NCBI GenBank assembly: GCA_021234155.1
Contig: JAJEKV010000110.1
Span: forward strand, 2,944,338 to 3,008,337
Reading direction: 5' to 3'
Length of the DNA: 64,000 nucleotides
DNA from: Isoetes taiwanensis
Lineage: Eukaryota; Streptophyta; Lycopodiopsida; Isoetales; Isoetaceae
Positions 1 to 64,000 of the stretch are shown piece after piece. The position numbers and the translations under genes are program-made. A model generated the notes under the pieces. The model had not been told where the DNA came from and searched no databases. It was given only the letters and a program-made list of their open reading frames with translations. Position 1 is the first letter of the stretch. Each line of letters begins with the position of its first letter.

Positions 1-60
1 CTTTTTTCTTTTTTCTTTTTTATTTTTTCTTTTTTCTTTTTTCTTTTTTCTTTTTTTTTA
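1..60. repeat. CTTTTTT microsatellite
   Basis: Head-to-tail CTTTTTT units with occasional A interruptions fill the first 60 bases and run off the window edge. No coding content. Confidence 0.9.
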
Positions 61-288
61 TATAACTATAATTCCATAATTTTCCTAATGTCTAAAGTCT
101 CCTGATGTGTTTTTACTCATATTCTATTCTATAATATATAATAATGTATTTTTTCTAATGTATAATTTTACCAATTCTATTGGTCTATTGTCATTCGGAC
201 GCTTTTTTTATAAAGTACGTATCATACGTACTGTATGTATTAATAAGTTAAGTTCAGTATTAATAATACAAGAGCTCAATTTGACCTG

Positions 289-654
289 TCAACTTATAGG
301 TATAGTACGAATGGTACTGTGAAGAAGGTAAGGGACGTATGTAAACGTAAAATACGGGTACGTAAACAACACTGGATCCATGATCTCTTGAATGTATGAG
401 CCCAACCTCCATACCGAGCTCATGCTCAGCATCTCATGTAGGGGCTGATCAGGATGAACCAGCTCAGCATAGCGTGTCCGAATGTCATCATATGCTGGGC
501 AACTCTGAAGGGTGTGGCATTCGTCTTCCACAACTCCAACCTGGCAGCGTTGACAAAGCCTCTCCTGATGCGGCTCCCCAACCCATCTCCCTGTCTCAAT
601 CCGGAGATGATGTGCACCTGTGCGGATAGAGGCAATGGATCTGCGCTTTTTCAT
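289..654 (-). pseudogene. LINE ORF2 C-terminal fragment
   Basis: The 121-residue reading frame begins MKKRRSIASIRTGAHHLRIE, continues with GRWVGEP and then shows a CCHC-like knuckle: RLCQRCQVG, a spacer with VEDECH, then SCPAYDDIR. This pattern (C-x2-C ... H ... C followed by PAY and R) is the zinc-binding tail found after the reverse transcriptase of plant non-LTR retrotransposons. No RT motifs lie upstream on this strand, so this is a 5'-truncated relic. The same tail, more decayed, occurs in LINE-C near 24.05-24.36 kb, whose minus strand also starts MKK and encodes a GRWIG-like stretch, so both probably belong to one LINE family. The last residues (YPYFTFTYVPYLL) look like read-through into AT-rich 3' flank. 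Confidence 0.6.
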
Positions 655-998
655 GGGTAGATGAGTGTGCAGGTAGCATTGCGGGCCTCACCAACAAAAC
701 AAAAAAGGCAGCAAAAATTTGAAAGTATAAAAGGTCAATGGCAAGTATAATTCCCACCCCCATCTATGTATTACCTTCTACTATTTTTCATTTTTCTTAA
801 ACATATTCTAAACGAGGTGCACCCTGTACTACCACAGTCGTTGGGTCCGTCGATTCTAGGGCCCAGATCGTATGTTGGATCGTATGTTGAAGCCTCCTCG
901 CACCTCTCGTTTCGCTTATGGTCATTTATGTTTCTACATGGCTTTGCCTAGGGTTTTAGAATATGAAATACCAAAATAACTCAATGTCCTAATACGAC

Positions 999-1029
<31 letters not shown>

Positions 1030-1450
1030 ACGAGTAATTATATGTATTTGCACAAGGTGTCAAATTATGCAAAGGTCCTATGGTCATAAGGTTCAAAATA
1101 CGGAGCTTTCACTAGTTATGTTTGGCATTTAGAGCTTTTGCAAGATATGGTCAGCATTGTGGATGAAAATAAAACGGGAATATTGTAGCAGTATTATGGT
1201 CATTTGGCACCGTTGGCTTTTTTGCATAAGTGCGTATTACTTTGGATGGAAAATTTGAACTACTATAAATGCCGAATCCATGGACGAACATATCTGGTAA
1301 ATTGTTATCTGTTAAAGTGTAAATTAATTTTGAATGGCTTTTTCGCGATATCTATACTATCATTAAATGCAGCAAATGTTTGTGTTGACCAATAAATGGA
1401 GTATGGCGAAAAACCCAATGGTTGGTTTGAACGGAATATACATAGATGGT
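655..1450. other. AT-rich intergenic DNA, no gene seen
   Basis: Only short frames without recognisable motifs. A pure T tract lies at about 999-1025. The tract may be the poly(A) tail of a minus-strand retroinsertion, but no element body was identified beside it. Confidence 0.6.
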
Positions 1451-1454
1451 ACAT

Positions 1455-1481
1455 GGGTGTAAATTTGATATTGGTACCCAA
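1455..1481 (+). repeat. TE-A left terminal inverted repeat
   Basis: Starts GGGTGTAAATTTGATATTGG and is preceded by the ACAT target duplicate. It matches the reverse complement of 13340-13366 at 26 of 27 positions. Beyond the perfect part, both ends share CACTTG and AAGTGCT-like subterminal words. Confidence 0.8.
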
Positions 1482-2057
1482 AAAGCACCGTCCGGACACT
1501 TGCTTTAAGTGCTGAAAGTGCTTTTTATTCGATCTTCGTTAGTATAACAGATTTTGAGGTAGTTATTCCTGAAATAGCAATCATCCTCCGAGGAAGCTGG
1601 GATCGATGACATGGATTGATTCCTTGGGCGCGAATTTGGAATTCAGATCATACCAAATGCTGGGAAATTTCTTCCGAGATTTCTTGTTTGGCGGGAAATT
1701 GGTTCAGTTCTTGCAAGAATTCTTCATTTCGGTGAAGAACAAGCTTACACTAATACTGTCAATTGCAATTTCGACAAATTGCAATTGCAATTCCTTTTTC
1801 ATATCAATTGATGGCAAGTTCTCCTCAAAACGGTTGAAGCCGCTAAGCGGAGAATTTACTTGGAGCTAGATGCCATGAAAAAAAGAGAAGCCGGGGAAGA
1901 GAATTCGAGAATTGGAGAAGGAGAATATTATTGCGCTGCGGTAAAAAAAAAAAAAGCGTTCTTTGAGTCATAGAAGACAACAGGAACTTTCGAAAGAGTT
2001 GGAGAATTCCTTTTCCATATTGTAAGGAATTGTGCCGATGATAATTCTAAAGGATTA
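1482..2057 (+). other. TE-A left subterminal region and transposase 5' region
   Basis: A weak continuation of the transposase frame (GEENSRIGEGEYYCAAV, then RSLSHRRQQELSKELENSFS near 1900-2020) reads toward the coding exon below, with a poly(A) tract that shifts frame near 1940. The true start codon cannot be fixed. Nothing else is recognisable. Confidence 0.4.
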
Positions 2058-4529
2058 GTGGCTCGAGTTTTTAAAAAGAATCAAACACTTACCACATGTA
2101 ACTCTAGCAGATCCAAAGGAGTTAAATGTGATGAAAGACGTGATTTCAATGTTAGGGAAACTATGCAGGCTCAAAATTTCAAAGAAATACTTGATGTACT
2201 CATAGCTAGGAAGTCCACACTCCAAATGGCGTTTCAACAGGTTAAAGGGATTAATCGAGTGCATTTTCAAGGCTTCTTTCCATTCCCGGAAAACTGTGAA
2301 CCCAAGCATTTAGAAGAAGAATATGTGCCGAGTTTGATCTTTGGTCCATGGTCAATGCATGCAAGGAAGAAGAGATCGATGCTCTTTCAAGAGAGAAGAG
2401 ATAGCTGCTGTAAGAAAGTTTTGGGATGAAAATACTCGGGTTTCACCCTATAAGAAACATGTTAGAAAACATGTTACTGAAAGTGGTGAAAGAATTGATC
2501 ATCCAATACACTTGCTAGAAGTTACACAGGTATGTTTTGATTCTTTTTTTTTTGTTACTAATATGCCTATTCAGTTAGAACTAGTTTCCCAATTCTAGAA
2601 AACGAGACCTGCGCTCTGAAGCTTGCCACAATCAATGTTTAGTCTGTAATTCTGACATTATTATTGACAAAAAGATAGCATTTGAGTCAATCTTTTTTGT
2701 TTTTAACATGATTGTCTAGTTTCTGTAATTTTGACATTATTATCAGATCTGAATTCTCTTTTCTTTTTTCGGTTTTTTGACTTTACCTTGCTTTTCAAAA
2801 GGAACATCTTTGATTTGAAGATATCCCAGCAGACTTTTGAGAGGTTGAAACCAAGCTATATCAGGAAGCTTCAAGAAAGAGAAACCTGTTGCTGCCAATA
2901 CCATCTGCATCTTGAATTTGCCATGCAAGCAATAAATAAAATGAGGACTGATCCATATGGTGTACACAAAGATTGCAAGTGTAAGTGCAGAATTTGTGGT
3001 TCAGGTCCAACATGTTTAGCTAAAGAACACACTATCAAATCCACTAGTGAATATTGGAGACAGATTGTGTGTTCAAAGGATGAGAATGAAGAATGGTACA
3101 AGCTTGCATGTCTAATGCAGACGTGTACTAAGTGTGGTTTGAAAAGGTAATGGCTCCTTTTCTATTTCCTTTTTTGATTGTCTTTAATCTAATTTATTTG
3201 TTTCTTTGGCGGGCTTCCTACATGTCCTAGAGAGAAGGTTAAGAATAATAGGCAAGATGTTAATTGGAAAGTGTTTGAAAAGGTAAATGTAGTTTACATT
3301 ACGCTCAATTTCATGTTAGTGAAGCAAAGAGGTGCGCTTAAAAGTCGTTCACTTTTGCAGCAAGAAGTTCAGAACAAAAAAACCAGGTCTGGCAAGAAAC
3401 CTGCAAAGGTTACCAGATTGGCATACAAATCAGGTTCTCCTTTTGAGTTCCATGAACATGCCACTAAAACTTTGAAGACCTTTGTTCCACATAACTACCG
3501 AGAACATTGGCAAGCCAAACAATTCAAGCAATGTTTGGCATCAATTCAAGAAGACACTATTGTGTCTGCGTAATAGATTTTGCGAGAATTATGGATTCAA
3601 AATTCAGCAAGAAGCTCAATCATGCCATTGGCATACTTGACCAAGTTTCTATTCGGTGCACATCACTTACGGAGAATGAGAAGATCGAGGCGTAAGAAGA
3701 AAGACAAAAGAAGGAAGAAGATAATAAAGAGTCCAAAAAGAAAAATGTTGCAAAAGAGAAAAGGCAAGACTCCTTGAAAGGAATTGTGAAGGAGACTCAT
3801 TTCTACATCAGTGATGACAAAACTCATGATACTGAGTTTGTTCAGCATTGTCTCCAAAATCATGCAGATTGGCTACAATCTATTGGAGTTAACTATAAAA
3901 AACATGTTTTTTGGAGTGATGGTTGTTCTGCACAGTTTAAGTCTTCAAGACCATTTTACTTCCTTGGCAGGTTTCACAATCGACTTGAAAAGGATATTAT
4001 CTGGAATGTTTTTGCTAGCTCACATGGAAAAGGTGAGCATGATGGTGCTGGAGCTGTCATCAAGAGGATTCTAACAAAGGAACAGATGAAATATAATGGA
4101 AGGAAATTGCAATGTGCAAAGGAGGTGGTTGCATTTCTTAGGTGGCACTTCAGCAACAATCCTTCTGATAATGACTTATCAAGGTAAAATTTGCTTATGT
4201 TTTTCTGTAACCCTGTGAAGTCTTTGAAGTAACAATGACTTCAAAGACATAAAGCACTAATGCGAATCACTTCAAACAATAAATGGTTTGAACCTGCAAA
4301 TATTATTTGTAGCTATGGTTGTAATTTGCATATTACACACATTACAAGCAGGTTTCAGTTACTACTAAAGAATATTTGTTCATATTTTTACAGGTTCTTG
4401 TATATATTTTTTGACTATGTCAGCACTACAAGCACTTACAACACTTGGCACTTGTGCAGGTGGTTGAAGTTACAAATCAAAAAACTGTATGCAAAAGATA
4501 ATGATTTAAAAACATTCATACTGATTTAA
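2058..4529 (+). pseudogene. TE-A DDE-type transposase-like protein, broken
   Basis: A multi-exon gene. Exon segments read EIAAVRKFWDENTRVSPYKK (to donor CAG|GTATG at 2529/2530), then from acceptor 2829/2830 TFERLKPSYIRKL and QERETCCCQYH followed by a Cys-rich stretch (CKCKCRICGSG ... CLMQTCTKCG). Next come HWQAKQFKQCL, a DFAENY-type motif split by a frameshift at about 3575-3590, ISDDKTHD, FWSDGCSAQFKSS and SSHGKGEHDGAG. The order RETC-x-C-x2-H, DFAENY, SDG-x4-FK, HGKG-x2-DG is that of a widespread family of uncharacterised proteins in animals and non-seed plants. The Asp residues of DFAENY, SDG and HDG are my candidates for a DDE/D triad. The homologous gene in TE-C is 50913-54039 on the minus strand. 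A GT/AG intron at 2530-2829 and another at about 3147-3230 look plausible. A tail reading FLYIFFDYVSTTSTYN ends at 4529. Confidence 0.7.
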
Positions 4530-4736
4530 GCATTGTAAGCTGAATATTTATATTTATATCAAAATTTGTACATCAAAATTGTGGCTTGTAAAGCCTCATG
4601 TATTGTGGCCTGTACATTTGCAATGAAAAATTACAAGCACTGACCTACATGTCAAGAAACTTTTGTACCTTTTCACTGTTTTCTGAAAGTGGATAAGTCT
4701 CCCTTAGCCATTGTAGTTGACCATTACAATAAATCT

Positions 4737-5520
4737 TCACCAGTGCTGATGTCTCCTCTCCCAATTGTTGCTCTGCAATTGTATCCAAAATGTCAATGCT
4801 TCCTCAGATAATCTTCGGCAATGCTTTGTTTGCTTGAGAATTTGTGTGAAGTCTTCAACCTGAGAAACATCTTTAAGCACCTGCATGTATTTGTCCAACA
4901 TAGTATCATCACGGATCAAGTGTGAAGGATGGTATCAAGAGAGATGTGAATGGTGGAGAAGCAAAAGTTTTGTGAATGCTATCATCCAACAATATGCACG
5001 TAGACCATCATATTGTGGGTAGTCAATCACAACTCTTGATGAGAGGCTTCATGTACAATGGTTTTGAAGACTGAATTGGCCATCTAAATGGCATCTCCAA
5101 GCACTTAGACTGATCCCATATGAATACAAAGTCTCGTCTAATGATTGGTGCTATCACATCTAGAACTTCATTCACATTGTGCTGGTTCATGGAAGACCAA
5201 ATGGCTATATCAAAATGAGTCACTGCTTCTTTCAAGAATTCTCGTGCATTAGGCCTTACCACAACTAGTTTTCTGCTTGTTTTTGTGATGTACAGGCTAG
5301 TGTCCACATGCACTGGACTGTCCCTATGATAAGTCTTAACTAGAACACCATTAACATCTAATATGAGCAGTTTCCTCTTCATAGAGGACTGTCTTGTACA
5401 CCTATCAGTCAAAAAAACATAAAGTAAACATAAAAGACACTTATTAAATAAAAACACAACTTCAAAATTCCATTATATTAACCTGTATGGTACAAGATTC
5501 AATTGAGTGTTCAATTTCTC
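4737..5520 (-). pseudogene. FCP1-like HAD domain protein of TE-A
   Basis: The domain starts at Met 5382 with MKRKLLILDVNGVLVKTYHR. It continues through VVVRPNAREFL, FDIAIWSSM, FIWDQSKC, KPLYMKPL, then after a frameshift ILLDDSIHKTF and HPSHLIRDDTMLDKYM. This is the order of the FCP1/SCP (NLI-interacting factor) HAD fold: motif I, R-P-x2-x2-FL, W-S/T-S, W-D-x2-x-C, and motif III DD. Canonical members dephosphorylate RNA polymerase II CTD. Here motif I is D-V-N, so the second, acid/base Asp is Asn, as in a known plant DLNG-type subfamily; activity is therefore doubtful. An acceptor (GATAG|GTG, near 5401) and an upstream donor (CAG|GTTAAT, near 5482) suggest it is spliced to the RING/coiled-coil exons upstream as one transcript. 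It faces the transposase gene tail to tail. The frameshift near 5025 breaks the C-terminal part. Confidence 0.7.
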
Positions 5521-5589
5521 AACATGTTCAATTTCTTCTTCCAATACAAGTGTACCTGAGCATTAAAACATTAGCTAATAGAAAGTCTT

Positions 5590-7411
5590 AAGAGACACAT
5601 TATCATTGCCCTTCAGACACTCTATCATTGCTTTCAATCTCTCAGCTTTGTTACCTGTAGTCTTGTCAGAAGCCACCTGAGATGTCATGTCATTTCAGAC
5701 ATCTTCAAATATTTCTTCATCCTCTTCAATTCGTGCATCTACTAATTCTTGATTCTTGGTGGCCAGAAAGCGAGTTTGCTTACCTTCTGCCTGGCTTCTT
5801 TGATTCCAAGTTTACACGCTTTCTGTATCAGCCTTTTCCAAGCCCTTATCAAGTGCCCTCCTCACGAAATTGTATTTCCTCTTCAACCTGATTCAAGTAT
5901 TCTTTCCTTTCTTACTTGCTTTCTTAGCTGATTACGTGTTCTTTGCTTTCTTCTTGTTTCCCATTTTGATGCACCTGCACTTTTCCTCTTGATTGCTGCC
6001 CTCTTCTCTCTAACAGGTGTACTCTCTACCTCCTCATTGTCACCTGCATCATTGTCAGCAGGTTCCTTATCCTCAGGACTTGCAATGGAAGCTTCTTGAT
6101 AATTATCTTTTCGACACTGTAGCTTTTCTCCTTAAGATCTTCCTAGGACTCAAGATCTTCCTAGGACTCATCATTAATTGGTCCATTAAAAATTGTTGTG
6201 CATTTCTGTATCACCTTCACTAACGGTCTTAGCGGTGTACCATGTTGATTTAATACACTCTCATCTACATGTCTTTGCATCTTCTCTGATAGCCTTTATT
6301 TGTGGCACATCTATTACTTTAGGCAATTCTGCTTTTGTCATGCCCGGTTCAATATATAAATCTGGATGAATGGACACATCACATACCTTGCACTTACCTT
6401 CCTTCAATAAAGTTGCACATGCTAGATGGTATTCATGATCACAAAATAAGGTCAATGACAATTTGTACCTGTCATGGAAAGTTAGGCCACACAAACAGCA
6501 AGTACCAAAATTGCAAAGCCCTGGTAGTGTTCTCCTTATAGTGTTGATGCAGAAAGGTGTGGAAGTCACATGCTTCAGTTCTGTCAAATGGTTAAGGTAC
6601 TCTCTCAATTCTGAAATTCTTTCATCCTTGTCTTATCTCATCTTCTAACTTTTGCTTCCTCAAAATACTTGTTTCTGATCTGCCGGATGTGATAAGCTTC
6701 TCGAGTCTCTGCTGATAATATATCTCCATAGTGAGAGACATCTCAAGATCTTTTCTGAAACTTGCATTTTCATCATCCAATTCAGAAATTGAAATCTTCA
6801 AATTCTCAACCTTTGTCCTGCTCTCTTCTAACTCAGCAGTAAATTTTGAATTGGATTTAGCTTCAGCAGCTAAATTGACATCAATTGCCTGCACCTCTTC
6901 AAACATTTCTGCCCTCTCATTCTCAAGTTTGTTTGCATTTAATTTGATCAACTCAAAATTCTCTATCAAAGCATGGGTCTAATTTAGAGTTTTGGGTAGG
7001 AGTACCTTTTTGCTTGAACTTGCAACTTCCCTCCCCTTTGACTGCAACCACGTACTTCATAATTTGAGCTCCAAAAGGCGCCCAATTGATCTTATGATTT
7101 TCGAGATTTGCAGCAGCTCGAAATCACAATTCTCCCAAGCAAAAACATAAGCTACCACCTTTCTTACTTCATTGTTGGGAATGTTTTTACGTTTGATATA
7201 GCTTCTTCAACAATGTATTCAATTTTTCCTTGAGCCGAGGCTGGACCATAAGAAGTTTCATCTTATTGTTTGGTGCTTCTTGCCAAACTGAGTACCATTG
7301 CGCATCTGTTACATTTTGTTCAAGCCATTTCTGTCTCAAAGATGGCTGAATTCCTTCTCCTGCCAAACCGTGAATGTCTATGAATTCCTGCTCTGTAACT
7401 GCTTCGGCCAT
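5590..7411 (-). pseudogene. Coiled-coil/RING protein of TE-A, copy 1
   Basis: It starts MAEAVTEQEFIDIHGLAGEG at 7411. An N-terminal helical domain (SLRQKWLEQNVTDAQWYSVW ... LKEKLNTLLKKLYQT) is followed by a coiled coil at 6622-6969 (ENFELIKLNANKLENERAEM onward). Then comes a RING-H2-like zinc finger at about 6370-6500 (CCLCG ... LFCDHEYHLAC ... CKVC), and an acidic/basic linker that reads toward the FCP1-like exons (VDARIEEDEEIFEDV). RING domains usually act as ubiquitin or SUMO E3 modules; that role is inferred here. Several frameshifts break the frame between 5680 and 7190. It is near-identical in length and layout to copy 2 at 11440-13249. The linker is followed on the same strand by the FCP1-like domain, suggesting one fused or co-spliced product. 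Confidence 0.65.
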
Positions 7412-7637
7412 GCTGAGACGATTGGATCGAAGGATGAAAATGCAAAATTGATTTCGTTGGAGGAGCTTTCGGAAACAGGGGATTCGAAAATTTGGGATCG
7501 AAAAAGGGGAAAGCCAGAAGCAAAAAGGCGCGCGAGAACCGAGGCAATCTGCGAGATTCTATGTATTATGGCTACTCGAATTTTAGATGGCTACTCGAAT
7601 TTTAGGTGCTTCAAGTGCTTGGTGCTTTCGCTCAAAA

Positions 7638-7664
7638 TTGGATACCAATATCAAATATACACCC
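7638..7664 (-). repeat. Internal copy of the TE-A right terminal repeat
   Basis: The reverse complement reads GGGTGTATATTTGATATTGG, then TATCCAA, equivalent to 13340-13366. It is not followed by ACAT, so it is an internal duplicate rather than the terminus that transposed. Confidence 0.7.
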
Positions 7665-7949
7665 CAAATAGCAGTATCTATCATAATCCATCTATTCTAG
7701 ATGTAGTATTCAGAAAGATCAGAGTTGAAGAAGCTTACTAATCTTGAAATGTGGGTTTTCTCATATTTTTTGGTTTTGAAGAGTAGATGGGTGTTGTTTT
7801 TACAGAGATGTAGTGATGCTTAGCTTCAGTATTCTTCCCCATCGATCTGCTTCTGCTATGTTCACCATAGCTAAACGGCATTCGGATCTGCCAGCTTTGA
7901 AGATTAAACCTACATTTTTGCCATCGAAGTTTATATTGAGAAGCTTCAT
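7665..7949. other. No gene recognised
   Basis: Frames such as MFTIAKRHSDLPALKI... on the plus strand show no known motif. The stretch could be an intron or upstream exon of the adjacent glycosyltransferase fragment. Confidence 0.4.
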
Positions 7950-7954
7950 CTTCT

Positions 7955-8421
7955 TTGCTGCGGGAAATGCCAGAGAGCATGATCCATCAGCAGCTTTCAG
8001 AGGATGTTTTGGACAGAACAAAGGATAGAGGAAGGATCTACTCATGGGTGCCTCAGATGAGGTTACTAATGCATAAATCTGTATAGGGGGTTTTACACAT
8101 AGGGTGGATGGAATTCTGTAATAGAGTCTGTGCTGGCTGGCGTGCTGATGCTTAGTAGACCAATAGCATCAGATCGGTTCACGCACACTAAGGCTGATTG
8201 TACATCTAGGGATTGGATTGGACGAACGCGAATATGAGGATCCAGACAAGGCTTTGAGAGATCTGATGTTTGGTGAAGGTGGCAGATGTGTGAGGATGAA
8301 GATGAGAGAGATGGGAGAAGCTGCAAGAATGGCAGTCGCCAAGGGAGGATCCTCTTACACAGATTTGCTTGAAATTGTTAAGCTTTGTTATTCCAAATGC
8401 ACCCTCACCCGGACGATATAA
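7955..8421 (+). pseudogene. UDP-glycosyltransferase C-terminal fragment
   Basis: Frame segments read LSEDVLDRTKDRGRIYSWVP, QMRLLMHKSV, then GGF, GWNSVIESVLAGV, LSRPIASDRF, and after a frameshift DEREYEDPDKALRDLM and KGGSSYTDLLEIVKL. This is the plant secondary-product glycosyltransferase (PSPG) box W-x-PQ ... HxGWNS-x2-ES ... P-x3-D plus the usual C-terminal GGSSY helix of family 1 UGTs. Such enzymes move sugar from UDP-sugar to small acceptors. The conserved His-Cys before GWNS and the frame around it are damaged, two frameshifts are present, and the N-terminal acceptor domain is missing. It lies inside TE-A between the internal terminal repeat and a direct repeat, so it is probably a captured or inserted host-gene fragment. 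Confidence 0.7.
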
Positions 8422-8652
8422 CACGGTGACCTAGTAAACACACTAATGACTCGCGTTTGCACTCATAAAAAGAATCTTTCAAAGATTCCATAAAATACCC
8501 TTAAATTTTTTACTACTTTTGGGGGGGTCATTTATAAAAAGAGACCTCAATTTACGATTTCGATTTCGAAGTTCCATTTTAGGTGCCAAATTAAAAAAAA
8601 TGGACGTATTGCACCAAAGCAGGGGCCTAAAGTTAAAGTTAAATTTATAAAA
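8395..8652 (+). repeat. Dispersed repeat, first copy
   Basis: Roughly 255 bp beginning near ACCCTCACCCGGACGATATA and ending AAGTTAAATTTATAAAATG. It is repeated in direct orientation at 9007-9260 with scattered substitutions and one small insertion. Without coding potential it may be a partial terminal or subterminal repeat of a degraded element. Confidence 0.75.
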
Positions 8653-9006
8653 TGGGTCCTCTTGACGCTTACGGGTGGCATAAATGGCGCCATTTTTAGC
8701 CCTAAATAATAGCGCTAATTAAGAGGTTTAACTGAATTTTTAAATTTTATTTTAGCACTAAATCCCGCCCATGGGATTCTAAACCGTCGAACCTTTCCCC
8801 CTTTCCTACTTTCTTGGAGTTTCTTGGATCGGATTCAGAAACATAGCTGCTCCCCATTGAGATCCCCGTACATTGCTTGGTTAACTGGCCGGATCAAATT
8901 GCTGTGACTGTACTGCTCCCACATCAGTAATTATCGAAATCCGTTATCTGTACCGTTCTAAACAATTGCCAGTCATTAGATTCAACAAAATCCCCAATCC
9001 AAATCC
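8653..9006. other. Spacer between direct repeats, no gene seen
   Basis: About 350 bp with no frame or motif I recognise. Confidence 0.6.
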
Positions 9007-9260
9007 ACCCTCACCTCACGCATATAACACAGTGACCTAGCAAACACACTAATGACTTGTGTTTGCACTCATAAAAAGAATCTTTCAAAGATTCCATAAA
9101 ATATCCTTAAATTTTACTACTTTTAGGGGGTCATTTACAAAAAGGGACCTCAATTTACGATTTCGAGTGCCGTTTTTAGGTGCCAAATTAAAAAAAATGG
9201 ACGTACTCTTAATTGTAGTGCACCAAAACAGGGCCTAAAGTTAAAGTTAAATTTATAAAA
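9007..9260 (+). repeat. Dispersed repeat, second copy
   Basis: Direct repeat of 8395-8652, including the shared block CACTCATAAAAAGAATCTTT. The pair could delimit a small insertion, since the spacer plus one copy is about 610 bp. Confidence 0.75.
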
Positions 9261-9481
9261 TGTAAGTCTGAGACAAAGAAGTCAACAAAATGGAAACACC
9301 ATTCGAATCCTCGTAAATAGCAAAGTTAGCAAATAGCAAAAAGTACAAAATAACGAGGGTCTGAATCGAAAATAATCACAAGGTGCTATACGGGCATAAG
9401 CAGTGCTCATAGCATGGAAAAGATGTCACTATCAACCATTTAAAGGAAGAAAAAGCTGAATAGCAAAAGATAATATGCCGC

Positions 9482-10318
9482 ATGGTTTTATGTTGGGGTC
9501 ACATGACCCAAAATCGAACGGGGATTTTCCAGCTGGCTGGGTCAGCGCTGACCCAGAACATCAGCAATGTGTTCACATGGAATTCTACTCTGCCAGGTGC
9601 CTTATTGCTGAAAATCCTTCAGCAGTATAAAATCGGCCATCAGCTGTTAGGAAAATCCGTTCAATTCATCATTTGCCTTTCTTTTTCACAGCTGGAGCCT
9701 TCTGAAACAGCCGTTCACATGGTAGAGGGTTATCTACCTCTACTCCATGATTTATATATGATGGATGAGTCTTCTGATCATGATGAGTTCGACCAATTTG
9801 TAGGTGCTGTGATTCAACTTTTGTTGAGTTGGATCATAGTTCTGTTCTCTGTGCTCTCCAACACAAGCAGGGAATATTGGGTCTATCCAAGGCATATCGC
9901 CTTCTCGGAAGAGGTGGGCTCTTTCTTGTGGCATGAATCTGGTCTTGCAGGCAATTACAATTTCAGGCGCTTCTATCGAATGTTTGCACGGAACTTTGAG
10001 GCTTTGCTCAAATTAGTGGCTCCACATATTCCAGAAGCGGATCCTTAAGAATGGGTAACGGATCCTATTTACAAAGAGCAAGCTCTAGCCTGTGTGATTT
10101 TCCGTCTTGCTCATAACTCAAAAACTTTTGTTTGTTCCCAATTGTTCGCCCTTGGTGTCTCAACCGTGCATAAATATACTAGAATTATAGTGAAGATACT
10201 GGCCACAAATTTGAGGAATGAGTTCATTAGACCTCCTGATGGTGCCAGGCTGCAGTCTATCATGGAAGAATTTGAGTCCATATCTGGAGTACCACATGTG
10301 GATGGTGTCATAAAATGA
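9482..10318 (+). pseudogene. PIF/Harbinger transposase N-terminal half
   Basis: Key segments are FRRFYRMFARNFEALLKLVA, then YKEQALACVIFRLAHNSKTF, FALGVSTVHKYTRIIVKIL, and a final ESISGVPHVDGVI. This matches the helical N-terminal part of plant PIF/Harbinger nucleases up to the G-V-I-D-G-T segment that carries the first catalytic Asp. Here the frame ends GVIK followed by a stop, so the whole DDE catalytic core is missing. One in-frame TAA also interrupts the frame at 10046-10048. A possible start is Met 9718 (MVEGYLPLLHDLYMMDESSD). It converges on the Myb-like ORF1 on the other strand, the normal partner gene of this superfamily. The deletion removed everything between the two genes. Confidence 0.75.
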
Positions 10319-10363
10319 TAATGAAAGTGGCAGATGCATGTGAATGCATATCAAGTTGAAGTC

Positions 10364-11190
10364 TCATTTCCATCTCAGCAAGATGCAGTTGCAATTGCTC
10401 CTTCCTATCTGCAATTTGCAATTGCAATTGCTCAGCACGCTCAGCTGGCTCAGCTGCTTCTCTCTTTTGTTGCAACTCCATTTAACCTTCAAGTCTTTTT
10501 GTATGACAGTGATGCTCGTAAGAGCATCAGCCAGAATAGATGATGCACCTCGAACTGCTTCATCATTGCATTTTGATTTAGTCTTCTTTCCCCGAAGACT
10601 GGAGCTCCCTTTCTTAGCAACGGCTTGCTTCTCCTTTCCATCCTTCTTGGGTGTGTGTTGACAATCATCAGGAATCTCCTCGCTCTCATCATCAATCACT
10701 GTCACTTGCGAGTCTTGGGCTTCTATATTGATTGCTGGAGGGCTGCGTGGTTGCTCAATTTGGCATGATCCCTTATGCCTCTTCCCAAGAACCTCCTGGA
10801 TTTCTTGCCGATCATATGAAGAATGCCTCATACTGCCACTTGCATTGGAGTCAGAATTTGACTGGGATCTAAACCCAATGTCTGTTGTGCCTCCTGGCAA
10901 TCCACCGCACTTGGACGAGCCACCCAGGATGGCATCTATCTGATCAAAGTACTGCCATGTGCTTGGAGTGCCCCCTGTTCCATTTTCTTGATCTCTTTCC
11001 TTCTTATACCGCCAGATCATAAACTGAAGACGATTCTTCACTTGCTTTTTCTCATATTTCGTATTAAACTCCCCCGCTCAAAGTGGGTTGCGATCAAATT
11101 GTGATGCTTGCATCCTAGATTCCCCTTCTTAACCACATCAAATTTCCTCATCAAATTCAGCAAATCCATCTTCTGGAAAAGAGTTCAGGT
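10364..11190 (-). pseudogene. PIF/Harbinger ORF1, Myb/SANT-like
   Basis: The main frame (10364-11041) starts with KNRLQFMIWRYKKERDQENG then GTPSTWQYFDQIDAILGG. This is the third helix and following WxxFDxxDxILG segment of the Myb/SANT-like (trihelix) domain in plant Harbinger ORF1 proteins, which help bind the element ends. A Ser/Asp-rich acidic stretch (DESEEIPDD), a Lys-rich stretch and a C-terminal helix follow. Upstream, MDLNSFPEDGFAEFDEEI at about 11190 looks like the first exon, but a stop and frame change separate it from the Myb part. Tail-to-tail orientation with the transposase fragment fits one degraded element nested in TE-A. Confidence 0.7.
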
Positions 11191-11439
11191 CCATGAGAAG
11201 AATGAATTCGAATAGAGGAAGGAAGAAAACAAAGGATTCAGAAAAAACTTCAATAGATCAAGGACGATTTTGAAGAGGCTTCTTAGCAATTCGATCAGAT
11301 CTAATTATTCTTAACAGATCAAGGACGATTTTGGCAGCAAAAGGAAAGATCGGAATGATGTGCAGAAGAATAGAATGCTTGAATCCGGCAAGGTGAGGTC
11401 TTCTTGAAAGGAGAATCGTGGCCTCTTTTCATCGAAAGT
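11191..11439. other. Spacer between Harbinger ORF1 and RING copy 2
   Basis: About 250 bp. The homology between the two RING gene copies starts abruptly near 11440, so this stretch probably holds one end of the nested Harbinger, though I could not pick its terminal repeat. Confidence 0.45.
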
Positions 11440-13249
11440 ATCCTCTTCAATTCGTGCATCTACTAATTCTTCAGTTACTGGTGGCCCTGTAGCAGAGTTT
11501 GCTTGCACTGCAGCTTCTTCAGATTCCAAGTTTACCTGCTCTGTATCAGCCTTTTCCAAGCCCTTATCAAGTGCCCTCCTCCTGAAATTGTATTTCCTCT
11601 TCACAACTGATTCAGTATTCTTTCCTTTCTTACTTGCTTTCTTAGCTGATTCTGTGTTCTTTGCTTTCTTCTTGTTTCCCATTTCAGTACCTGCACTTTT
11701 CCTCTTGGTTGCTGCCCTCTTCTCTCTAACAGGTGTACTCTCTACCTCCTCATTGTCACCTGCATCATTGTCAGCAGGTTCCTTATCCTCAGGACTTGCA
11801 ATGGAAGCTTCTTCAGTAATTATCTTTCGACCTGCAGCTTTTCTCCTTAAGATCTTCCTAGGACTCAAGATCTTCCTAGGACTCATCATTAATTGGTCCA
11901 TTAAAAATTGTTGTGCATTTCCTGTATCTGCTTCACTAACAGTCTTAGCAGGTGTACCATGTTGATTTAATACACTCTCATCTACATGTGCTGCATCTTC
12001 TACAGTAGCCTTTCGCTGTGGCACATCTATTACTTTAGGCAATTCTGCTGTCATGCCCAGTTCAATATATAAATCTGGATGAATGGACACATCACATACC
12101 TTGCACTTACCTTCCTTCAATAAAGCTGCACATGCTAGATGGTATTCATGATCACAAAATAAGGTCAATGACAATTTGTACCTGTCATGGAAAGTTAGGC
12201 CACACAAACAGCAAGTACCAAAATGGTAGTGTTCTCCTTATAGTGTTGATGCAGAAAGGTGTGGAAGTCACATGCTTCAGTTCTGTCAAATGGTTAAGGT
12301 ACCCTCTCAATTCTGAAATTCTTTCATCCTTGTCTTTTATCTCATCTTCTAACTTTTGCTTCCTCAAAATACTTGTTTCCTGATCTGCAGATGTGATAAG
12401 CTTCTCGAGTCTCTGCTGATAATATATCTCCATAGTGAGAGACATCTCAAGATCTTTTCTGAAACTTGCATTTTCATCATCCAATTCAGAAATTGAAATC
12501 TTCAAATTCTCAACCTTTGTCCTGCTCTCTTCTAACTCAGCAGTAAATTTTGAATTGGATTTAGCTTCAGCAGCTAAATTGACATCAATTGCCTGCACCT
12601 CTTCAAACATTTCTGCCCTCTCATTCTCAAGTTTGTTTGCATTTAATTTGATCAACTCAAAATTCTCTATCAAAGCAGACTGGTCTAATTTAGAGTTTTG
12701 GGTAGGAGTACCTTTGCTTGAACTTGCAACTTCCCTCCCCTTTGACCTGCAACTTCTGTACTTCATAATTTGAGCTCCAAAAGACGCCCAATTGATCTTA
12801 TGATTTTCAGGATTTGCAGCAGCCGAGTCACAATTCTCCCAAGCAAAAGCATAAGCTACCTGCTTTCTTACTTCATTGTTGGGAATGTTTTCTGTTTGAT
12901 ATAGCTTCTTCAACAATGTATTCAATTTTTCCTTGAGCCGGTTTTGGACCATAAGAAGTTTCATCTTATTGTTTGGTGCTTCTTGCCAAACTGAGTACCA
13001 TTGCGCATCTCTTACATTTTGTTCAAGCCATTTCTGTCTCAAAGATGGCTGAATTCCTTCTCCTGCCAAACCGTGAATGTCTATGAATTCACGCTCAGAA
13101 TCGCTTCTACCATGCTGAGACGATTGGATCGAAGGATGAAAATGCAAAATTGATTTCGTTGGAGGAGCTTTCGGAAACAGGGGATTCGAAAATTTGGGAT
13201 CGAAAAAGGGGAAAGCCAGAAGCAAAAAGGCGCGCGGGAACCGAGGCAA
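11440..13249 (-). pseudogene. Coiled-coil/RING protein of TE-A, copy 2
   Basis: Two long overlapping frames (12185-13249 and 11311-12207) together encode the N-terminal domain, coiled coil, RING and basic linker seen in copy 1, with fewer breaks. The order is IDIHGLAGEGIQPSLRQKWL, VRKQVAYAFAWENCDSAAAN, NWASFGAQIMKYRSCRSKG, a coiled coil of about 130 residues, and the RING (CCLCGLTFHDRYKLSL ... LFCDHEYHLAC ... KCKVC). The tail is Lys-rich (RKILRRKAAGRKI, KRKSAGTEMGNKKKAKN) and nuclear-signal-like. An 11-base deletion relative to copy 1 at about 12220 shifts the frame just before the RING. The start region differs from copy 1, so MAEAV is lost. It is followed by unrelated Harbinger sequence, not by the FCP1-like domain, so this copy lacks its downstream partner. 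Confidence 0.7.
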
Positions 13250-13339
13250 TCTGCGAGATTCTATGTATTATGGCTACTCGAATTTTAGATGGCTACTCGA
13301 ATTTTAGGTGCTTCAAGTGCTTGATGCTTTCGCTCAAAA

Positions 13340-13366
13340 TTGGGTACCAATATCAAATATACACCC
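13340..13366 (-). repeat. TE-A right terminal inverted repeat
   Basis: The reverse complement begins GGGTGTATATTTGATATTGG. Immediately outside is ACAT, matching the left flank at 1451-1454. Confidence 0.8.
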
Positions 13367-13974
13367 ACATGCTTTGGGAAAAATGAAATACACATGGTTA
13401 CATAAATCGTGACCCTAAATGTCTATTGAGCATATTTGTGACAATAACTCATGAAGCTCAGCCTTAATCCCCTCAGATTTATCAAGATAAGAATCATCTT
13501 CCCAGTTAACTTTAGTAAAAGCAATAGGAACAGAATTTTCTTTATCAATATTGGGATCAGCTAAGGAGTGAGAACATTCCCAGAATTTAGAATTACAACA
13601 TTCATAATTTAATAAAGAATTAGAGATTAAATTTTGTGGGTTTAGAGTTTTTGGATCTTGCCTGGAAGAGAGTTGCTCCAAGTCCACATGAGATGCATTC
13701 AGTGCTTGATCTTGTAAAACTTTGGCTTGCAAAGACTTGTTGAGCTGAGCATCTGTACTTATGATCAGATCTGTATCATGAATCTTATCCATCACTGCAT
13801 CTGTATTCTTACAATCCTATATTATAAAAATATAGCGTGTGTCTTCCATGGAGACCTAGATCGAATGGTTGAGGATTTGATCAACCAACGGTGAAGATGA
13901 CATGTGCGCGACTTCAACCAAGATTTCATCTTGAATGTTGCTTCAATATGATTAACTCAATCCGACAGTCAAGG

Positions 13975-15060
13975 GATGACATGGGAAAGGGAAAAGGGAA
14001 AAGAAAGGGAAAATGGAGAAAAAAGGAAAAGGGAGGGGAAAAGGACAAAAGGAAAGGGAGAAAGAAGAAAAGGGGAAATAGGAAAATAAAAATAAAAAAA
14101 GGAAAAAGACGAAAATAGAAAAAGGAAAGGGGAAAAGGAGAAAAGAACAAAAAAATGGAGTAAAAAGGGAAAAGGAAGGAGAAAATGATAAAGGGAAGGC
14201 AAAAGGGCCGAAGGAAAAGGGAAGACAAAAGGGCCGAAGGAAAAGGGAAGGGAAAAGGGAAGGAAAAAGGAGAAATGAGAAAAGTGGAGGAAAAGGAAAG
14301 GCAAACGGGCCAAGGAAAAGGGAAGACAAAAGGGCCGAAGGAAAAGGGAAGGAAAAAAAGAGAGGAGAAAAAAAAAGTGGAGAAAGGGTTGGGAAAAAGG
14401 GCTTAGGAAAAGAGAAAGGAAAAGAGAAAAGGAAAGGGCCAAGGGACGGGGAAATGGAAGGGAAAAAGGGAAAGAGAGAAAGGATTGGGAGAGGAGGAAA
14501 AGGGCCATTGGGAAAAGGAAAAGGAAAGCAAAGGGAAGGGAAAGGGAAGGAGGAAAAGAAAAAAAGGAAGGTGAAATGAAAGGGGGAAAATTAAAAAAAA
14601 AAAGAAAAAAGGGAAAAATGGGGAGTGAGAAAATGAAAATTTGAGAAGGTAAAAAGAAAAGGAGAATGAAAGAAAGGGAATCGTGGGGATGGGCAAACGA
14701 GAAAAGGGAAAAGAGAAAAAAAAAGGGAGTAAAACGGGAAAATAAAAATGGGAGGGGAAAAAAAAAAAAAAAAAAAGGAAAAAGAAAACACGACCTAGAT
14801 TTAATGTAATAAATGTAAAAGGAAAAGGGAAAAGGGAAAAGGAAAAAATAAATGGAAAAAAAGAAATGGGAGAAAAGGAAAGGGAAAAATAGAAAAGGAA
14901 AAACAGGAAAGGGGCAAAACCGGGAAAAGGGCAACGGAAGAAATGGGATAGTGGAAAAAGGTAAACGAGAAAATAGAAAAAGAAAGGAAGCAAAAAGGGG
15001 GGGAAAATGGAAAGCAGAAAAAGGCAAAGGGAAAAGGGAAAAAGCTTGGAGAACCTTGGG
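13975..15060 (+). repeat. GGGAAAA-type purine array inside the Helitron
   Basis: About 1.1 kb of irregular GGAAAAGG/AAAAGGGA units with some GGGCCGAAGG and GGGCAAA variants. Almost no pyrimidines occur on this strand. Long Lys/Arg/Glu/Gly frames here and Phe/Pro/Leu/Ser frames on the other strand are by-products of the composition, not genes. Confidence 0.9.
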
Positions 15061-15160
15061 GGAACTGGGAAATGCAGTTGAATGCTCTTAATTGTGCAAT
15101 CTTAAAAATGCGAGTTCATTTAACAATTGCTCCAATGTATCATTTATTGTTTCTAGCTAT

Positions 15161-15177
15161 GCCCAGCAATGCTGGGC
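15161..15177 (+). other. Helitron 3' hairpin
   Basis: A perfect 8-bp stem, GCCCAGCA with TGCTGGGC, and one loop base, 11 nt before the CTAG end. It is the expected replication-termination hairpin of Helitrons. Confidence 0.9.
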
Positions 15178-16639
15178 TCCATTTCTAGTTTCCTATATTG
15201 CTGTCCATAAAGTCCATCTCCAAAATGTTATGAATTCTGAGACCACTGCTTTCTTGGGAACTGTCTTGAGAATCCTTAATGACCAAATCAAATAGATTCA
15301 TATCCTATTGAAGCTCTGCTATCTGGTCTGCAATAACTGGGGATAGGCCACCAAAGTTATCTGGGGGAAGTGACAGAGGATTTATATATGGAGATAGGTC
15401 AATTAGGTCCGGTTCATGAATGATTGAGGAGGGAGGTTCAATAGATGAAGGGACAAAGGCAATTGGCTCCAATGTGTCTGCACAAAAATCCTCAGATAAG
15501 TCAGTTAGAATGTTGAAACTATTGGAACAGTAAACCTTTGAAGAAGTCACATTGGTTGAGTTGGTAGAAATATCTTGAAGAGTTGATGAAGATATATCAT
15601 GTGTTGGTGGTGCTTGCAAGGCAGAAGTCAAACATAATTTTGAGCCTAATTGCTCATTATCCCTGTTTTGCTCAATATTTTGCTTAATATTTTCACTTTC
15701 TTTTGCTTTTGAGCCAAGGTGCTCAATTTCTTTGTTCTGCACAGAACTTTGTTCTGGACTTTCCTTATCTATAATTAATGGAATCTCATTTCCAATGGAT
15801 TTAACTTTTGCTGTATTTTTGTCACTGCCAGTCTTATCCTTGTAGACTAGATTTCCACTATGCTTGCCTTTATCCTTTGAATATGGACCAACACTTGAGT
15901 GTATGACAATCCCTTTGTTACACTGATTATGAGGCAAGATATTTTTACTAAATTCCAAGATGGAATTCAAAGTATTATGCAAATCATCAGTGCTTGGAGC
16001 CAGTGGAGCCTTTCCCTTTGAGAGTGATCTGTCTTGAAAAGCTCTGGCTACCTGAACTGGTCCTTTCAACTTAAAATTCTCGATGGGGGCAGAGTTGTTG
16101 GTGAGAGTATCCATATTGCCCCTGTTCAATATTTTAATTTTAACAGAAGGCTGAGACAGTGATGAATATCCAGAGAAACCAGACGAATGACTATGAGCTT
16201 GAGATTGATCAATGTTTGTTGCCAATTTTTCTTGGGCCATTGCCTTTTTTTTTTTGAATTCTTTTCTGGCTACCATTGACATCGACCTTCCAAGAGTTGT
16301 TTTTGTCTTCAGTCTTCTTATCTTGAATCACAAAATGTTGAGCTTGTTTGTCTAAGGCCTGAATTGAGTCTCTTTTCCTGAGGTCTGTGTAATCTCCATT
16401 TTCCTTTTCTACTGATATTGAGCACTTAGAACAAGAGAAATGCCTAGAGTTGCAAGCATGGCAGAGATTTGGTAGACCTACCCACCTTAATTGAATAGAA
16501 GCTTTAGATCCAAAAAAGTCAATGAAAGGAATGACAGTTGGAATGGGCTTAGAAAAGTCAATTTGAACATAACATCTTGGTGGTTTGAAAGAGGAGAATT
16601 CTGTTGCAATGTAAGTTCCAACAGAATTGAAGATTTGTG

Positions 16640-18447
16640 AAAAGAGAACACAATTTTGACTGGTATACTTATTCCAATGAAGCCCTTCAACAGCAGCAAT
16701 ATAATTGTCTAGAATGTACCTATTTGGAAGAAAGGCAGATTGAGAAGGACTTATAACATTCTGGAGATGACCCTTAACTCTATTAGCAATAATTTTAGCA
16801 CATACTTTGTAAGAAGTGTTGGTCAGAGAAAGTGGCCTCCAATCTGCAAAAGATGAAGGGTCCTCCTTTTTTGGAATTAGAGAAATAAGACCAGCAAAGA
16901 TAGCAGGATGAAGATGATTTGATAGCCAGAAACCATGGATCATTCTAGAAAAATCACCATTGAGAATATCCCAGAAGTGTAGATAAAAATCGGATGGGAA
17001 TCCATCAGGACCAGGGCTTTTCCCTTGGCTAAAGATGTTAAGGTTTTAAAGATCTCATCAACACTGGGAGGAAAGGACAGACTGATATCCATGGAAACAT
17101 TTTCAGCTGAATCTTGACAAGTAGAAATATTCTTAACCATATCATAAAATGTATTGGCCATGTTAATAGAATTAGAGTCACAGGATTGTTGAGAGAATAA
17201 TTCAGCATATTTACTGTTAAAGAATCTGGATATGTCAGAATGATTATCAAGAATGATAATCTGAGGTAACTTTAGAGATATTTGACTTCATAAGTTTGTT
17301 CTCGGCCACCCTGAAAAAGAACTTTGAATTTCCTTTGTCTAGATTGGCATGATATTTGAGTTTACATGAGATAGTAGCACCCTTAGCTTCAAATTCCTCA
17401 ATTGATTTAATGGAATTTTCCAGATTTCCCTTTAATAGGTGTAAGTTAGGATTCAATGGATCAACTTGCAGCTGCATTCTAACATTCTTAATATCCTGCA
17501 AATATTTATTCTTCTCTGCATTTTTCTGAGCCTGGTAATTTTTGGCCCAGCTCTTGATCCACCCTTTAGCTGCTTTGATATTAGCATAGAATTCCCTCAT
17601 AGATGTGGAATTGTTTAGGCTAACCCTTGGGAGATTGGAGTAGAAGGAATTGAATTCAGCACAAAAGGCCTCAGATTTCAAAAGAGAACAGTTGAATTTA
17701 AAGGGAACATTGCCTTGTCTCTTAATCAAGTTGTCATGTTTAATGGATAAGAATTGAGGCTGGTGATCAGAAATCGAAGTACATTCATCACTAGTGACCA
17801 AACAGTTGTCCCAAAAGCCATTAGTTAAATTGGTAATGTAGAACCTGTCTAAGGCACAAAAAACTCTTTTACTGCCCTCTTGCTTGTTACTCCAGGTAAA
17901 TTTAGCAGTTGAAGAAGGGATATGGTGTAAAAGATGGTTGTCAATGAGATTTTCCCAGGAGATCTTTTCATTCAAGGAAAGGTTGAGCTGTTTAACCACC
18001 TTAAGATCCCAGGAGGGAGTATTATTGAAATCTCCCCCCAAGATCCATGTTGGAGTTGCCATGGTTTGACAGCCAACTGTCTATATTCGACCACATAGAT
18101 TCTCTGACCCTTGAATCTGTAGATGCATAGATATTAATGATGCCAAAGTTATTCTCAGAAGAGGAAAAAGTAACAGCCTGCCAAGAATTGTAGGGACTGT
18201 TGTATATTGAGGTGTGTTTAAGGTTTTTCCAGATAATACATAAACCCCCCGAGGTACCTGTGGCTTCAATCCAAATGGATGCACAACCTGGTGATATCCA
18301 GTCTGCCAAATTGGAACATTCAAATTGGGGTAACCTCAATTCCTGTAGCATGACAATGTCAGCATTATACTGTCTAATTTGAGCAATGGCTCTTCTTCTC
18401 TTAAGAGGGCCTTTTATGCCCCTTAAATTCCAGGACAAGATCTTCAT
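16640..18447 (-). pseudogene. LINE-B ORF2: AP endonuclease plus truncated RT
   Basis: It begins MKILSWNLRGIKGPLKRRRA (Met 18447) with the Asn of the first AP-endonuclease motif. Next are MLQELRLPQF with the catalytic Glu, WILGGDFNNTPSWDLKVV, LDRFYITNL and SISDHQPQFL with the SDH motif. A frameshift at about 18050 separates the first two parts. After a long linker come GKALVLMDSHPIFIY (a frameshifted G-K-x-P-G-P-D-G segment), LIPKKEDPSSFADWRPLSL, YKVCAKIIANRVKGHLQNVI and SQSAFLPNRYILDNYIAA, the first RT blocks. The frame then passes into ORF1 sequence before the FxxAFDxV and YxDD catalytic blocks, so it cannot reverse transcribe. Confidence 0.8.
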
Positions 18448-18481
18448 TTGTCAACTATTTAAAGAAAAAAAATAGCTAAGA

Positions 18482-21238
18482 TCAATGGTTCCTCAGTTTT
18501 TTCTTCTGCCTAGTATTGGCTGCAGGGGTTTCAGATAGGATGTGGCCTTTCTTATATTTAGCCTTCTTCCCTTTTTTATGCTTCTCAGGCAAAGTAGAGT
18601 TTGAAGAGTCAGCCTTAATCCCCTCAGATTTATGAAGATAAGAATCATCTTCCCAGTTAACTTTAGTAAAAGCAATAGGAACAGAATTTTCTTTATCAAT
18701 ATTGGGATCAGCTAAGGAGTGAGAACATTCCCAGAATTTAGAATTACAACATTCATAATTTAATAAAGAATTAGAGATTAAATTTTGTGGGTTTAGAGTT
18801 TTTGGATCTTGCCTGGAAGAGAGTTGCTCCAAGTCCACATGAGATGCATTCAGTGCTTGATCTTGTAAAACTTTGGCTTGCAAAGACTTGTTGAGCTGAG
18901 CATCTGTACTTATGATCAGATCTGTATCATGAATCTTATCCATCACTGCATCTGTATTCTTACAATTTCCTATATTGCTGTCCATAAAGTCCATCTCCAA
19001 AATGTTATGAATTCTGAGACCACTGCTTTCTTGGGAACTGTCTTGAGAATCCTTAATGACCAAATCAAATAGATTCATATCATGTTGAAGCTCTGCTATC
19101 TGGTCTGCAATAACTGGGGATAGGCCACCAAAGTTATCTGGAGGAAGTGACAGAGGATTTATATATGGAGATAGGTCAATTAGGTCCGGTTCATGAATGA
19201 TTGAGGAGGGAGGTTCAATAGATGAAGGGACAAAGGCAATTGGCTCCAATGTGTCTGCACAAAAATCCTCAGATAAGTCAGTTAGAATGTTGAAACTATT
19301 GGAACAGTAAACCTTTGAAGAAGTCACATTGGTTGAGTTGGTAGAAATATCTTGAAGAGTTGATGAAGATATATCATGTGTTGGTGGTGCTTGCAAGGCA
19401 GAAGTCAAACATAATTTTGAGCCTAATTGCTCATTATCCCTGTTTTGCTCAATATTTTGCTTAATATTTTCACTTTCTTTTGCTTTTGAGCCAAGGTGCT
19501 CAATTTCTTTGTTCTGCACAGAACTTTGTTCTGGACTTTCCTTATCTATAATTAATGGAATCTCATTTCCAATGGATTTAACTTTTGCTGTATTTTTGTC
19601 ACTGCCAGTCTTATCCTTGTAGACTAGATTTCCACTATGCTTGCCTTTATCCTTTGAATATGGACCAACACTTGAGTGTATGACAATCCCTTTGTTACAC
19701 TGATTATGAGGCAAGATATTTTTACTAAATTCCAAGATGGAATTCAAAGTATTATGCAAATCATCAGTGCTTGGAGCCAGTGGAGCCTTTCCCTTTGAGA
19801 GTGATCTGTCTTGAAAAGCTCTGGCTACCTGAACTGGTCCTTTCAACTTAAAATTCTCGATGGGGGCAGAGTTGTTGGTGAGAGTATCCATATTGCCCCT
19901 GTTCAATATTTTAATTTTAACAGAAGGCTGAGACAGTGATGAATATCCAACAGAAGGCTGAGACAGTGATGAATATCCAGAGAAACCAGACGAATGACTA
20001 TGAGCTTGAGATTGATCAATGTTTGTTGCCAATTTTTCTTGGGCCATTGCCTTTTTTTTTTTTTGAATTCGTTTCTGGCTACCATTGACATCGACCTTCC
20101 AAGAGTTGTTTTTGTCTTCAGTCTTCTTATCTTGAATCACAAAATGTTGAGCTTGTTTGTCTAAGGCCTGAATTGAGTCTCTTTTCCTGAGGTCTGTGTA
20201 ATCTCCATTTTCCTTTTCTACTGATATTGAGCACTTAGAACAAGAGAAATGCCTAGAGTTGCAAGCATGGCAGAGATTTGGTAGACCTACCCACCTTAAT
20301 TGAATAGAAGCTTTAGATCCAAAGAAGTCAATGAAAGGAATGGCAGTTGGAATGGGCTTAGAAAAGTCAATTTGAACATAACATCTTGGTGGTTTGAAAG
20401 AGGAGAATTCTGTTGCAATGTAAGTTCCAACAGAATTGAAGATTTGTGAAAAGCACTCTTCATGCCAGTAAATTGGGCTAAGGTCATCCATTTGCACATG
20501 AGCAATACAAAGCTTTTCAAAATCAGGAAGAGAGAGAGTAGGACCCCATTTAAGAAAGTTAAGCTGAAAAGTATCACAGGTGACTCGACCAGTCTTGAGA
20601 AAGAAATTGGCAGTTCTTGAGGATCCACACTCAAACATGATGTAGGGAAAGTTAAGCCAGAAAATAGAGTTAATGATAATCACTTTGTGGAGTTTTAAGA
20701 GCTGATCCCACATTCTCTCAATTTTCAACCCAACTTTGTCAACCCTAACCAATACAGCAGAATTTTATAATGACTGAATTCTTGAAGCAATGATAGTGGA
20801 ATGAAGCTTAATACCTTTGAACAGATGAACAGAGGGCGGGGTCTGAGCTTTCATTCGATCCAGATTGATTGTGAGATCTTGATCAGTCAGAGTTTCAACA
20901 ATTGGCCTTTGGGGTCCGTTTCGAATGGGAATACCATTTGCATCAAGGGTTGGGACGCCATTGTAACTAGGATCCTTGGAGAGATCATCCCATATAGGAG
21001 TGGAGCGATCAAGGTGATACATACCTTTTTGAAAGCTGCCAGAGTCAGAGAAATCCCCAAATTTAATGAAGGAAGAAGGATGTTCATGGAAATTACTTAA
21101 CTGGGATAGAAGAACGGCTCGATCGCTGGCGGCCAGGAGCATAAATTGGTGCAGAAGAGAGATGGAGTTAAACTTTAGGGTTTTAGCAGAGGTATATTTT
21201 CCTTTTTTTGAATTTTTAGCCGAAGCCATTAAAGGCAA
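18482..21238 (-). pseudogene. LINE-B ORF1, full-length, one internal stop
   Basis: One frame of about 918 codons starts at Met 21238 or the in-frame Met 21229 (MASAKNSKKGKYTSAKTLKF). It is interrupted once, by TAA at 20765-20767. Past the stop, RMWDQLLKLHKVIIINSIFW, TGRVTCDTFQLNFLKWGPTL and IFNSVGTYIATEF resemble the DUF4283 RNA-binding domain of plant LINE ORF1. CHACNSRHFSCSKC is a zinc knuckle. The remaining 500 residues are Ser/Asn/Lys-rich and probably disordered, ending KKGKKAKYKKGHILS and RQKKKLRNH. It ends 35 bp before ORF2. Such proteins coat LINE RNA. The single stop could be a sequencing error or a recent inactivating mutation. Confidence 0.75.
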
Positions 21239-22010
21239 GAAATTACAGGAGGAAACAACAAGGGAGACAGAAAGGATGAAGAAATTGCAGAGAGGGCTAA
21301 AACTGTTAAAGATGAAGAGAGGAAGGAAGAAATAAGAGCAGAGAAGCTAACTACCAACTAGAAAGGCCAGAAAACCAAAAATTGCCAAAGCTTGCAATCA
21401 AGGCAAAGAATTTTGCAGTTTATTGATCGGAATAAACTTTCACCATTATCTTTTCATCTGTCCATTCACAATTGACTCTAAAGATACATGTTGTTGAGAT
21501 GTGCTTGTTACCAATGAATTCTTCCAGTCAGGAGTCGAGCATTTGAACTTCAAATTCTGTGCAGCTTGGGATGAAAGAGTATTCTTTATGAAAGAGATGA
21601 TCTGGAAACCACTGATTGACAATTAAAGAATTCCACAGATCAGAAGAGGAGCCACATAGAAAACCACACGTAAATCTGTCTCCCTGTTTGACAATTGCGA
21701 AAATTTTAGTATCCATACAGAGCAAGGATCGAGGAGAAAACAAATTTGCTGACCCTCTACAGGGCCAGCTGATGGATCTTCCAGAGATTTCGATCAGAGA
21801 TGGCTCAGATCGAGTTGAAGGCTCGAAATTTTGTCAAGAAAATGTTTGTACCAGAAAAGGAGGGAAGAGGCAAAAAAAACAAGAAATAAGGCGCACGCGA
21901 CATCTCCCCCTCTTCAACCACATCCTTTTTATCGATCTGTGTCTAATACGACTATTTTGACCAAGATAACCAATAAGCTAATGTGATTACACAACCACCC
22001 TAATTCTGAG
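21239..22010 (-). other. Probable LINE-B 5' untranslated region and flank
   Basis: No motif-bearing frame. The block directly upstream of ORF1 is purine-rich on the plus strand (21239-21335), and the minus frame 21528-21743 (MFSPRSLLCMDTKIFAIVKQ) is unrecognised. The LINE 5' end was not located. Confidence 0.4.
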
Positions 22011-22079
22011 TCTATAGTAGGGAACAACAGCAAAAAAAACACTACATGTCGTCGTTCAGAAAAATCTACATGTAGTTAT

Positions 22080-22945
22080 GTGGAGGTATTTAGGAGATGA
22101 CGTAGTTTTTTTTAAGGGGCTATAGTTTTTAATTTTAGGGGGTGTGGTCTTTTTTCAAAGTGTAGTTTTTTTTAAGGGAAGTGTAGTTTTTTTTTTAGAA
22201 GGTGTTGTTTTTAAGAAGGTGTTATTTTTTAAGGTGGTGTTTATAACTAAGTGTAGTTTTTAAGTAAATGTTTTTTTGAGAAAGTATAGTTTCTTGAGGT
22301 GTGGTTTATAAGTAGACGTAGTTTTTAAGTAGTTGTTTTTTGTAGTATGATTTTTTAAAGTGGTGTGAATTTTTAAGTTGAGGTGTTGTTTTTTGAGGTG
22401 TGGTTTATAAGTGGTTGTAGTTTTTAAGTAGCTGTTTTTGAAATAAGTATGGTTTTTTGAGGTGTGGTTTATAAATGGGTGTAGTTTTTAAGTGGTTGTT
22501 TTTTATTGAAGTATGGTTTTTTGAAGTGGTGTAGTTATAAATAGGTGTAGTTTTTAAGATGCTATTTTTCAAGGACGTATAGGTTTTTTGAGGTGCGGCT
22601 TATATAACTAGATGTTGTTTTAAGTAACTATTTTTTAAAAAAGTATGATTTTTAAAGGGTGGTTTATAAGAAGGTGTAGTTTTTAAGTGGTGGTTTTTCT
22701 AAGGAAGTATGGTTTTTTGAAGTGGTGTTATAAGAAGGTGGTTTTTTGAATGGTGGTTTATAAGAAGGTGTAGTTTTTAAGTGGTGGTTTTTCTAAGGAA
22801 GTATGGTTTTTTGAAGTGGTGGTTTTTTGAAGTTGTGGTTTTTAAGTAGTTATTCCTTAAGGAAGTATGGTTTTTTTGAGGTGTGATCTATAACTAGGTG
22901 TAGTTTCTAGTAGCCATTTTTTTTTTAAAGGAAATATGGTTTTTT
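22080..22945 (+). repeat. Degenerate GTGTAGTTTTTAAG satellite
   Basis: About 860 bp of loosely periodic units built from GTGTAG, TTTTTAAG, TGGTTTTTTGAGGTG and TATAAGTAGGTG. Period and order drift, so it is an old, slipped tandem repeat without coding capacity. Confidence 0.8.
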
Positions 22946-22949
22946 GAGG

Positions 22950-23515
22950 CTCCAACATGCTAAGGTGGCTCAAACATGCCACGTGGGCTCCAACATGTCA
23001 CCTAGGCTACAACATGCGACCTAGTCTCAAACATGCCAAGTGGGCTCAAACATGCCATCCTAGGCTCCAACATGCCAAGGTGGCAGAAACATGCCACGTG
23101 GGCTCCAACATGCCACCTCGGCTCCAACATGCCAAGGTGGCTCAAACATGCCACCTAGGCTCTGAAATGCCACACGGGCTCCAACATGCCACCTAGGCTC
23201 AAACACGACAGGGTGGCTTAAACATGCCAATTAGGCTCCAACATGCCAAGGTGGCTCAAGCATACCACGTGGCTTCAACATGCCAAGATGGCTCAAACAT
23301 GCCACCTAGGCTTCAACATGCCAAGGTGGCTCAAACATGCCAAGTGGGCTCCAACATGCCACCTAGGCTTCAACATGTCACCTAGGCTCAAACATCCCAC
23401 GGTGGCTCAAACATGCCACCTAGGCTCCGAAATGCCGCGTGGGCTCCAACATACCATCTAGGCTCCAACATGGCGAGATGGCTCAAATATGCCATGTGGC
23501 TTCAACATGCCACTG
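22950..23515 (+). repeat. CAACATGCC tandem repeat, about 19-20-bp unit
   Basis: Some 29 units follow the pattern GGCTCCAACATGCCACCTA, alternating CCAACATG with CAAACATG and AAGGTGG with ACCTAG endings. The frames over it (for example LKHATWAPTCHLGYNMRPSL) are repeat translations and not credible genes. It passes directly into the GGGAAAA array at about 23515. Confidence 0.9.
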
Positions 23516-23835
23516 GGGAAAGGGAAAAAGGAAAAGAAGAAAGGAAGGAGAAACGGAATGGTAAAAGGGCATGGAGAAAAGAAGAGAGGGAAGGGAAAGG
23601 AGAATAAGGGAAGAAAAAATGGGAACAAGAAAATGGTGAAGGGAAAAAGGGCATGGAAAAGTGAAAGGAAAACGAAAAAGATAAAAAGGAGGGGAAAAGG
23701 GAACTTGGGAGAAAAAGGGGAAAGACCATGTGAAAAAGTGGAAGAGGGAAAGGGTGAAGCAAGGGAAAAAAAAGAATGGAAAAAGAGCACGGGAAAAGGG
23801 GAAGGGAAAAAAGGCATGAAAAAAAGGGGAAGAGA
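23515..23835 (+). repeat. GGGAAAA-type purine array, left part
   Basis: The same composition as the array in the confirmed Helitron (13975-15060). It is interrupted by LINE-C and resumes at about 29150. Confidence 0.85.
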
Positions 23836-23853
23836 ATAGAATAGAATATGATT

Positions 23854-26800
23854 TTATCGTCCACGGAGACCAACTGGCCTATGGGACCCAAGTACAAAGA
23901 GAGAGCAGCAGGCATTAAAAAGTACTGCCAGGATTAAAAAACCCCCGCCCCGAAGGGTTTTCGGGGGAAAAACCTTAGTAGCAATAAGGATGCTGACATA
24001 CTGCACAGTTATATACATAATCACAAGTACAGCTGAGGTTAATGCCTGGACAGGGGGCATAACCGAAGTCCAGCAGATCCATTACCTCCCGGAGGTATGA
24101 TCCCAACAAGCCTACAGAGGCCCGCGCTCGCGAGCTCATGCAAGGCCTCGATGGGGCACAACTAACCGAAAGCATACCGAGCCCGGATATGCTCAGACAC
24201 GGATGTGCCCGAGGGCGTGACTTTCATCCTCAATGGGCTCGCTGACAAAGACAGCACGTGACTCGGCCCTCACGCTGGCCCCAATCCATCTCCCCTCGCC
24301 TCACGCGGAGGTGGTGTGCACCGTATGCGAATGGAAGCAATCACCTGGCGCTTTTTTCATGGGTAGATGGGTGCGCGGTAGTGGTGTGGGCCCCTCGTGA
24401 GCATGGGATTAACCTCTTGTCGATAATTTGCCACCTTGACATGTGACAGGCCTCTCAGATCCCAAAGCTTGGCCATGAAGCAAGCATCCAAATATCGCTT
24501 CAAGGCGTAGCGTTCAGCAGGTGTGTATGCACCGGGTCCACATCGTGGTGCTCGCACATTCCATAGCGTAGAACCACGGGCTTGCTTGTCTTTCCAAAGA
24601 AGCTTTGAGTCATCAAGGGGCCCATCGCCACTCGCCAAAAGCAAGGTTGGGCAAAAGGGCTTCATCCATAGCCACCACCTTCCCGAAGTAAATAATGTGA
24701 CATTCCAACAAGAGCCCTATGTAATGGAAGGAAGCCCTGCCTGGAGCAAAGATCCGATATGGGACCGTGGATTTCACTCCCGTGCCCGGGCCAAGAAAGC
24801 CTTTTGTACCGCTCTAGATCGTTCCAAGTGGTGAGGGATATCACCGCCCCCACACTTCTGCCCCATAGAGGAGGACCGGGTTCAACCAAGGCCCCGAACA
24901 AGTGTGCTGGTGACTCCATGCATAGCTCCGCCAGGATTGTTGTTTTGCATTGCATACTGTGGCTTTCCGTACCTAGGTGACCCAGAACCCGATGGATGCA
25001 TCCCGGTGTGTGGTAGTAGAAAACTCAATGCCCAAATACTTATAAGACTGAGCCACCTCCACTACGCCCCGTAAGTGAATGAGGGAAGGCGTGGGTCTTA
25101 GGGATGATGGGACCAAAGAAGCACCCTTTGTCTTGGCCAAGTTAACTCTCATGTCGCTGAATTGGCGAGAAAGTGTCCAAAGCATCTAGGTGGCGTTGCA
25201 TGTCCTCCGGGGTATATGCGAAAGCAGGTCAACATCATCAAGATATATGAGTTTGCGGATTATGTGGTGCATCAATCGAAGCGCCTCCCCGTCTTTCGGC
25301 TAGCCATTCTTCTAGCTGGTCAATGTACAAGCCGAAGAGCTGCCGGGGATAGAGGGCAGCCCGGGCGCACCCCAATGCTACTAACAACGGCTCCCCGACA
25401 AAGTGTGAGACGACCGAGCAAGCCTCGTGATAGTCGTGTATATAGCATTCGCAAGTCGACGGGGTCCCTAACCGCCTCAATCGGCCCCACAACTTATCCC
25501 GAGGCACCGTGGTCAAAAGCCTTTGCTTGCGAAATCCACAAAGCAACAAGCATGCATTCTCAAGGCCGATTCCGGCTATCCTCTATGAGTGTTCGCAGAG
25601 TGAAGATATGGTCAATAGTAGAATGCCGGGGCAGAAGCCCGCCTGCGGGAGAGCCCGCGACTTCTCCATCCTCCCGCCCAAAGTGTCAATCGCCGCCAAG
25701 AATCGGCAAGCAACTTGGCAAAGACGTAACCCGACCATAATGGTACGATAGTTGGTCGGGCTGTGGGGGGTCCCCCGCTTTGTATATGAGCACAACTCTA
25801 CCTGGTAGTCCAAAGGCGGGGGAAGCCTTCTTGCAATGCCCTCGTTGAAGAGGCCGTGGAGAACCGGCACCATTGGGGGCCCGCCCACTTGAGAAGCTCC
25901 GCCCGCATACCATCCAAATCCGCCGCCTTCCCGTTAGCGAAAGGCGTTGCAGGCCCATTATGACATCCCTTCAAGTAATGACCGAAGCTAGGGCCTTGTC
26001 TCGGGAGGTACCGGTGCCCGCTTCCCATTGGGTCATACAAATGCCGCAAGTATCTCACCCATTGTTGGGGGTAATATTTCATGTGGGTCAGGGGGCTTAC
26101 TCAAGACCTTTCTCCGAAGGCCCTAGGGTGGCGGCCTAGAAGACCAAACATTCATTCCGAAGCTCCCGCAAGGTACCTGGCTTTCTTGGTCTTGAGGAAG
26201 GAGCTGCATCGACGGACGGGCCCTCGGGCTTAATGGTGGGGTCCAAAGACTTGGCGAGCCATCGTTTGCCTCCGACATTCGGCCATCGAACCGCTGATTG
26301 CGGGGAAGGTGGTTGCAGCCCCCGCGATCATCGAGAGCGGCCTCTCCCAAAGCATCTGCCCCTACCCTCTCGAAGGAGCTGGTTCATTTGGGCCATCTGT
26401 TGTTGAAGTGTGGGGAGTTGCAAAGACTCTCGGCAGCTCATGCTCAAGCATCCTCGCATAGACCGCCGCATGATCATAGTCCGCACGCTAAACCGCGGGT
26501 ACATGGGGTGTTGGGGCAATGGGTGCTCGGTTGGCCTCGCCACCCTATCGCAAGAATGGGTGATGGTCTGAGTCTACTTCCCTCGCCCGGCCACCGCCCC
26601 GGCAACGGGCAGCAGTGATCAAGTGTAGGCATTGCTCGCCCGCTAGCACGTAATCCACCACACCGGGTGCCGCCCGGTTCTCCGTTCTACAAGTGAAGCG
26701 GCCGGAGGGGCGCCACCGTATAGCCCATTGCAAATGACCGTGTCAAAGATATCGCTTTGCCCAAGAAAGCCGGCCATACCGCGGTCACCGGGCTGTCATC

Positions 26801-27494
26801 CGACGCCTTTGGCCAAACCATCTCTCAGGGGTCCATTTGCAACACATCCTCGCCTAGAGGTGCGAATTTTGGGATCCGCCCTTCCCCCTCGCGGCGGCGC
26901 GATTGAAATCTCCAAGCAACACGACCTTGCCCAATTGTGCAGACCGGCCAGATGTCATCATGGGCTCCCCGCTTGTCCACATCCAAGCGCGTGTGGTAAA
27001 AGTTGCTCTCAAAGATGTGGGAAGTAGCAAGCCGCCACAAAGAGAGGGCTGCCATCGCCGTTTCGCACTGCACCCGCTGTGTATCTGTTGCAGCCGCCCC
27101 GCCTTAAAAAATGTGGAGACCGGGATTGGGCCAAGGCCGCCCGGGTAGTAACACGCAATTCCTCCTCGCGTCCTCGTTTCCCCTGCACTCATTGAAGATC
27201 GGAGTAGCGCCGGTATCCCCGCAAATCGGGTAGCCTCGCGGACCCAAAGATGTTCCCATGTTTCCATGAGGAAGATAAGGTCCATGTCCATGGCGACTTT
27301 TAATTGAGACTGTCCCCCTTCGCCATGGAAAGCCCACGGCAATTCGTGGATACTATCTTTGAGGCACGATCCCTATTTAGTGGCATGCATCGCCACTTCA
27401 GTCCGGTGGTAGTGGTGGTCCCGGGGAGCGGAAGATGTGGATGCCTGCCGGCGGGGCCCCCTCGAGAGGGGACTCGGGGGCGGAGTGCCCGCAT
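23854..27494 (-). pseudogene. LINE-C ORF2: endonuclease, RT and zinc tail, multiply broken
   Basis: Recognisable blocks in order: KVAMDMDLIFLMETWEHLWV (catalytic Glu of the AP endonuclease), VVLLGDFNRAAARGKG, APGVVDYVLAGEQ, VDSDHHPFLR (SDH motif). Then NGKAADLDGMRAELLKWAGP (RT block with G-K-x-x-x-D-G), HSPTNYRTIMVG, LPQAGFCPG, TVPRDKLWGRLRRLGTP, LYPRQLFGLYIDQLEEWL, a YLDD catalytic box near 25240, MRVNLAKTKGASLVP and YKYLGIEF. LTTWNDLERYKRLSWPGHG and the C-terminal region with TPAERYALKRYLDACFMAKL follow. At least ten frame changes separate the blocks, so no functional product is possible as read. The tail resembles the fragment at 289-654. Confidence 0.8.
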
Positions 27495-29150
27495 CCCCTC
27501 GCTTTGGCTGCCGAATTCCCGCGATCCTTCCCCGGGACCAGCCCCGGCTGCCCCTCCATGTCACGGCGCCCCCCGACTTTGGCCAGCTCCGCCTTTGGTC
27601 CTTGGTCTTTGCCGGGTCAAGTCCCTGGCCAACGTCTGAGCCGTCCCCTTCAACTTCCTACGACGCAGATGGCCACCCGCCTGCACGCCTCAATCTGCGG
27701 AAGATGACCACCGGGCGTCGGCGTTTGAATTCCATGACGGCTTCGCCTTTCCAATGGTCACGGTGCCGGGAACATCATCCGGTCCAAGATCTCTCGTCTA
27801 GAGCTCCGGGAAGTGAGATGTTCTCGACTCCTCCGTCGCTCGCGACTACCACATTCGCGGCTCCTCAAGTCGTTTCCCTCGAGTTGGCGGGCCGCACGGT
27901 GTGTTGGTTGAGGTGGGTGAGGCATAGGTCGTGGCCGGCGCCGGGTGGTGGCGGCTCGGGCGTGATCCTGATGTGTCCGCAAAGATGTGTTCCGTGCTGA
28001 CGATCCCCGTAGGTTGGTGGGTTAGAGGGGGTTGGTGTGTTCTTTGTCGTGGTTTTACGTTCCTGAAGTCCGGAGCTGGCTCTTGCGGGACGTTGTCATG
28101 TCTTGCCATCTCCCGTGCAATGGCGGTTGCTCATGTGGAGGCCCTTGCCTTCTTTGGCAGCGGCCGCCTCGGCTCCCGTAGCTCGATCTGTGCTAAATCC
28201 TTACTCCGGCTTTCGGTTTCGGCTGGTTAGCTTCCAAAGCTGGAATCCGGAATCGCTTGTCTCACATTGGCGGCCTCCACAACCTCGGCCGGGGAGGCGG
28301 CACAGGCTCCCGTGCGTCGTGGCCTTAGCCTCCTCAACCTCGCCCGGATCCGAGACGGGGTTCACCGAGTGTCTCTTGCTCTACCCGGTTCACATCCTGC
28401 GTCCCGGCTTCCATAGCTGCCAACACGGTGTCTACACGCCCTCATATCCGCAAGCTCCGCTTGGTATTGCCGTCATCCAAATTGTAGCAAGTGGATGCTA
28501 TCATCCGCTTTTGTCGACGCATCGCGATCCTCCAATTACGTGATTAGGCCGTTTTACGGCACCAAGCGCTTGCGCAACATCCGAGATGTTATGTTCTCCA
28601 CCTCGGCCGGGAGGCGCAAAGGCGTGCTGCGCTGGCCTCAACCCTTTGGATGCGGCTCCAAGGTTGGCGGATTGCACGGTGGTGGCCGCACTGTCGGGTC
28701 GACAGGCCTTGGCTCGGGCCTCCCTCTTCATGGAAGATGTCTCTCCCTCGCCTCAGGCCTCTTCCTTGGTGGCCCCGCTTCATGGACTTCCGCAGGGCTC
28801 GCCTGCGTGGGGTCAACCGTGGTTGGTGTGTTTGGGCCTTCCTGTGATGGGTTGGTGTGGTCCGAGGTAGCTCACCAACCAAGTGTGGGTCCACACACGG
28901 ACCGCGGTTCTGCGGGCCATGACTTGGGGTATGACTTGGGCGACGACTCCTGGATATCTGATGTGCACCGGCTGCCACAAAAACCCTAGCACACAGCCCG
29001 GAAAAGTGCAGATTTGAGCACAGAAACAAAGACACGCATGCAGGTATCATACACCGTTGGAAAGCTCTCTGAACCAGCTTTCCAACAAGCCCAAGCACAT
29101 GAAAATCTGACACCGGATGCGAGAGATATGACCGATCAAAATTCTGCCGC
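27495..29150 (-). other. LINE-C 5' region, possible ORF1 remains
   Basis: GC-rich with several overlapping Arg/Pro-rich frames on both strands. The minus frame 28589-29152 starts in sequence that looks untranslated (CATGTGCTTGGGCTTGTTGG). It continues RSRRPSHTPSHGPQNRG and LRKSMKRGHQGRGLRRGRD, which may be part of a basic ORF1. No zinc knuckle or RNA-binding fold could be confirmed. Confidence 0.35.
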
Positions 29151-29990
29151 AAGACGAGAGAAAGGGTGAGAAAAGGAGAAAAGAGAAGAAAAAAATGGCA
29201 TAGGAAAAAGGAAAGAGAAAGAAAAAGGAAATTGAAAAAGGAAGGGAAATAATGGCATTAGGAAAAGGGGAAAAGGGGAAGAGGGAAAGGAGGAAAAGGA
29301 AAAGGAAAAGGAAAAGGAAAAGGAAACGGAAACAAAAACGGAAACGGAAACGGAAAAGGAAAAGGAAAAGGAAAATGCGAATAGGAAAAGGGTGGGGAAA
29401 AGGAAGGGAAAAAGACATGGCAAAAGGGAAAGGAAAATGAAAAAAAGAAAAAGGGAAGGGGAAAGGGAAATCTAGGGAAAAGGGAACCTGGAAAAGGGAA
29501 AGAGGAAAACGGGAAAAGAGAATGGAGAAATGACACGAAAAAAAAGGGGAAGAGGGAAAGGGTGAATAAATGGTAAAAGGGAGGCGAAAAGGAGCATGGA
29601 AAAGGGAAAGGGAAAAAGAGAAGAGGAAGAGGAAAAAGGTGAGGAAAATGGGCATAAGAAAAAAGTGAAGAGGAAAAATGTGGAGAAAAGGGCATTGAGA
29701 AAAGGGCAAGAAAGAAAGAAACGAAGGGGAAAGAAAAAAGTGGCACGGAAAAAGGCAAAGAGAGAGAGAGGGTGGAAAAGAAGAAAAAGGCAAAAGAAAA
29801 GTCTATCAAGAAAAGGGAAAGGGAAAAGAAGAACAAAGGAAAGAGAAGGAAAGCGAGGGAAAAGGGGGGTGAAAAAGGAAAAAAAAAAGAATGTGTACAG
29901 AAAACAAGAAAATGGAAAGGAAAAAGGAAAGCGTGGGGAAAAGAATAAGTCTAAAAACAATATAGAGCAAATGGCAAAGGAAAGGGGAAA
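29150..29990 (+). repeat. GGGAAAA-type purine array, right part
   Basis: Continuation of the array at 23515-23835 beyond LINE-C, including a run of GGAAAAGGAAACGG units at about 29295-29375. Confidence 0.85.
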
Positions 29991-30051
29991 CAATGTCGAC
30001 TGCTTTAACAATGGAGTAATTTTGGGTAACTTGCTATCTAGGTTCTCAGCT

Positions 30052-30080
30052 CATGCCCAACACTAGGCACTGTTTCTAGT
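30052..30080 (+). mobile_element. Probable 3' end of a second Helitron
   Basis: The sequence ATGCCCAACACTAGGCAC then TGTTTCTAG aligns with the confirmed Helitron end (ATGCCCAGCAATGCTGGGC, then TCCATTTCTAG) and is followed by T. The hairpin is weaker, about 4-5 pairs with a mismatch. A purine array lies upstream, as in the confirmed element. The 5' end was not found. Confidence 0.5.
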
Positions 30081-30627
30081 GCTCTTTTAAAGCTAAGGCT
30101 TGTCACAAAGTATAAATATTGCTGGAAACATTGTGCAAATGTCTAGAAGGATACGTGCTCTTGTCGCTAGTTACTGATAGGTTCTTGTTGGTTCTGCTAT
30201 AAGGGGTGCATATATGGTGGCAGTGTTCCAAGCATAGATTTGGTTGCCTTAGAAGGCAATGGTTGCTAGTTTTGGCATAGGCTACATGAATGCTCGCATT
30301 ATAGTGAGCTTTGCCTGTTTTGTTATAAGTTTTTGTTAGGCAGGCCGGCGTCGAAACAATCGAGACCGTCACTGGATTGCCGTGGCGTTGGCTCCAGGTT
30401 GAAGAATCACCAAATGTCACCAGCTTGTAAGTGTTCTTCCATCATCCTGTTTTTGAAGAAACTTGTAGGGTATCGTGGCCTTCGTTTTTTTCGCAAACCG
30501 GCCATCATACCATTACATTATCATAAATTCTGTGTTTTCCTCTCTTTGTAGTGTGTTACACTTCTTGATGCCCATTTCCACTATTCACAGAGCAGTTATG
30601 GTCTAATGAATGAAGATTTAAAATCTA
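30081..30627. other. No gene recognised
   Basis: Short frames only; no motif or repeat identified. Confidence 0.5.
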
Positions 30628-31560
30628 ATGACAGAGAATAGGTTTATAGTTTTGAAGCAGAAGTATGCGAGTGGATTTGAAAGTGGGTTTTGCGAATCTG
30701 CTCATTCAGTTTATTTATTTATTGTTCATAAGAGTAATTATGCTCTTATGACCAAGGTTTTATCAGCTTTAAGATCCTGTCAATCATATACAAGGAACAA
30801 AAGAATCTCACTGAATTACAGCAATGGAAAAACAACTATCTGTGTAACTAAGGAAAGCTGGTGCCTAAACCTAAAGGCAAAAATATTATTTGAGCTGTGG
30901 GTGTTTTGCACGAAATTTCATGCTCTGATTGCACTCTATCCAAGCATAAAACAAGGTTAGTTGCCAAAGGGTTCTCAGAAAAAAAAAAGGTTTTGATTAC
31001 CATGATGCTTTTGCACCTATGGTTAGATTAGACACATCAAAGCAGTGATAACTTTGGCAGCAGAAAAAGGCCGTCTGTTTATCAAATGAACTTCAGATCT
31101 TGCATTCTTGAATGGACATCTAGAAGAGGATCTGTACATGTGTTAACCACCTGGTTCTAAAGACAAAGATCTTCCCACTTATGCATGCAAGGTGAACAGA
31201 TGGTCTTAAACAAGCACCACGCTGTTGGAACACTAAAATCAATACCTTTCTCCTGTAGCTTGGATATCAGAGATCAACAGCCGATCCTAGCCTTTACTTT
31301 GTATTTAGTAACCACCTATGTTGCTAACATGGCTCCACTATAAAGTCATAGATGGCATATCTTTATAGTTATACTCAGTTTACTCACTAGTCGAGCTATC
31401 CTGTGTATTTCCGCCCATTCTTGCATATTTATATAGCATCTTAAGATAGTAAACTTTCCTTTATTAGAAAAGAGTTTGAAAATGGTTCACTCTCACTTGT
31501 TTACTGTTCTAATGAAGAAGAAGTTTATCAAGCCATTATCTGGAAGCAATTTCACGTGTA
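30628..31560 (+). pseudogene. Ty1/Copia reverse transcriptase relic
   Basis: Frame segments read ELWVFCTKFHA, then (with shifts) KARLVAKGF-like, VLITMMLLHLWLD in one frame with DYHDAFAPMVRLDT in another, and LNGHLEEDLYM followed by PPGSKDKDLPTYACKVN. These correspond to the N-terminal RT blocks of plant Copia pol: W-V-F/Y ... K-A-R-L-V-A-K-G-F, DYxxxFAPV-x-R, F-L-N-G-x-L-x-E-x-I/L-Y-M-x-Q-P-P-G. Several stops and frameshifts occur. The YVDD box and RNase H were not found. No LTRs were seen on either side. Confidence 0.8.
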
Positions 31561-31974
31561 TGAAACAGATTTAATGTGTCTTACCCCATAGCATGCCTGT
31601 TGCTGATACGGCAGTCCTATATAAGTCATAGCATGCTTTATTGGTTCTAGAGCCTAATTAGCTAAGCGCTACCCATTTGTATCTTTCTCTCGGATTTCGT
31701 ACATTGAATGTTATATTCCTACAATAATAATAATATAGTTAAGATGGTTGATGGGAATTTAGCAAAACCTAAAGGGAAGGGCTATGTTGCTTTTCAAACT
31801 CAAACATCTCAGACTTTCAGAATCCGAGATATTATTTTTGTACCATGCAAAAAGTAGCTTAGAAGCTACTGAGGCAGAAGAAATTATGGGACAGAAGTAG
31901 GAGCATAAGTTAAGAGTGGATTAAGATGAGGCTGAGGAGCAGCTTGAGAGTATTGACTCCTGGACCATTTGTCA
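31561..31974. other. No gene recognised
   Basis: Possibly further decayed Copia sequence, but without identifiable motifs. Confidence 0.4.
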
Positions 31975-32935
31975 TTCTTATGCACTTTCTTTTTTCATTT
32001 TTCCCTTTTCTTATTTTCCCTACACGTCTTCTTTTTTCCTTCTCCCCTTTTTCTTTTTTTAACCTCCTTCTCTCTCCCCTTCCATTCCCTTCCCTTTCCA
32101 CTTTTTCTTTTTCCCTTTTCCTTTTTCTAATGGACTTATTCCCTTCCCATTTTAGTCTTTTCCTTTTCTTCCTAATTTTCCCGTGCCCTTTTTCCCTTTC
32201 CCCTTCCTCTTCCTTTTCCTTTTCATTTCCCTTTCCCTTTTCCATGCTCTTTTTTTGTTTCCTTTTTTCCTCTTTTTAATGTGGCCCTTTTCTTCATTTT
32301 CCCACCCTCTTCCTCTTTATCCCATGCCCTCCACTTTCCCATTTCTCTCTCCCCTTTTTCTTGTACCCCTTTTTCCTTTCCCTTCCCTCCCTTCCATCTC
32401 TTTTTTTCTTTTCCTTCATTTTTCATCATTTCTCCGCGCTTTCCCTTTTCCCGTGCCTTTTCCCCTTTCACTTCCCCTTCCTTGTCCTTTTCTCTTTCCC
32501 TTTTTCCATGCACTTTTCTATTTCTTTTTTTCCACCATTTTTACGTGCCCTTTTTCTCTTTTCCTCATCCTCTTCCCCTTTTCACTTTTCCCTTTTTTTT
32601 TTCTTTTTTTTTTTCCATTTTCCATGCTTTTTTTCCCTTGCTTTCTTTCCCTTTCCTCATCTTTTGCATTTTCCATTTTTCCCGTGCCTTTTCCCCCTTC
32701 CTCTTTTTCATTTTCCTCTCCCTTTTCCTCACGCCCTTTTTCCGTCCCTCCCCCGTCTTGCCTCCCTTTCCCTTTTTCCTTTGCCTCCCTCCCCCCTCTT
32801 GCCTCCCTTTCCCTTTTTCCTTTGCCTTCATTTTTTTATCCAAACTCCTTTTCCATGTGCCTTTTTCCCTTTCCTTTCCTCTTTTTCCATTTCTCTTTCC
32901 ATTTTTATTTTTCCATGCCTCTTTCTATTCCTTGG
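31975..32935 (-). repeat. Pyrimidine array (reverse complement of GGGAAAA arrays)
   Basis: About 960 bp of CTTTTCCCTTTTCC-type units, the opposite strand of the purine arrays at 13975, 23515 and 29150. It may be the interior of a minus-strand Helitron, but no hairpin plus CTAG was found on its left and no TC start on its right. Confidence 0.85.
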
Positions 32936-33022
32936 CAATATCATCAATCAATCTAAATTTAGAAAGGACGCATTGATCCTTAGGCTGTATATATTGGCAT
33001 TTGTGATTGTCGTGAATCAAGG

Positions 33023-35684
33023 TTGATGGGCGAGACAGTGGAGATAAAGCGATGGCATTACAAGGGTTTGGATGGCGAGGGTAAGAAAAGAATTGAGATG
33101 GAAAGGACCAGGCATCCATATATGCACGATGATCTTTATTTTGGTAGTGGCTCAAAGACAGTGGTTGCAAGGGTTGACTTTGACTTGCACGGGGCAGCGT
33201 ATATTGTCCATTACTTGGCAGATTTTGCTAGTAAGCACTCCTACATGGAGTCAATAGGAAGCCTGGAGCAGCAAGGCAAGCATCGGAGAATGTGGGACTA
33301 TTTGAAGCATTGCGTTGAGTCGCTAATGGGAGACAAAACATATGCGGAGCAATTTTCATTGCTCTCCAATTCCGTGCACGAGGCCACAATTGGAATCAGA
33401 TTGGATTCTTCAACTTGGCCACGGTGGGGACGACGCAGTAGACCAAGCTGGTCCTAGTCACGTTTAGCGTGCATACCTAAATTTACATTCAAACATTCTT
33501 GTACTATATAATATTCAAAAGAAATTCATTAAATGCTTGTTTGATGCTATTTGAGAAATTATTGTCCATGTACATAGCTCTTCTTTTCGTGTGTTTTTTG
33601 TGTTATTTATTGTGTGCTTTTTTTATATGTCGCAGCTCACGAAAATTATAAAGACAAAAAGTCAAAGCACACCCTTACAAGTGAGCACTATAATTATGTC
33701 TCATGAACAACACGACCAATCTCCTCCCAACATGGACACACCAGAGCATCAGGGTATGCCTTCGGGTCATCCTGATTTTTCAGTACCTTCGCATTTGAGG
33801 ACCCCCTCTTCTTTCTTGCAAAGCATGGAGAACGAGCTTGAATTGGCAAGTGCTCGGCAAGTGGAGAGAGCAGCAGCACATGCAAGAGCGAATGAGTATC
33901 GCACGGCTGAGTTATGAAGGCTGCGTGCGATGGATGACGTTTCTAAGAGAGAAAATTGCACCATCACAGAGGTGCATAATGTAGCTGGCGAGGCAGGGCC
34001 AGAGTATTGCTTGCATGGAGCAGGGATAGGTTCTGTACGTACGAAATCTAAATTCCTGACGTATAAAGTTAAAAAATACGTTTTTTTTTTTTTTTTGAAA
34101 AAACGTATTTTACGTATTTTTAGTCGCCAGGTGGGAAAAAAAATCCGGCGTGCACGAAACCTTCCGTTTCGCAGACATAAAGTTTTTCCCCGTCTGTTAA
34201 ACAGTAAAAAACCGCAAGATGCAAATTTTTTTTTTATTTCGCGTCAGTTGAGCGAAACCTTCCGTTCGCGATACAAAAAACGTTTCACGTACGCGAAACA
34301 GAAAAAGAAACTTTTTTTTTTTGCAGACGTTTCAATCGCTGCGTGAAACGCTGAAGGAGGTTTCGTCTGTGAAAAAAGAAAAAAAAGAAAAAAAATTGCG
34401 TTCGCATGCGAAACCTTTATTTCGCGTATGTTTTCGTGTACGTGAAAATCTTTCGACGCCGGATTTTTTTTTTTTGCCGTATTTTTTACGTTTTATACGA
34501 CAAATATGTGTCGTATTATACAATTCATACGTATTCCGTATGAAACGTACAACGTATTGAACCTATGCCCGGCATGGAGCAGACTACGAGGATATGATAA
34601 CAAATTTGGACAAGAATGAGTTTGAAAGAGATTGGCCTAGTAAGAGGGATAAGTACAAAGCTCACGAGTGCAAGATTGATGTGGTTCGAGCAAAAGCAGT
34701 CGAGCGGCATGTCCAAGTGAAGGGACACCTACCCCACAATGGTGAGTTCAGTAAGAGTTTTGCGCAGCAAGTATACTACGAGCTTGTGAAGGAAGTGCCT
34801 GTAAATTATGGGAGTAGAAAATGGAGGCAAGGAAGCGGTAGTGGGAACACCAAGAGGGTTAAGCTATCGGAAGATAGCGAGAGTGGGGCGCATGATGAGC
34901 GTATCACCATTACATACCTAGTTGCTGATGCTATCTGACTTTTGGAAGTGGCAGGGGTAGCCGCGGCTGGAGCCGTGAATGAGCTTGTAGATATTCGAGC
35001 CCAATTAAAGAATGAGAGAAGTCGGAACCTAACCCTTTCTGAAGAGAATATTCGCTTAAAGGACCGTGCCAATGGGTATGAGAAGATGGCTGCCGAATTA
35101 GAGGACACTAAACGGCAGCTAGTGGCATTGAACAGAGAGGCAACGGTCCTCAGGGAAAACAACGATCACTTGCGCAACCTGACAAGATCGTTGGACTCTG
35201 ACCCTTTTAGGGTGACTTGGAGCAGTCAATATCCTATCTCTCTCATGAGTATTTGTATGAGAGCTAGTAGGAAGAGCTAAAGGTTGTTGATTATAGACAT
35301 TGCGTGTGGTGTGCAGACAACTTGACACAGGTGGGCTGGTACACTCTAGGGTGTGGGCATCGTATGCACATGCGATGTGTTCTTGATTGGATGTTGCAAA
35401 GCCGCTTCTGTCCAATGCAAGACGGATGGATTTTTCCTGAATTGCAATATGCCATATTAAATATGCAAGGTCGCATGCCAGCTTTGCCACAACTAGTCAC
35501 TCGCAGGAGAGATGGGCAAATGCATACTTTTGAGAGTTATCGCGAGATGGAATTGTGGAGGGGAGTAGAGGAGCCGCGCGAATCAGAGGTAGTGCCAGAC
35601 ATTAACCAGTTCCTACCACCACCTCCAGGGCTGCAGGGTGATTGGGTTGATCCAACAGAGACCAATGAAAATAATGTCGAGTGA
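33023..35684 (+). pseudogene. Coiled-coil/RING-like protein, broken and MITE-interrupted
   Basis: Exon 1 is 33023-33457 (GETVEIKRWHYKGLDGEGKK, KTVVARVDFDLHGAAYIVHY). A GT-AG intron probably ends at TCGCAG near 33636. Later segments read MSHEQHDQSPPNMDTPEHQG, RLRAMDDVSKREN and CLHGA. After the 548-bp insertion come YEDMITNLDKNEFERDWPSK, QVYYELVKEVPVNYGSRKWR, a coiled coil (VDIRAQLKNERSRNLTLSEE onward, 34966-35200), then CVWCADNLTQVGWYTLGCGH, MHMRCVLDWMLQSRFCP. The last part is RING-like: C-x2-C, C-x-H, C and a final C-P without its partner Cys. Several in-frame stops occur (33915, 34936, 35250). Order and size resemble the TE-A and TE-C coiled-coil/RING genes, though residues are not obviously homologous. 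Function unknown. Confidence 0.55.
34024..34571. mobile_element. Foldback MITE inserted in the RING-like gene
   Basis: The 548-bp insert is flanked by the 11-bp direct repeat GCATGGAGCAG (34013-34023 and 34572-34582). Its ends are inverted: left GGGATAGGTTC, right reverse complement GGGCATAGGTTC. Inner arms also pair (AAAAATCCGGCGT on both sides). Removing the insert and one repeat joins CLHGA to YEDMI in frame. The terminal inversion and a 9-11-bp duplication fit a Mutator-type foldback MITE. Confidence 0.75.
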
Positions 35685-35880
35685 CGTATAATGAGACAGA
35701 TTAAATTTTGACTTGTATCATTTTGCGAATGGATAGTAAGGTGTCTGATATTACTTCAAATAAACTCCATTGTCTAAGGAAGCATCAAAACAGGCATTAG
35801 GTATTCTAGAACCTTTCACTCTGAACTCCTTGGATCAACTGCCATCTCTTTCACCTCGGGTTAGTCCTATTTTGTTTGTC

Positions 35881-35953
35881 CTGTTTGATGTATCTAAAGT
35901 GCCCCCTAGGTTTGCTCACTCATTTTAGGTGGCACTTTAGATTAGTCAAATAG
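35881..35953 (+). other. Hairpin 1
   Basis: The left arm CTGTTTGATGTATCTAAAGT, then GCCCCCTAG, pairs with a right arm whose reverse complement is CTATTTGACTAATCTAAAGT, then GCCACCTAA. The loop is about 14 nt. Weaker pairing extends outward to about 35848 and 36000. Confidence 0.7.
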
Positions 35954-36110
35954 GAAAATCGAAAAGGGAGTGAGCCTGGACTGGGATTTAGCTTCTCCAC
36001 ACCCTTCGAGATGGTTGTCGACTAACCAGGCTTGTATTGTTCACGGCAAACAATGTAGATTTCTCGAAATTCTTGTTACCTCCTTTACAAAGAGCAAGCT
36101 TTGCTCTCGC

Positions 36111-36190
36111 TCTCTTTTAGAGACTCTCTGTGGTAATGTAGCTTAGTGTTTTTGCTAGATTACATTACACAGGGAGGCTCTAAATGAGAG
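36111..36190 (+). other. Hairpin 2
   Basis: The left arm TCTCTTTTAGAGACTCTCTG, then TGGTAATGTAGCTTAG, pairs with a right arm whose reverse complement is CTCTCATTTAGAGCCTCCCT, then GTGTAATGTAATCTAG. The outer flanks (36065-36110 and 36190-36230) continue to pair imperfectly. Confidence 0.75.
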
Positions 36191-36251
36191 GTGGAGCAGA
36201 ACTCATTCTTCGTAGAGGTGGAAGTTCTCGTATACAAGTTGCTATAACGTC

Positions 36252-36418
36252 AGAAGTGAGAGCGTTCCTTAATTTCAAGCCAAAGTGCTGCTTGAGCTTT
36301 GTCCATTCGTATAGCGGTTGTTAGGCACCAAATCATGGAACATCCCTTCTCCTGTTATTGATGGAGAACCTTGAGTAGCACTGTGACTTGAAATTAGAGA
36401 ACGTGTCCCCTTTGGAGT
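36252..36418 (+). other. Hairpin 3
   Basis: The left arm contains GTTCCTTAATTTCAAGCCAA, then AGTGCTGCTTGAG. The right arm reverse complement is GTTCTCTAATTTCAAGTCAC, then AGTGCTACTCAAG. The loop holds about 60 nt. Confidence 0.7.
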
Positions 36419-36729
36419 CGTGGTAGACTGTACAGGGACAGAGGTAACAAGATTTCTCTATTCCATTGTGGCCGTGGATGATACACCCTAGTGGTTGCTT
36501 GCGATGCTGACTGTGGCTGGAAGTTCACGAGATGATGTTGAGACGGAGTCACGGGCCAATAATGCCTCTGACATCTGGACCTCTAGTGAGGCCTTCTTTC
36601 CTTTGAACAACATGGCAGATAAAATCATGGTGACACCACTGAAAAGAAGGGTTTGATGTAGAGGGACAGATTCCATTGGGATTTAGCGGTCCAAGCGTGG
36701 AGGGATTCATCACTCATCATGTGATTGAT

Positions 36730-36861
36730 GAGTAAAAGCATCGAGACTTCCCAATCTTTCTTTTTCCGCCTCTTTGGGCAATGTAGCTTAGTTTACATCC
36801 TAAGTTCCATTGTTCAAAGAGGCGTGAAAGCAAGATTTGGGAATCCGCGATGCTTTGACTC
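36730..36861 (+). other. Hairpin 4
   Basis: The left arm GAGTAAAAGCATCGAGACTT continues CCCAATCTTTC and CGCCTCTTTG. The right-arm reverse complement is GAGTCAAAGCATCGCGGATT, then CCCAAATCTTGC and CGCCTCTTTG. Arms are about 60 nt with a short loop. Confidence 0.8.
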
Positions 36862-36978
36862 TGATATTCCTTGAGGCAGCTGATGGTTCTTGCCATGCTA
36901 TAGGCCACTATATATCCTGTGAACCTTTCTTAACGAGAGAGTACATGGTAATCATCAACAGTGGATCGTGCCTCTTGC

Positions 36979-37132
36979 GAGACTCCATCTCCATCAAAAT
37001 TGGCTCAACTAATCCGTGGCTGTTTGGCCCCTTCGTATGCGTAGATTACTTCTCATCAGCAAGATTCTGTAGCACGCGAAGGGGCAGTCAGCAACGGAAG
37101 TCAAGCTGGTTTTGACGAGGGGTGAAGTCTCT
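36979..37132 (+). other. Hairpin 5
   Basis: The left arm begins GAGACTCCATCTCCATCAAA and reaches CCGTGGCTGTTTGGCCCCTT. The right-arm reverse complement begins GAGACTTCACCCCTCGTCAA and reaches CCGTTGCTGACTGCCCCTTC. It shares its inner half with hairpins 7 and 8. Confidence 0.75.
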
Positions 37133-37226
37133 CAAGGAACTCAGGTCGACTGAGGGTGGTGATGATCGGGATGAGATACGTTCCATTCTCTAAAGGTCCA
37201 TTAATTCTATGCCATAATGATGCTTA

Positions 37227-37472
37227 ACATCGTCCCATCCACTGGATAGGTAAGGCGTAACTCCGGTATGCCAAATCGCCATTTGAATGCCATCGGGACC
37301 TATAATCTGTACCTCCATTCCTTTGGGCGACACCTACCATGTAAACCCATTAGGTATTCAGAGCATGTGCCACCCAAAGAAATAGAGTACAGATTATAGG
37401 TCCTGGTGGCATTCAAATCCCAATTTGGCGTACCGGAGTTATGCCTTACCTATCCATTGAATGGGACGATGT
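37227..37472 (+). other. Hairpin 6, longest arms
   Basis: Arms of about 110 nt. Left: CATCGTCCCATCCACTGGAT, AGGTAAGGCGTAACTCCGGT, GGGACCTATAATCTGTAC. The right-arm reverse complement: CATCGTCCCATTCAATGGAT, AGGTAAGGCATAACTCCGGT, AGGACCTATAATCTGTAC. Roughly 85% paired with a loop of about 35 nt. Confidence 0.85.
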
Positions 37473-37488
37473 GGATCATGTATCTTAT

Positions 37489-37641
37489 GAACCCTCTTCA
37501 GGATCAGATTCGTCTCAACTGGTCCGTGGCTGTTTGGCCCCTTGGCATGCGTAGATAACTTCATATCAGCAAGATTCTATGGCATGCAAAGAGGCAAGCA
37601 GCAATGGAAGTCGAGACGAATCTGATCCGGGGAGGGTTCTC
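37489..37641 (+). other. Hairpin 7
   Basis: The left arm GAACCCTCTTCAGGATCAGA, then TTCGTCTCAACTGGTCCGTG, pairs with a right arm whose reverse complement is GAACCCTCCCCGGATCAGAT, then TCGTCTCGACTTCCATTG. The outer 25 nt of each arm are nearly perfect. Confidence 0.8.
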
Positions 37642-37713
37642 AAGACACTATGGTCGATGGAAGTAATGGAACGTGGTGACACATAATCATTGGAGAGTGG
37701 ATCGTGTATCTTG

Positions 37714-37869
37714 TGAAATCTCGTCTCCATCAAGATCGGCTCGATTGATCCGTGGCCGTTTGACCCCTTGGCATGCGCAGATTACTTCTCATCCGCAAGA
37801 TTCTGTGGCATGCGAAGGGATAAGCAGCAATGAAAGTCAAACCGGTCTTGATGGGGGAGAAGTTTCTCT
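37714..37869 (+). other. Hairpin 8
   Basis: The left arm AATCTCGTCTCCATCAAGAT continues CGGCTCGATTGATCCGTGGC. The right-arm reverse complement is AACTTCTCCCCCATCAAGAC, then CGGTTTGACTTTCATTGCTG. It is the same family as hairpins 5 and 7. Confidence 0.8.
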
Positions 37870-38175
37870 AGGCACTTAGGTCGATTGAGGTGATAGCCAC
37901 GATGTCAAGGCAGCAATGAAACATGGAATGTTATACATGAAACATGGAACGAAGTTACAAATTGTTAAAATGACAATAACCATCATACATGAAAGAAATT
38001 TAGAACACGATAACCGAATATATAGAAGAACAAAACTTATAACAAAAATTTACTTTTTATTAATAGTGCCAGAATGGTTACAATAGTTTGAAAATCCTCA
38101 TGCACGGTTATAATAGACTGAAGATACTCATCACATCATCTTTCTAGGCAGCACCATCTTCATCAATTTCATCGT

Positions 38176-41100
38176 TCAGAGTTCCATCCTCTGCTGCCTG
38201 CTGACCTTATGACCCTTTCCCTTAGTGCAACATCCTCGAGGCATGTTTCTTCTAGTACGTTCTCTGTTTGTCAAGGTAATTGGCATTGGAGAGTCCGATG
38301 GATCACGTAGGCCAGTCAAGTCCTTAACTGCACATGGCCTTTCTGTATCGGACTCCTCGGTATCCTCGCTGTCAGCTGACTCGTCTGAGAATATGACTTG
38401 GCCTATATCATCTTCATCGTCAACGAAGTGGGTACGCTGAATGTCTTCGTCAACATGGTTTGCAGCATTTATTGCAAGCAGTTCGTCCTCACTGTCTTCG
38501 AAGCTGTCCTCTTCCACTTCGGAATCTGCATCCACGAAAGGAAACTGTAGCTTATCGATTGCGGATGTACCACTGTTGCAATTCAATAGCCGCCAGTTTG
38601 AGAAGTTGTATACAAGTTTGTCAGCCTTCTTATGTAGCAAGCGATTGCGGGTGACACTTTGTATGTACTTACAGGCACTCCAATTCCTCTCACTTGCACT
38701 ATTGGAAGATACCAAGGAGAGGGTAGTCATTGCAATTGCCTGCAAGGCATCAGTAACTTGCCCGTGGGCTTGCCATTATGCATAAGATTCCATATTTGGT
38801 TCCTTCTTATGACTCTCCAGTGCGTCATGAAGCTCTTCATCTGCCCACCTTCCACTCAAGTTCTGGTATTCGATTAACTCGGCAATGAAAAGCTTGTAGT
38901 CCCAGCTGTTAGGATAGTACATTTTTGCAACCTTCTTCAACGAACCCATCACTTCTTTATCTGTATGCTAGTCCATATCGTGGTTCTGTAGGTCTAAGGC
39001 ATGTGCGGCACCATGAAGATCATTGTAGGACTTCTTCCATCGTTCATTCAAGTCTCTGAGCAGTGCTGCGCGCTTAGCATTGTCAAAGGGCGCATTGGGG
39101 CCATCACGTTCTAGGAAGGATTGAATGGAGTGCCAACACCTCCAGACCTTTCCGGTGCTTTCCTTCGAAGAATCAAGGGTTTTGATGGCATGACAAACAG
39201 GTAGCATGCACCTCACAACATTCTTTACTCCTTTCCAAAATGTCTCGCGCCCAAGCATTTCTCGAAGGGCAGCAGCTTCTTGTCAGTGTTTGGAAGCATT
39301 TTTCCCTTTCTGCCTCCTTTCCCATTCAAAAAACTCTGTTTGATTGAAGGTTGAGATAATCCAATCACGACACTTAAGCACTCTTTCAAGACAGATGTAA
39401 TTGGAACCAAATCGCGTTTGCCTAGAATTCATAAGTGCTAGGACCTTCTGACGCAATGACTTGTAAATGGCATAAATTGCCGGCTTCTTTGTGATGAATT
39501 TTACAAGGTGGCGCGCTTTCTGAATAGGATCTTTGAACCACGTGTGCTTTGAGAACCAATCCTTGAGCAATAGGTTCGGGCAATGGCATTGGCAGACTAG
39601 CGTGCAACCCTAAAAATTCAGACTCCAATAATTCGCCCGCTAACTTGCAATTAGATGCGTTATCCATTACAACCTGAAATATTCTCTTCAGTCCAAAACT
39701 CTCTATCACAGCCTTTGTTTTCTGAAAAATCCAATCTCCTATCACTTGGTCAGTTTTGGTTTCTCACAGTTTTCAAAAATACTTTGCCCCCTGGATACAC
39801 GCTCATGAAGTTTATAAGATGGTCCTTGTTTACATTGCTCCAACCATCAGTCACTAGTGAAGCTGGCCTGGCTTCAGTAACACGACACAATTTCATCTCC
39901 ACCCTCTCGACTATTTTTCCGTGTATTTCATCAACCATTTTATTGTTGGCATGCTTGTATGAAGGCAACCTAAAAGTCGGCCCTGTTTTGGCAACCTCCT
40001 GGAAGGCTTCTTTCATTGCTTTGTGCTCCAAAATATGTGGAGACAACTCGGCATATAAAAATGCCTCTACAACTTTCAATTGCGTCTTCTTCAGTTGTTC
40101 TGATGTTAAGCAATGATCAACCCTTTGTTGCTTCGTCTGTCTTTCCACTATTTCAATTGTCTCTATCATTCTCTGCTCTCCCGTACTTATACCTTTTTTT
40201 TTTTTTTTGAAGAACTGTGTCATCAATATATTAAAAGAATGGTAATGTTACAAAGCAAGTGAGGAGGAAGGAGAACTGCCCCAAAGAGGTAGCGATGCCT
40301 CGACACTCCACAACAAACTCACAGAAAAACTGCAACTCTACTGCTGTACAAACCGACCATCACCATCTACAACACCCAAGAAGAACCGCCAAATAGCAAA
40401 CTTCTAATCCCGGGAACATCAGAAAGCTTTGAAATAGCTTGTACCTGAGTCGAGGAATTAGAGAGGCTGCAGGCTGCTGAATCCCCTGAAAGATCCACAA
40501 CCGCCACCGCTTCAAATCAGCCACACCAACCAAGCCACGTACAGATGCAAGGCTTGCTGCCGCAAGAGCGGCCAAGCACCAGGATACACATGAAGCAGCA
40601 ACTGCTGGCTAGTCAATCTCACCTGAAACAGAGCCCTAACCCAATCCCAGGCAGCCTGCAAGTGAGGGCATAACACCAGACAATACTCCACAGTCTCACG
40701 ATGAAGAACACAACAAGGGTAGAGAGGGCTCACACCCGGCCTATTAAACTGACTCACAAGGGCATTCACCCTGATATAGCGGTGCACCACCTGCCACAGA
40801 AGCACCCTAACCTTCGATGGGGAAAGTGAGCTCCATGTCCACGTCCAAACCGAGTGCCATCGAGAACCCGAAAGCTGCAGAGACCACTTGCCTGAAAGGG
40901 GCAGTGTGTCATGAATATCCAACACCCGATAACAAGACCGCACAAAACAAAAAGACACAACATCCGGATAAACTTTCCAAACCTGCACCACCACATCATC
41001 CTGAGGGACTATAGGTATGTGGAGCGGAATACGCCCCGCCACTTGTTCCCAGATAGCCCGGTCACTGCCCCTCAGGCGAAAGAGAGCTCGAAAGAATTCC

Positions 41101-41807
41101 CACGAAGCTAGCTGACCACCCCAATACCAATCCTCCAAGATGAGCACAGCAGCTCGCCTCCAACGGGCCTGCGTCCAAGCATGCACGGTGGCAGCCAAGG
41201 CAAGTGCGCAGGGACCCTAGTCCACCCTCGATTGGTATGCTACCCCAACAGGGGGGTGGTATAGTTATTTTCGTTTGCTTCTGCTCGGCACTGCTCTTGA
41301 GTATCCGTAACTCGTCTTTTTTCATATTATTCTTCGTTTTGCGTATTCCATCCAGTTGAGACAACCTTTCAATGGCATCCTTTTGCAAGTCAACAGATGC
41401 AGTACAAGTCGCAACACCGACGTCTCGTTACGTAAGATGTGAGCTCAAATTCTTGTTGCAGAACCATTTATCGATGAGTATCCACAAAACACACATTCCC
41501 ACTCATTTACGCCAAACTCTTTCACAAAATCCCATTCTGGGCCTCTTTTCCGACCGGCAACCCCAGTAACGCGACCATGTGCACATGGTGCAGTCCCTGT
41601 GGCCCTGCCATGTGCGTGCGCAGCCCTCGCACCTCTAGAGGTGGATGCATGACCGCTGTCTGCACCTCCTGAGATAGATGCATGACCAGTCGCCATTGCT
41701 GTTAGCTTGGCTGACAATGTCTGTTGATCGGACTCCTTGATTACACAAACTAAAGGAAGTACATGGGTAAGTGTATTGATCTCAGCCTTTCCTAAAACAA
41801 AAGTCAT
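38176..41807 (-). pseudogene. hAT-superfamily transposase with BED finger, LINE-interrupted
   Basis: From the 5' side: a BED-type zinc finger near 41600-41450 (WDFVKEFGVNEWECVFCGYS followed by SATRI), a linker (KDELRILKSSAEQKQTKIT), then ISTGEQRMIETIEIVERQ. The RNase-H-like core includes SLVTDGWSNVNKDHLINFMS and VVMDNASNCKLAGELL, and helical regions follow (MLKDWFSKHTWFKDPIQKAR, RFGSNYICLERVLKCRDWII). The dimerisation region reads TLSLVSSNSASERNWSACKY and RLLHKKADKLVYNFSNWRLL, and the C terminus is acidic. The D of TDGW and D of MDN are the first two catalytic positions of hAT enzymes. At least five frame changes or stops make this a pseudogene, and LINE-D is inserted between KIT and ISTGE. 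Confidence 0.85.
40192..41259 (-). mobile_element. LINE-D: 5'-truncated insertion in the hAT gene
   Basis: The 1,068-bp minus-strand insert has its poly(A) tail visible as T's at 40194-40208 and is bordered by TATA on each side (40188-40191, 41260-41263). Removing it restores the hAT codons KIT-ISTGEQ. The encoded C-terminal part of ORF2 (40512-41198) shows CFVRSCYRVLDIHDTLPLSG, WTWSSLSPSKVRVLLWQVVH, VSPLYPCCVLHRETVEYCLV and CPHLQAAWDWV, the zf-RVT domain that ends many plant LINE ORF2 proteins. The element is otherwise missing endonuclease and RT. Confidence 0.85.
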
Positions 41808-42199
41808 AATCTGATGTTTTAAACTGAATCAGTTTACTTCACAACACAAGTCTCCTATTTGCAGAAGGTTTACATCACAAAAGCAAAGGGAAACCAAATT
41901 AGAAATCGAACTGTTACCCAACTTAATGAAGTAAGTTTAGACCTCATTATGGCGAGGTATTTTCATTTTTAAATAACTAATACAAATATCTCAGTTCCTC
42001 TCCACTGTTGGATGCACATATGCAAGTGACTTCTGTTCCAGTCAGGTGATTTGAACCACTTGGCAGCCACATTCTTGCTCGCCCATAACATTGCTCATGG
42101 AAATAATTTGAGGAAATCGCCAGCTCTCTAATATCTCTATTATTTGGCACAGGTTATACAAAATTCTATACATGGGTCATTCAAATGTAGTTTGACTAA
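41808..42199. other. No gene recognised
   Basis: AT-rich spacer between the hAT gene and the AMP deaminase fragment. It may contain the hAT left end or an upstream AMP deaminase intron. Confidence 0.4.
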
Positions 42200-42770
42200 A
42201 ATCGGGCCTGAGCATGTCACCTCAGAGCAATAATTCACTGTTCTTGAATTACCATCGGAATCCGTTTCCTATGTTCTTTGCACAGGGCCTTAATGTATCA
42301 TTGTCCACTGATGACCCTCTACAAATACATCTAACGAAGGAGCCATTGGTTGAAGAGTATAGCATTGCTGCACAGGTACGGATGTTCAACTTTTAGCAAA
42401 GTAAGGATGGTATATCATAAGAAAATTGCTGTCTTCTACCTTATTTTCCCCACAATTAGTACGCTTTATTCCAAAAGATGTTGTGTGTTCTGATTTTTTT
42501 AGATATTTTAATTTGTAGGTGTGGAAATTGTCATCCTCAGATCTTTGTGAAGTTGCCCGAAATTTGGTCTTTTAGTCTGGATTTTCTCATCGCCTTAAGG
42601 TGTGAAGTGACCTTTGACTTTAACTTTTGCATTGACATGTCTGATTCCTATTATTTTAGTCTCATTGGGTTGGAATGGACTATCATATTAGAGGCCTGAA
42701 GGAAATGATATTCACAAGACTAATGTTCCACACATGAGGATTGAATTCCGCCATCAACATGTGCCACAAC
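42200..42770 (+). pseudogene. AMP deaminase C-terminal exons, fragment
   Basis: Exon a (42214-42375, donor CAG|GTACGG) reads [20 protein letters not shown], then [20 protein letters not shown] and [10 protein letters not shown]. Exon b (42519-42599) reads VWKLSSSDLCEVARNLVF, a stop, SGFSHRLK. Exon c (from 42660) reads SHWVGMDYHIRGLKEMIFTR, then after a shift NVPHMRIEFRHQHVP. This is the highly conserved catalytic barrel end of plant AMP deaminase, with the STDDPLQ metal-binding segment. The enzyme converts AMP to IMP in the cytosol. Introns and splice signals are retained, so the copy came from genomic DNA rather than mRNA. A stop in exon b and a frameshift in exon c show it is dead. N-terminal exons are absent. 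Confidence 0.85.
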
Positions 42771-42828
42771 GTAGACTATATATCATAATGAAAATATAGG
42801 CTTAAGAAGAAACAATAAAAAACTACCT

Positions 42829-43164
42829 GATTGACTAGTGGAGGAATTTTGGCATGTGCTATAAGATCCTTTAGATGCCTAACTGAATAATTGCTAACAC
42901 CTATTGCTTTAATGAGTCCAAGCTCCATACATTTCTCCATACCTTCCCATGTCCCTCTTAAATCAAGAGGAAGAAAGTCCTCCTTCTTTGGCATCATTTT
43001 TGCTATGTTTTTCAGCTCACAGGCCAGTAGACCAAATAAAAATCAACATATTCGAGCTTCAGCTTCCTAATTAGAAAAGAAAAAATAAGAACATTGACCT
43101 TGTGCCAAAGGCTACAGATGGAACTAGACTGCCAGTATTTAGACGAAATGCTTTCATGTCCACC
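42829..43164 (-). pseudogene. Aldo-keto reductase fragment
   Basis: The first exon (Met 43164) reads MVDMKAFRLNTGSLVPSVAF then GT, the N-terminal strand of AKR4-type plant aldo-keto reductases. A second piece after acceptor TTAG near 43074 reads RKLKLEYVDFYLVYWPVS, then after a one-base shift LKNIAKMMPKKEDFLPLDLR, GTWEGMEKCMELGLIKAIGV and SNYSVRHLKDLIAHAKIPPL, ending VNQ|GT. These match the VDLYLVHWP and GVSNF/Y-x3-L blocks. The exon with the catalytic Tyr is missing, and later exons are absent. It lies tail to tail with the AMP deaminase fragment, 60 bp apart. Confidence 0.85.
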
Positions 43165-44963
43165 ATTCGCTCCTATAATCGCATGAAAATAACAATGACA
43201 ACTAAATTCTTGCATCAAATAATATGGCAATCTAATATTTAGACCTACGGGCTATCATGTAACCGAACTGCACAAAAGCAGAAAGGAATTTCTTCTATAT
43301 CATTTCTTTTGTTGTATATTTGCTATAAGTCTATCAGAATGGTCAAGATAGAAATACTATGAAAATAAGGCCTCATCAATTAGCAAAAACGTCCATTCTT
43401 TAGGCTAGAGGAATCTGATGCCTTTGTTGTTCCTCTGCTGAAGGCCGGATCGTTGGGTCGCGGATGGAATTGGCTCAGCAATTCCGCAGATAAAGCAAGT
43501 CAGTTATGGTTCTGCGCTCTGTTACCTGTTTCAGCACTAACTACTCACAGTTTATTTTCATTCCTGCAACTCAGGGTGATTTTCTACTATAGTCATAAAA
43601 TAAGACTGTCACATTGAGATATGCCACTGTTTGTGACTCCAAATCAAAAGATACGACACATAAAATTTAAGTTATTTTTTCACGATAAAGTGTCATAACA
43701 TAAGACACCATCAAAGTACTAGTGGAAAACCCAAAAAGAAATAAGACATGTCTTATTTTAATAATATTCTTATTTTGTACCGGAGAAAATCCCCGGGTAT
43801 AAAATAAGACTCTATTCCCCTCATAGTTGGGCCGACCCACCGACCTAGCCGACCTGCCGACCTAGGTGGGAGAAGACCGACCTAGGTGGGGAAATTTCGC
43901 CGACCTACCGACCTATTTTGCCAAAATTCAACTTCCTCTTTTCCTGCAGATAATGCATAAACAACATGCAATACATCTTTAGTTCGAAATAAATAGTGAA
44001 TCCAGACAAGTTTACACCTCAAATAATCTCTAAACAGTCGATTTATGCTATCAAACTTCAAATAAAACAGAGCACATTGTCTTCTGAGGAAATATACATA
44101 AGGAAACAATAAATTAAAAAGTAGCATCAAACCGAATGCATGATTTTGACCACCAAACACCTTCCCCTTATCATATTTACAAATTTTGATGCTTGTTCCC
44201 ACTCGAGACTTATCATCTTGGCCTAACAAAACAAAATAATCAATACAAGTAATCAAATGATAATCAAATTGTAATCAAATGATAATCCAAACCTAAATGG
44301 GACATGTCTTATTTTTACAAGAAACTTATCGCGGCGGCCAAGGCCGCCGCGAACGTTTCTCTTCCCCGACTCGTCTATGCATGCTAGAACATGCAGAATT
44401 TGAACCTGCATTTTGTTGCCTTGTCTTCAGTACCTGCACGACAGAAGAATATTGATCATAACGACTTGTTACGGAAGATGTTTTGCATTAAATCAAAAGA
44501 GCATTTCTCTTCACTGAGATATAAAAAAAAAGGGAGTATCTCATCATCTCAACTCACGACAAAGTAGATTTTTGTATCAAGACAAAAAGGATCTCAGTTA
44601 TGGGCTTGCAAAATTGAACTAAATGTGTCTAAGTTGGAGAACTGTAATCTCCAAATTATTTCCTAAAAAACGCAAAAGCCATGCCTTTGGACGCCACAAC
44701 CATTTGTTTTGTTCTATCCCACTTGCAAACGAAAAATGATAGTACATAAGATATTTTAGATAATACCAGCCTTGGATACAATAACGGGACTTCAACTAAA
44801 TCAACAGGGAAAACATACAGGAGTGGAACCTGTATTCTTGCCATACATTTTAGAGCCCTTGGGATAAGGAATTGTTGCTTTTAATTACGGAGCCCCTGTT
44901 GCTTACTCTAAATGACAACTTAAACATCCTTGGAGAACATTTTGAGATAACAGACTTACACCC
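43165..44963. other. Intergenic DNA with small repeats, no gene seen
   Basis: Contains a short CCGACCTAGGTGGG-type repeat cluster (43835-43920), two copies of GACATGTCTTATTTT (43746 and 44301), a block shared with 56500-56535 (AGTTTATTTTCATTCCTGC) and a GC-rich palindrome (44329-44352). No credible coding frame. Confidence 0.5.
44329..44352. other. GC-rich perfect palindrome
   Basis: An 11-bp arm TCGCGGCGGCC, an AA loop, and the exact inverse. It stands out in AT-rich surroundings. No Helitron CTRR end follows within 15 nt. Confidence 0.8.
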
Positions 44964-44985
44964 GGGTAAAAGCATGAAAGGGTGT
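44964..44985 (+). repeat. TE-C left terminal inverted repeat
   Basis: Starts GGGTAAAAGCATGAAAGGGT. Identical over 22 bp to the reverse complement of 54210-54231. Confidence 0.9.
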
Positions 44986-45218
44986 CTATAAATGTAGCCC
45001 TTTTTGTACATATACATATGTACCGAATGCACATTTTTGGAATAACTGTCATCATGACCAGCTAGTAACTGCCATGATTAATGGCTATCCACTACTCTGA
45101 ACCCGCAATTATCGGATTTTGAAATTCTTTCCCAAATTCTTTCTTGGTTTGCCTCTCGTTCACTATCCCGCCCCTGCCTTCTCTGCTTGGATTCCGATCA
45201 CGAATTCTTCATCTAGCT

Positions 45219-48200
45219 ATGGCCCCAAAACGCCCCGGATGAGTGCTTGCTCATCACCACGCCCAAGCAAGATGCCGGTGCTTCCGGCGGTGGAATTTTA
45301 CCTCCAAGGAGTTTACGTTTGGGTTACGAGGTGATCCAAGCCAAAGACCTCCCGTGAGAAACATCAGAGGCCCACATACCCAACCTAGAGATGGTTATGA
45401 GCGAGGTATGGGGTGAAGCTCAAAAAAAGCAGACGAGGATTCAAGGAAGGGAGAATCGAACGCATGGAAAGATGATTTTTTAAATATTATGAATTGGTTT
45501 ATGGCAAGAAACGGGTTACAAACCATTATATTTCAACCTATTTTGCGGAGCATTTGCTCTTCACTTGAAGGGACGGCTTGTTGATTGGATGGGCGTGGCT
45601 AGGACCGCCAAAGATCTTGCCAAAACCCTCGGTTCGGGGCGTTACAGAGGACCCTACAGGTAAATCCTCAACTATCAAACGGGACATCGTATTGCGTGAG
45701 AATATTAGAGCCACGGCTTATTCTAGATCAGATGTTGACACAATAAAGCGATTACTTAAGCATGGGTTGGAGGAGAAAACTAACCTATTGAATGAAGTAG
45801 AAGCCTTTGGAAGAAAAAAGGAGGGATGCATTGAAGGTCATCACCGGATTGAGGGTAGAAAGGATATGCTATCAGAAGATCTGGCAGCGAATCTGCCGCG
45901 AGAAAAATAGATGAGACAAAAGCAGAATTTGACAAATTGTCCGGGATCCCTGCTTTGGAAATCTTTGTTATGTTTGAGTGTTGAAGTACAAGTTGGAAGA
46001 CTTGGTTATGAGTAGACATGATAAAGAACAACACTCTTCTAAGCTAGAAATTGGTTTTGCGGGAAGCAACTAAAGACATTGAAAGGCATGAAATCTCAAT
46101 TGAACAAGCAAAGGAAAAACTTAATTGCATTGAATTGGTTCGGGAAAGGCATTCACAGATTTTGGATTTCATGGGGAGAGCGGGACCTATTGTTACGCAC
46201 CGAGGCCCTACCGTAGGAGCTACTTCTATAAGCAGTTCATCACATTCGGTTCATGTACTGTTGTGGCCAAGGCTTTGGCAAAAGCGGGTTTGTTCTTGCT
46301 AGCTCCATGCGAGAGATGCTTATTGCCTCTTACGCTTGTGTTATCTGGTCCATGAAAAGCGCAATTGCATAAAGGTTGCATCTGGGATGAGGGCATTGAA
46401 TTGACTTGGTTTCCCTGCCTTTGTGAAAGGTATGCATTGCTCTCAACTAATTTAAACTTATATTTCTCTTCATTCATATTTGTTATTGTAATGCATAGTT
46501 CTACATGTATGGCTTTGATTGCATTGCTATTCCTTGTACATGTATAACTTTTAGTGTACATCTGTAGCTTGAGAGGTACATAGGCATATATTTGCTTGTT
46601 TATTGATGCTTTTATTTTTGAGCTTGGACTGCGGTTGTATCGGTTGTACATGTCTCTAATGGAGTCTACATCGCAAATAGATGTACATGCATTTATCTTT
46701 AGAGTGCATCGTAGATGGATTCATAAGTATGTGCATTTTTTACATATATGTGCTTTTTTTTTTTTTTGGCATAGATCTACATTCCCTAACTGGATACGGG
46801 TACATCCGGGTACATCGGTGTACATCGGGTACATTGATGTACCTTTATGTACATTGAGGAACATGTACATGTACATTTGGCTATAGTTAAATGTAGTTAC
46901 TTACATTTGGTACATTCTATGTACATGAAATGTACATGCTTGGCGAGGATGTACCATATATTTCTCATTAGTTGTTTTTCATGTTCTTTTATGTCTATTG
47001 AAATTTAGATCATTTGTTTGTTTTGCGAGATGAAATTTGTTCCTATCGAAGCGGCTTTAATGGGTGATGTTCTTGAGCCATCTGCATCGACTCTCTTCTG
47101 GATTTTCTTGAGCATAATAAGCGGACCGAATCGTAGACCCTCTACCTTCCAGCTCGGATCACCAATGACATTTTCGGTGCCGTAATAGAACAATCTGCAG
47201 CGATTACCTTTCCGAACATGGCAAAGTGAAGTTGAGGAAATTGAGAGGATGGCACTTGAGAAAGCTAAAGCGGTGCGGTGCGCGGAGCCTTCAATGGCTG
47301 GCGCAGAGAAAATCTTTCATCACCAAGTGCTAAATTAGTAATTGGAGAAGCTAAGAAAGATTAAACCACGTCTCGGCATCATCTGCGGGTCCAGTTACGG
47401 ACTGATTACGGAAAGAAGCTACAAAGGACACAGATCAGATTTTAACCGGGAGATACCGGGGAAGAGGAAGGCGGAGTTGGTAGTTGAGTCCACTCCAAAG
47501 AGGAGGCAAAAGAATCTGGTGATGGCACTCCAAAAGGAAAAAAAAACGGCAAAATCTCCAAAGCAACAAAAAATGTCCTCCAAAAAGAAAATCTCCGGGC
47601 AAAAAAGTGCCACCACCACCTAGAAAGAGGTATGTCCAAGATGAACTAATTTTGTTAAACATCTCGGATTTATGGTAATTAACCACATTTTTTTTGTGCA
47701 TAGGACACGATCCGCCGCGTGAAGGAAGCCGATCCGATCCTTCCGAGTCGAAACCAGGAAGAGGAAGAGGATCTACAAGCAACTATTGATGTGATAACAA
47801 ATAAGGTGCAGCGATCCTCGAGAAGATCTCAAACGGTGATGAATTTACAAGGTGAGTAATATACAATTGATTACAATAGATATATTCTTTTGCTAATCTT
47901 TGTTGTTTCCATGTGACGGTTTAGTGAACCGATCGAAAAGGTTGGTTCCATTCACTCCTTATAGGGATTTGTCCTCCTAAGCCCGCACCCTCTATCTTTC
48001 AAAGTGATGTTGACGAGTTTCTTTGGAAGTCGGACTTGACCTCTAAGATGGTAGATGTCTATGGGAGGTAGGCTAGCATTTCAACATATTTATGTTATTT
48101 CATTCCCTAAGTCACTCATCTTATGTATTAATATGTAATCTGGATTTGTGTGCGTGTACCTTTGTAGCAGTCTTCCATCGATTGGAAACACAAGTTTTTA

Positions 48201-48950
48201 TGGTTCGATTGGGACACCTTCAATTTTGTGAATTCCCTCAAGAAGCGGGGGGATGCAATGCAGAACACTAACATAAAGGAAGGGCTGGATGGCATTTTGA
48301 TTGCAAGATGCCAATACATATTTGTTCCAATTACGCAAGGCCCAAATGTGGCATTGGCAATACTTGTGCTTCTTTGGTCCAATGAAAAGCTCTTTTCCAT
48401 CTATAGCTAGCCCAAGTATACTGAGATCCTCTCTCATCCAAAGGCTATGTACCGGATGCTAAAGTGGTCGTAGTAAGTATGAGTTTTGTTTTTGTTTTTA
48501 TGATTTGATTATTCTCATATTGCAATTTCTTATGCTTGATTTATTCTCACATTGCAATTTTGCGGGGTTTCATAAGCTTGTGATCAATAACATGATGCTC
48601 GGATCCAACAGCTTAAGCCATGGTAGGAAGAACTTTGATGCTCCTGTGTTCTGTCCTAAAATGCCAGAAACTAGTACCAGCAACCCTTGCATGTACATTG
48701 TGGCTTACATGCACAAATTCATAGATGCCGTGGTTGATGCACGCCCAAGCTCCATTTTTGTAAGTAGAACATGTTATTTTCCTATTAGTTATTTGTTGGT
48801 ATAGTCCTCTAATACTTGTGCACCATGCGGATGACACCCGGTTGGTTCGCGATGCCTATGCCAAGTCACGGAGGGATCATCTAATGGAGGCATTAATTGT
48901 AGAAGGCGAGATGAATATACAAGCGGTTGTTCCTACACGGGGTAGATAGT
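45219..48950 (+). pseudogene. Coiled-coil/RING/Ulp1-like protein of TE-C, broken
   Basis: Modules in order: (1) a coiled coil at 45690-46150 (DVDTIKRLLKHGLEEKTNLL, KDIERHEISIEQAKEKLNCI). (2) A frame-shifted RING near 46240-46390, with YCCGQGFGKSGFVL, then CYLVHEKRNC in other frames giving a C-x2-C ... C-x-H ... C-x2-C spacing. (3) A Lys-rich linker (47342-47620, ESTPKRRQKNLVMALQKEKK). (4) A Ulp1/C48 cysteine-peptidase-like domain at 47970-48780: PAPSIFQSDVDEFLWKSDL, DWKHKFLWFDWDTFNFVNSL, CQYIFVPITQ where the His-Trp should follow, and MPETSTSNPCMYIVAYMHKF with the catalytic-Cys box (N-x-C-x-Y). GT/AG introns at about 47623-47702 and 48067-48169 look plausible. Ulp1 enzymes cleave SUMO. The His-Trp is not visible, and several shifts and stops show the gene is dead. 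Confidence 0.6.
46640..46940. repeat. GTACAT-rich block 1
   Basis: At least twelve GTACAT or ATGTAC hexamers in 300 bp, densest at 46795-46880. The hexamer pair is self-complementary as ATGTACAT. It lies within the transcribed part of TE-C, perhaps an intron. Confidence 0.8.
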
Positions 48951-49144
48951 CCCTTTGACTTGTTTGTAAATTACAGTTTTGTATGAGCCATGCTCCGAGC
49001 TTCTTTGTACTCAATAAGTAATGAAAAAATTAATTTATTTGTCTCACTTACACTGTGCAAATAACAATCGTGTAATTATCAATGTGTTTTCTCAATTGTG
49101 TGTCCGAAATGTAATTATAAATTGTGAATCTCAAGTGTTTTTTC

Positions 49145-49950
49145 TTGACGGGTGAATCATCTAATTCAGGGAGAAAGCTCGTTATCTTTGACTTAAATTA
49201 CGTGTTGGGCAAGAGTGTGCACAAGAATGAAAATATTAACTCAAGATACCAACGGATCGGAAAAGATGAGCTTCAATTTAATATAGGAAGCAGGTTTTTC
49301 TTGCGAGGGCGGGGTTAGCATCTTTGTTAGCATTTGTAAGAGAAGGGTTTGATGTTGCCATCTGGTCTTCACTCACTTCTAAAAATCTTCAACCAATTGT
49401 GGAACATATTTGTGATGCTTTTTCCATAAAAGCTGAAGTTTGTTTACACCCGGGAGCAAAGTGTTGGACTTCGCCACACAAACACCCTACCTTGAACCTC
49501 AAAAGGGGTTGTTTGTGAAACCATTAAACGTGGTATGGAAAGAGTACCCAGTACTATGGACATACGGTTCTGATCGGCGATTTAAAGATACAAATCCACT
49601 TTGAATCTGTAGGAAGCTACATATGTCCTTTCTCTTGGACACCGATATTAGCTAGTGATGATTGCTTGTCATGGAGCTCATTCCATGGCTTAATGGATTC
49701 AAAATGGCGAAGATGGTATAGTTTATGTGAAAGAGCATCCAATGACTAATGCGGCCGGATGGCATATCGAGGCGGGTGGAACAGATTTTTTTGGCAAACT
49801 ATGGCAGCAACTTGGGTGCTCTTCTTTGCCTAAATTTAGTCAATATACTGAACAAGGAATGGAGAAACTGCCATCATGTTATTGGCCTCTCGACCTGGCC
49901 CATTGTTGGTACAGACTTTGATGATGTACAAATTCAAATGTTATGAATAT
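49145..49950 (+). pseudogene. FCP1-like HAD domain protein of TE-C
   Basis: Segments: SGRKLVIFDLNYVLGKSVHK (motif I as D-L-N), LLAFVREGFDVAIWSSLTSK, VCLHPGAKCW, LFVKPLNVVWKEYPVLWTYG after a frameshift, then a poorly preserved C terminus (49727-49950). Block order matches the TE-A copy at 4737-5520: D-x-N motif, FDxAIWSS, W/H-x-x-x-KC, KPL-x-x-KPL. As in TE-A, the second motif-I Asp is replaced by Asn. Frameshifts at about 49315 and 49500 break it. It follows the Ulp1-like module on the same strand by about 200 bp and is tail to tail with the transposase. FCP1-type enzymes dephosphorylate polymerase II CTD; activity here is doubtful. Confidence 0.7.
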
Positions 49951-50912
49951 ATGTATCAAAGTTTTTGTTCATTGCACTTGAGTACTCTATTCTTCTTGTC
50001 TTTCTTATTGGTACAATTATGAGTGTGTATACATAATTAAGTGATCTTCATTTGCTTTGTAGATGAATGGACTGAAAACACAAAAGACTATTAAGAAACT
50101 AAGAGATAGAGAGTTACTGCACCCGGAGGTAATACAAACCAACACAAGTTGCAAGTACATAGGGTTGGGGACCGATTATCGCCTCTATCTTCTTTGTTCA
50201 CGAACTTTGGGAAAAGGTTGAGCAAATTGAAAATTATGAGGAACGAGCAACCATGAAAGGTATATTGGCAAGCAAATCACTTGTTGCACAACCCTTGGGG
50301 AAGGCACGTGTCCTGGAAGATCACGGGCTATGTAGGATGGAAAGGTTTGCCGGTGGCACGTGCTATAGAAACCGCATGGACTCTTGCTTTAGAGGATATC
50401 TCTTGACCTCTCTCGGGCTGGAAGACATGATGCAATAGTCATAAGATATCGGGCTCCCCTTGACATTTTGAAGCTTGGTCATGAATTATGAGCCATGCTC
50501 ATTTTTGGGTGTGTTATATTTATGTCCACAATATAAATAAATCAACCATTTGTACATGAAAAACTGTCCATTTCTTATCTTTGCCATGGTGAAACCATTT
50601 TAGTGTTTATGCAATTCAACTTTCTTGTGTTCAATTCTAATCAACTTACACTTAACAAATTTTTATAAGATTTTGGAATGTACAACGGATGTACATAAGA
50701 TGTACATCTGTTGTACATCTTATGTACATTGATGTACATAATGCACTTCCTACGAAGTAGTCCAGTTCTTAGGTTCTTATAACAAAGTATTACAATATTT
50801 GAGGAGGAAAGTACTACAGATCGACTTAGTCCATGTCATCTACAATTCTTTGGAAGTTGTGATAACAATGTCTCATGGACTTCATCGGCAAGTGAAATCG
50901 TGCTTGCCCCCT
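49951..50912. other. Region between FCP1-like and transposase genes
   Basis: Contains the frame 50253-50438 (MKGILASKSLVAQPLGKARV onward), unrecognised, and a GTACAT-rich block at 50680-50745. No other gene seen. Confidence 0.4.
50680..50745. repeat. GTACAT-rich block 2
   Basis: Five GTACAT/ATGTAC hexamers in 65 bp. The block lies just beyond the 3' end of the transposase gene, between the convergent genes. Confidence 0.75.
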
Positions 50913-53900
50913 TCAACTTTTGTGTTTTACTTTCTTGAATGGGATTGAACCCCAATCACGATTCTGCGGTACCAAAACATTCTTAGTAGGAAGCGGTTTA
51001 TACTTATTGTGGCGGCACGGGATTAGTTCATAATATTGTCCTTCAATGACACTAGTGCCAGCAGAGTATTCATTTCCATAGTCATCAATTGAATCTTCTT
51101 CCAATGCATGCTTTTCCCCGGTGCACATGAGAACATAGTATGAAACACCTTCCACATTGTGCGGTCTGCAAAAGACACAAATACATCCGAAAGCGATTTC
51201 GGTGTCATCTAAACCAGCCTCGTCCTCTGCATACAAAACTTCCACATCATTTTCAGCTTCAAACACGAGAGGCAATATGATCAGCGTGGGCTCCAAGCGT
51301 TTTAGAGACCATTCTCCACAATGTTTAATGTTCTCACAATTCAACCAATTGAAGTTAATGCAAGCATCACAAAAAGCGAGTGGTGCATAGCAACTTTGTT
51401 GGATCTCATTTTGGGTTTATAGTTGACACAGAATGTATCTGCCGAGTACCGGGTAAAGTCTTGCAATTGAATGCTTGCTGCTTTGTTCACATCTCTTTTT
51501 TTCCAACCTCCCAAAACACCCTTTCACAATCCGATTCCTTGGCCCTTAAAAGCGCACAAAGTTTGTTTTACACTTTTATCACGGCATGCCATTTTGTTTT
51601 CTCTGCTTTCGCTCTCAAGCCACAACTTTGCTATACCAGCCTCGCCATCATGTGTGCCTTTCCCATGGGCGGATCCAAAGAAATTCCATATCACTTTCGA
51701 ATTTTATTTTCAACATGGTATCTCTGATTCCATACCATGCACGTGCAGATTTGAATTGAGATGCACAACCATCCGACCACACATAATGAAGGTTTATGTG
51801 TCCACCTCCATTATTCTTAAGCCACCCCAAATGTAATTTAAAACCATGTTGCACAAAATGAGTGTCATGCTTCTGTCATCCGAAACATAGAAATTGCATT
51901 TTTTTTTTAAGCTTACCTTCTATTTTCATCATTGAAATATGGACCAAAATACTAATTTGATCGGGATTCCAATGCTCGGATTGCACATACGTCCCTTTGG
52001 TTTCAATGTGTAGTTCTCTGCAAAGTCAACAACAGACAACACACTATTATCCGGGAGTTTCTCAACACATCTTTTAAACTGTTTGCTCTGCCAGTGTGCT
52101 GTAAAGTTATGATCTGTAAACTTAGCAAGCTGATTTTTCATGTTCTTTAACAAAGCAGATGCTTTGTCATTCCGATCAACTAATCTAAGCCTTACGGATG
52201 TACCTTTTTGGATGGCTCATTGACATATGCATATACTTGCCGGTCCACATTCTCAATTCCATCTTCCTCGTTTGGACGGATGTCTAATTTCTTCACTCCA
52301 CATTCATCACATTAGCCTTTGATGCATTTTAGTTTATGCCATTCATCCGTCACATATTTCTCATAAACTGTTGACCTCCACAAGATACTAACATTATCAA
52401 AAGTTTTCTTGTTTGCTTGACATACTCCATTGTTTTCTTTGGGATGCATGGACACTACTGACCGCAAGTGCAATTAACATGTAGGGATCTCCTCATATCA
52501 TTGAAGGCCTTTCGTACGGATCACGCTTGCTCATGTTTGACACAACAACATGTGTTTCTCTCCTTCAATTTCCTTATGCAATCAGGTTTCGGATACTCGA
52601 ACCTAGTCAAGGCTTAATTTTGGTATCAGGATTCTGATATACAAACTGTTGATAAAGCTCAGACTGCAATAACAAAAGCATTAAAGACCATGTTAGCAAA
52701 ATGATGTCGGCAACCAGATGCCAAAAGAGTATTGAACTATACTATTGTACAATTAATGTATGTTCTATGTACATAAAATGTCCATCCAACAGTTCCATCG
52801 ATCATTCTTGTACATCTAATGTACATCTAATGTACAGCAGTACATCTAATGTACAGCCAACAGTTCCACTGAACATCCAATGTACATCCAATGTACATCC
52901 AATGTACATCTAATTAATGTTCCAATATTAGTACATCACATTAATGTTACAATATTAGTACAACTAATGTACATATGTCCGATTTGTTTGGCTTCATTAC
53001 GAAGTACACTAAAATGTAGAATGATGTAATTTTGATATTCAAGTACATGTAAATGCATTTTGCATGGACATGTAATGTTAATGGATGTACATCTAAAAGT
53101 ACCTAATAGCACATCAACGCAAGATTTACGCTACTATGTAAACAATGTAAAATGCAATACATTTCATGAGAACCATGTGTATTCATTAACGGGTCACTTT
53201 CGAACGAGAACTAGAATGTCTGAGAATGTACTAGAATGTCTGAGAATGTACTAGAATGTCATGAAAGAATTTTGGAAGAAAACATAAACTCCAAGACTGA
53301 ATTGATTCAATTACAAGAGCAAACACGTGAGATATCAAGGTATTGTATTGCTTGTGTTCTCCTCTTCATGACATCTCTAACCTTTGGTGAAACTTTGGTA
53401 TTGTCAAGCCAAAATTCCACGAACGACATTTGATTGAATCATCGATTCTATTTGATCTTGGCATCCTTCCCGCCAAAGCCCATACATTTGCTCCACTTAA
53501 TGACATTATCTTCCTTCTTCTTTGCAGCTTTGGATAAATTTCTTGGTCAGTATCTTTAGCAATTTTGAAGAAACATTCTTGTTTATATCTCCTTTTTTTC
53601 CAACAATCATTGATAACGATTGAATGTTTTGCAGCCAATTTATCTTTGCTATTAGCGGACTTTACTTCTTGAAGTCCATCTTTCAAGTTTCGATCATTGA
53701 TTTCATAACAATAACCCGGAAGGATTTCCAATTACAGGTTCGAAAAACGAAAAAAAAGCGTCATCTTGCAACAAACGATCACAAAAACTAATCTTTGATT
53801 CGGACCGAAGCGTTTGCCAAGAATCGAGGATGCAATCCACCGACATTGTCAACACGCTTCTTTATTTGTTTTGTGGCATAACACTGGCCAATGTCGGCAT

Positions 53901-54039
53901 ACTTGCGCTTACAACCATCACTTCCATTGGAATTCTCACCCTCCATGAACAGATTGACATGTGTTTGCTTCTGAAATTCCTTCGGTGTTCTTCCTGTGAA
54001 AGGGGGGAATTTCGGAAAGGGAGGGGCGGATCCATTCAA
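50913..54039 (-). pseudogene. TE-C DDE-type transposase-like protein, broken
   Basis: From a possible Met at 54039: a basic N-terminal region (KRKYADIGQCYATKQIKKRV), poorly aligned middle sequence, then KLKERNTCCCVKHEQ (52560) matching QERETCCCQYH of TE-A. Next are VKKLDIRPNEEDGIENVDRQ, DHNFTAHWQSKQFKRCVEKL, LSVVDFAENYTLKPKGR, NLHYVWSDGCASQFKSARAW and a frameshifted FFGSAHGKGTHDGEAG. The C-terminal domain is 51344-50913 (NCENIKHCGEWSLKRLEPTL, IAFGCICVFCRPHNVEG, LVPQNRDWGSIPFKKV). Shared motif order and similarity make it the counterpart of the TE-A gene. The DFAENY, SDG and HDG aspartates are candidate catalytic residues. Several shifts and stops inactivate it. Confidence 0.7.
52740..53110. 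repeat. GTACAT-rich block 3
   Basis: Many GTACATCTAAT and GTACATCCAAT units (52810-52920) plus scattered hexamers to 53100. It lies inside the transposase gene span, presumably an intron. Confidence 0.8.
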
Positions 54040-54209
54040 TTTGGTTCGGTGGTTCGGTGGTTAACCAAGAATTTCGGGGGGAATGTCAGGGATGATCTTG
54101 CAATCATTGCATATCTGACACAAAACGACAAACCATAGTATCTTGATGTACATCTAAAATGTACCCCAAAAAAGCACAAATTCGTCCTTCAATTCAGTAC
54201 GATGTACGT

Positions 54210-54231
54210 ACACCCTTTCATGCTTTTACCC
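54210..54231 (-). repeat. TE-C right terminal inverted repeat
   Basis: Exact inverse of 44964-44985; followed by the ACCC duplicate. Confidence 0.9.
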
Positions 54232-54532
54232 ACCCTTTGTCTAAGCAGTGATAACAATCTTTGGAGACATGATGCCCCATGTTTCACTATCATACCTTGA
54301 ATATCTAGAAACAATATGAGTTCAAAGCATGATAGGCTCTTAAAGTATTTTATCATGGAAAAAAGCCCTTATCTTCTAACTTGGCTAAAGCTCAAACATT
54401 AAATGCTCTCAAAGTCATTGTCATAGTTATAGTGCAACTTTTTAACTTCGTTTTCGAAGTGGGCCTCATTGGCCCCCTATAGAATTATAGAATGACGATG
54501 GGTATAAATTAGTCTATTATGGAAGGAGCGCA

Positions 54533-54699
54533 GTAAATATCGGACGCTGACATGTTATACCCACGGGCATATCCGTGGTATATCCGTGTGTTTGACATGT
54601 TATAGCCACGCCCAAAAAAAATTACACGGCGTTTTTGTGGACCTAGCGGATTTTTTGCCATTTAAGGCTGGGTATAACATGTCAGCGTCCGACATTTAC
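54533..54699. mobile_element. 167-bp MITE
   Basis: Inverted repeats of 31 bp, starting GTAAATATCGGACGCTGACA at the left and GTAAATGTCGGACGCTGACA on the opposite strand at the right, with one mismatch. The short interior has no coding sequence. A target duplication could not be fixed (flanks GAGCGCA and CGCGATG). Confidence 0.85.
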
Positions 54700-57099
54700 C
54701 GCGATGGATTCTGGAATGATAAAAGTGTACAACATTGCAACATACCTTGCAATGCTTAAAGTACCTATTTTTGCTTTTTATCCTCACTTCCCCAGATTTA
54801 ACTATAAGGTCCTGAACCCTACAACTTCTTTGCACACAATTGAGTTATTAAAATACGATTCTCATGGCCACTATGGCATCCTGGGTGTGCAAATAGTTTG
54901 TTATTCACAGTCAGAACAATACAAAGCCTACTATAATAGCAAAATATAACTGATTTATGGACTGCGTTGTTAACGTTGTTCCAAATGCAACGCACAAAAA
55001 CAATGTTCACTCCGTTATCAAACACTTCGATCTCGTGATAGGGCCAGCTACTGATATTTAACATTTATCATAAATTTCTAACCTATGGATTAAAAGCCAT
55101 TATAGCTTTAAGAAAGGGAGCCAATGCTGTATATGCTGCATCTATCTGTTCTTTCTGTTTTATACACTATGCTTGCATGCAGATATATAAGATGCCATAA
55201 AAATCACATGCAGTACAACAGTTTAGCCCCAAGTCGCACTGCCATTTTTGTGAAAACAGCCAGTCTTGGCCTTATGAAAAAAGACCTTACCTCTGTTAAT
55301 CGCCATTTGCAATTACAGAGTAAACCTTTGGGGTTTCTACAAATCGCCCAGGCAATAAATTACCTGTAAAACAGGGATCCGCTTTTGGAATCCATTATCC
55401 TGATCAATCCTGATTGAATCTGTCGGAAACAAAATACCCTGTTTTCATTTTAAGGATGTGCGAAACGCAGTGCAAACCTTCTCCGATACCCTGCTTCCAA
55501 GCATCATTCTCTGATCTCATTCCAAATCCAATAAGAATAAGGCTTCCAGCTATGGCCTCCTTGCAAGAAATCGAACGGAGTCTCGATCTAGACATGGGAT
55601 TTGAAAGCCTCCGCCATTCTTTGTAGCTAGTCCATTCGAAAGCCTCCTTTCAAAAATCGGTGCTATTCTCCATAGCCGACTGCCTTCCGGATCTTGGAGG
55701 CATAGCCATTGCGGAATCTGGGCGCCGCAGATCTAAGCGCTACCACAGACTTGCAGAATAGCTTTAGAAGTTTTCTGTGCTTCCGGAGCCAAATCAGATG
55801 GGAAAATTTAGAAGTTTTCTATGCTTCCAGTTAATGTGGTGATGCCTCCTCATGTGAGTCCGCTCGATCATCTACGCCTCTCAGAACTAGAAAATGAAAA
55901 TGATGATGGGGTTGGATGCCAAAGAAGCTTGCTGCACAGCCAAAGATCCATGATTCATTACTGAAGCATTCTTGCATTCTAATGATTCCACATAAGTGCA
56001 CTGCGGCAAAAAGCATGAACGATTCAAGAATGCATGAACGATTCAAGAACGCAGCTCTTTCCGCTCTGTTTTTTGCATCGCTTTCCTCTTTCTTTTGCTT
56101 CCCAACTAGGTGTATCTGCAGAGGACCTGGCTATGGCAGATTAGGGAAGGAAAAAGGAGGAATGGTGGCCCTGTGGCATTCAATGCAGATATTCCACCTC
56201 CAGAGCAGAATCATCCTCTCGTAAGCAATCAATCAGCCGCAATCTCGCAAGCACAGAGAGCACGGTGACAATTTTTCATTTTTATTTTTTTTTTTAATTT
56301 CATATAAGGCACGTGTCATGCCCACATTTTTTTCCAGGGTGGAAATATTAAGCTCAAACAGAAATTGTACCTGCTTTATATATGTATTGAAAAAGAGAAA
56401 ATTATTTCTTTCTTATTTGGTTATATGGCCCAATAGAAATGGCTAAAATATGAGACACCAACTCTAGTGGAAAATCACCCTCACTTTATTTTCATTACCT
56501 GCTACTCAGTTTATTTTCATTCCTGCTACAGAGCTTGCAGGATTCCTGTCGGATCTGTGCAGAGCTTGCATAGTGTCAAACGGCCGGATCTACACCAAAA
56601 GCCAGTTCCTTATAACAAGCATTTATACGATGATGATGGATCCTGCTTTTCTCCCTTTTATTTTGAAAAGATTGTATATGGTCAAATGTAGCTAGCGGTG
56701 GTTTTGAAAAAGATAAACCATTCATTATTTCATATCTCCACTTCACAACTAAATATTTGGGAGAGAAGATTTGGGAGATCTGTATGACAATTAAATATTA
56801 GCAACACAGGAAATGTACGCATCCATCTGCATAACACATCCATCTGCATAACACAGGAAATTATATATTTGCACATGAGATGAACCTGCTGCTGCTGCAT
56901 ATATCAAGATGCCCATGCCCTCCATTTGAGCCGGACAAAGTCCATTAGCCACTATTTTGTAGGTTACACCGAGTCATCTTTTGTCCTTGGGTGCCTTGCA
57001 CGAAGTCCGATCCGATTTTTTTTCGATCAGTATGCCCTTGCCGCTTTTTCTTAACAGCCATGATTAGAAATTTGAATGATGTGCGACCAACACGGTATC
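54700..57099. other. Gene-poor interval, nothing recognised
   Basis: Short frames only. An ATGAACGATTCAAGAA tandem pair lies at 56016-56047 and TTTAGAAGTTTTCTRTGCTTCC occurs twice near 55763 and 55808. A stretch at 56500-56535 repeats sequence from 43550. Confidence 0.5.
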
Positions 57100-57945
57100 T
57101 CTAGCAATGGAGCTGGAAGAAATTTTCGCCTACTTTTTCAGAAGTCCTTGAAGATGGAACTAAGTTCCCTCGGATCTTTTCTCCCAATAGGAACTCTAGA
57201 AAGGATTTGGAATTCCTTGTGAATGCGGTTTCAAAGTACCGAGAGTTGTTGGATTCAATAATTGCAAAATCTTGGGCTATTGTCTTTAGAGGATTTGAAG
57301 TGCACACAGGGGAGGATTTTAATGAGTGTTGTACAAGCTTTTGGGTGGGAAAATTATGATTACACAAAAGAAGGTGGGACATCAACACGTACTCATGTGT
57401 TTGGAAATGTGTTTCTTGTCAACTAAGGCGTTCCATTGGAGGACATTGGTTTCCACAATGAATGTTGCTATGTCGGTGACACTTTTTTTCATTTTCATTG
57501 TCTATCGGTTCACGATAAAACCAGTTTACGTTTTTGAGTTAATTTGTTCGTTTTCTTGAATTGCTTTTTTTTTTCTTATGAAACAGCTCCCAAAAGTTCC
57601 CACCAGGCTTTTTTCTTCTTCGTGACAATCGCTCCAAAAGAAAAAGGAAAAGGAGGTTCAACATCTTTAGTACTTGGCCATACTGTATATCAAAAGTTGC
57701 TGGTACAGAACAAGCCCCTTGTGGATGAACTTGCAGAAAAGAACTGGATTCCATTAGATAAGAAGTGAGCAAGCAATTTTTTAATCTTAATATTTTACAT
57801 ATGATTTACATGTTTCTTACATATTCTGCCACACAGAGTTTCACCAGAATTCATATCATTTAGAGAAGATCGGGCCGGGCGCATGGTCTGGTTCAATCAC
57901 ATAAGATTTAAGCATGATTTCATTAATTGGATAAAATAACGCAAT
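57100..57945 (+). pseudogene. TauD/TfdA-like dioxygenase fragment
   Basis: Segments in order: AIVFRGFEVHTGEDFNECCT, FGWENYDYTKEGGTSTRTHV (frame-shifted), FGNVFLVN, VPLEDIGFHNE with the first metal His and acid, next exon LPKVPTR then GGSTSLVLGHTVYQKLLVQN and DELAEKNWIPL, and a third exon ending RMVWFNHIRFKHDF. This follows the order of clavaminate-synthase-like (TauD/TfdA family) plant proteins, Fe(II)/2-oxoglutarate oxygenases. Introns remain, with an acceptor before 57587 and another before 57836. Several frame changes and stops occur, and the C-terminal exon with the second His and Arg is absent. Confidence 0.75.
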
Positions 57946-58079
57946 TTTGAGAATTTTGAGCACACCTTATTTGCTCAAGCACGAATACTTTCACCTAGTA
58001 CTCGACCCCAACAAACATGAGGTAATTAACATACACATATACATACAAATTTTGTGTTATACTTGTACGTGTACATGAC

Positions 58080-58155
58080 ACTCGTATAAGCTCAATAATG
58101 GCCCTACATTGTACGCCAATAATTCACATCAATAATTTTACTTCACTATAAAAAC
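58080..58155 (+). promoter_or_regulatory. TATA-type promoter of the small gene
   Basis: CTATAAAAA at 58146-58154, 35 bp before the ATG at 58190, preceded by AATAATTCACATCAATAATT. The same arrangement recurs at 58721-58775. Confidence 0.55.
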
Positions 58156-58189
58156 GGCTTCACGAGGGGGTAGAGGCCATTCATCTTCC

Positions 58190-58393
58190 ATGGCTTCCTC
58201 GATGCCTCGTCCAGAGCACATCCGCTCTTTCAAGTGTTACTTGAGCTACAACGATCTGGGCGAATGCGCTAGAAATAGCGTTAAGCTTGATCCATGGCTC
58301 TTATCTAAAGCTGATGGACCTGCTAGTGCTTGCAGGAAGCTCACTCGCGTTAAAGTCCATATTTACTGGCTTCCTGATCAGGAGATCTATTAG
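58190..58393 (+). CDS. Small hypothetical protein, 67 aa
   Basis: The frame starts ASSMPRPEHIRSFKCYLSYN after Met 58190 and ends KVHIYWLPDQEIY. It has no signal peptide, membrane segment or recognised domain. Support is a TATA box at a proper distance upstream and the fact that promoter plus reading frame are duplicated, in diverged form, 600 bp downstream. In the second copy the ATG is kept (58811, MDYLPSSIHH) but a stop follows after about 26 codons, so only the first copy could make this product. A downstream continuation after the stop at 58391 reads LNGITSFDVDDE, so a longer ancestral protein is possible. Confidence 0.4.
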   Translation: MASSMPRPEHIRSFKCYLSYNDLGECARNSVKLDPWLLSKADGPASACRKLTRVKVHIYWLPDQEIY

Positions 58394-58589
58394 CTGAATG
58401 GCATCACGAGCTTTGATGTTGATGACGAGTGAATCTGCACCTGCTAATAATGTAATAATGACATGGGTACCTAATAAGTAAGTAAGGATGTAATAGCATT
58501 ACGATTAAGGATGTAATATCCGTACCTTAACCGAGTATATTGTAACGATGTGCTATCCCACCTCCACTTATTCTGCAAGCTGTCATTGA

Positions 58590-59040
58590 ATTCAATCATA
58601 GCTAAATTCGTCAAGCAAACATGTTTTGAAACATACGCATATTAGTACGCATACATATATCCATACGAAAGATGTATTATACTTGTATTTATACAACGGT
58701 CTTATACACGAGCAATAATGGCGCCGAAGTCTACCCCAATAATTCACCTCAATAATTCTACCTCACTATAAAAGCTTCTCACTTCGGGGCTAAAGTTCAT
58801 TCCTCTCACATGGATTATTTGCCTTCATCAATTCACCACATCGAGGCGATCAAGTGCTCAATGAGCCACTCGATCTTGTTGGTTGCCTAGGCAGGGCATC
58901 TTCTTCTTGATCCCTACCGCGAAGAAAAGCTTTTGAGATTCGTTGCCTGCGTCAATTAGGTGTAATGATCCATCTGATTTGGCTTCCCGTTTAATGAGCT
59001 ATGAGATATGAGGGATCACTACTACTGGATCCCGAAGATG
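58590..59040 (+). pseudogene. Diverged tandem copy of the small gene
   Basis: Repeats the upstream block (AATAATTCACCTCAATAATT, then TATA at 58766) and a related reading frame starting MDYLPSSIHHIEAIKC. The frame meets a stop after about 26 codons. Later sequence (CAAGCTTGATCC versus TTCTTGATCC, CTGGCTTCC versus TTGGCTTCC) still aligns to the first copy. Confidence 0.5.
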
Positions 59041-59178
59041 AATGAATCACTGTTTAGCATTGTATAGTGTAAGAGCTGTTGTGTTGAGATGGAAACGCAG
59101 AGCGTAACAAATAATAACTAGTCTATTGTAACTTTCATGTTATGAATGATATAGTAATTATGTAAAAGAGCATTGCAT

Positions 59179-62100
59179 ACCTCAAGAGTTCTCATCATCG
59201 TCCTTAGCTTCTTTAGCCACTAATTCTTGCAAATCGAGCCCGAACACACTGGGGATCACCAGCGACAATGGCCTGGTCTCACGGCCCAACCATAGTCTAT
59301 TGTTTTCAAAGGTTGGTAGCGTGGCGGGTCATTAGGATTGGGTCTCAATTCTTGCTCCAACAATCCCTATATTTGCATTGCATATGAGGTTCCCTTTAAA
59401 CGCAACAGGTTCAAACCAAGAGACAAACACCTCTTCATAATGTGGGAGATTAGGGTCCTCTCTTGGGTCCTCTTCGGCAAAAAGCCATCCATGTCGGGCA
59501 GTTATCATGTGGTTACGATTAGCAAGAGCATTCCCTTCTTGACATCTTGGTAGGGGTCGAATATTTCAACTGGGTTCTTGGGTCTACCCAGAAAGGCCCT
59601 ACGTAATGAGATGCTTCAATGTGCTCATCCACAAACACTCTTTCGGGTTCTTCCAATGCACTTTGCACAGTCTTTGGGCGAGAAATCTGAATGACAGACT
59701 CTACAGGGCTGCACGTCACCAAGCACTCAAAGAAGGTGGACCAAGTAGTCAATAACTTCATTCATATATGTGTTGGACCATGACTTATCGCCAGCTCTAG
59801 AAATAGCTGCCCGGTGCATCATGTACTTGGCAATAGAAGCTCTTAATGCACCTATATCTTTCAAGCTCCCATATGGTGTTGCGGGACCTTAGGTGACCCT
59901 TTCTGAATCATAGGTAAACCTTGGGCATCCTCCTTCCACATTCTCGATTCCCCTTTTCAGGGAGCCACTCCCTATGCCCGGCCTCATCTTGTAGAACATT
60001 AGTGGCCATCCATCCTTCATGCAAAACTTGAAGAGTAGAGGTTCCAAGTGACCACATAAACGGTCCTTCTTATCGAGGGGATAAATCCTTTCACGAATTC
60101 CTTCCAATCGGGAACCTCTGTCACAAGGTAAGGTGAAGGAGCCTTTGAACTACTTGCCTGAAGAGTTGCATAAGCTCTCGAATAGTCAATGCATCTGATC
60201 TTCTCATTAGAGTAGAGTAGTTTCCAAATAGGGCATCTATGTCATCGTGGGTGTGTCCAACCATCATGAATCCCGGTGCACTTGATCAAATACACCTAAC
60301 CAAACCAAGTATGACAAGTAAGAGAAAAGATATCTATTCTTATTCGACTGAGCAATTATCTAGTCTGCAAGTAAAGCCTCCTAGGCAACTTGTTTTGCTA
60401 CCATGGGGCCTTTGATAGGAGGCATAAAATCATTTTCTCGCCATTCATCATTTTTGTCATAAGGTTATCGTGTTTTAAAATTGCCGCACCCAATTTGCTT
60501 TCAGGACGATCAGTATCTCTCAAATGGCCCCAATTATCCTCAGATTTATTCTCTAGTGTCTTCAAGGTATGATTCAAGGATCCCACATGAAAATTAGAAT
60601 CATCAGGCCAGAGGTCCAGTGAGAAGTGGCCCAAGGCACCTATACCATGGCCGTGCATGAGAGCACTGTAAACCGACCTTGATCGTTCACCCCTCCATAC
60701 GGACTTTGCTAGCTTCTCTAGGCGAGGGACCATGGTCTTATTCTCGATCCATCTTATCATGTATAATGGTTAAAGCGTGCTCGGGGAGATCTATCGACAA
60801 AGCTCTCCGGGACCGATAAAGGCTCCTGCATGAAATCTGGGCCGTCATATGTGATTTTCTCTCTATTGCAAGTACCCTTCTTTCGTTTGGATCTCTGGTC
60901 TTAGCAAGCTTTTCCTTTATGACAATACAGGTGTTACACTTGGAAAATGCTATCCTCTTAGCTATTGCTACCTCTGAATGATTCTCTTTCCAAGCGTGAA
61001 TGCGAAATGCCGAAGGAGAAATATGCTTGCCTGTCATCTCTGTAACGGAAATATCTACTTCTTGGTGTATATCCTTCTTAGTCAAGACTGAAGGTAGCCT
61101 CTTAACATTTTGTCTGCTACCCTCGCTCGTAATTTTCGAGCGGTGTGGCATCGTCTCTGCGTTTTCATCTATGAACATGGATAGCACAGCATTGCCAGCC
61201 AAAGTATGAGACCTTGGCTTCTTAGACCCAGTATTTCCGTGCTCAGCAATTCTGTGGCCGTCATTGAAGAGCTTCTTCCACTTGTAAAAAGTGGAAATGG
61301 GAATGCCATAGGCTTTATGCCATGCTTTCACGCACACCTGTTTGTTATTCAACATCAGTTTGCGGACTACACCATTTTCAGAGCAAAGATCTAGCATGTT
61401 ATATGCAAAAGTTGTGCGCTCCGAGGACTTCATGTTCCAGTAAAAGGTTCTCATGCAAGCTATCTCCTGGGATGTAAAATTTGCACAGCATCGTTTCATG
61501 CAGCACAGTGATGACCTGAAGTCTAGAATAGCCTCAGCACTAGTTTTTCTTTCACATTTAGTCTGTGGCCGGGCGTGTTTCGGGTCTCCGATTGACCATC
61601 TTTGTAAGGTCTCTTTTTGGTGATGCCAATTTCGGTCTAATGGAGTAAAGGTTCATTCTCCACATCCTTCTCCTTCACCGCAACCACAAGAGTAGAAACT
61701 GGAATGTTATCAACGAGCACGAGGGCTATGGGCCATCTCACAAGGTCATGCAGTTGGGGCATTTCTGCACAGGCCTGGCAGCGCATAGAGATCTTTTCAG
61801 GCATTGGAAAAATGTTCATGATAGTAGCAGCTATCGAGCCTTCCCCTAACTTCACGTCAGACACAGCATGGTTTGGATCGGCAAAAACGATAACACCATA
61901 GGCATAAGCCATGTAGCAGCATTCATGCATGAGTGTGTGCGCCTTCTCAACTAACTCATCTCTAGAAAGCCCTTGCACATGATTCGTCTCATTAGTGGCT
62001 AACCCCTCATTCCCTCTGTCTGCCCGGTCTATCCTTTTTATCGACACGGTGGGGTGCAAGCTTCCTCATGTCTATCTAGTGGAGCAACAATGTCCTTCTT

Positions 62101-62307
62101 GTACCACAACACAAAAGTCCCCCGACTTCACCCATTTTTTCTATTTCCAATTGGGAATTGGTAGCGATGCTTGTCCATCCGAACATTCACAATTGAAGCG
62201 ACAACCATACCCTCGGGACCCGATCCGAATTGTGATGGCTTCGAAATTGTGGACTCTTCCTTACGCCACCTTTTTCCCCGGCAGATCTGGCGGAATTACA
62301 TCAGCCA
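59179..62307 (-). pseudogene. DDE-like transposon protein of the DUF7869 type, broken
   Basis: It likely starts MADVIPPDLPGKKVA at 62307. Next are QACAEMPQLHDLVRWPIALV, a basic region, then LCCMKRCCANFTSQEIACMR and ERTTFAYNMLDLCSEN. Then come QVCVKAWHKAYGIPISTFYK, GNTGSKKPRSHTLAGNAVLS, KCNTCIVIKEKLAKTRDPNE, ALTIIHDKMDRE, ALGHFSLDLWPDDSNFHVGS, LQxDNC-like, FMMVGHTHDDIDALFGNYST and a C terminus PSVFGLDLQELVAKEAKDDD. HDKMD, LDNC and VGHTHDDID are the signature blocks I associate with DUF7869 proteins, probable RNase-H-fold transposases common in non-seed plants and invertebrates. Frameshifts occur near 62260, 61640, 60750, 60400-60108 and 59880. No terminal repeats were found. Confidence 0.7.
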
Positions 62308-62917
62308 TCCTCCAAACAAGAGGTCGTGAATAAGCGGCGACGCGATCCTAGTGGCGTGCTTAATCGCGTGATCATAAACCACTACAAAAATATGAACTGA
62401 AAAATAAGAAATGGTCACGACTTTTCGCCACCGCGATCTTATCGAGCATGGGTAAGAACGCGATCGCTTATTTGCAAGCATTCACACTAGCTCGTTTCAA
62501 TAAGAACTTCGTGCAAATCAAATTTCGAGGCTAGCTAGTGGGTTCAACTCAAAGTTATCGATATCTGGGAGTTCTTTGGTCAATAGCAAGTGTAGATGGT
62601 TGAAGGTATCGCGACCGCGATCTCGTGGAGCACCAAAGTTAAACGATTGACTTACAGAATAAGGCATTACTCCTACCTCCACGAATCACGGTGTTTTAGT
62701 GTCATAAAAGCGGTGTTTAGTTTCATCCACATAGAGAAAGAAAGCATATACTTGAAACACGTTTACATTGTATAATAAACACACGAGTGCACATTTTGCT
62801 TAGAACATCTATTTTTACATAGTTGCAACAAAGTATCGGGAGGTATCTTATCAATCCATGCAATACATAGTGAATGTTAGTGCGAGACTCGGAGGTTGCA
62901 GTTATAATTGAAATTCA
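62308..62917. other. Upstream region with GATCGCG motifs
   Basis: Several GATCGCG/CGCGATC words, including ATCGCGACCGCGAT (62608-62621). No coding frame. Could be subterminal sequence of the DUF7869-type element. Confidence 0.4.
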
Positions 62918-63160
62918 GTGCATTACTCATACGTTGAGTTCACTTCAGTGAGGGATATGCATCAGAATAGGCCTTTTACCTCGGCAGAAACCCTGAATTT
63001 GATGCAGTTGCAGAATTCCGAGTGTGTAGTGGCGGATTGCAAAGCGGATTATCAGGCGCCCTCGTCGGCGCCTTCAATGGATCGCGGAATTGCGGCAAAT
63101 CCTTGCCCAAACTTGGCCCGGCTTAGGGCTCAGCGCCTCGAAGATCTTGCAAAACAATGA
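62918..63160 (+). CDS. Small hypothetical ORF, 80 aa
   Basis: The frame starts MHYSYVEFTSVRDMHQNRPF and ends LARLRAQRLEDLAKQ. No recognised domain. The C-terminal part is helical and charged. No start context or splicing evidence separates it from chance, and it lies in a repeat-rich stretch with GC-rich codons. Confidence 0.25.
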   Translation: MHYSYVEFTSVRDMHQNRPFTSAETLNLMQLQNSECVVADCKADYQAPSSAPSMDRGIAANPCPNLARLRAQRLEDLAKQ

Positions 63161-63499
63161 AATTTGAATTGGCTTTTCCGCTTTCGAATTGGTTTGTTCT
63201 CGAATTCAAATTTTGCGATCATTGTCCGGTAAAGTAAACGGATATTTTGGAGGCATTTATGGTGGATAAAGTGTCGGTCGAAATTATGACCCGAAATTGA
63301 GCGTGGGCGTCAAGTGGATAAAGACCTTTCGCGACGGGTTCGCGGCCTTTCCGGACGGGTATATTCGCGACGACGCATTAATGTCGGGGAATAAATACAG
63401 GCGGCGGCCCGGTAATTATTGCTGCCGGCGTCAGACGACGCCATTATGGTCGGCACGCGTTTTTTCAGCGCCATCATGGGGCGGGCATTTAATTTCAGC

Positions 63500-63670
63500 G
63501 GCAGCGTTCTATAAATTGAAACTCAAAACATTCAAAACTAATTTCTACTCAGCGATTTCATTCAGCCCTGGCGCGCCGACCTCCGGCTCCCAGACCCACT
63601 CAAAAACCCATATTTTTCTTGAGCCCGGGCCCGCGATCCCATGGCACCTAAGGACTCCCTCAGAGAAGGT
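63500..63670 (+). promoter_or_regulatory. Possible promoter and first exon
   Basis: TATA-like CTATAAATTG at 63510-63519 precedes, by about 120 bp, ATGGCACCTAAGGACTCCCT (63640) and a donor-like GAAG|GTATTT at 63668. If real this is the first exon of a gene (MAPKDSLRE) reading off the window. Only weakly supported. Confidence 0.3.
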
Positions 63671-63691
63671 ATTTTCTAACATTTCAGCTCA

Positions 63692-63715
63692 GCAAGATCG
63701 CGGCCGCGATCTTGC
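63692..63715. other. 24-bp perfect palindrome
   Basis: GCAAGATCGCGG followed by its exact inverse. Derivatives recur in the tandem units that follow. Confidence 0.85.
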
Positions 63716-63738
63716 CTACTAGAACTTCTATTGTTTTC

Positions 63739-64000
63739 ATAAGTATAGATGCTCAGCAAGATCGCGGTGCGGTCTTGCTTGATAGGTTTTATAATTTCTA
63801 GATAGCGGTCTTCATAAGTGTAGCTGCTCATCAAGATCAGCGACCTTGGTCTTGCTTGATTGGTTTTATAATTTCTAGATAGCGGTCTTCATAAGTATAG
63901 CTGCTCATCAAGATCGCTGACGTGATGCGGCTGAGCATAGATTTTCTTTATTGCGATGTTCATCAGTACTAGTGTAGTAGGTCATTAGTTTCGCGACAGC
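63739..64000 (+). repeat. Tandem repeat, about 75-77-bp unit
   Basis: Units start at 63739, 63814 and 63891 with ATAAGTATAGCTGCTCATCA. Each contains an AAGATCGC palindrome half and TTTCTAGATAGCGGTCTTC. The array runs to near the window end. Confidence 0.8.

Follow-up and report, generated by a model that had tools for sequence, protein, structure and literature searches.

Two transposons in a stretch of the Isoetes taiwanensis genome, TE-A and TE-C, represent in our judgement (a probability of about 0.6) two lineages of one large Sola-like group of cut-and-paste elements, whose conserved accessory protein is probably a regulator of phospho-proteins and ubiquitin in the nucleus. The architecture is well supported: many members of the group carry two convergent genes inside their terminal inverted repeats (TIRs), one for a transposase and one for the accessory protein. 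In its fullest form the latter has an N-terminal segment, a coiled coil, a RING finger, a basic stretch and a C-terminal HAD domain of the FCP1/SCP type (the coiled coil and the basic stretch were judged by eye); what the protein may do is inferred.

The stretch analysed, hereafter the window, spans 64,000 nt (G000:C920:2944338-3008337). Searches covered the window's own genome (1.66 Gb, 1,110 contigs), which is rich in jumping genes, many with a second gene beside that of the mobility enzyme; as a rule the second gene couples a RING finger, a hallmark of ubiquitin ligases, to an altered RNA-polymerase-phosphatase domain. Other domains recorded among the 93 open reading frames (ORFs) of the window profiled with Pfam are the LINE-type DUF4283, zf-RVT and RVT_1, hAT dimerisation and Myb_DNA-bind_4, a set in keeping with a land plant.

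Limits of the two elements

An earlier note, made from the sequence of the window, had described TE-A and TE-C as diverged transposons bounded by TIRs (Table 1). For TE-C this agrees with TIRs at 44964 and 54231 that match at 22/22 positions and have ACCC on both sides. For TE-A the TIRs at 1455 and 7664 (27 nt, 93% complementary) are confirmed, but the outer limits are not 1455-7664: ACAT flanks 1455 and recurs behind 13366, CAAA stands behind 7664, and the right part of the element is present twice (5719-7664 and 11440-13366, 94% identical), so that the insertion unit is 1455-13366. An internal duplication and further sequence have made TE-A larger; with these inserts it measures 11.9 kb, and the other bounded elements 6.0-9.3 kb. 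A complete sister of TE-C (L035) has 9,240 bp, the target-site duplication (TSD) TGCA and TIRs matching at 22/22 positions. The accessory region of TE-C (47800-50300) returned at least 41 matches at ≥90% identity, itself included (40 of 560 candidates scored), most of which span nearly the whole query.

Table 1. Positions of the features of TE-A and TE-C in the window.
Feature	Positions	Strand	Basis
TE-A left TSD, ACAT	1451..1454	.	sequence
TE-A left TIR, GGGTGTAAATTTGATATTGGTACCCAA	1455..1481	+	TIR search
TE-A gene for the DDD transposase, in pieces (introns, frameshifts)	2400..4184	+	tblastn 2812-4142; earlier part by reading
TE-A accessory gene, FCP1/SCP-like (NIF) domain, motif I DVNG	4743..5382	-	Pfam PF03031, E 1.3e-12
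TE-A accessory gene, RING finger	6339..6509	-	RING profile; zf-RING_2 in one window ORF
TE-A accessory gene, coiled-coil-like stretch	6625..6978	-	by eye
TE-A accessory gene, conserved N-terminal segment (NEVRK.vAYAFAW...KINWA)	7052..7188	-	profile
TE-A inner right TIR, flank CAAA unlike left TSD	7638..7664	-	TIR search, flank comparison
Second copy of TE-A right part (RING 12052-12222, N-terminal segment 12749-12907)	11440..13366	-	self-comparison, profile
TE-A outer right TIR	13340..13366	-	TIR search
TE-A right TSD, ACAT	13367..13370	.	sequence
TE-C left TSD, ACCC	44960..44963	.	sequence
TE-C left TIR, GGGTAAAAGCATGAAAGGGTGT	44964..44985	+	TIR search
TE-C accessory gene, coiled-coil-like stretch, decayed	45660..46200	+	by eye
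TE-C segment formerly read as Ulp1-like; in 7/7 copies	48250..48780	+	profiles negative, no His-Trp
TE-C accessory gene, FCP1/SCP-like domain, motif I DLNY (DLNS in L035)	49172..49638	+	Pfam, profiles
TE-C DDD transposase gene pieces (VVDFAENY, WSDGCASQFK, HGKGTHDGE)	50883..52613	-	tblastn 50982-52613, motifs
TE-C right TIR	54210..54231	-	TIR search
TE-C right TSD, ACCC	54232..54235	.	sequence

A shared DDD transposase

The homologous DDE-like gene that had been noticed in the two diverged elements is borne out by transposase cores that are 40% identical, and a self-comparison of ORFs likewise pairs the plus-strand gene of TE-A with the minus-strand gene of TE-C. The TE-A gene, which perhaps starts at about 2400, upstream of the part covered by tblastn (2812-4142), keeps the motifs SDGCSAQFKS and SHGKGEHDGAG intact and has a frameshift in DFAENY; used as a spliced query, it found 107 homologues. 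Motifs in the cores, together with the predicted model and realigned fold matches of a relative (P0001), point to a DDD transposase with an RNase H fold; Foldseek alone returned no significant match for the transposase model, a point against our main reading. P0096, a distant homologue, reached 25.2 bits with DUF7869 (PF25273), just under the cut-off of 26, and none of the 24 members of set A2 matched this family at E≤0.1. The tree of DDE cores has supported clades of TE-A with L013, L016, L018 and L021; of L019, L023, L025 and L026; of TE-C with L035 and L033; and of L029, L030 and L031.

Domains of the accessory protein

The tail-to-tail order of the two genes, proposed earlier for both elements, is confirmed by the ORF self-comparison and strand positions, as is an FCP1-like domain in both accessory loci. 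Against the curated cut-off of the NIF family (PF03031, 21.8 bits) the TE-A domain scores above (48.2 bits, E 1.3e-12), the decayed ORF of TE-C itself below (17.7 bits, E 0.0029) and the joined peptide of a TE-C sister copy above (25.8 bits, E 9.4e-06). Compared directly, the minus-strand FCP1 ORF of TE-A and the plus-strand ORF of TE-C match at 24% over 67 aa (E 5.7e-4).

A RING finger had also been assigned to the accessory locus of both elements, which stands for TE-A but not for TE-C. Pfam matched zf-RING_2 in one of the 93 window ORFs (2.9e-06), and a RING profile from five relatives places the TE-A finger at 6339-6509 and 12052-12222; TE-C gave no match with either. Most checked relatives have the RING as well, and in L021 and L026 it was not found. 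The conserved N-terminal segment was detected by a five-relative profile in both window copies of the TE-A right part, with no match in TE-C, and coiled-coil Pfam matches in the TE-C sister copy are generic and sub-cut-off only.

The predicted model of the FCP1-like domain (mean pLDDT 78.9) makes its fold clear: structural neighbours are CTDNEP1 (2.3e-11) and SCP2 (2.4e-10), with SCP1, Fcp1 and Tim50 also among the matches, and UBLCP1 is a sequence match (3.8e-12). Phosphatase activity is doubtful, since motif I is DxN and not DxD in every element copy read. Asn takes the place of the second Asp in 15/15 aligned FCP1 rows (12 from elements) and in 12/12 rows of the alignment used for dN/dS, the window copies read DVNG (TE-A) and DLNY (TE-C), and the catalytic DxDx(T/V) form is absent from every element copy read. 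In the FCP1 alignment motif I keeps its first Asp in nearly all rows, and a late Asp and Lys are invariant.

Recurrence of the gene pair across the genome

NIF/FCP1 domains gave at least 151 matches in the genome (150 of 3,261 candidates scored), from which 20 loci were taken by hand, not at random, and 10 kb around each was fetched. A transposase lies convergent to the FCP1 domain in ten (L013, L016, L017, L018, L019, L021, L023, L025, L026 and L027), as a piece only in L017 and L027. Inverted ends bound eight of these ten, each with an identical 4-bp duplication (CAAA, TATT, TACT, ATTT, AGCA, ACCT, ATCA and ATAG), and one end only was found for L017 and L021; counting the outer limits of TE-A, TE-C and L035, a 4-bp target duplication is present in 11/11 bounded elements. 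Five of the other NIF loci (L009-L012 and L014) have the canonical DxD motif and no DDE gene, and five (L015, L020, L022, L024 and L028) are another multicopy DxN type without a P0001-type DDE gene. An ORF in L015 has a weak match to DUF7869.

The FCP1 gene occupies the same convergent place in these ten loci and, in the eight with both ends, lies between shared TIRs and matching 4-bp duplications. It is no host gene inserted now here, now there, the case that the earlier note had named as a refutation, and the core idea of that note passes its main test. Sampling from the transposase side took six of 75 transposase matches, all with long single open frames (intronless). FCP1 is present and convergent in two (L029 and L031, both with RING) and was not found within 10 kb in L030, L032, L033 and L034; no TIRs were found for these four. 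An LTR-type integrase-like ORF adjoins the transposase of L034 (by reading). The FCP1 gene is thus common and not universal. Copies lacking the accessory gene, also considered earlier, do exist at these four loci, perhaps as incomplete elements; 10/20 NIF loci hold the convergent pair. The RING accompanies FCP1 in TE-A and most checked relatives and is not detectable in TE-C.

Selection on the FCP1-like domain

Comparisons among copies show that the FCP1 domain is under purifying selection. Computed on this domain alone, for copies other than TE-C, dN/dS was 0.14-0.31 in 10/10 usable diverged pairs (dS 0.68-1.09). Another 12 pairs, with dS <0.11, gave 0.26-0.84, and 44 of the 66 pairs could not be used because of saturation or a dS ≥2. 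The pairs are not independent. The FCP1 tree, from which TE-C was left out, joins L029 with L031 (100/99) and L019 with L023, L025 and L026 (83/92, not starred), and has no resolution among the A-type rows. A 100/100 branch parts five canonical NIF rows from a DxN side that holds 13 element rows, two Hibiscus rows, Arabidopsis P0123 and five L015-type rows, and within which the element rows do not form one demonstrated clade.

Possible roles of the accessory protein

Most likely, the accessory protein would be a nuclear regulator whose HAD domain binds protein in its phosphorylated state (chromatin factors or the tail of Pol II) and whose RING would add ubiquitin, with the possible outcome that the element is expressed, or spared silencing, or that transposition intermediates are repaired. 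Given the DxN form of motif I in all element copies read, the HAD domain may bind phosphate instead of hydrolysing it, and we favour a phospho-binding or altered enzyme joined to a RING. Several observations weigh against this explanation: FCP1 was not found within 10 kb of four of the six intronless transposases, so it is not essential for all; TE-C has no detectable RING, and none was found in L021 and L026; and motif I has lost its second Asp in all copies, a sign against an active CTD phosphatase.

A more specific and rather unlikely version would make the protein an element-encoded, phosphorylation-guided ubiquitin ligase, in which the Asp-to-Asn FCP1 domain acts as a phospho-reader that recruits the RING, at the element, to phosphorylated Pol II or silencing factors, an anti-silencing device. 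It is also rather improbable that the protein is a second transposition subunit like mudrB of MuDR, serving integration and not regulation. Such a subunit would suit the convergent gene pair between the TIRs, the coiled-coil-like and basic stretches and the recurrence across several clades of transposases, but the gene was not found near 4/6 transposases with long open frames, and RING and HAD domains would be unusual in it.

The accessory gene could instead be hitchhiking cargo that plays no role in the element and goes back to a single capture of an FCP1-like host gene, as in Pack-MULE-type capture. The Arabidopsis and two Hibiscus proteins on the DxN side of the FCP1 tree make a host origin possible, and 4/6 DDE loci are without FCP1; we nevertheless disfavour this reading as unlikely, given that the gene lies convergent in members of all four DDE clades, that dN/dS is low between diverged element copies and that the RING and N-terminal segment are kept alongside FCP1 in most. 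It is quite unlikely that the protein works as a true CTD phosphatase and so increases transcription of the element or of nearby genes. The structural neighbours of the domain (CTDNEP1, SCP1/2, Fcp1) and the retention of the first motif I Asp and of the late Asp and Lys would fit, but known FCP1/SCP-type members use the second motif I Asp as acid/base, and this residue is Asn in all 15 rows and in both window copies; moreover, Tim50, a non-phosphatase with the same fold, is among the structural matches.

Very unlikely, lastly, is the Ulp1 SUMO protease module with which TE-C had been credited. In its favour, RCQYIFVPI..VALAIL and NPCMYIVAYMHKFIDA look to the eye to be spaced as in Ulp1, and GPNVALAI and NPCMYIVAYMHKF can be read in 7/7 copies, not always in one frame. 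No Pfam match to Ulp1 at E≤10 was obtained with the decayed peptides of TE-C or with a peptide from the majority of seven TE-C copies, a Hibiscus Ulp1 profile gave no match, and hhalign of the segment to Ulp1 scored 10.4, which is no improvement on 40 shuffled sequences (median 12.3). Ulp1 enzymes carry His-Trp and DCG motifs; in 7/7 copies the stretch lacks His-Trp, with GPNVALAI in its place, and has NPCMY where the enzymes have DCG. PF02902 (Peptidase_C48, Ulp1) does not occur among the Pfam matches listed at E≤0.01.

Relation to known elements and proteins

The label Sola-like is apt for a group with a DDD transposase, GGGT-type TIRs and 4-bp target duplications. Sola elements, in the excerpts available of two papers, share with it a DDD transposase, 4-bp duplications and a size of mostly 2-9 kb, and are known from a moss (PMC10741241, PMC3627910); the likeness is one of duplication length and DDD triad. 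No published Sola member with FCP1 or RING turned up in the open-licence PMC literature. In the portion available of its description, Sola1-1_Ec32 of the brown alga Ectocarpus has an accessory gene on the strand opposite the transposase, there with ParB-like and DNA methyltransferase domains in contrast to RING and FCP1 here (PMC12477816).

Ginger1 and MULE elements carry Ulp1 or OTU proteases, according to a partial text (PMC2836005), and thus resemble the present group in having ubiquitin/SUMO-pathway domains in DNA transposons; theirs are protease domains beside other transposases, whereas here we have RING and an FCP1-like domain and detected no Ulp1. A MULE with Ulp1 was considered and ruled against, given 4-bp duplications in 11/11 elements and no Ulp1 (Peptidase_C48) found; MULE duplications measure 7-12 bp in the part available of one paper (PMC10741241).

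Searches of open-licence PMC papers for FCP1, Ulp1 or RING cargo in transposons listed none that describes the present combination. MuDR of maize also has two convergent genes within its TIRs, but it differs in transposase type (MULE), duplication length (9 bp) and accessory domains (mudrB is not known to have RING or FCP1).

FCP1/SCP/UBLCP1 phosphatases of plants and animals have the HAD fold and the NIF family in common with the accessory domain, which differs in a DxN instead of a DxD motif I and in being transposon-encoded. Hibiscus syriacus has a multicopy FCP1 protein family, of whose 15 listed proteins three also carry an annotated Ulp1, so that cargo of the FCP1-like kind may be more widespread in plants. 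One of these proteins, P0108, known from the protein alone, resembles TE-A in its C-terminal FCP1-like domain with the DVNG motif; it differs in having a clear Ulp1 domain (E 2.8e-11) and in giving no match to RING.

A role is known for only a few of the accessory genes in plant DNA transposons, and these, such as mudrB of MuDR and VANC of VANDAL, have been highly informative on silencing and integration. A protein that combines RING and FCP1-like domains in diverged clades, with FCP1 under purifying selection, is a new candidate for countering or using the transcription and ubiquitin machinery of the host. Transposon-borne copies also help to explain the multiplied NIF/FCP1 domains of this genome (at least 151 matches), and annotators should be warned that not all NIF/FCP1 matches are host phosphatases.

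Elements in the window and in related loci

Stretches common to the 760-aa ORF and the three shorter ORFs at lower coordinates (Table) are 96-99% identical in a self-comparison of the window's ORFs; judged by these sequences, 13418-20764 is one element in two copies, one of them apparently interrupted by the first polypurine tract. Between the two right parts of the transposon TE-A, ORFs within 9464-11077 resemble a PIF/Harbinger transposase; no Pfam match to these ORFs was seen. A Myb/SANT-type ORF lies close to them. The Pfam search of window ORFs returned PF13837 for one ORF, probably 10367-11077.

Table. Features of the window and of two further loci
Feature	Position	Strand	Remark
ORF, 760 aa	18485-20764		near-identical stretches shared with the next row
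ORFs	13418-13816, 15308-16327, 16212-17045		as above
Polypurine/polypyrimidine tracts, long	~13983-15100, 23500-23940, 29260-29950, 32040-32960		strongly strand-biased; GGGAAA-type or complement
T-rich array, 31/65-bp	22102-22913		adjoins the next row
Tandem repeat, 19-bp unit	22948-23512		~30 copies, GGCTCAAACATGCCAAGTT
L013, FCP1-domain ORF	4540-5670	-	
L015, ORF beside the FCP1-like gene	8435-9469	+	DUF7869, weak (E 4.8e-4)

FCP1-like domains elsewhere

In L013, where a transposase converges on the FCP1 domain, we take the first ~110 aa of the FCP1 ORF to resemble an LTR-retrotransposon protease, perhaps a nested fragment. A further multicopy FCP1-like family lies at positions ~4.4-5.6 kb of each of five other loci (L015, L020, L022, L024, L028), with a (D/Y)MNGVLL motif and long ORFs upstream. 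Since the neighbouring L015 ORF matches DUF7869, if weakly, this family may be another transposon lineage carrying FCP1.

Multicopy predicted proteins of Hibiscus syriacus (P0108-P0121) also have an FCP1-like domain. Among 15 Hibiscus hits, NIF is annotated in 10, Ulp1 in six and both in three. An angiosperm transposon may encode P0108-P0121 as its accessory proteins, in which case their annotation as genes of the host would be mistaken.
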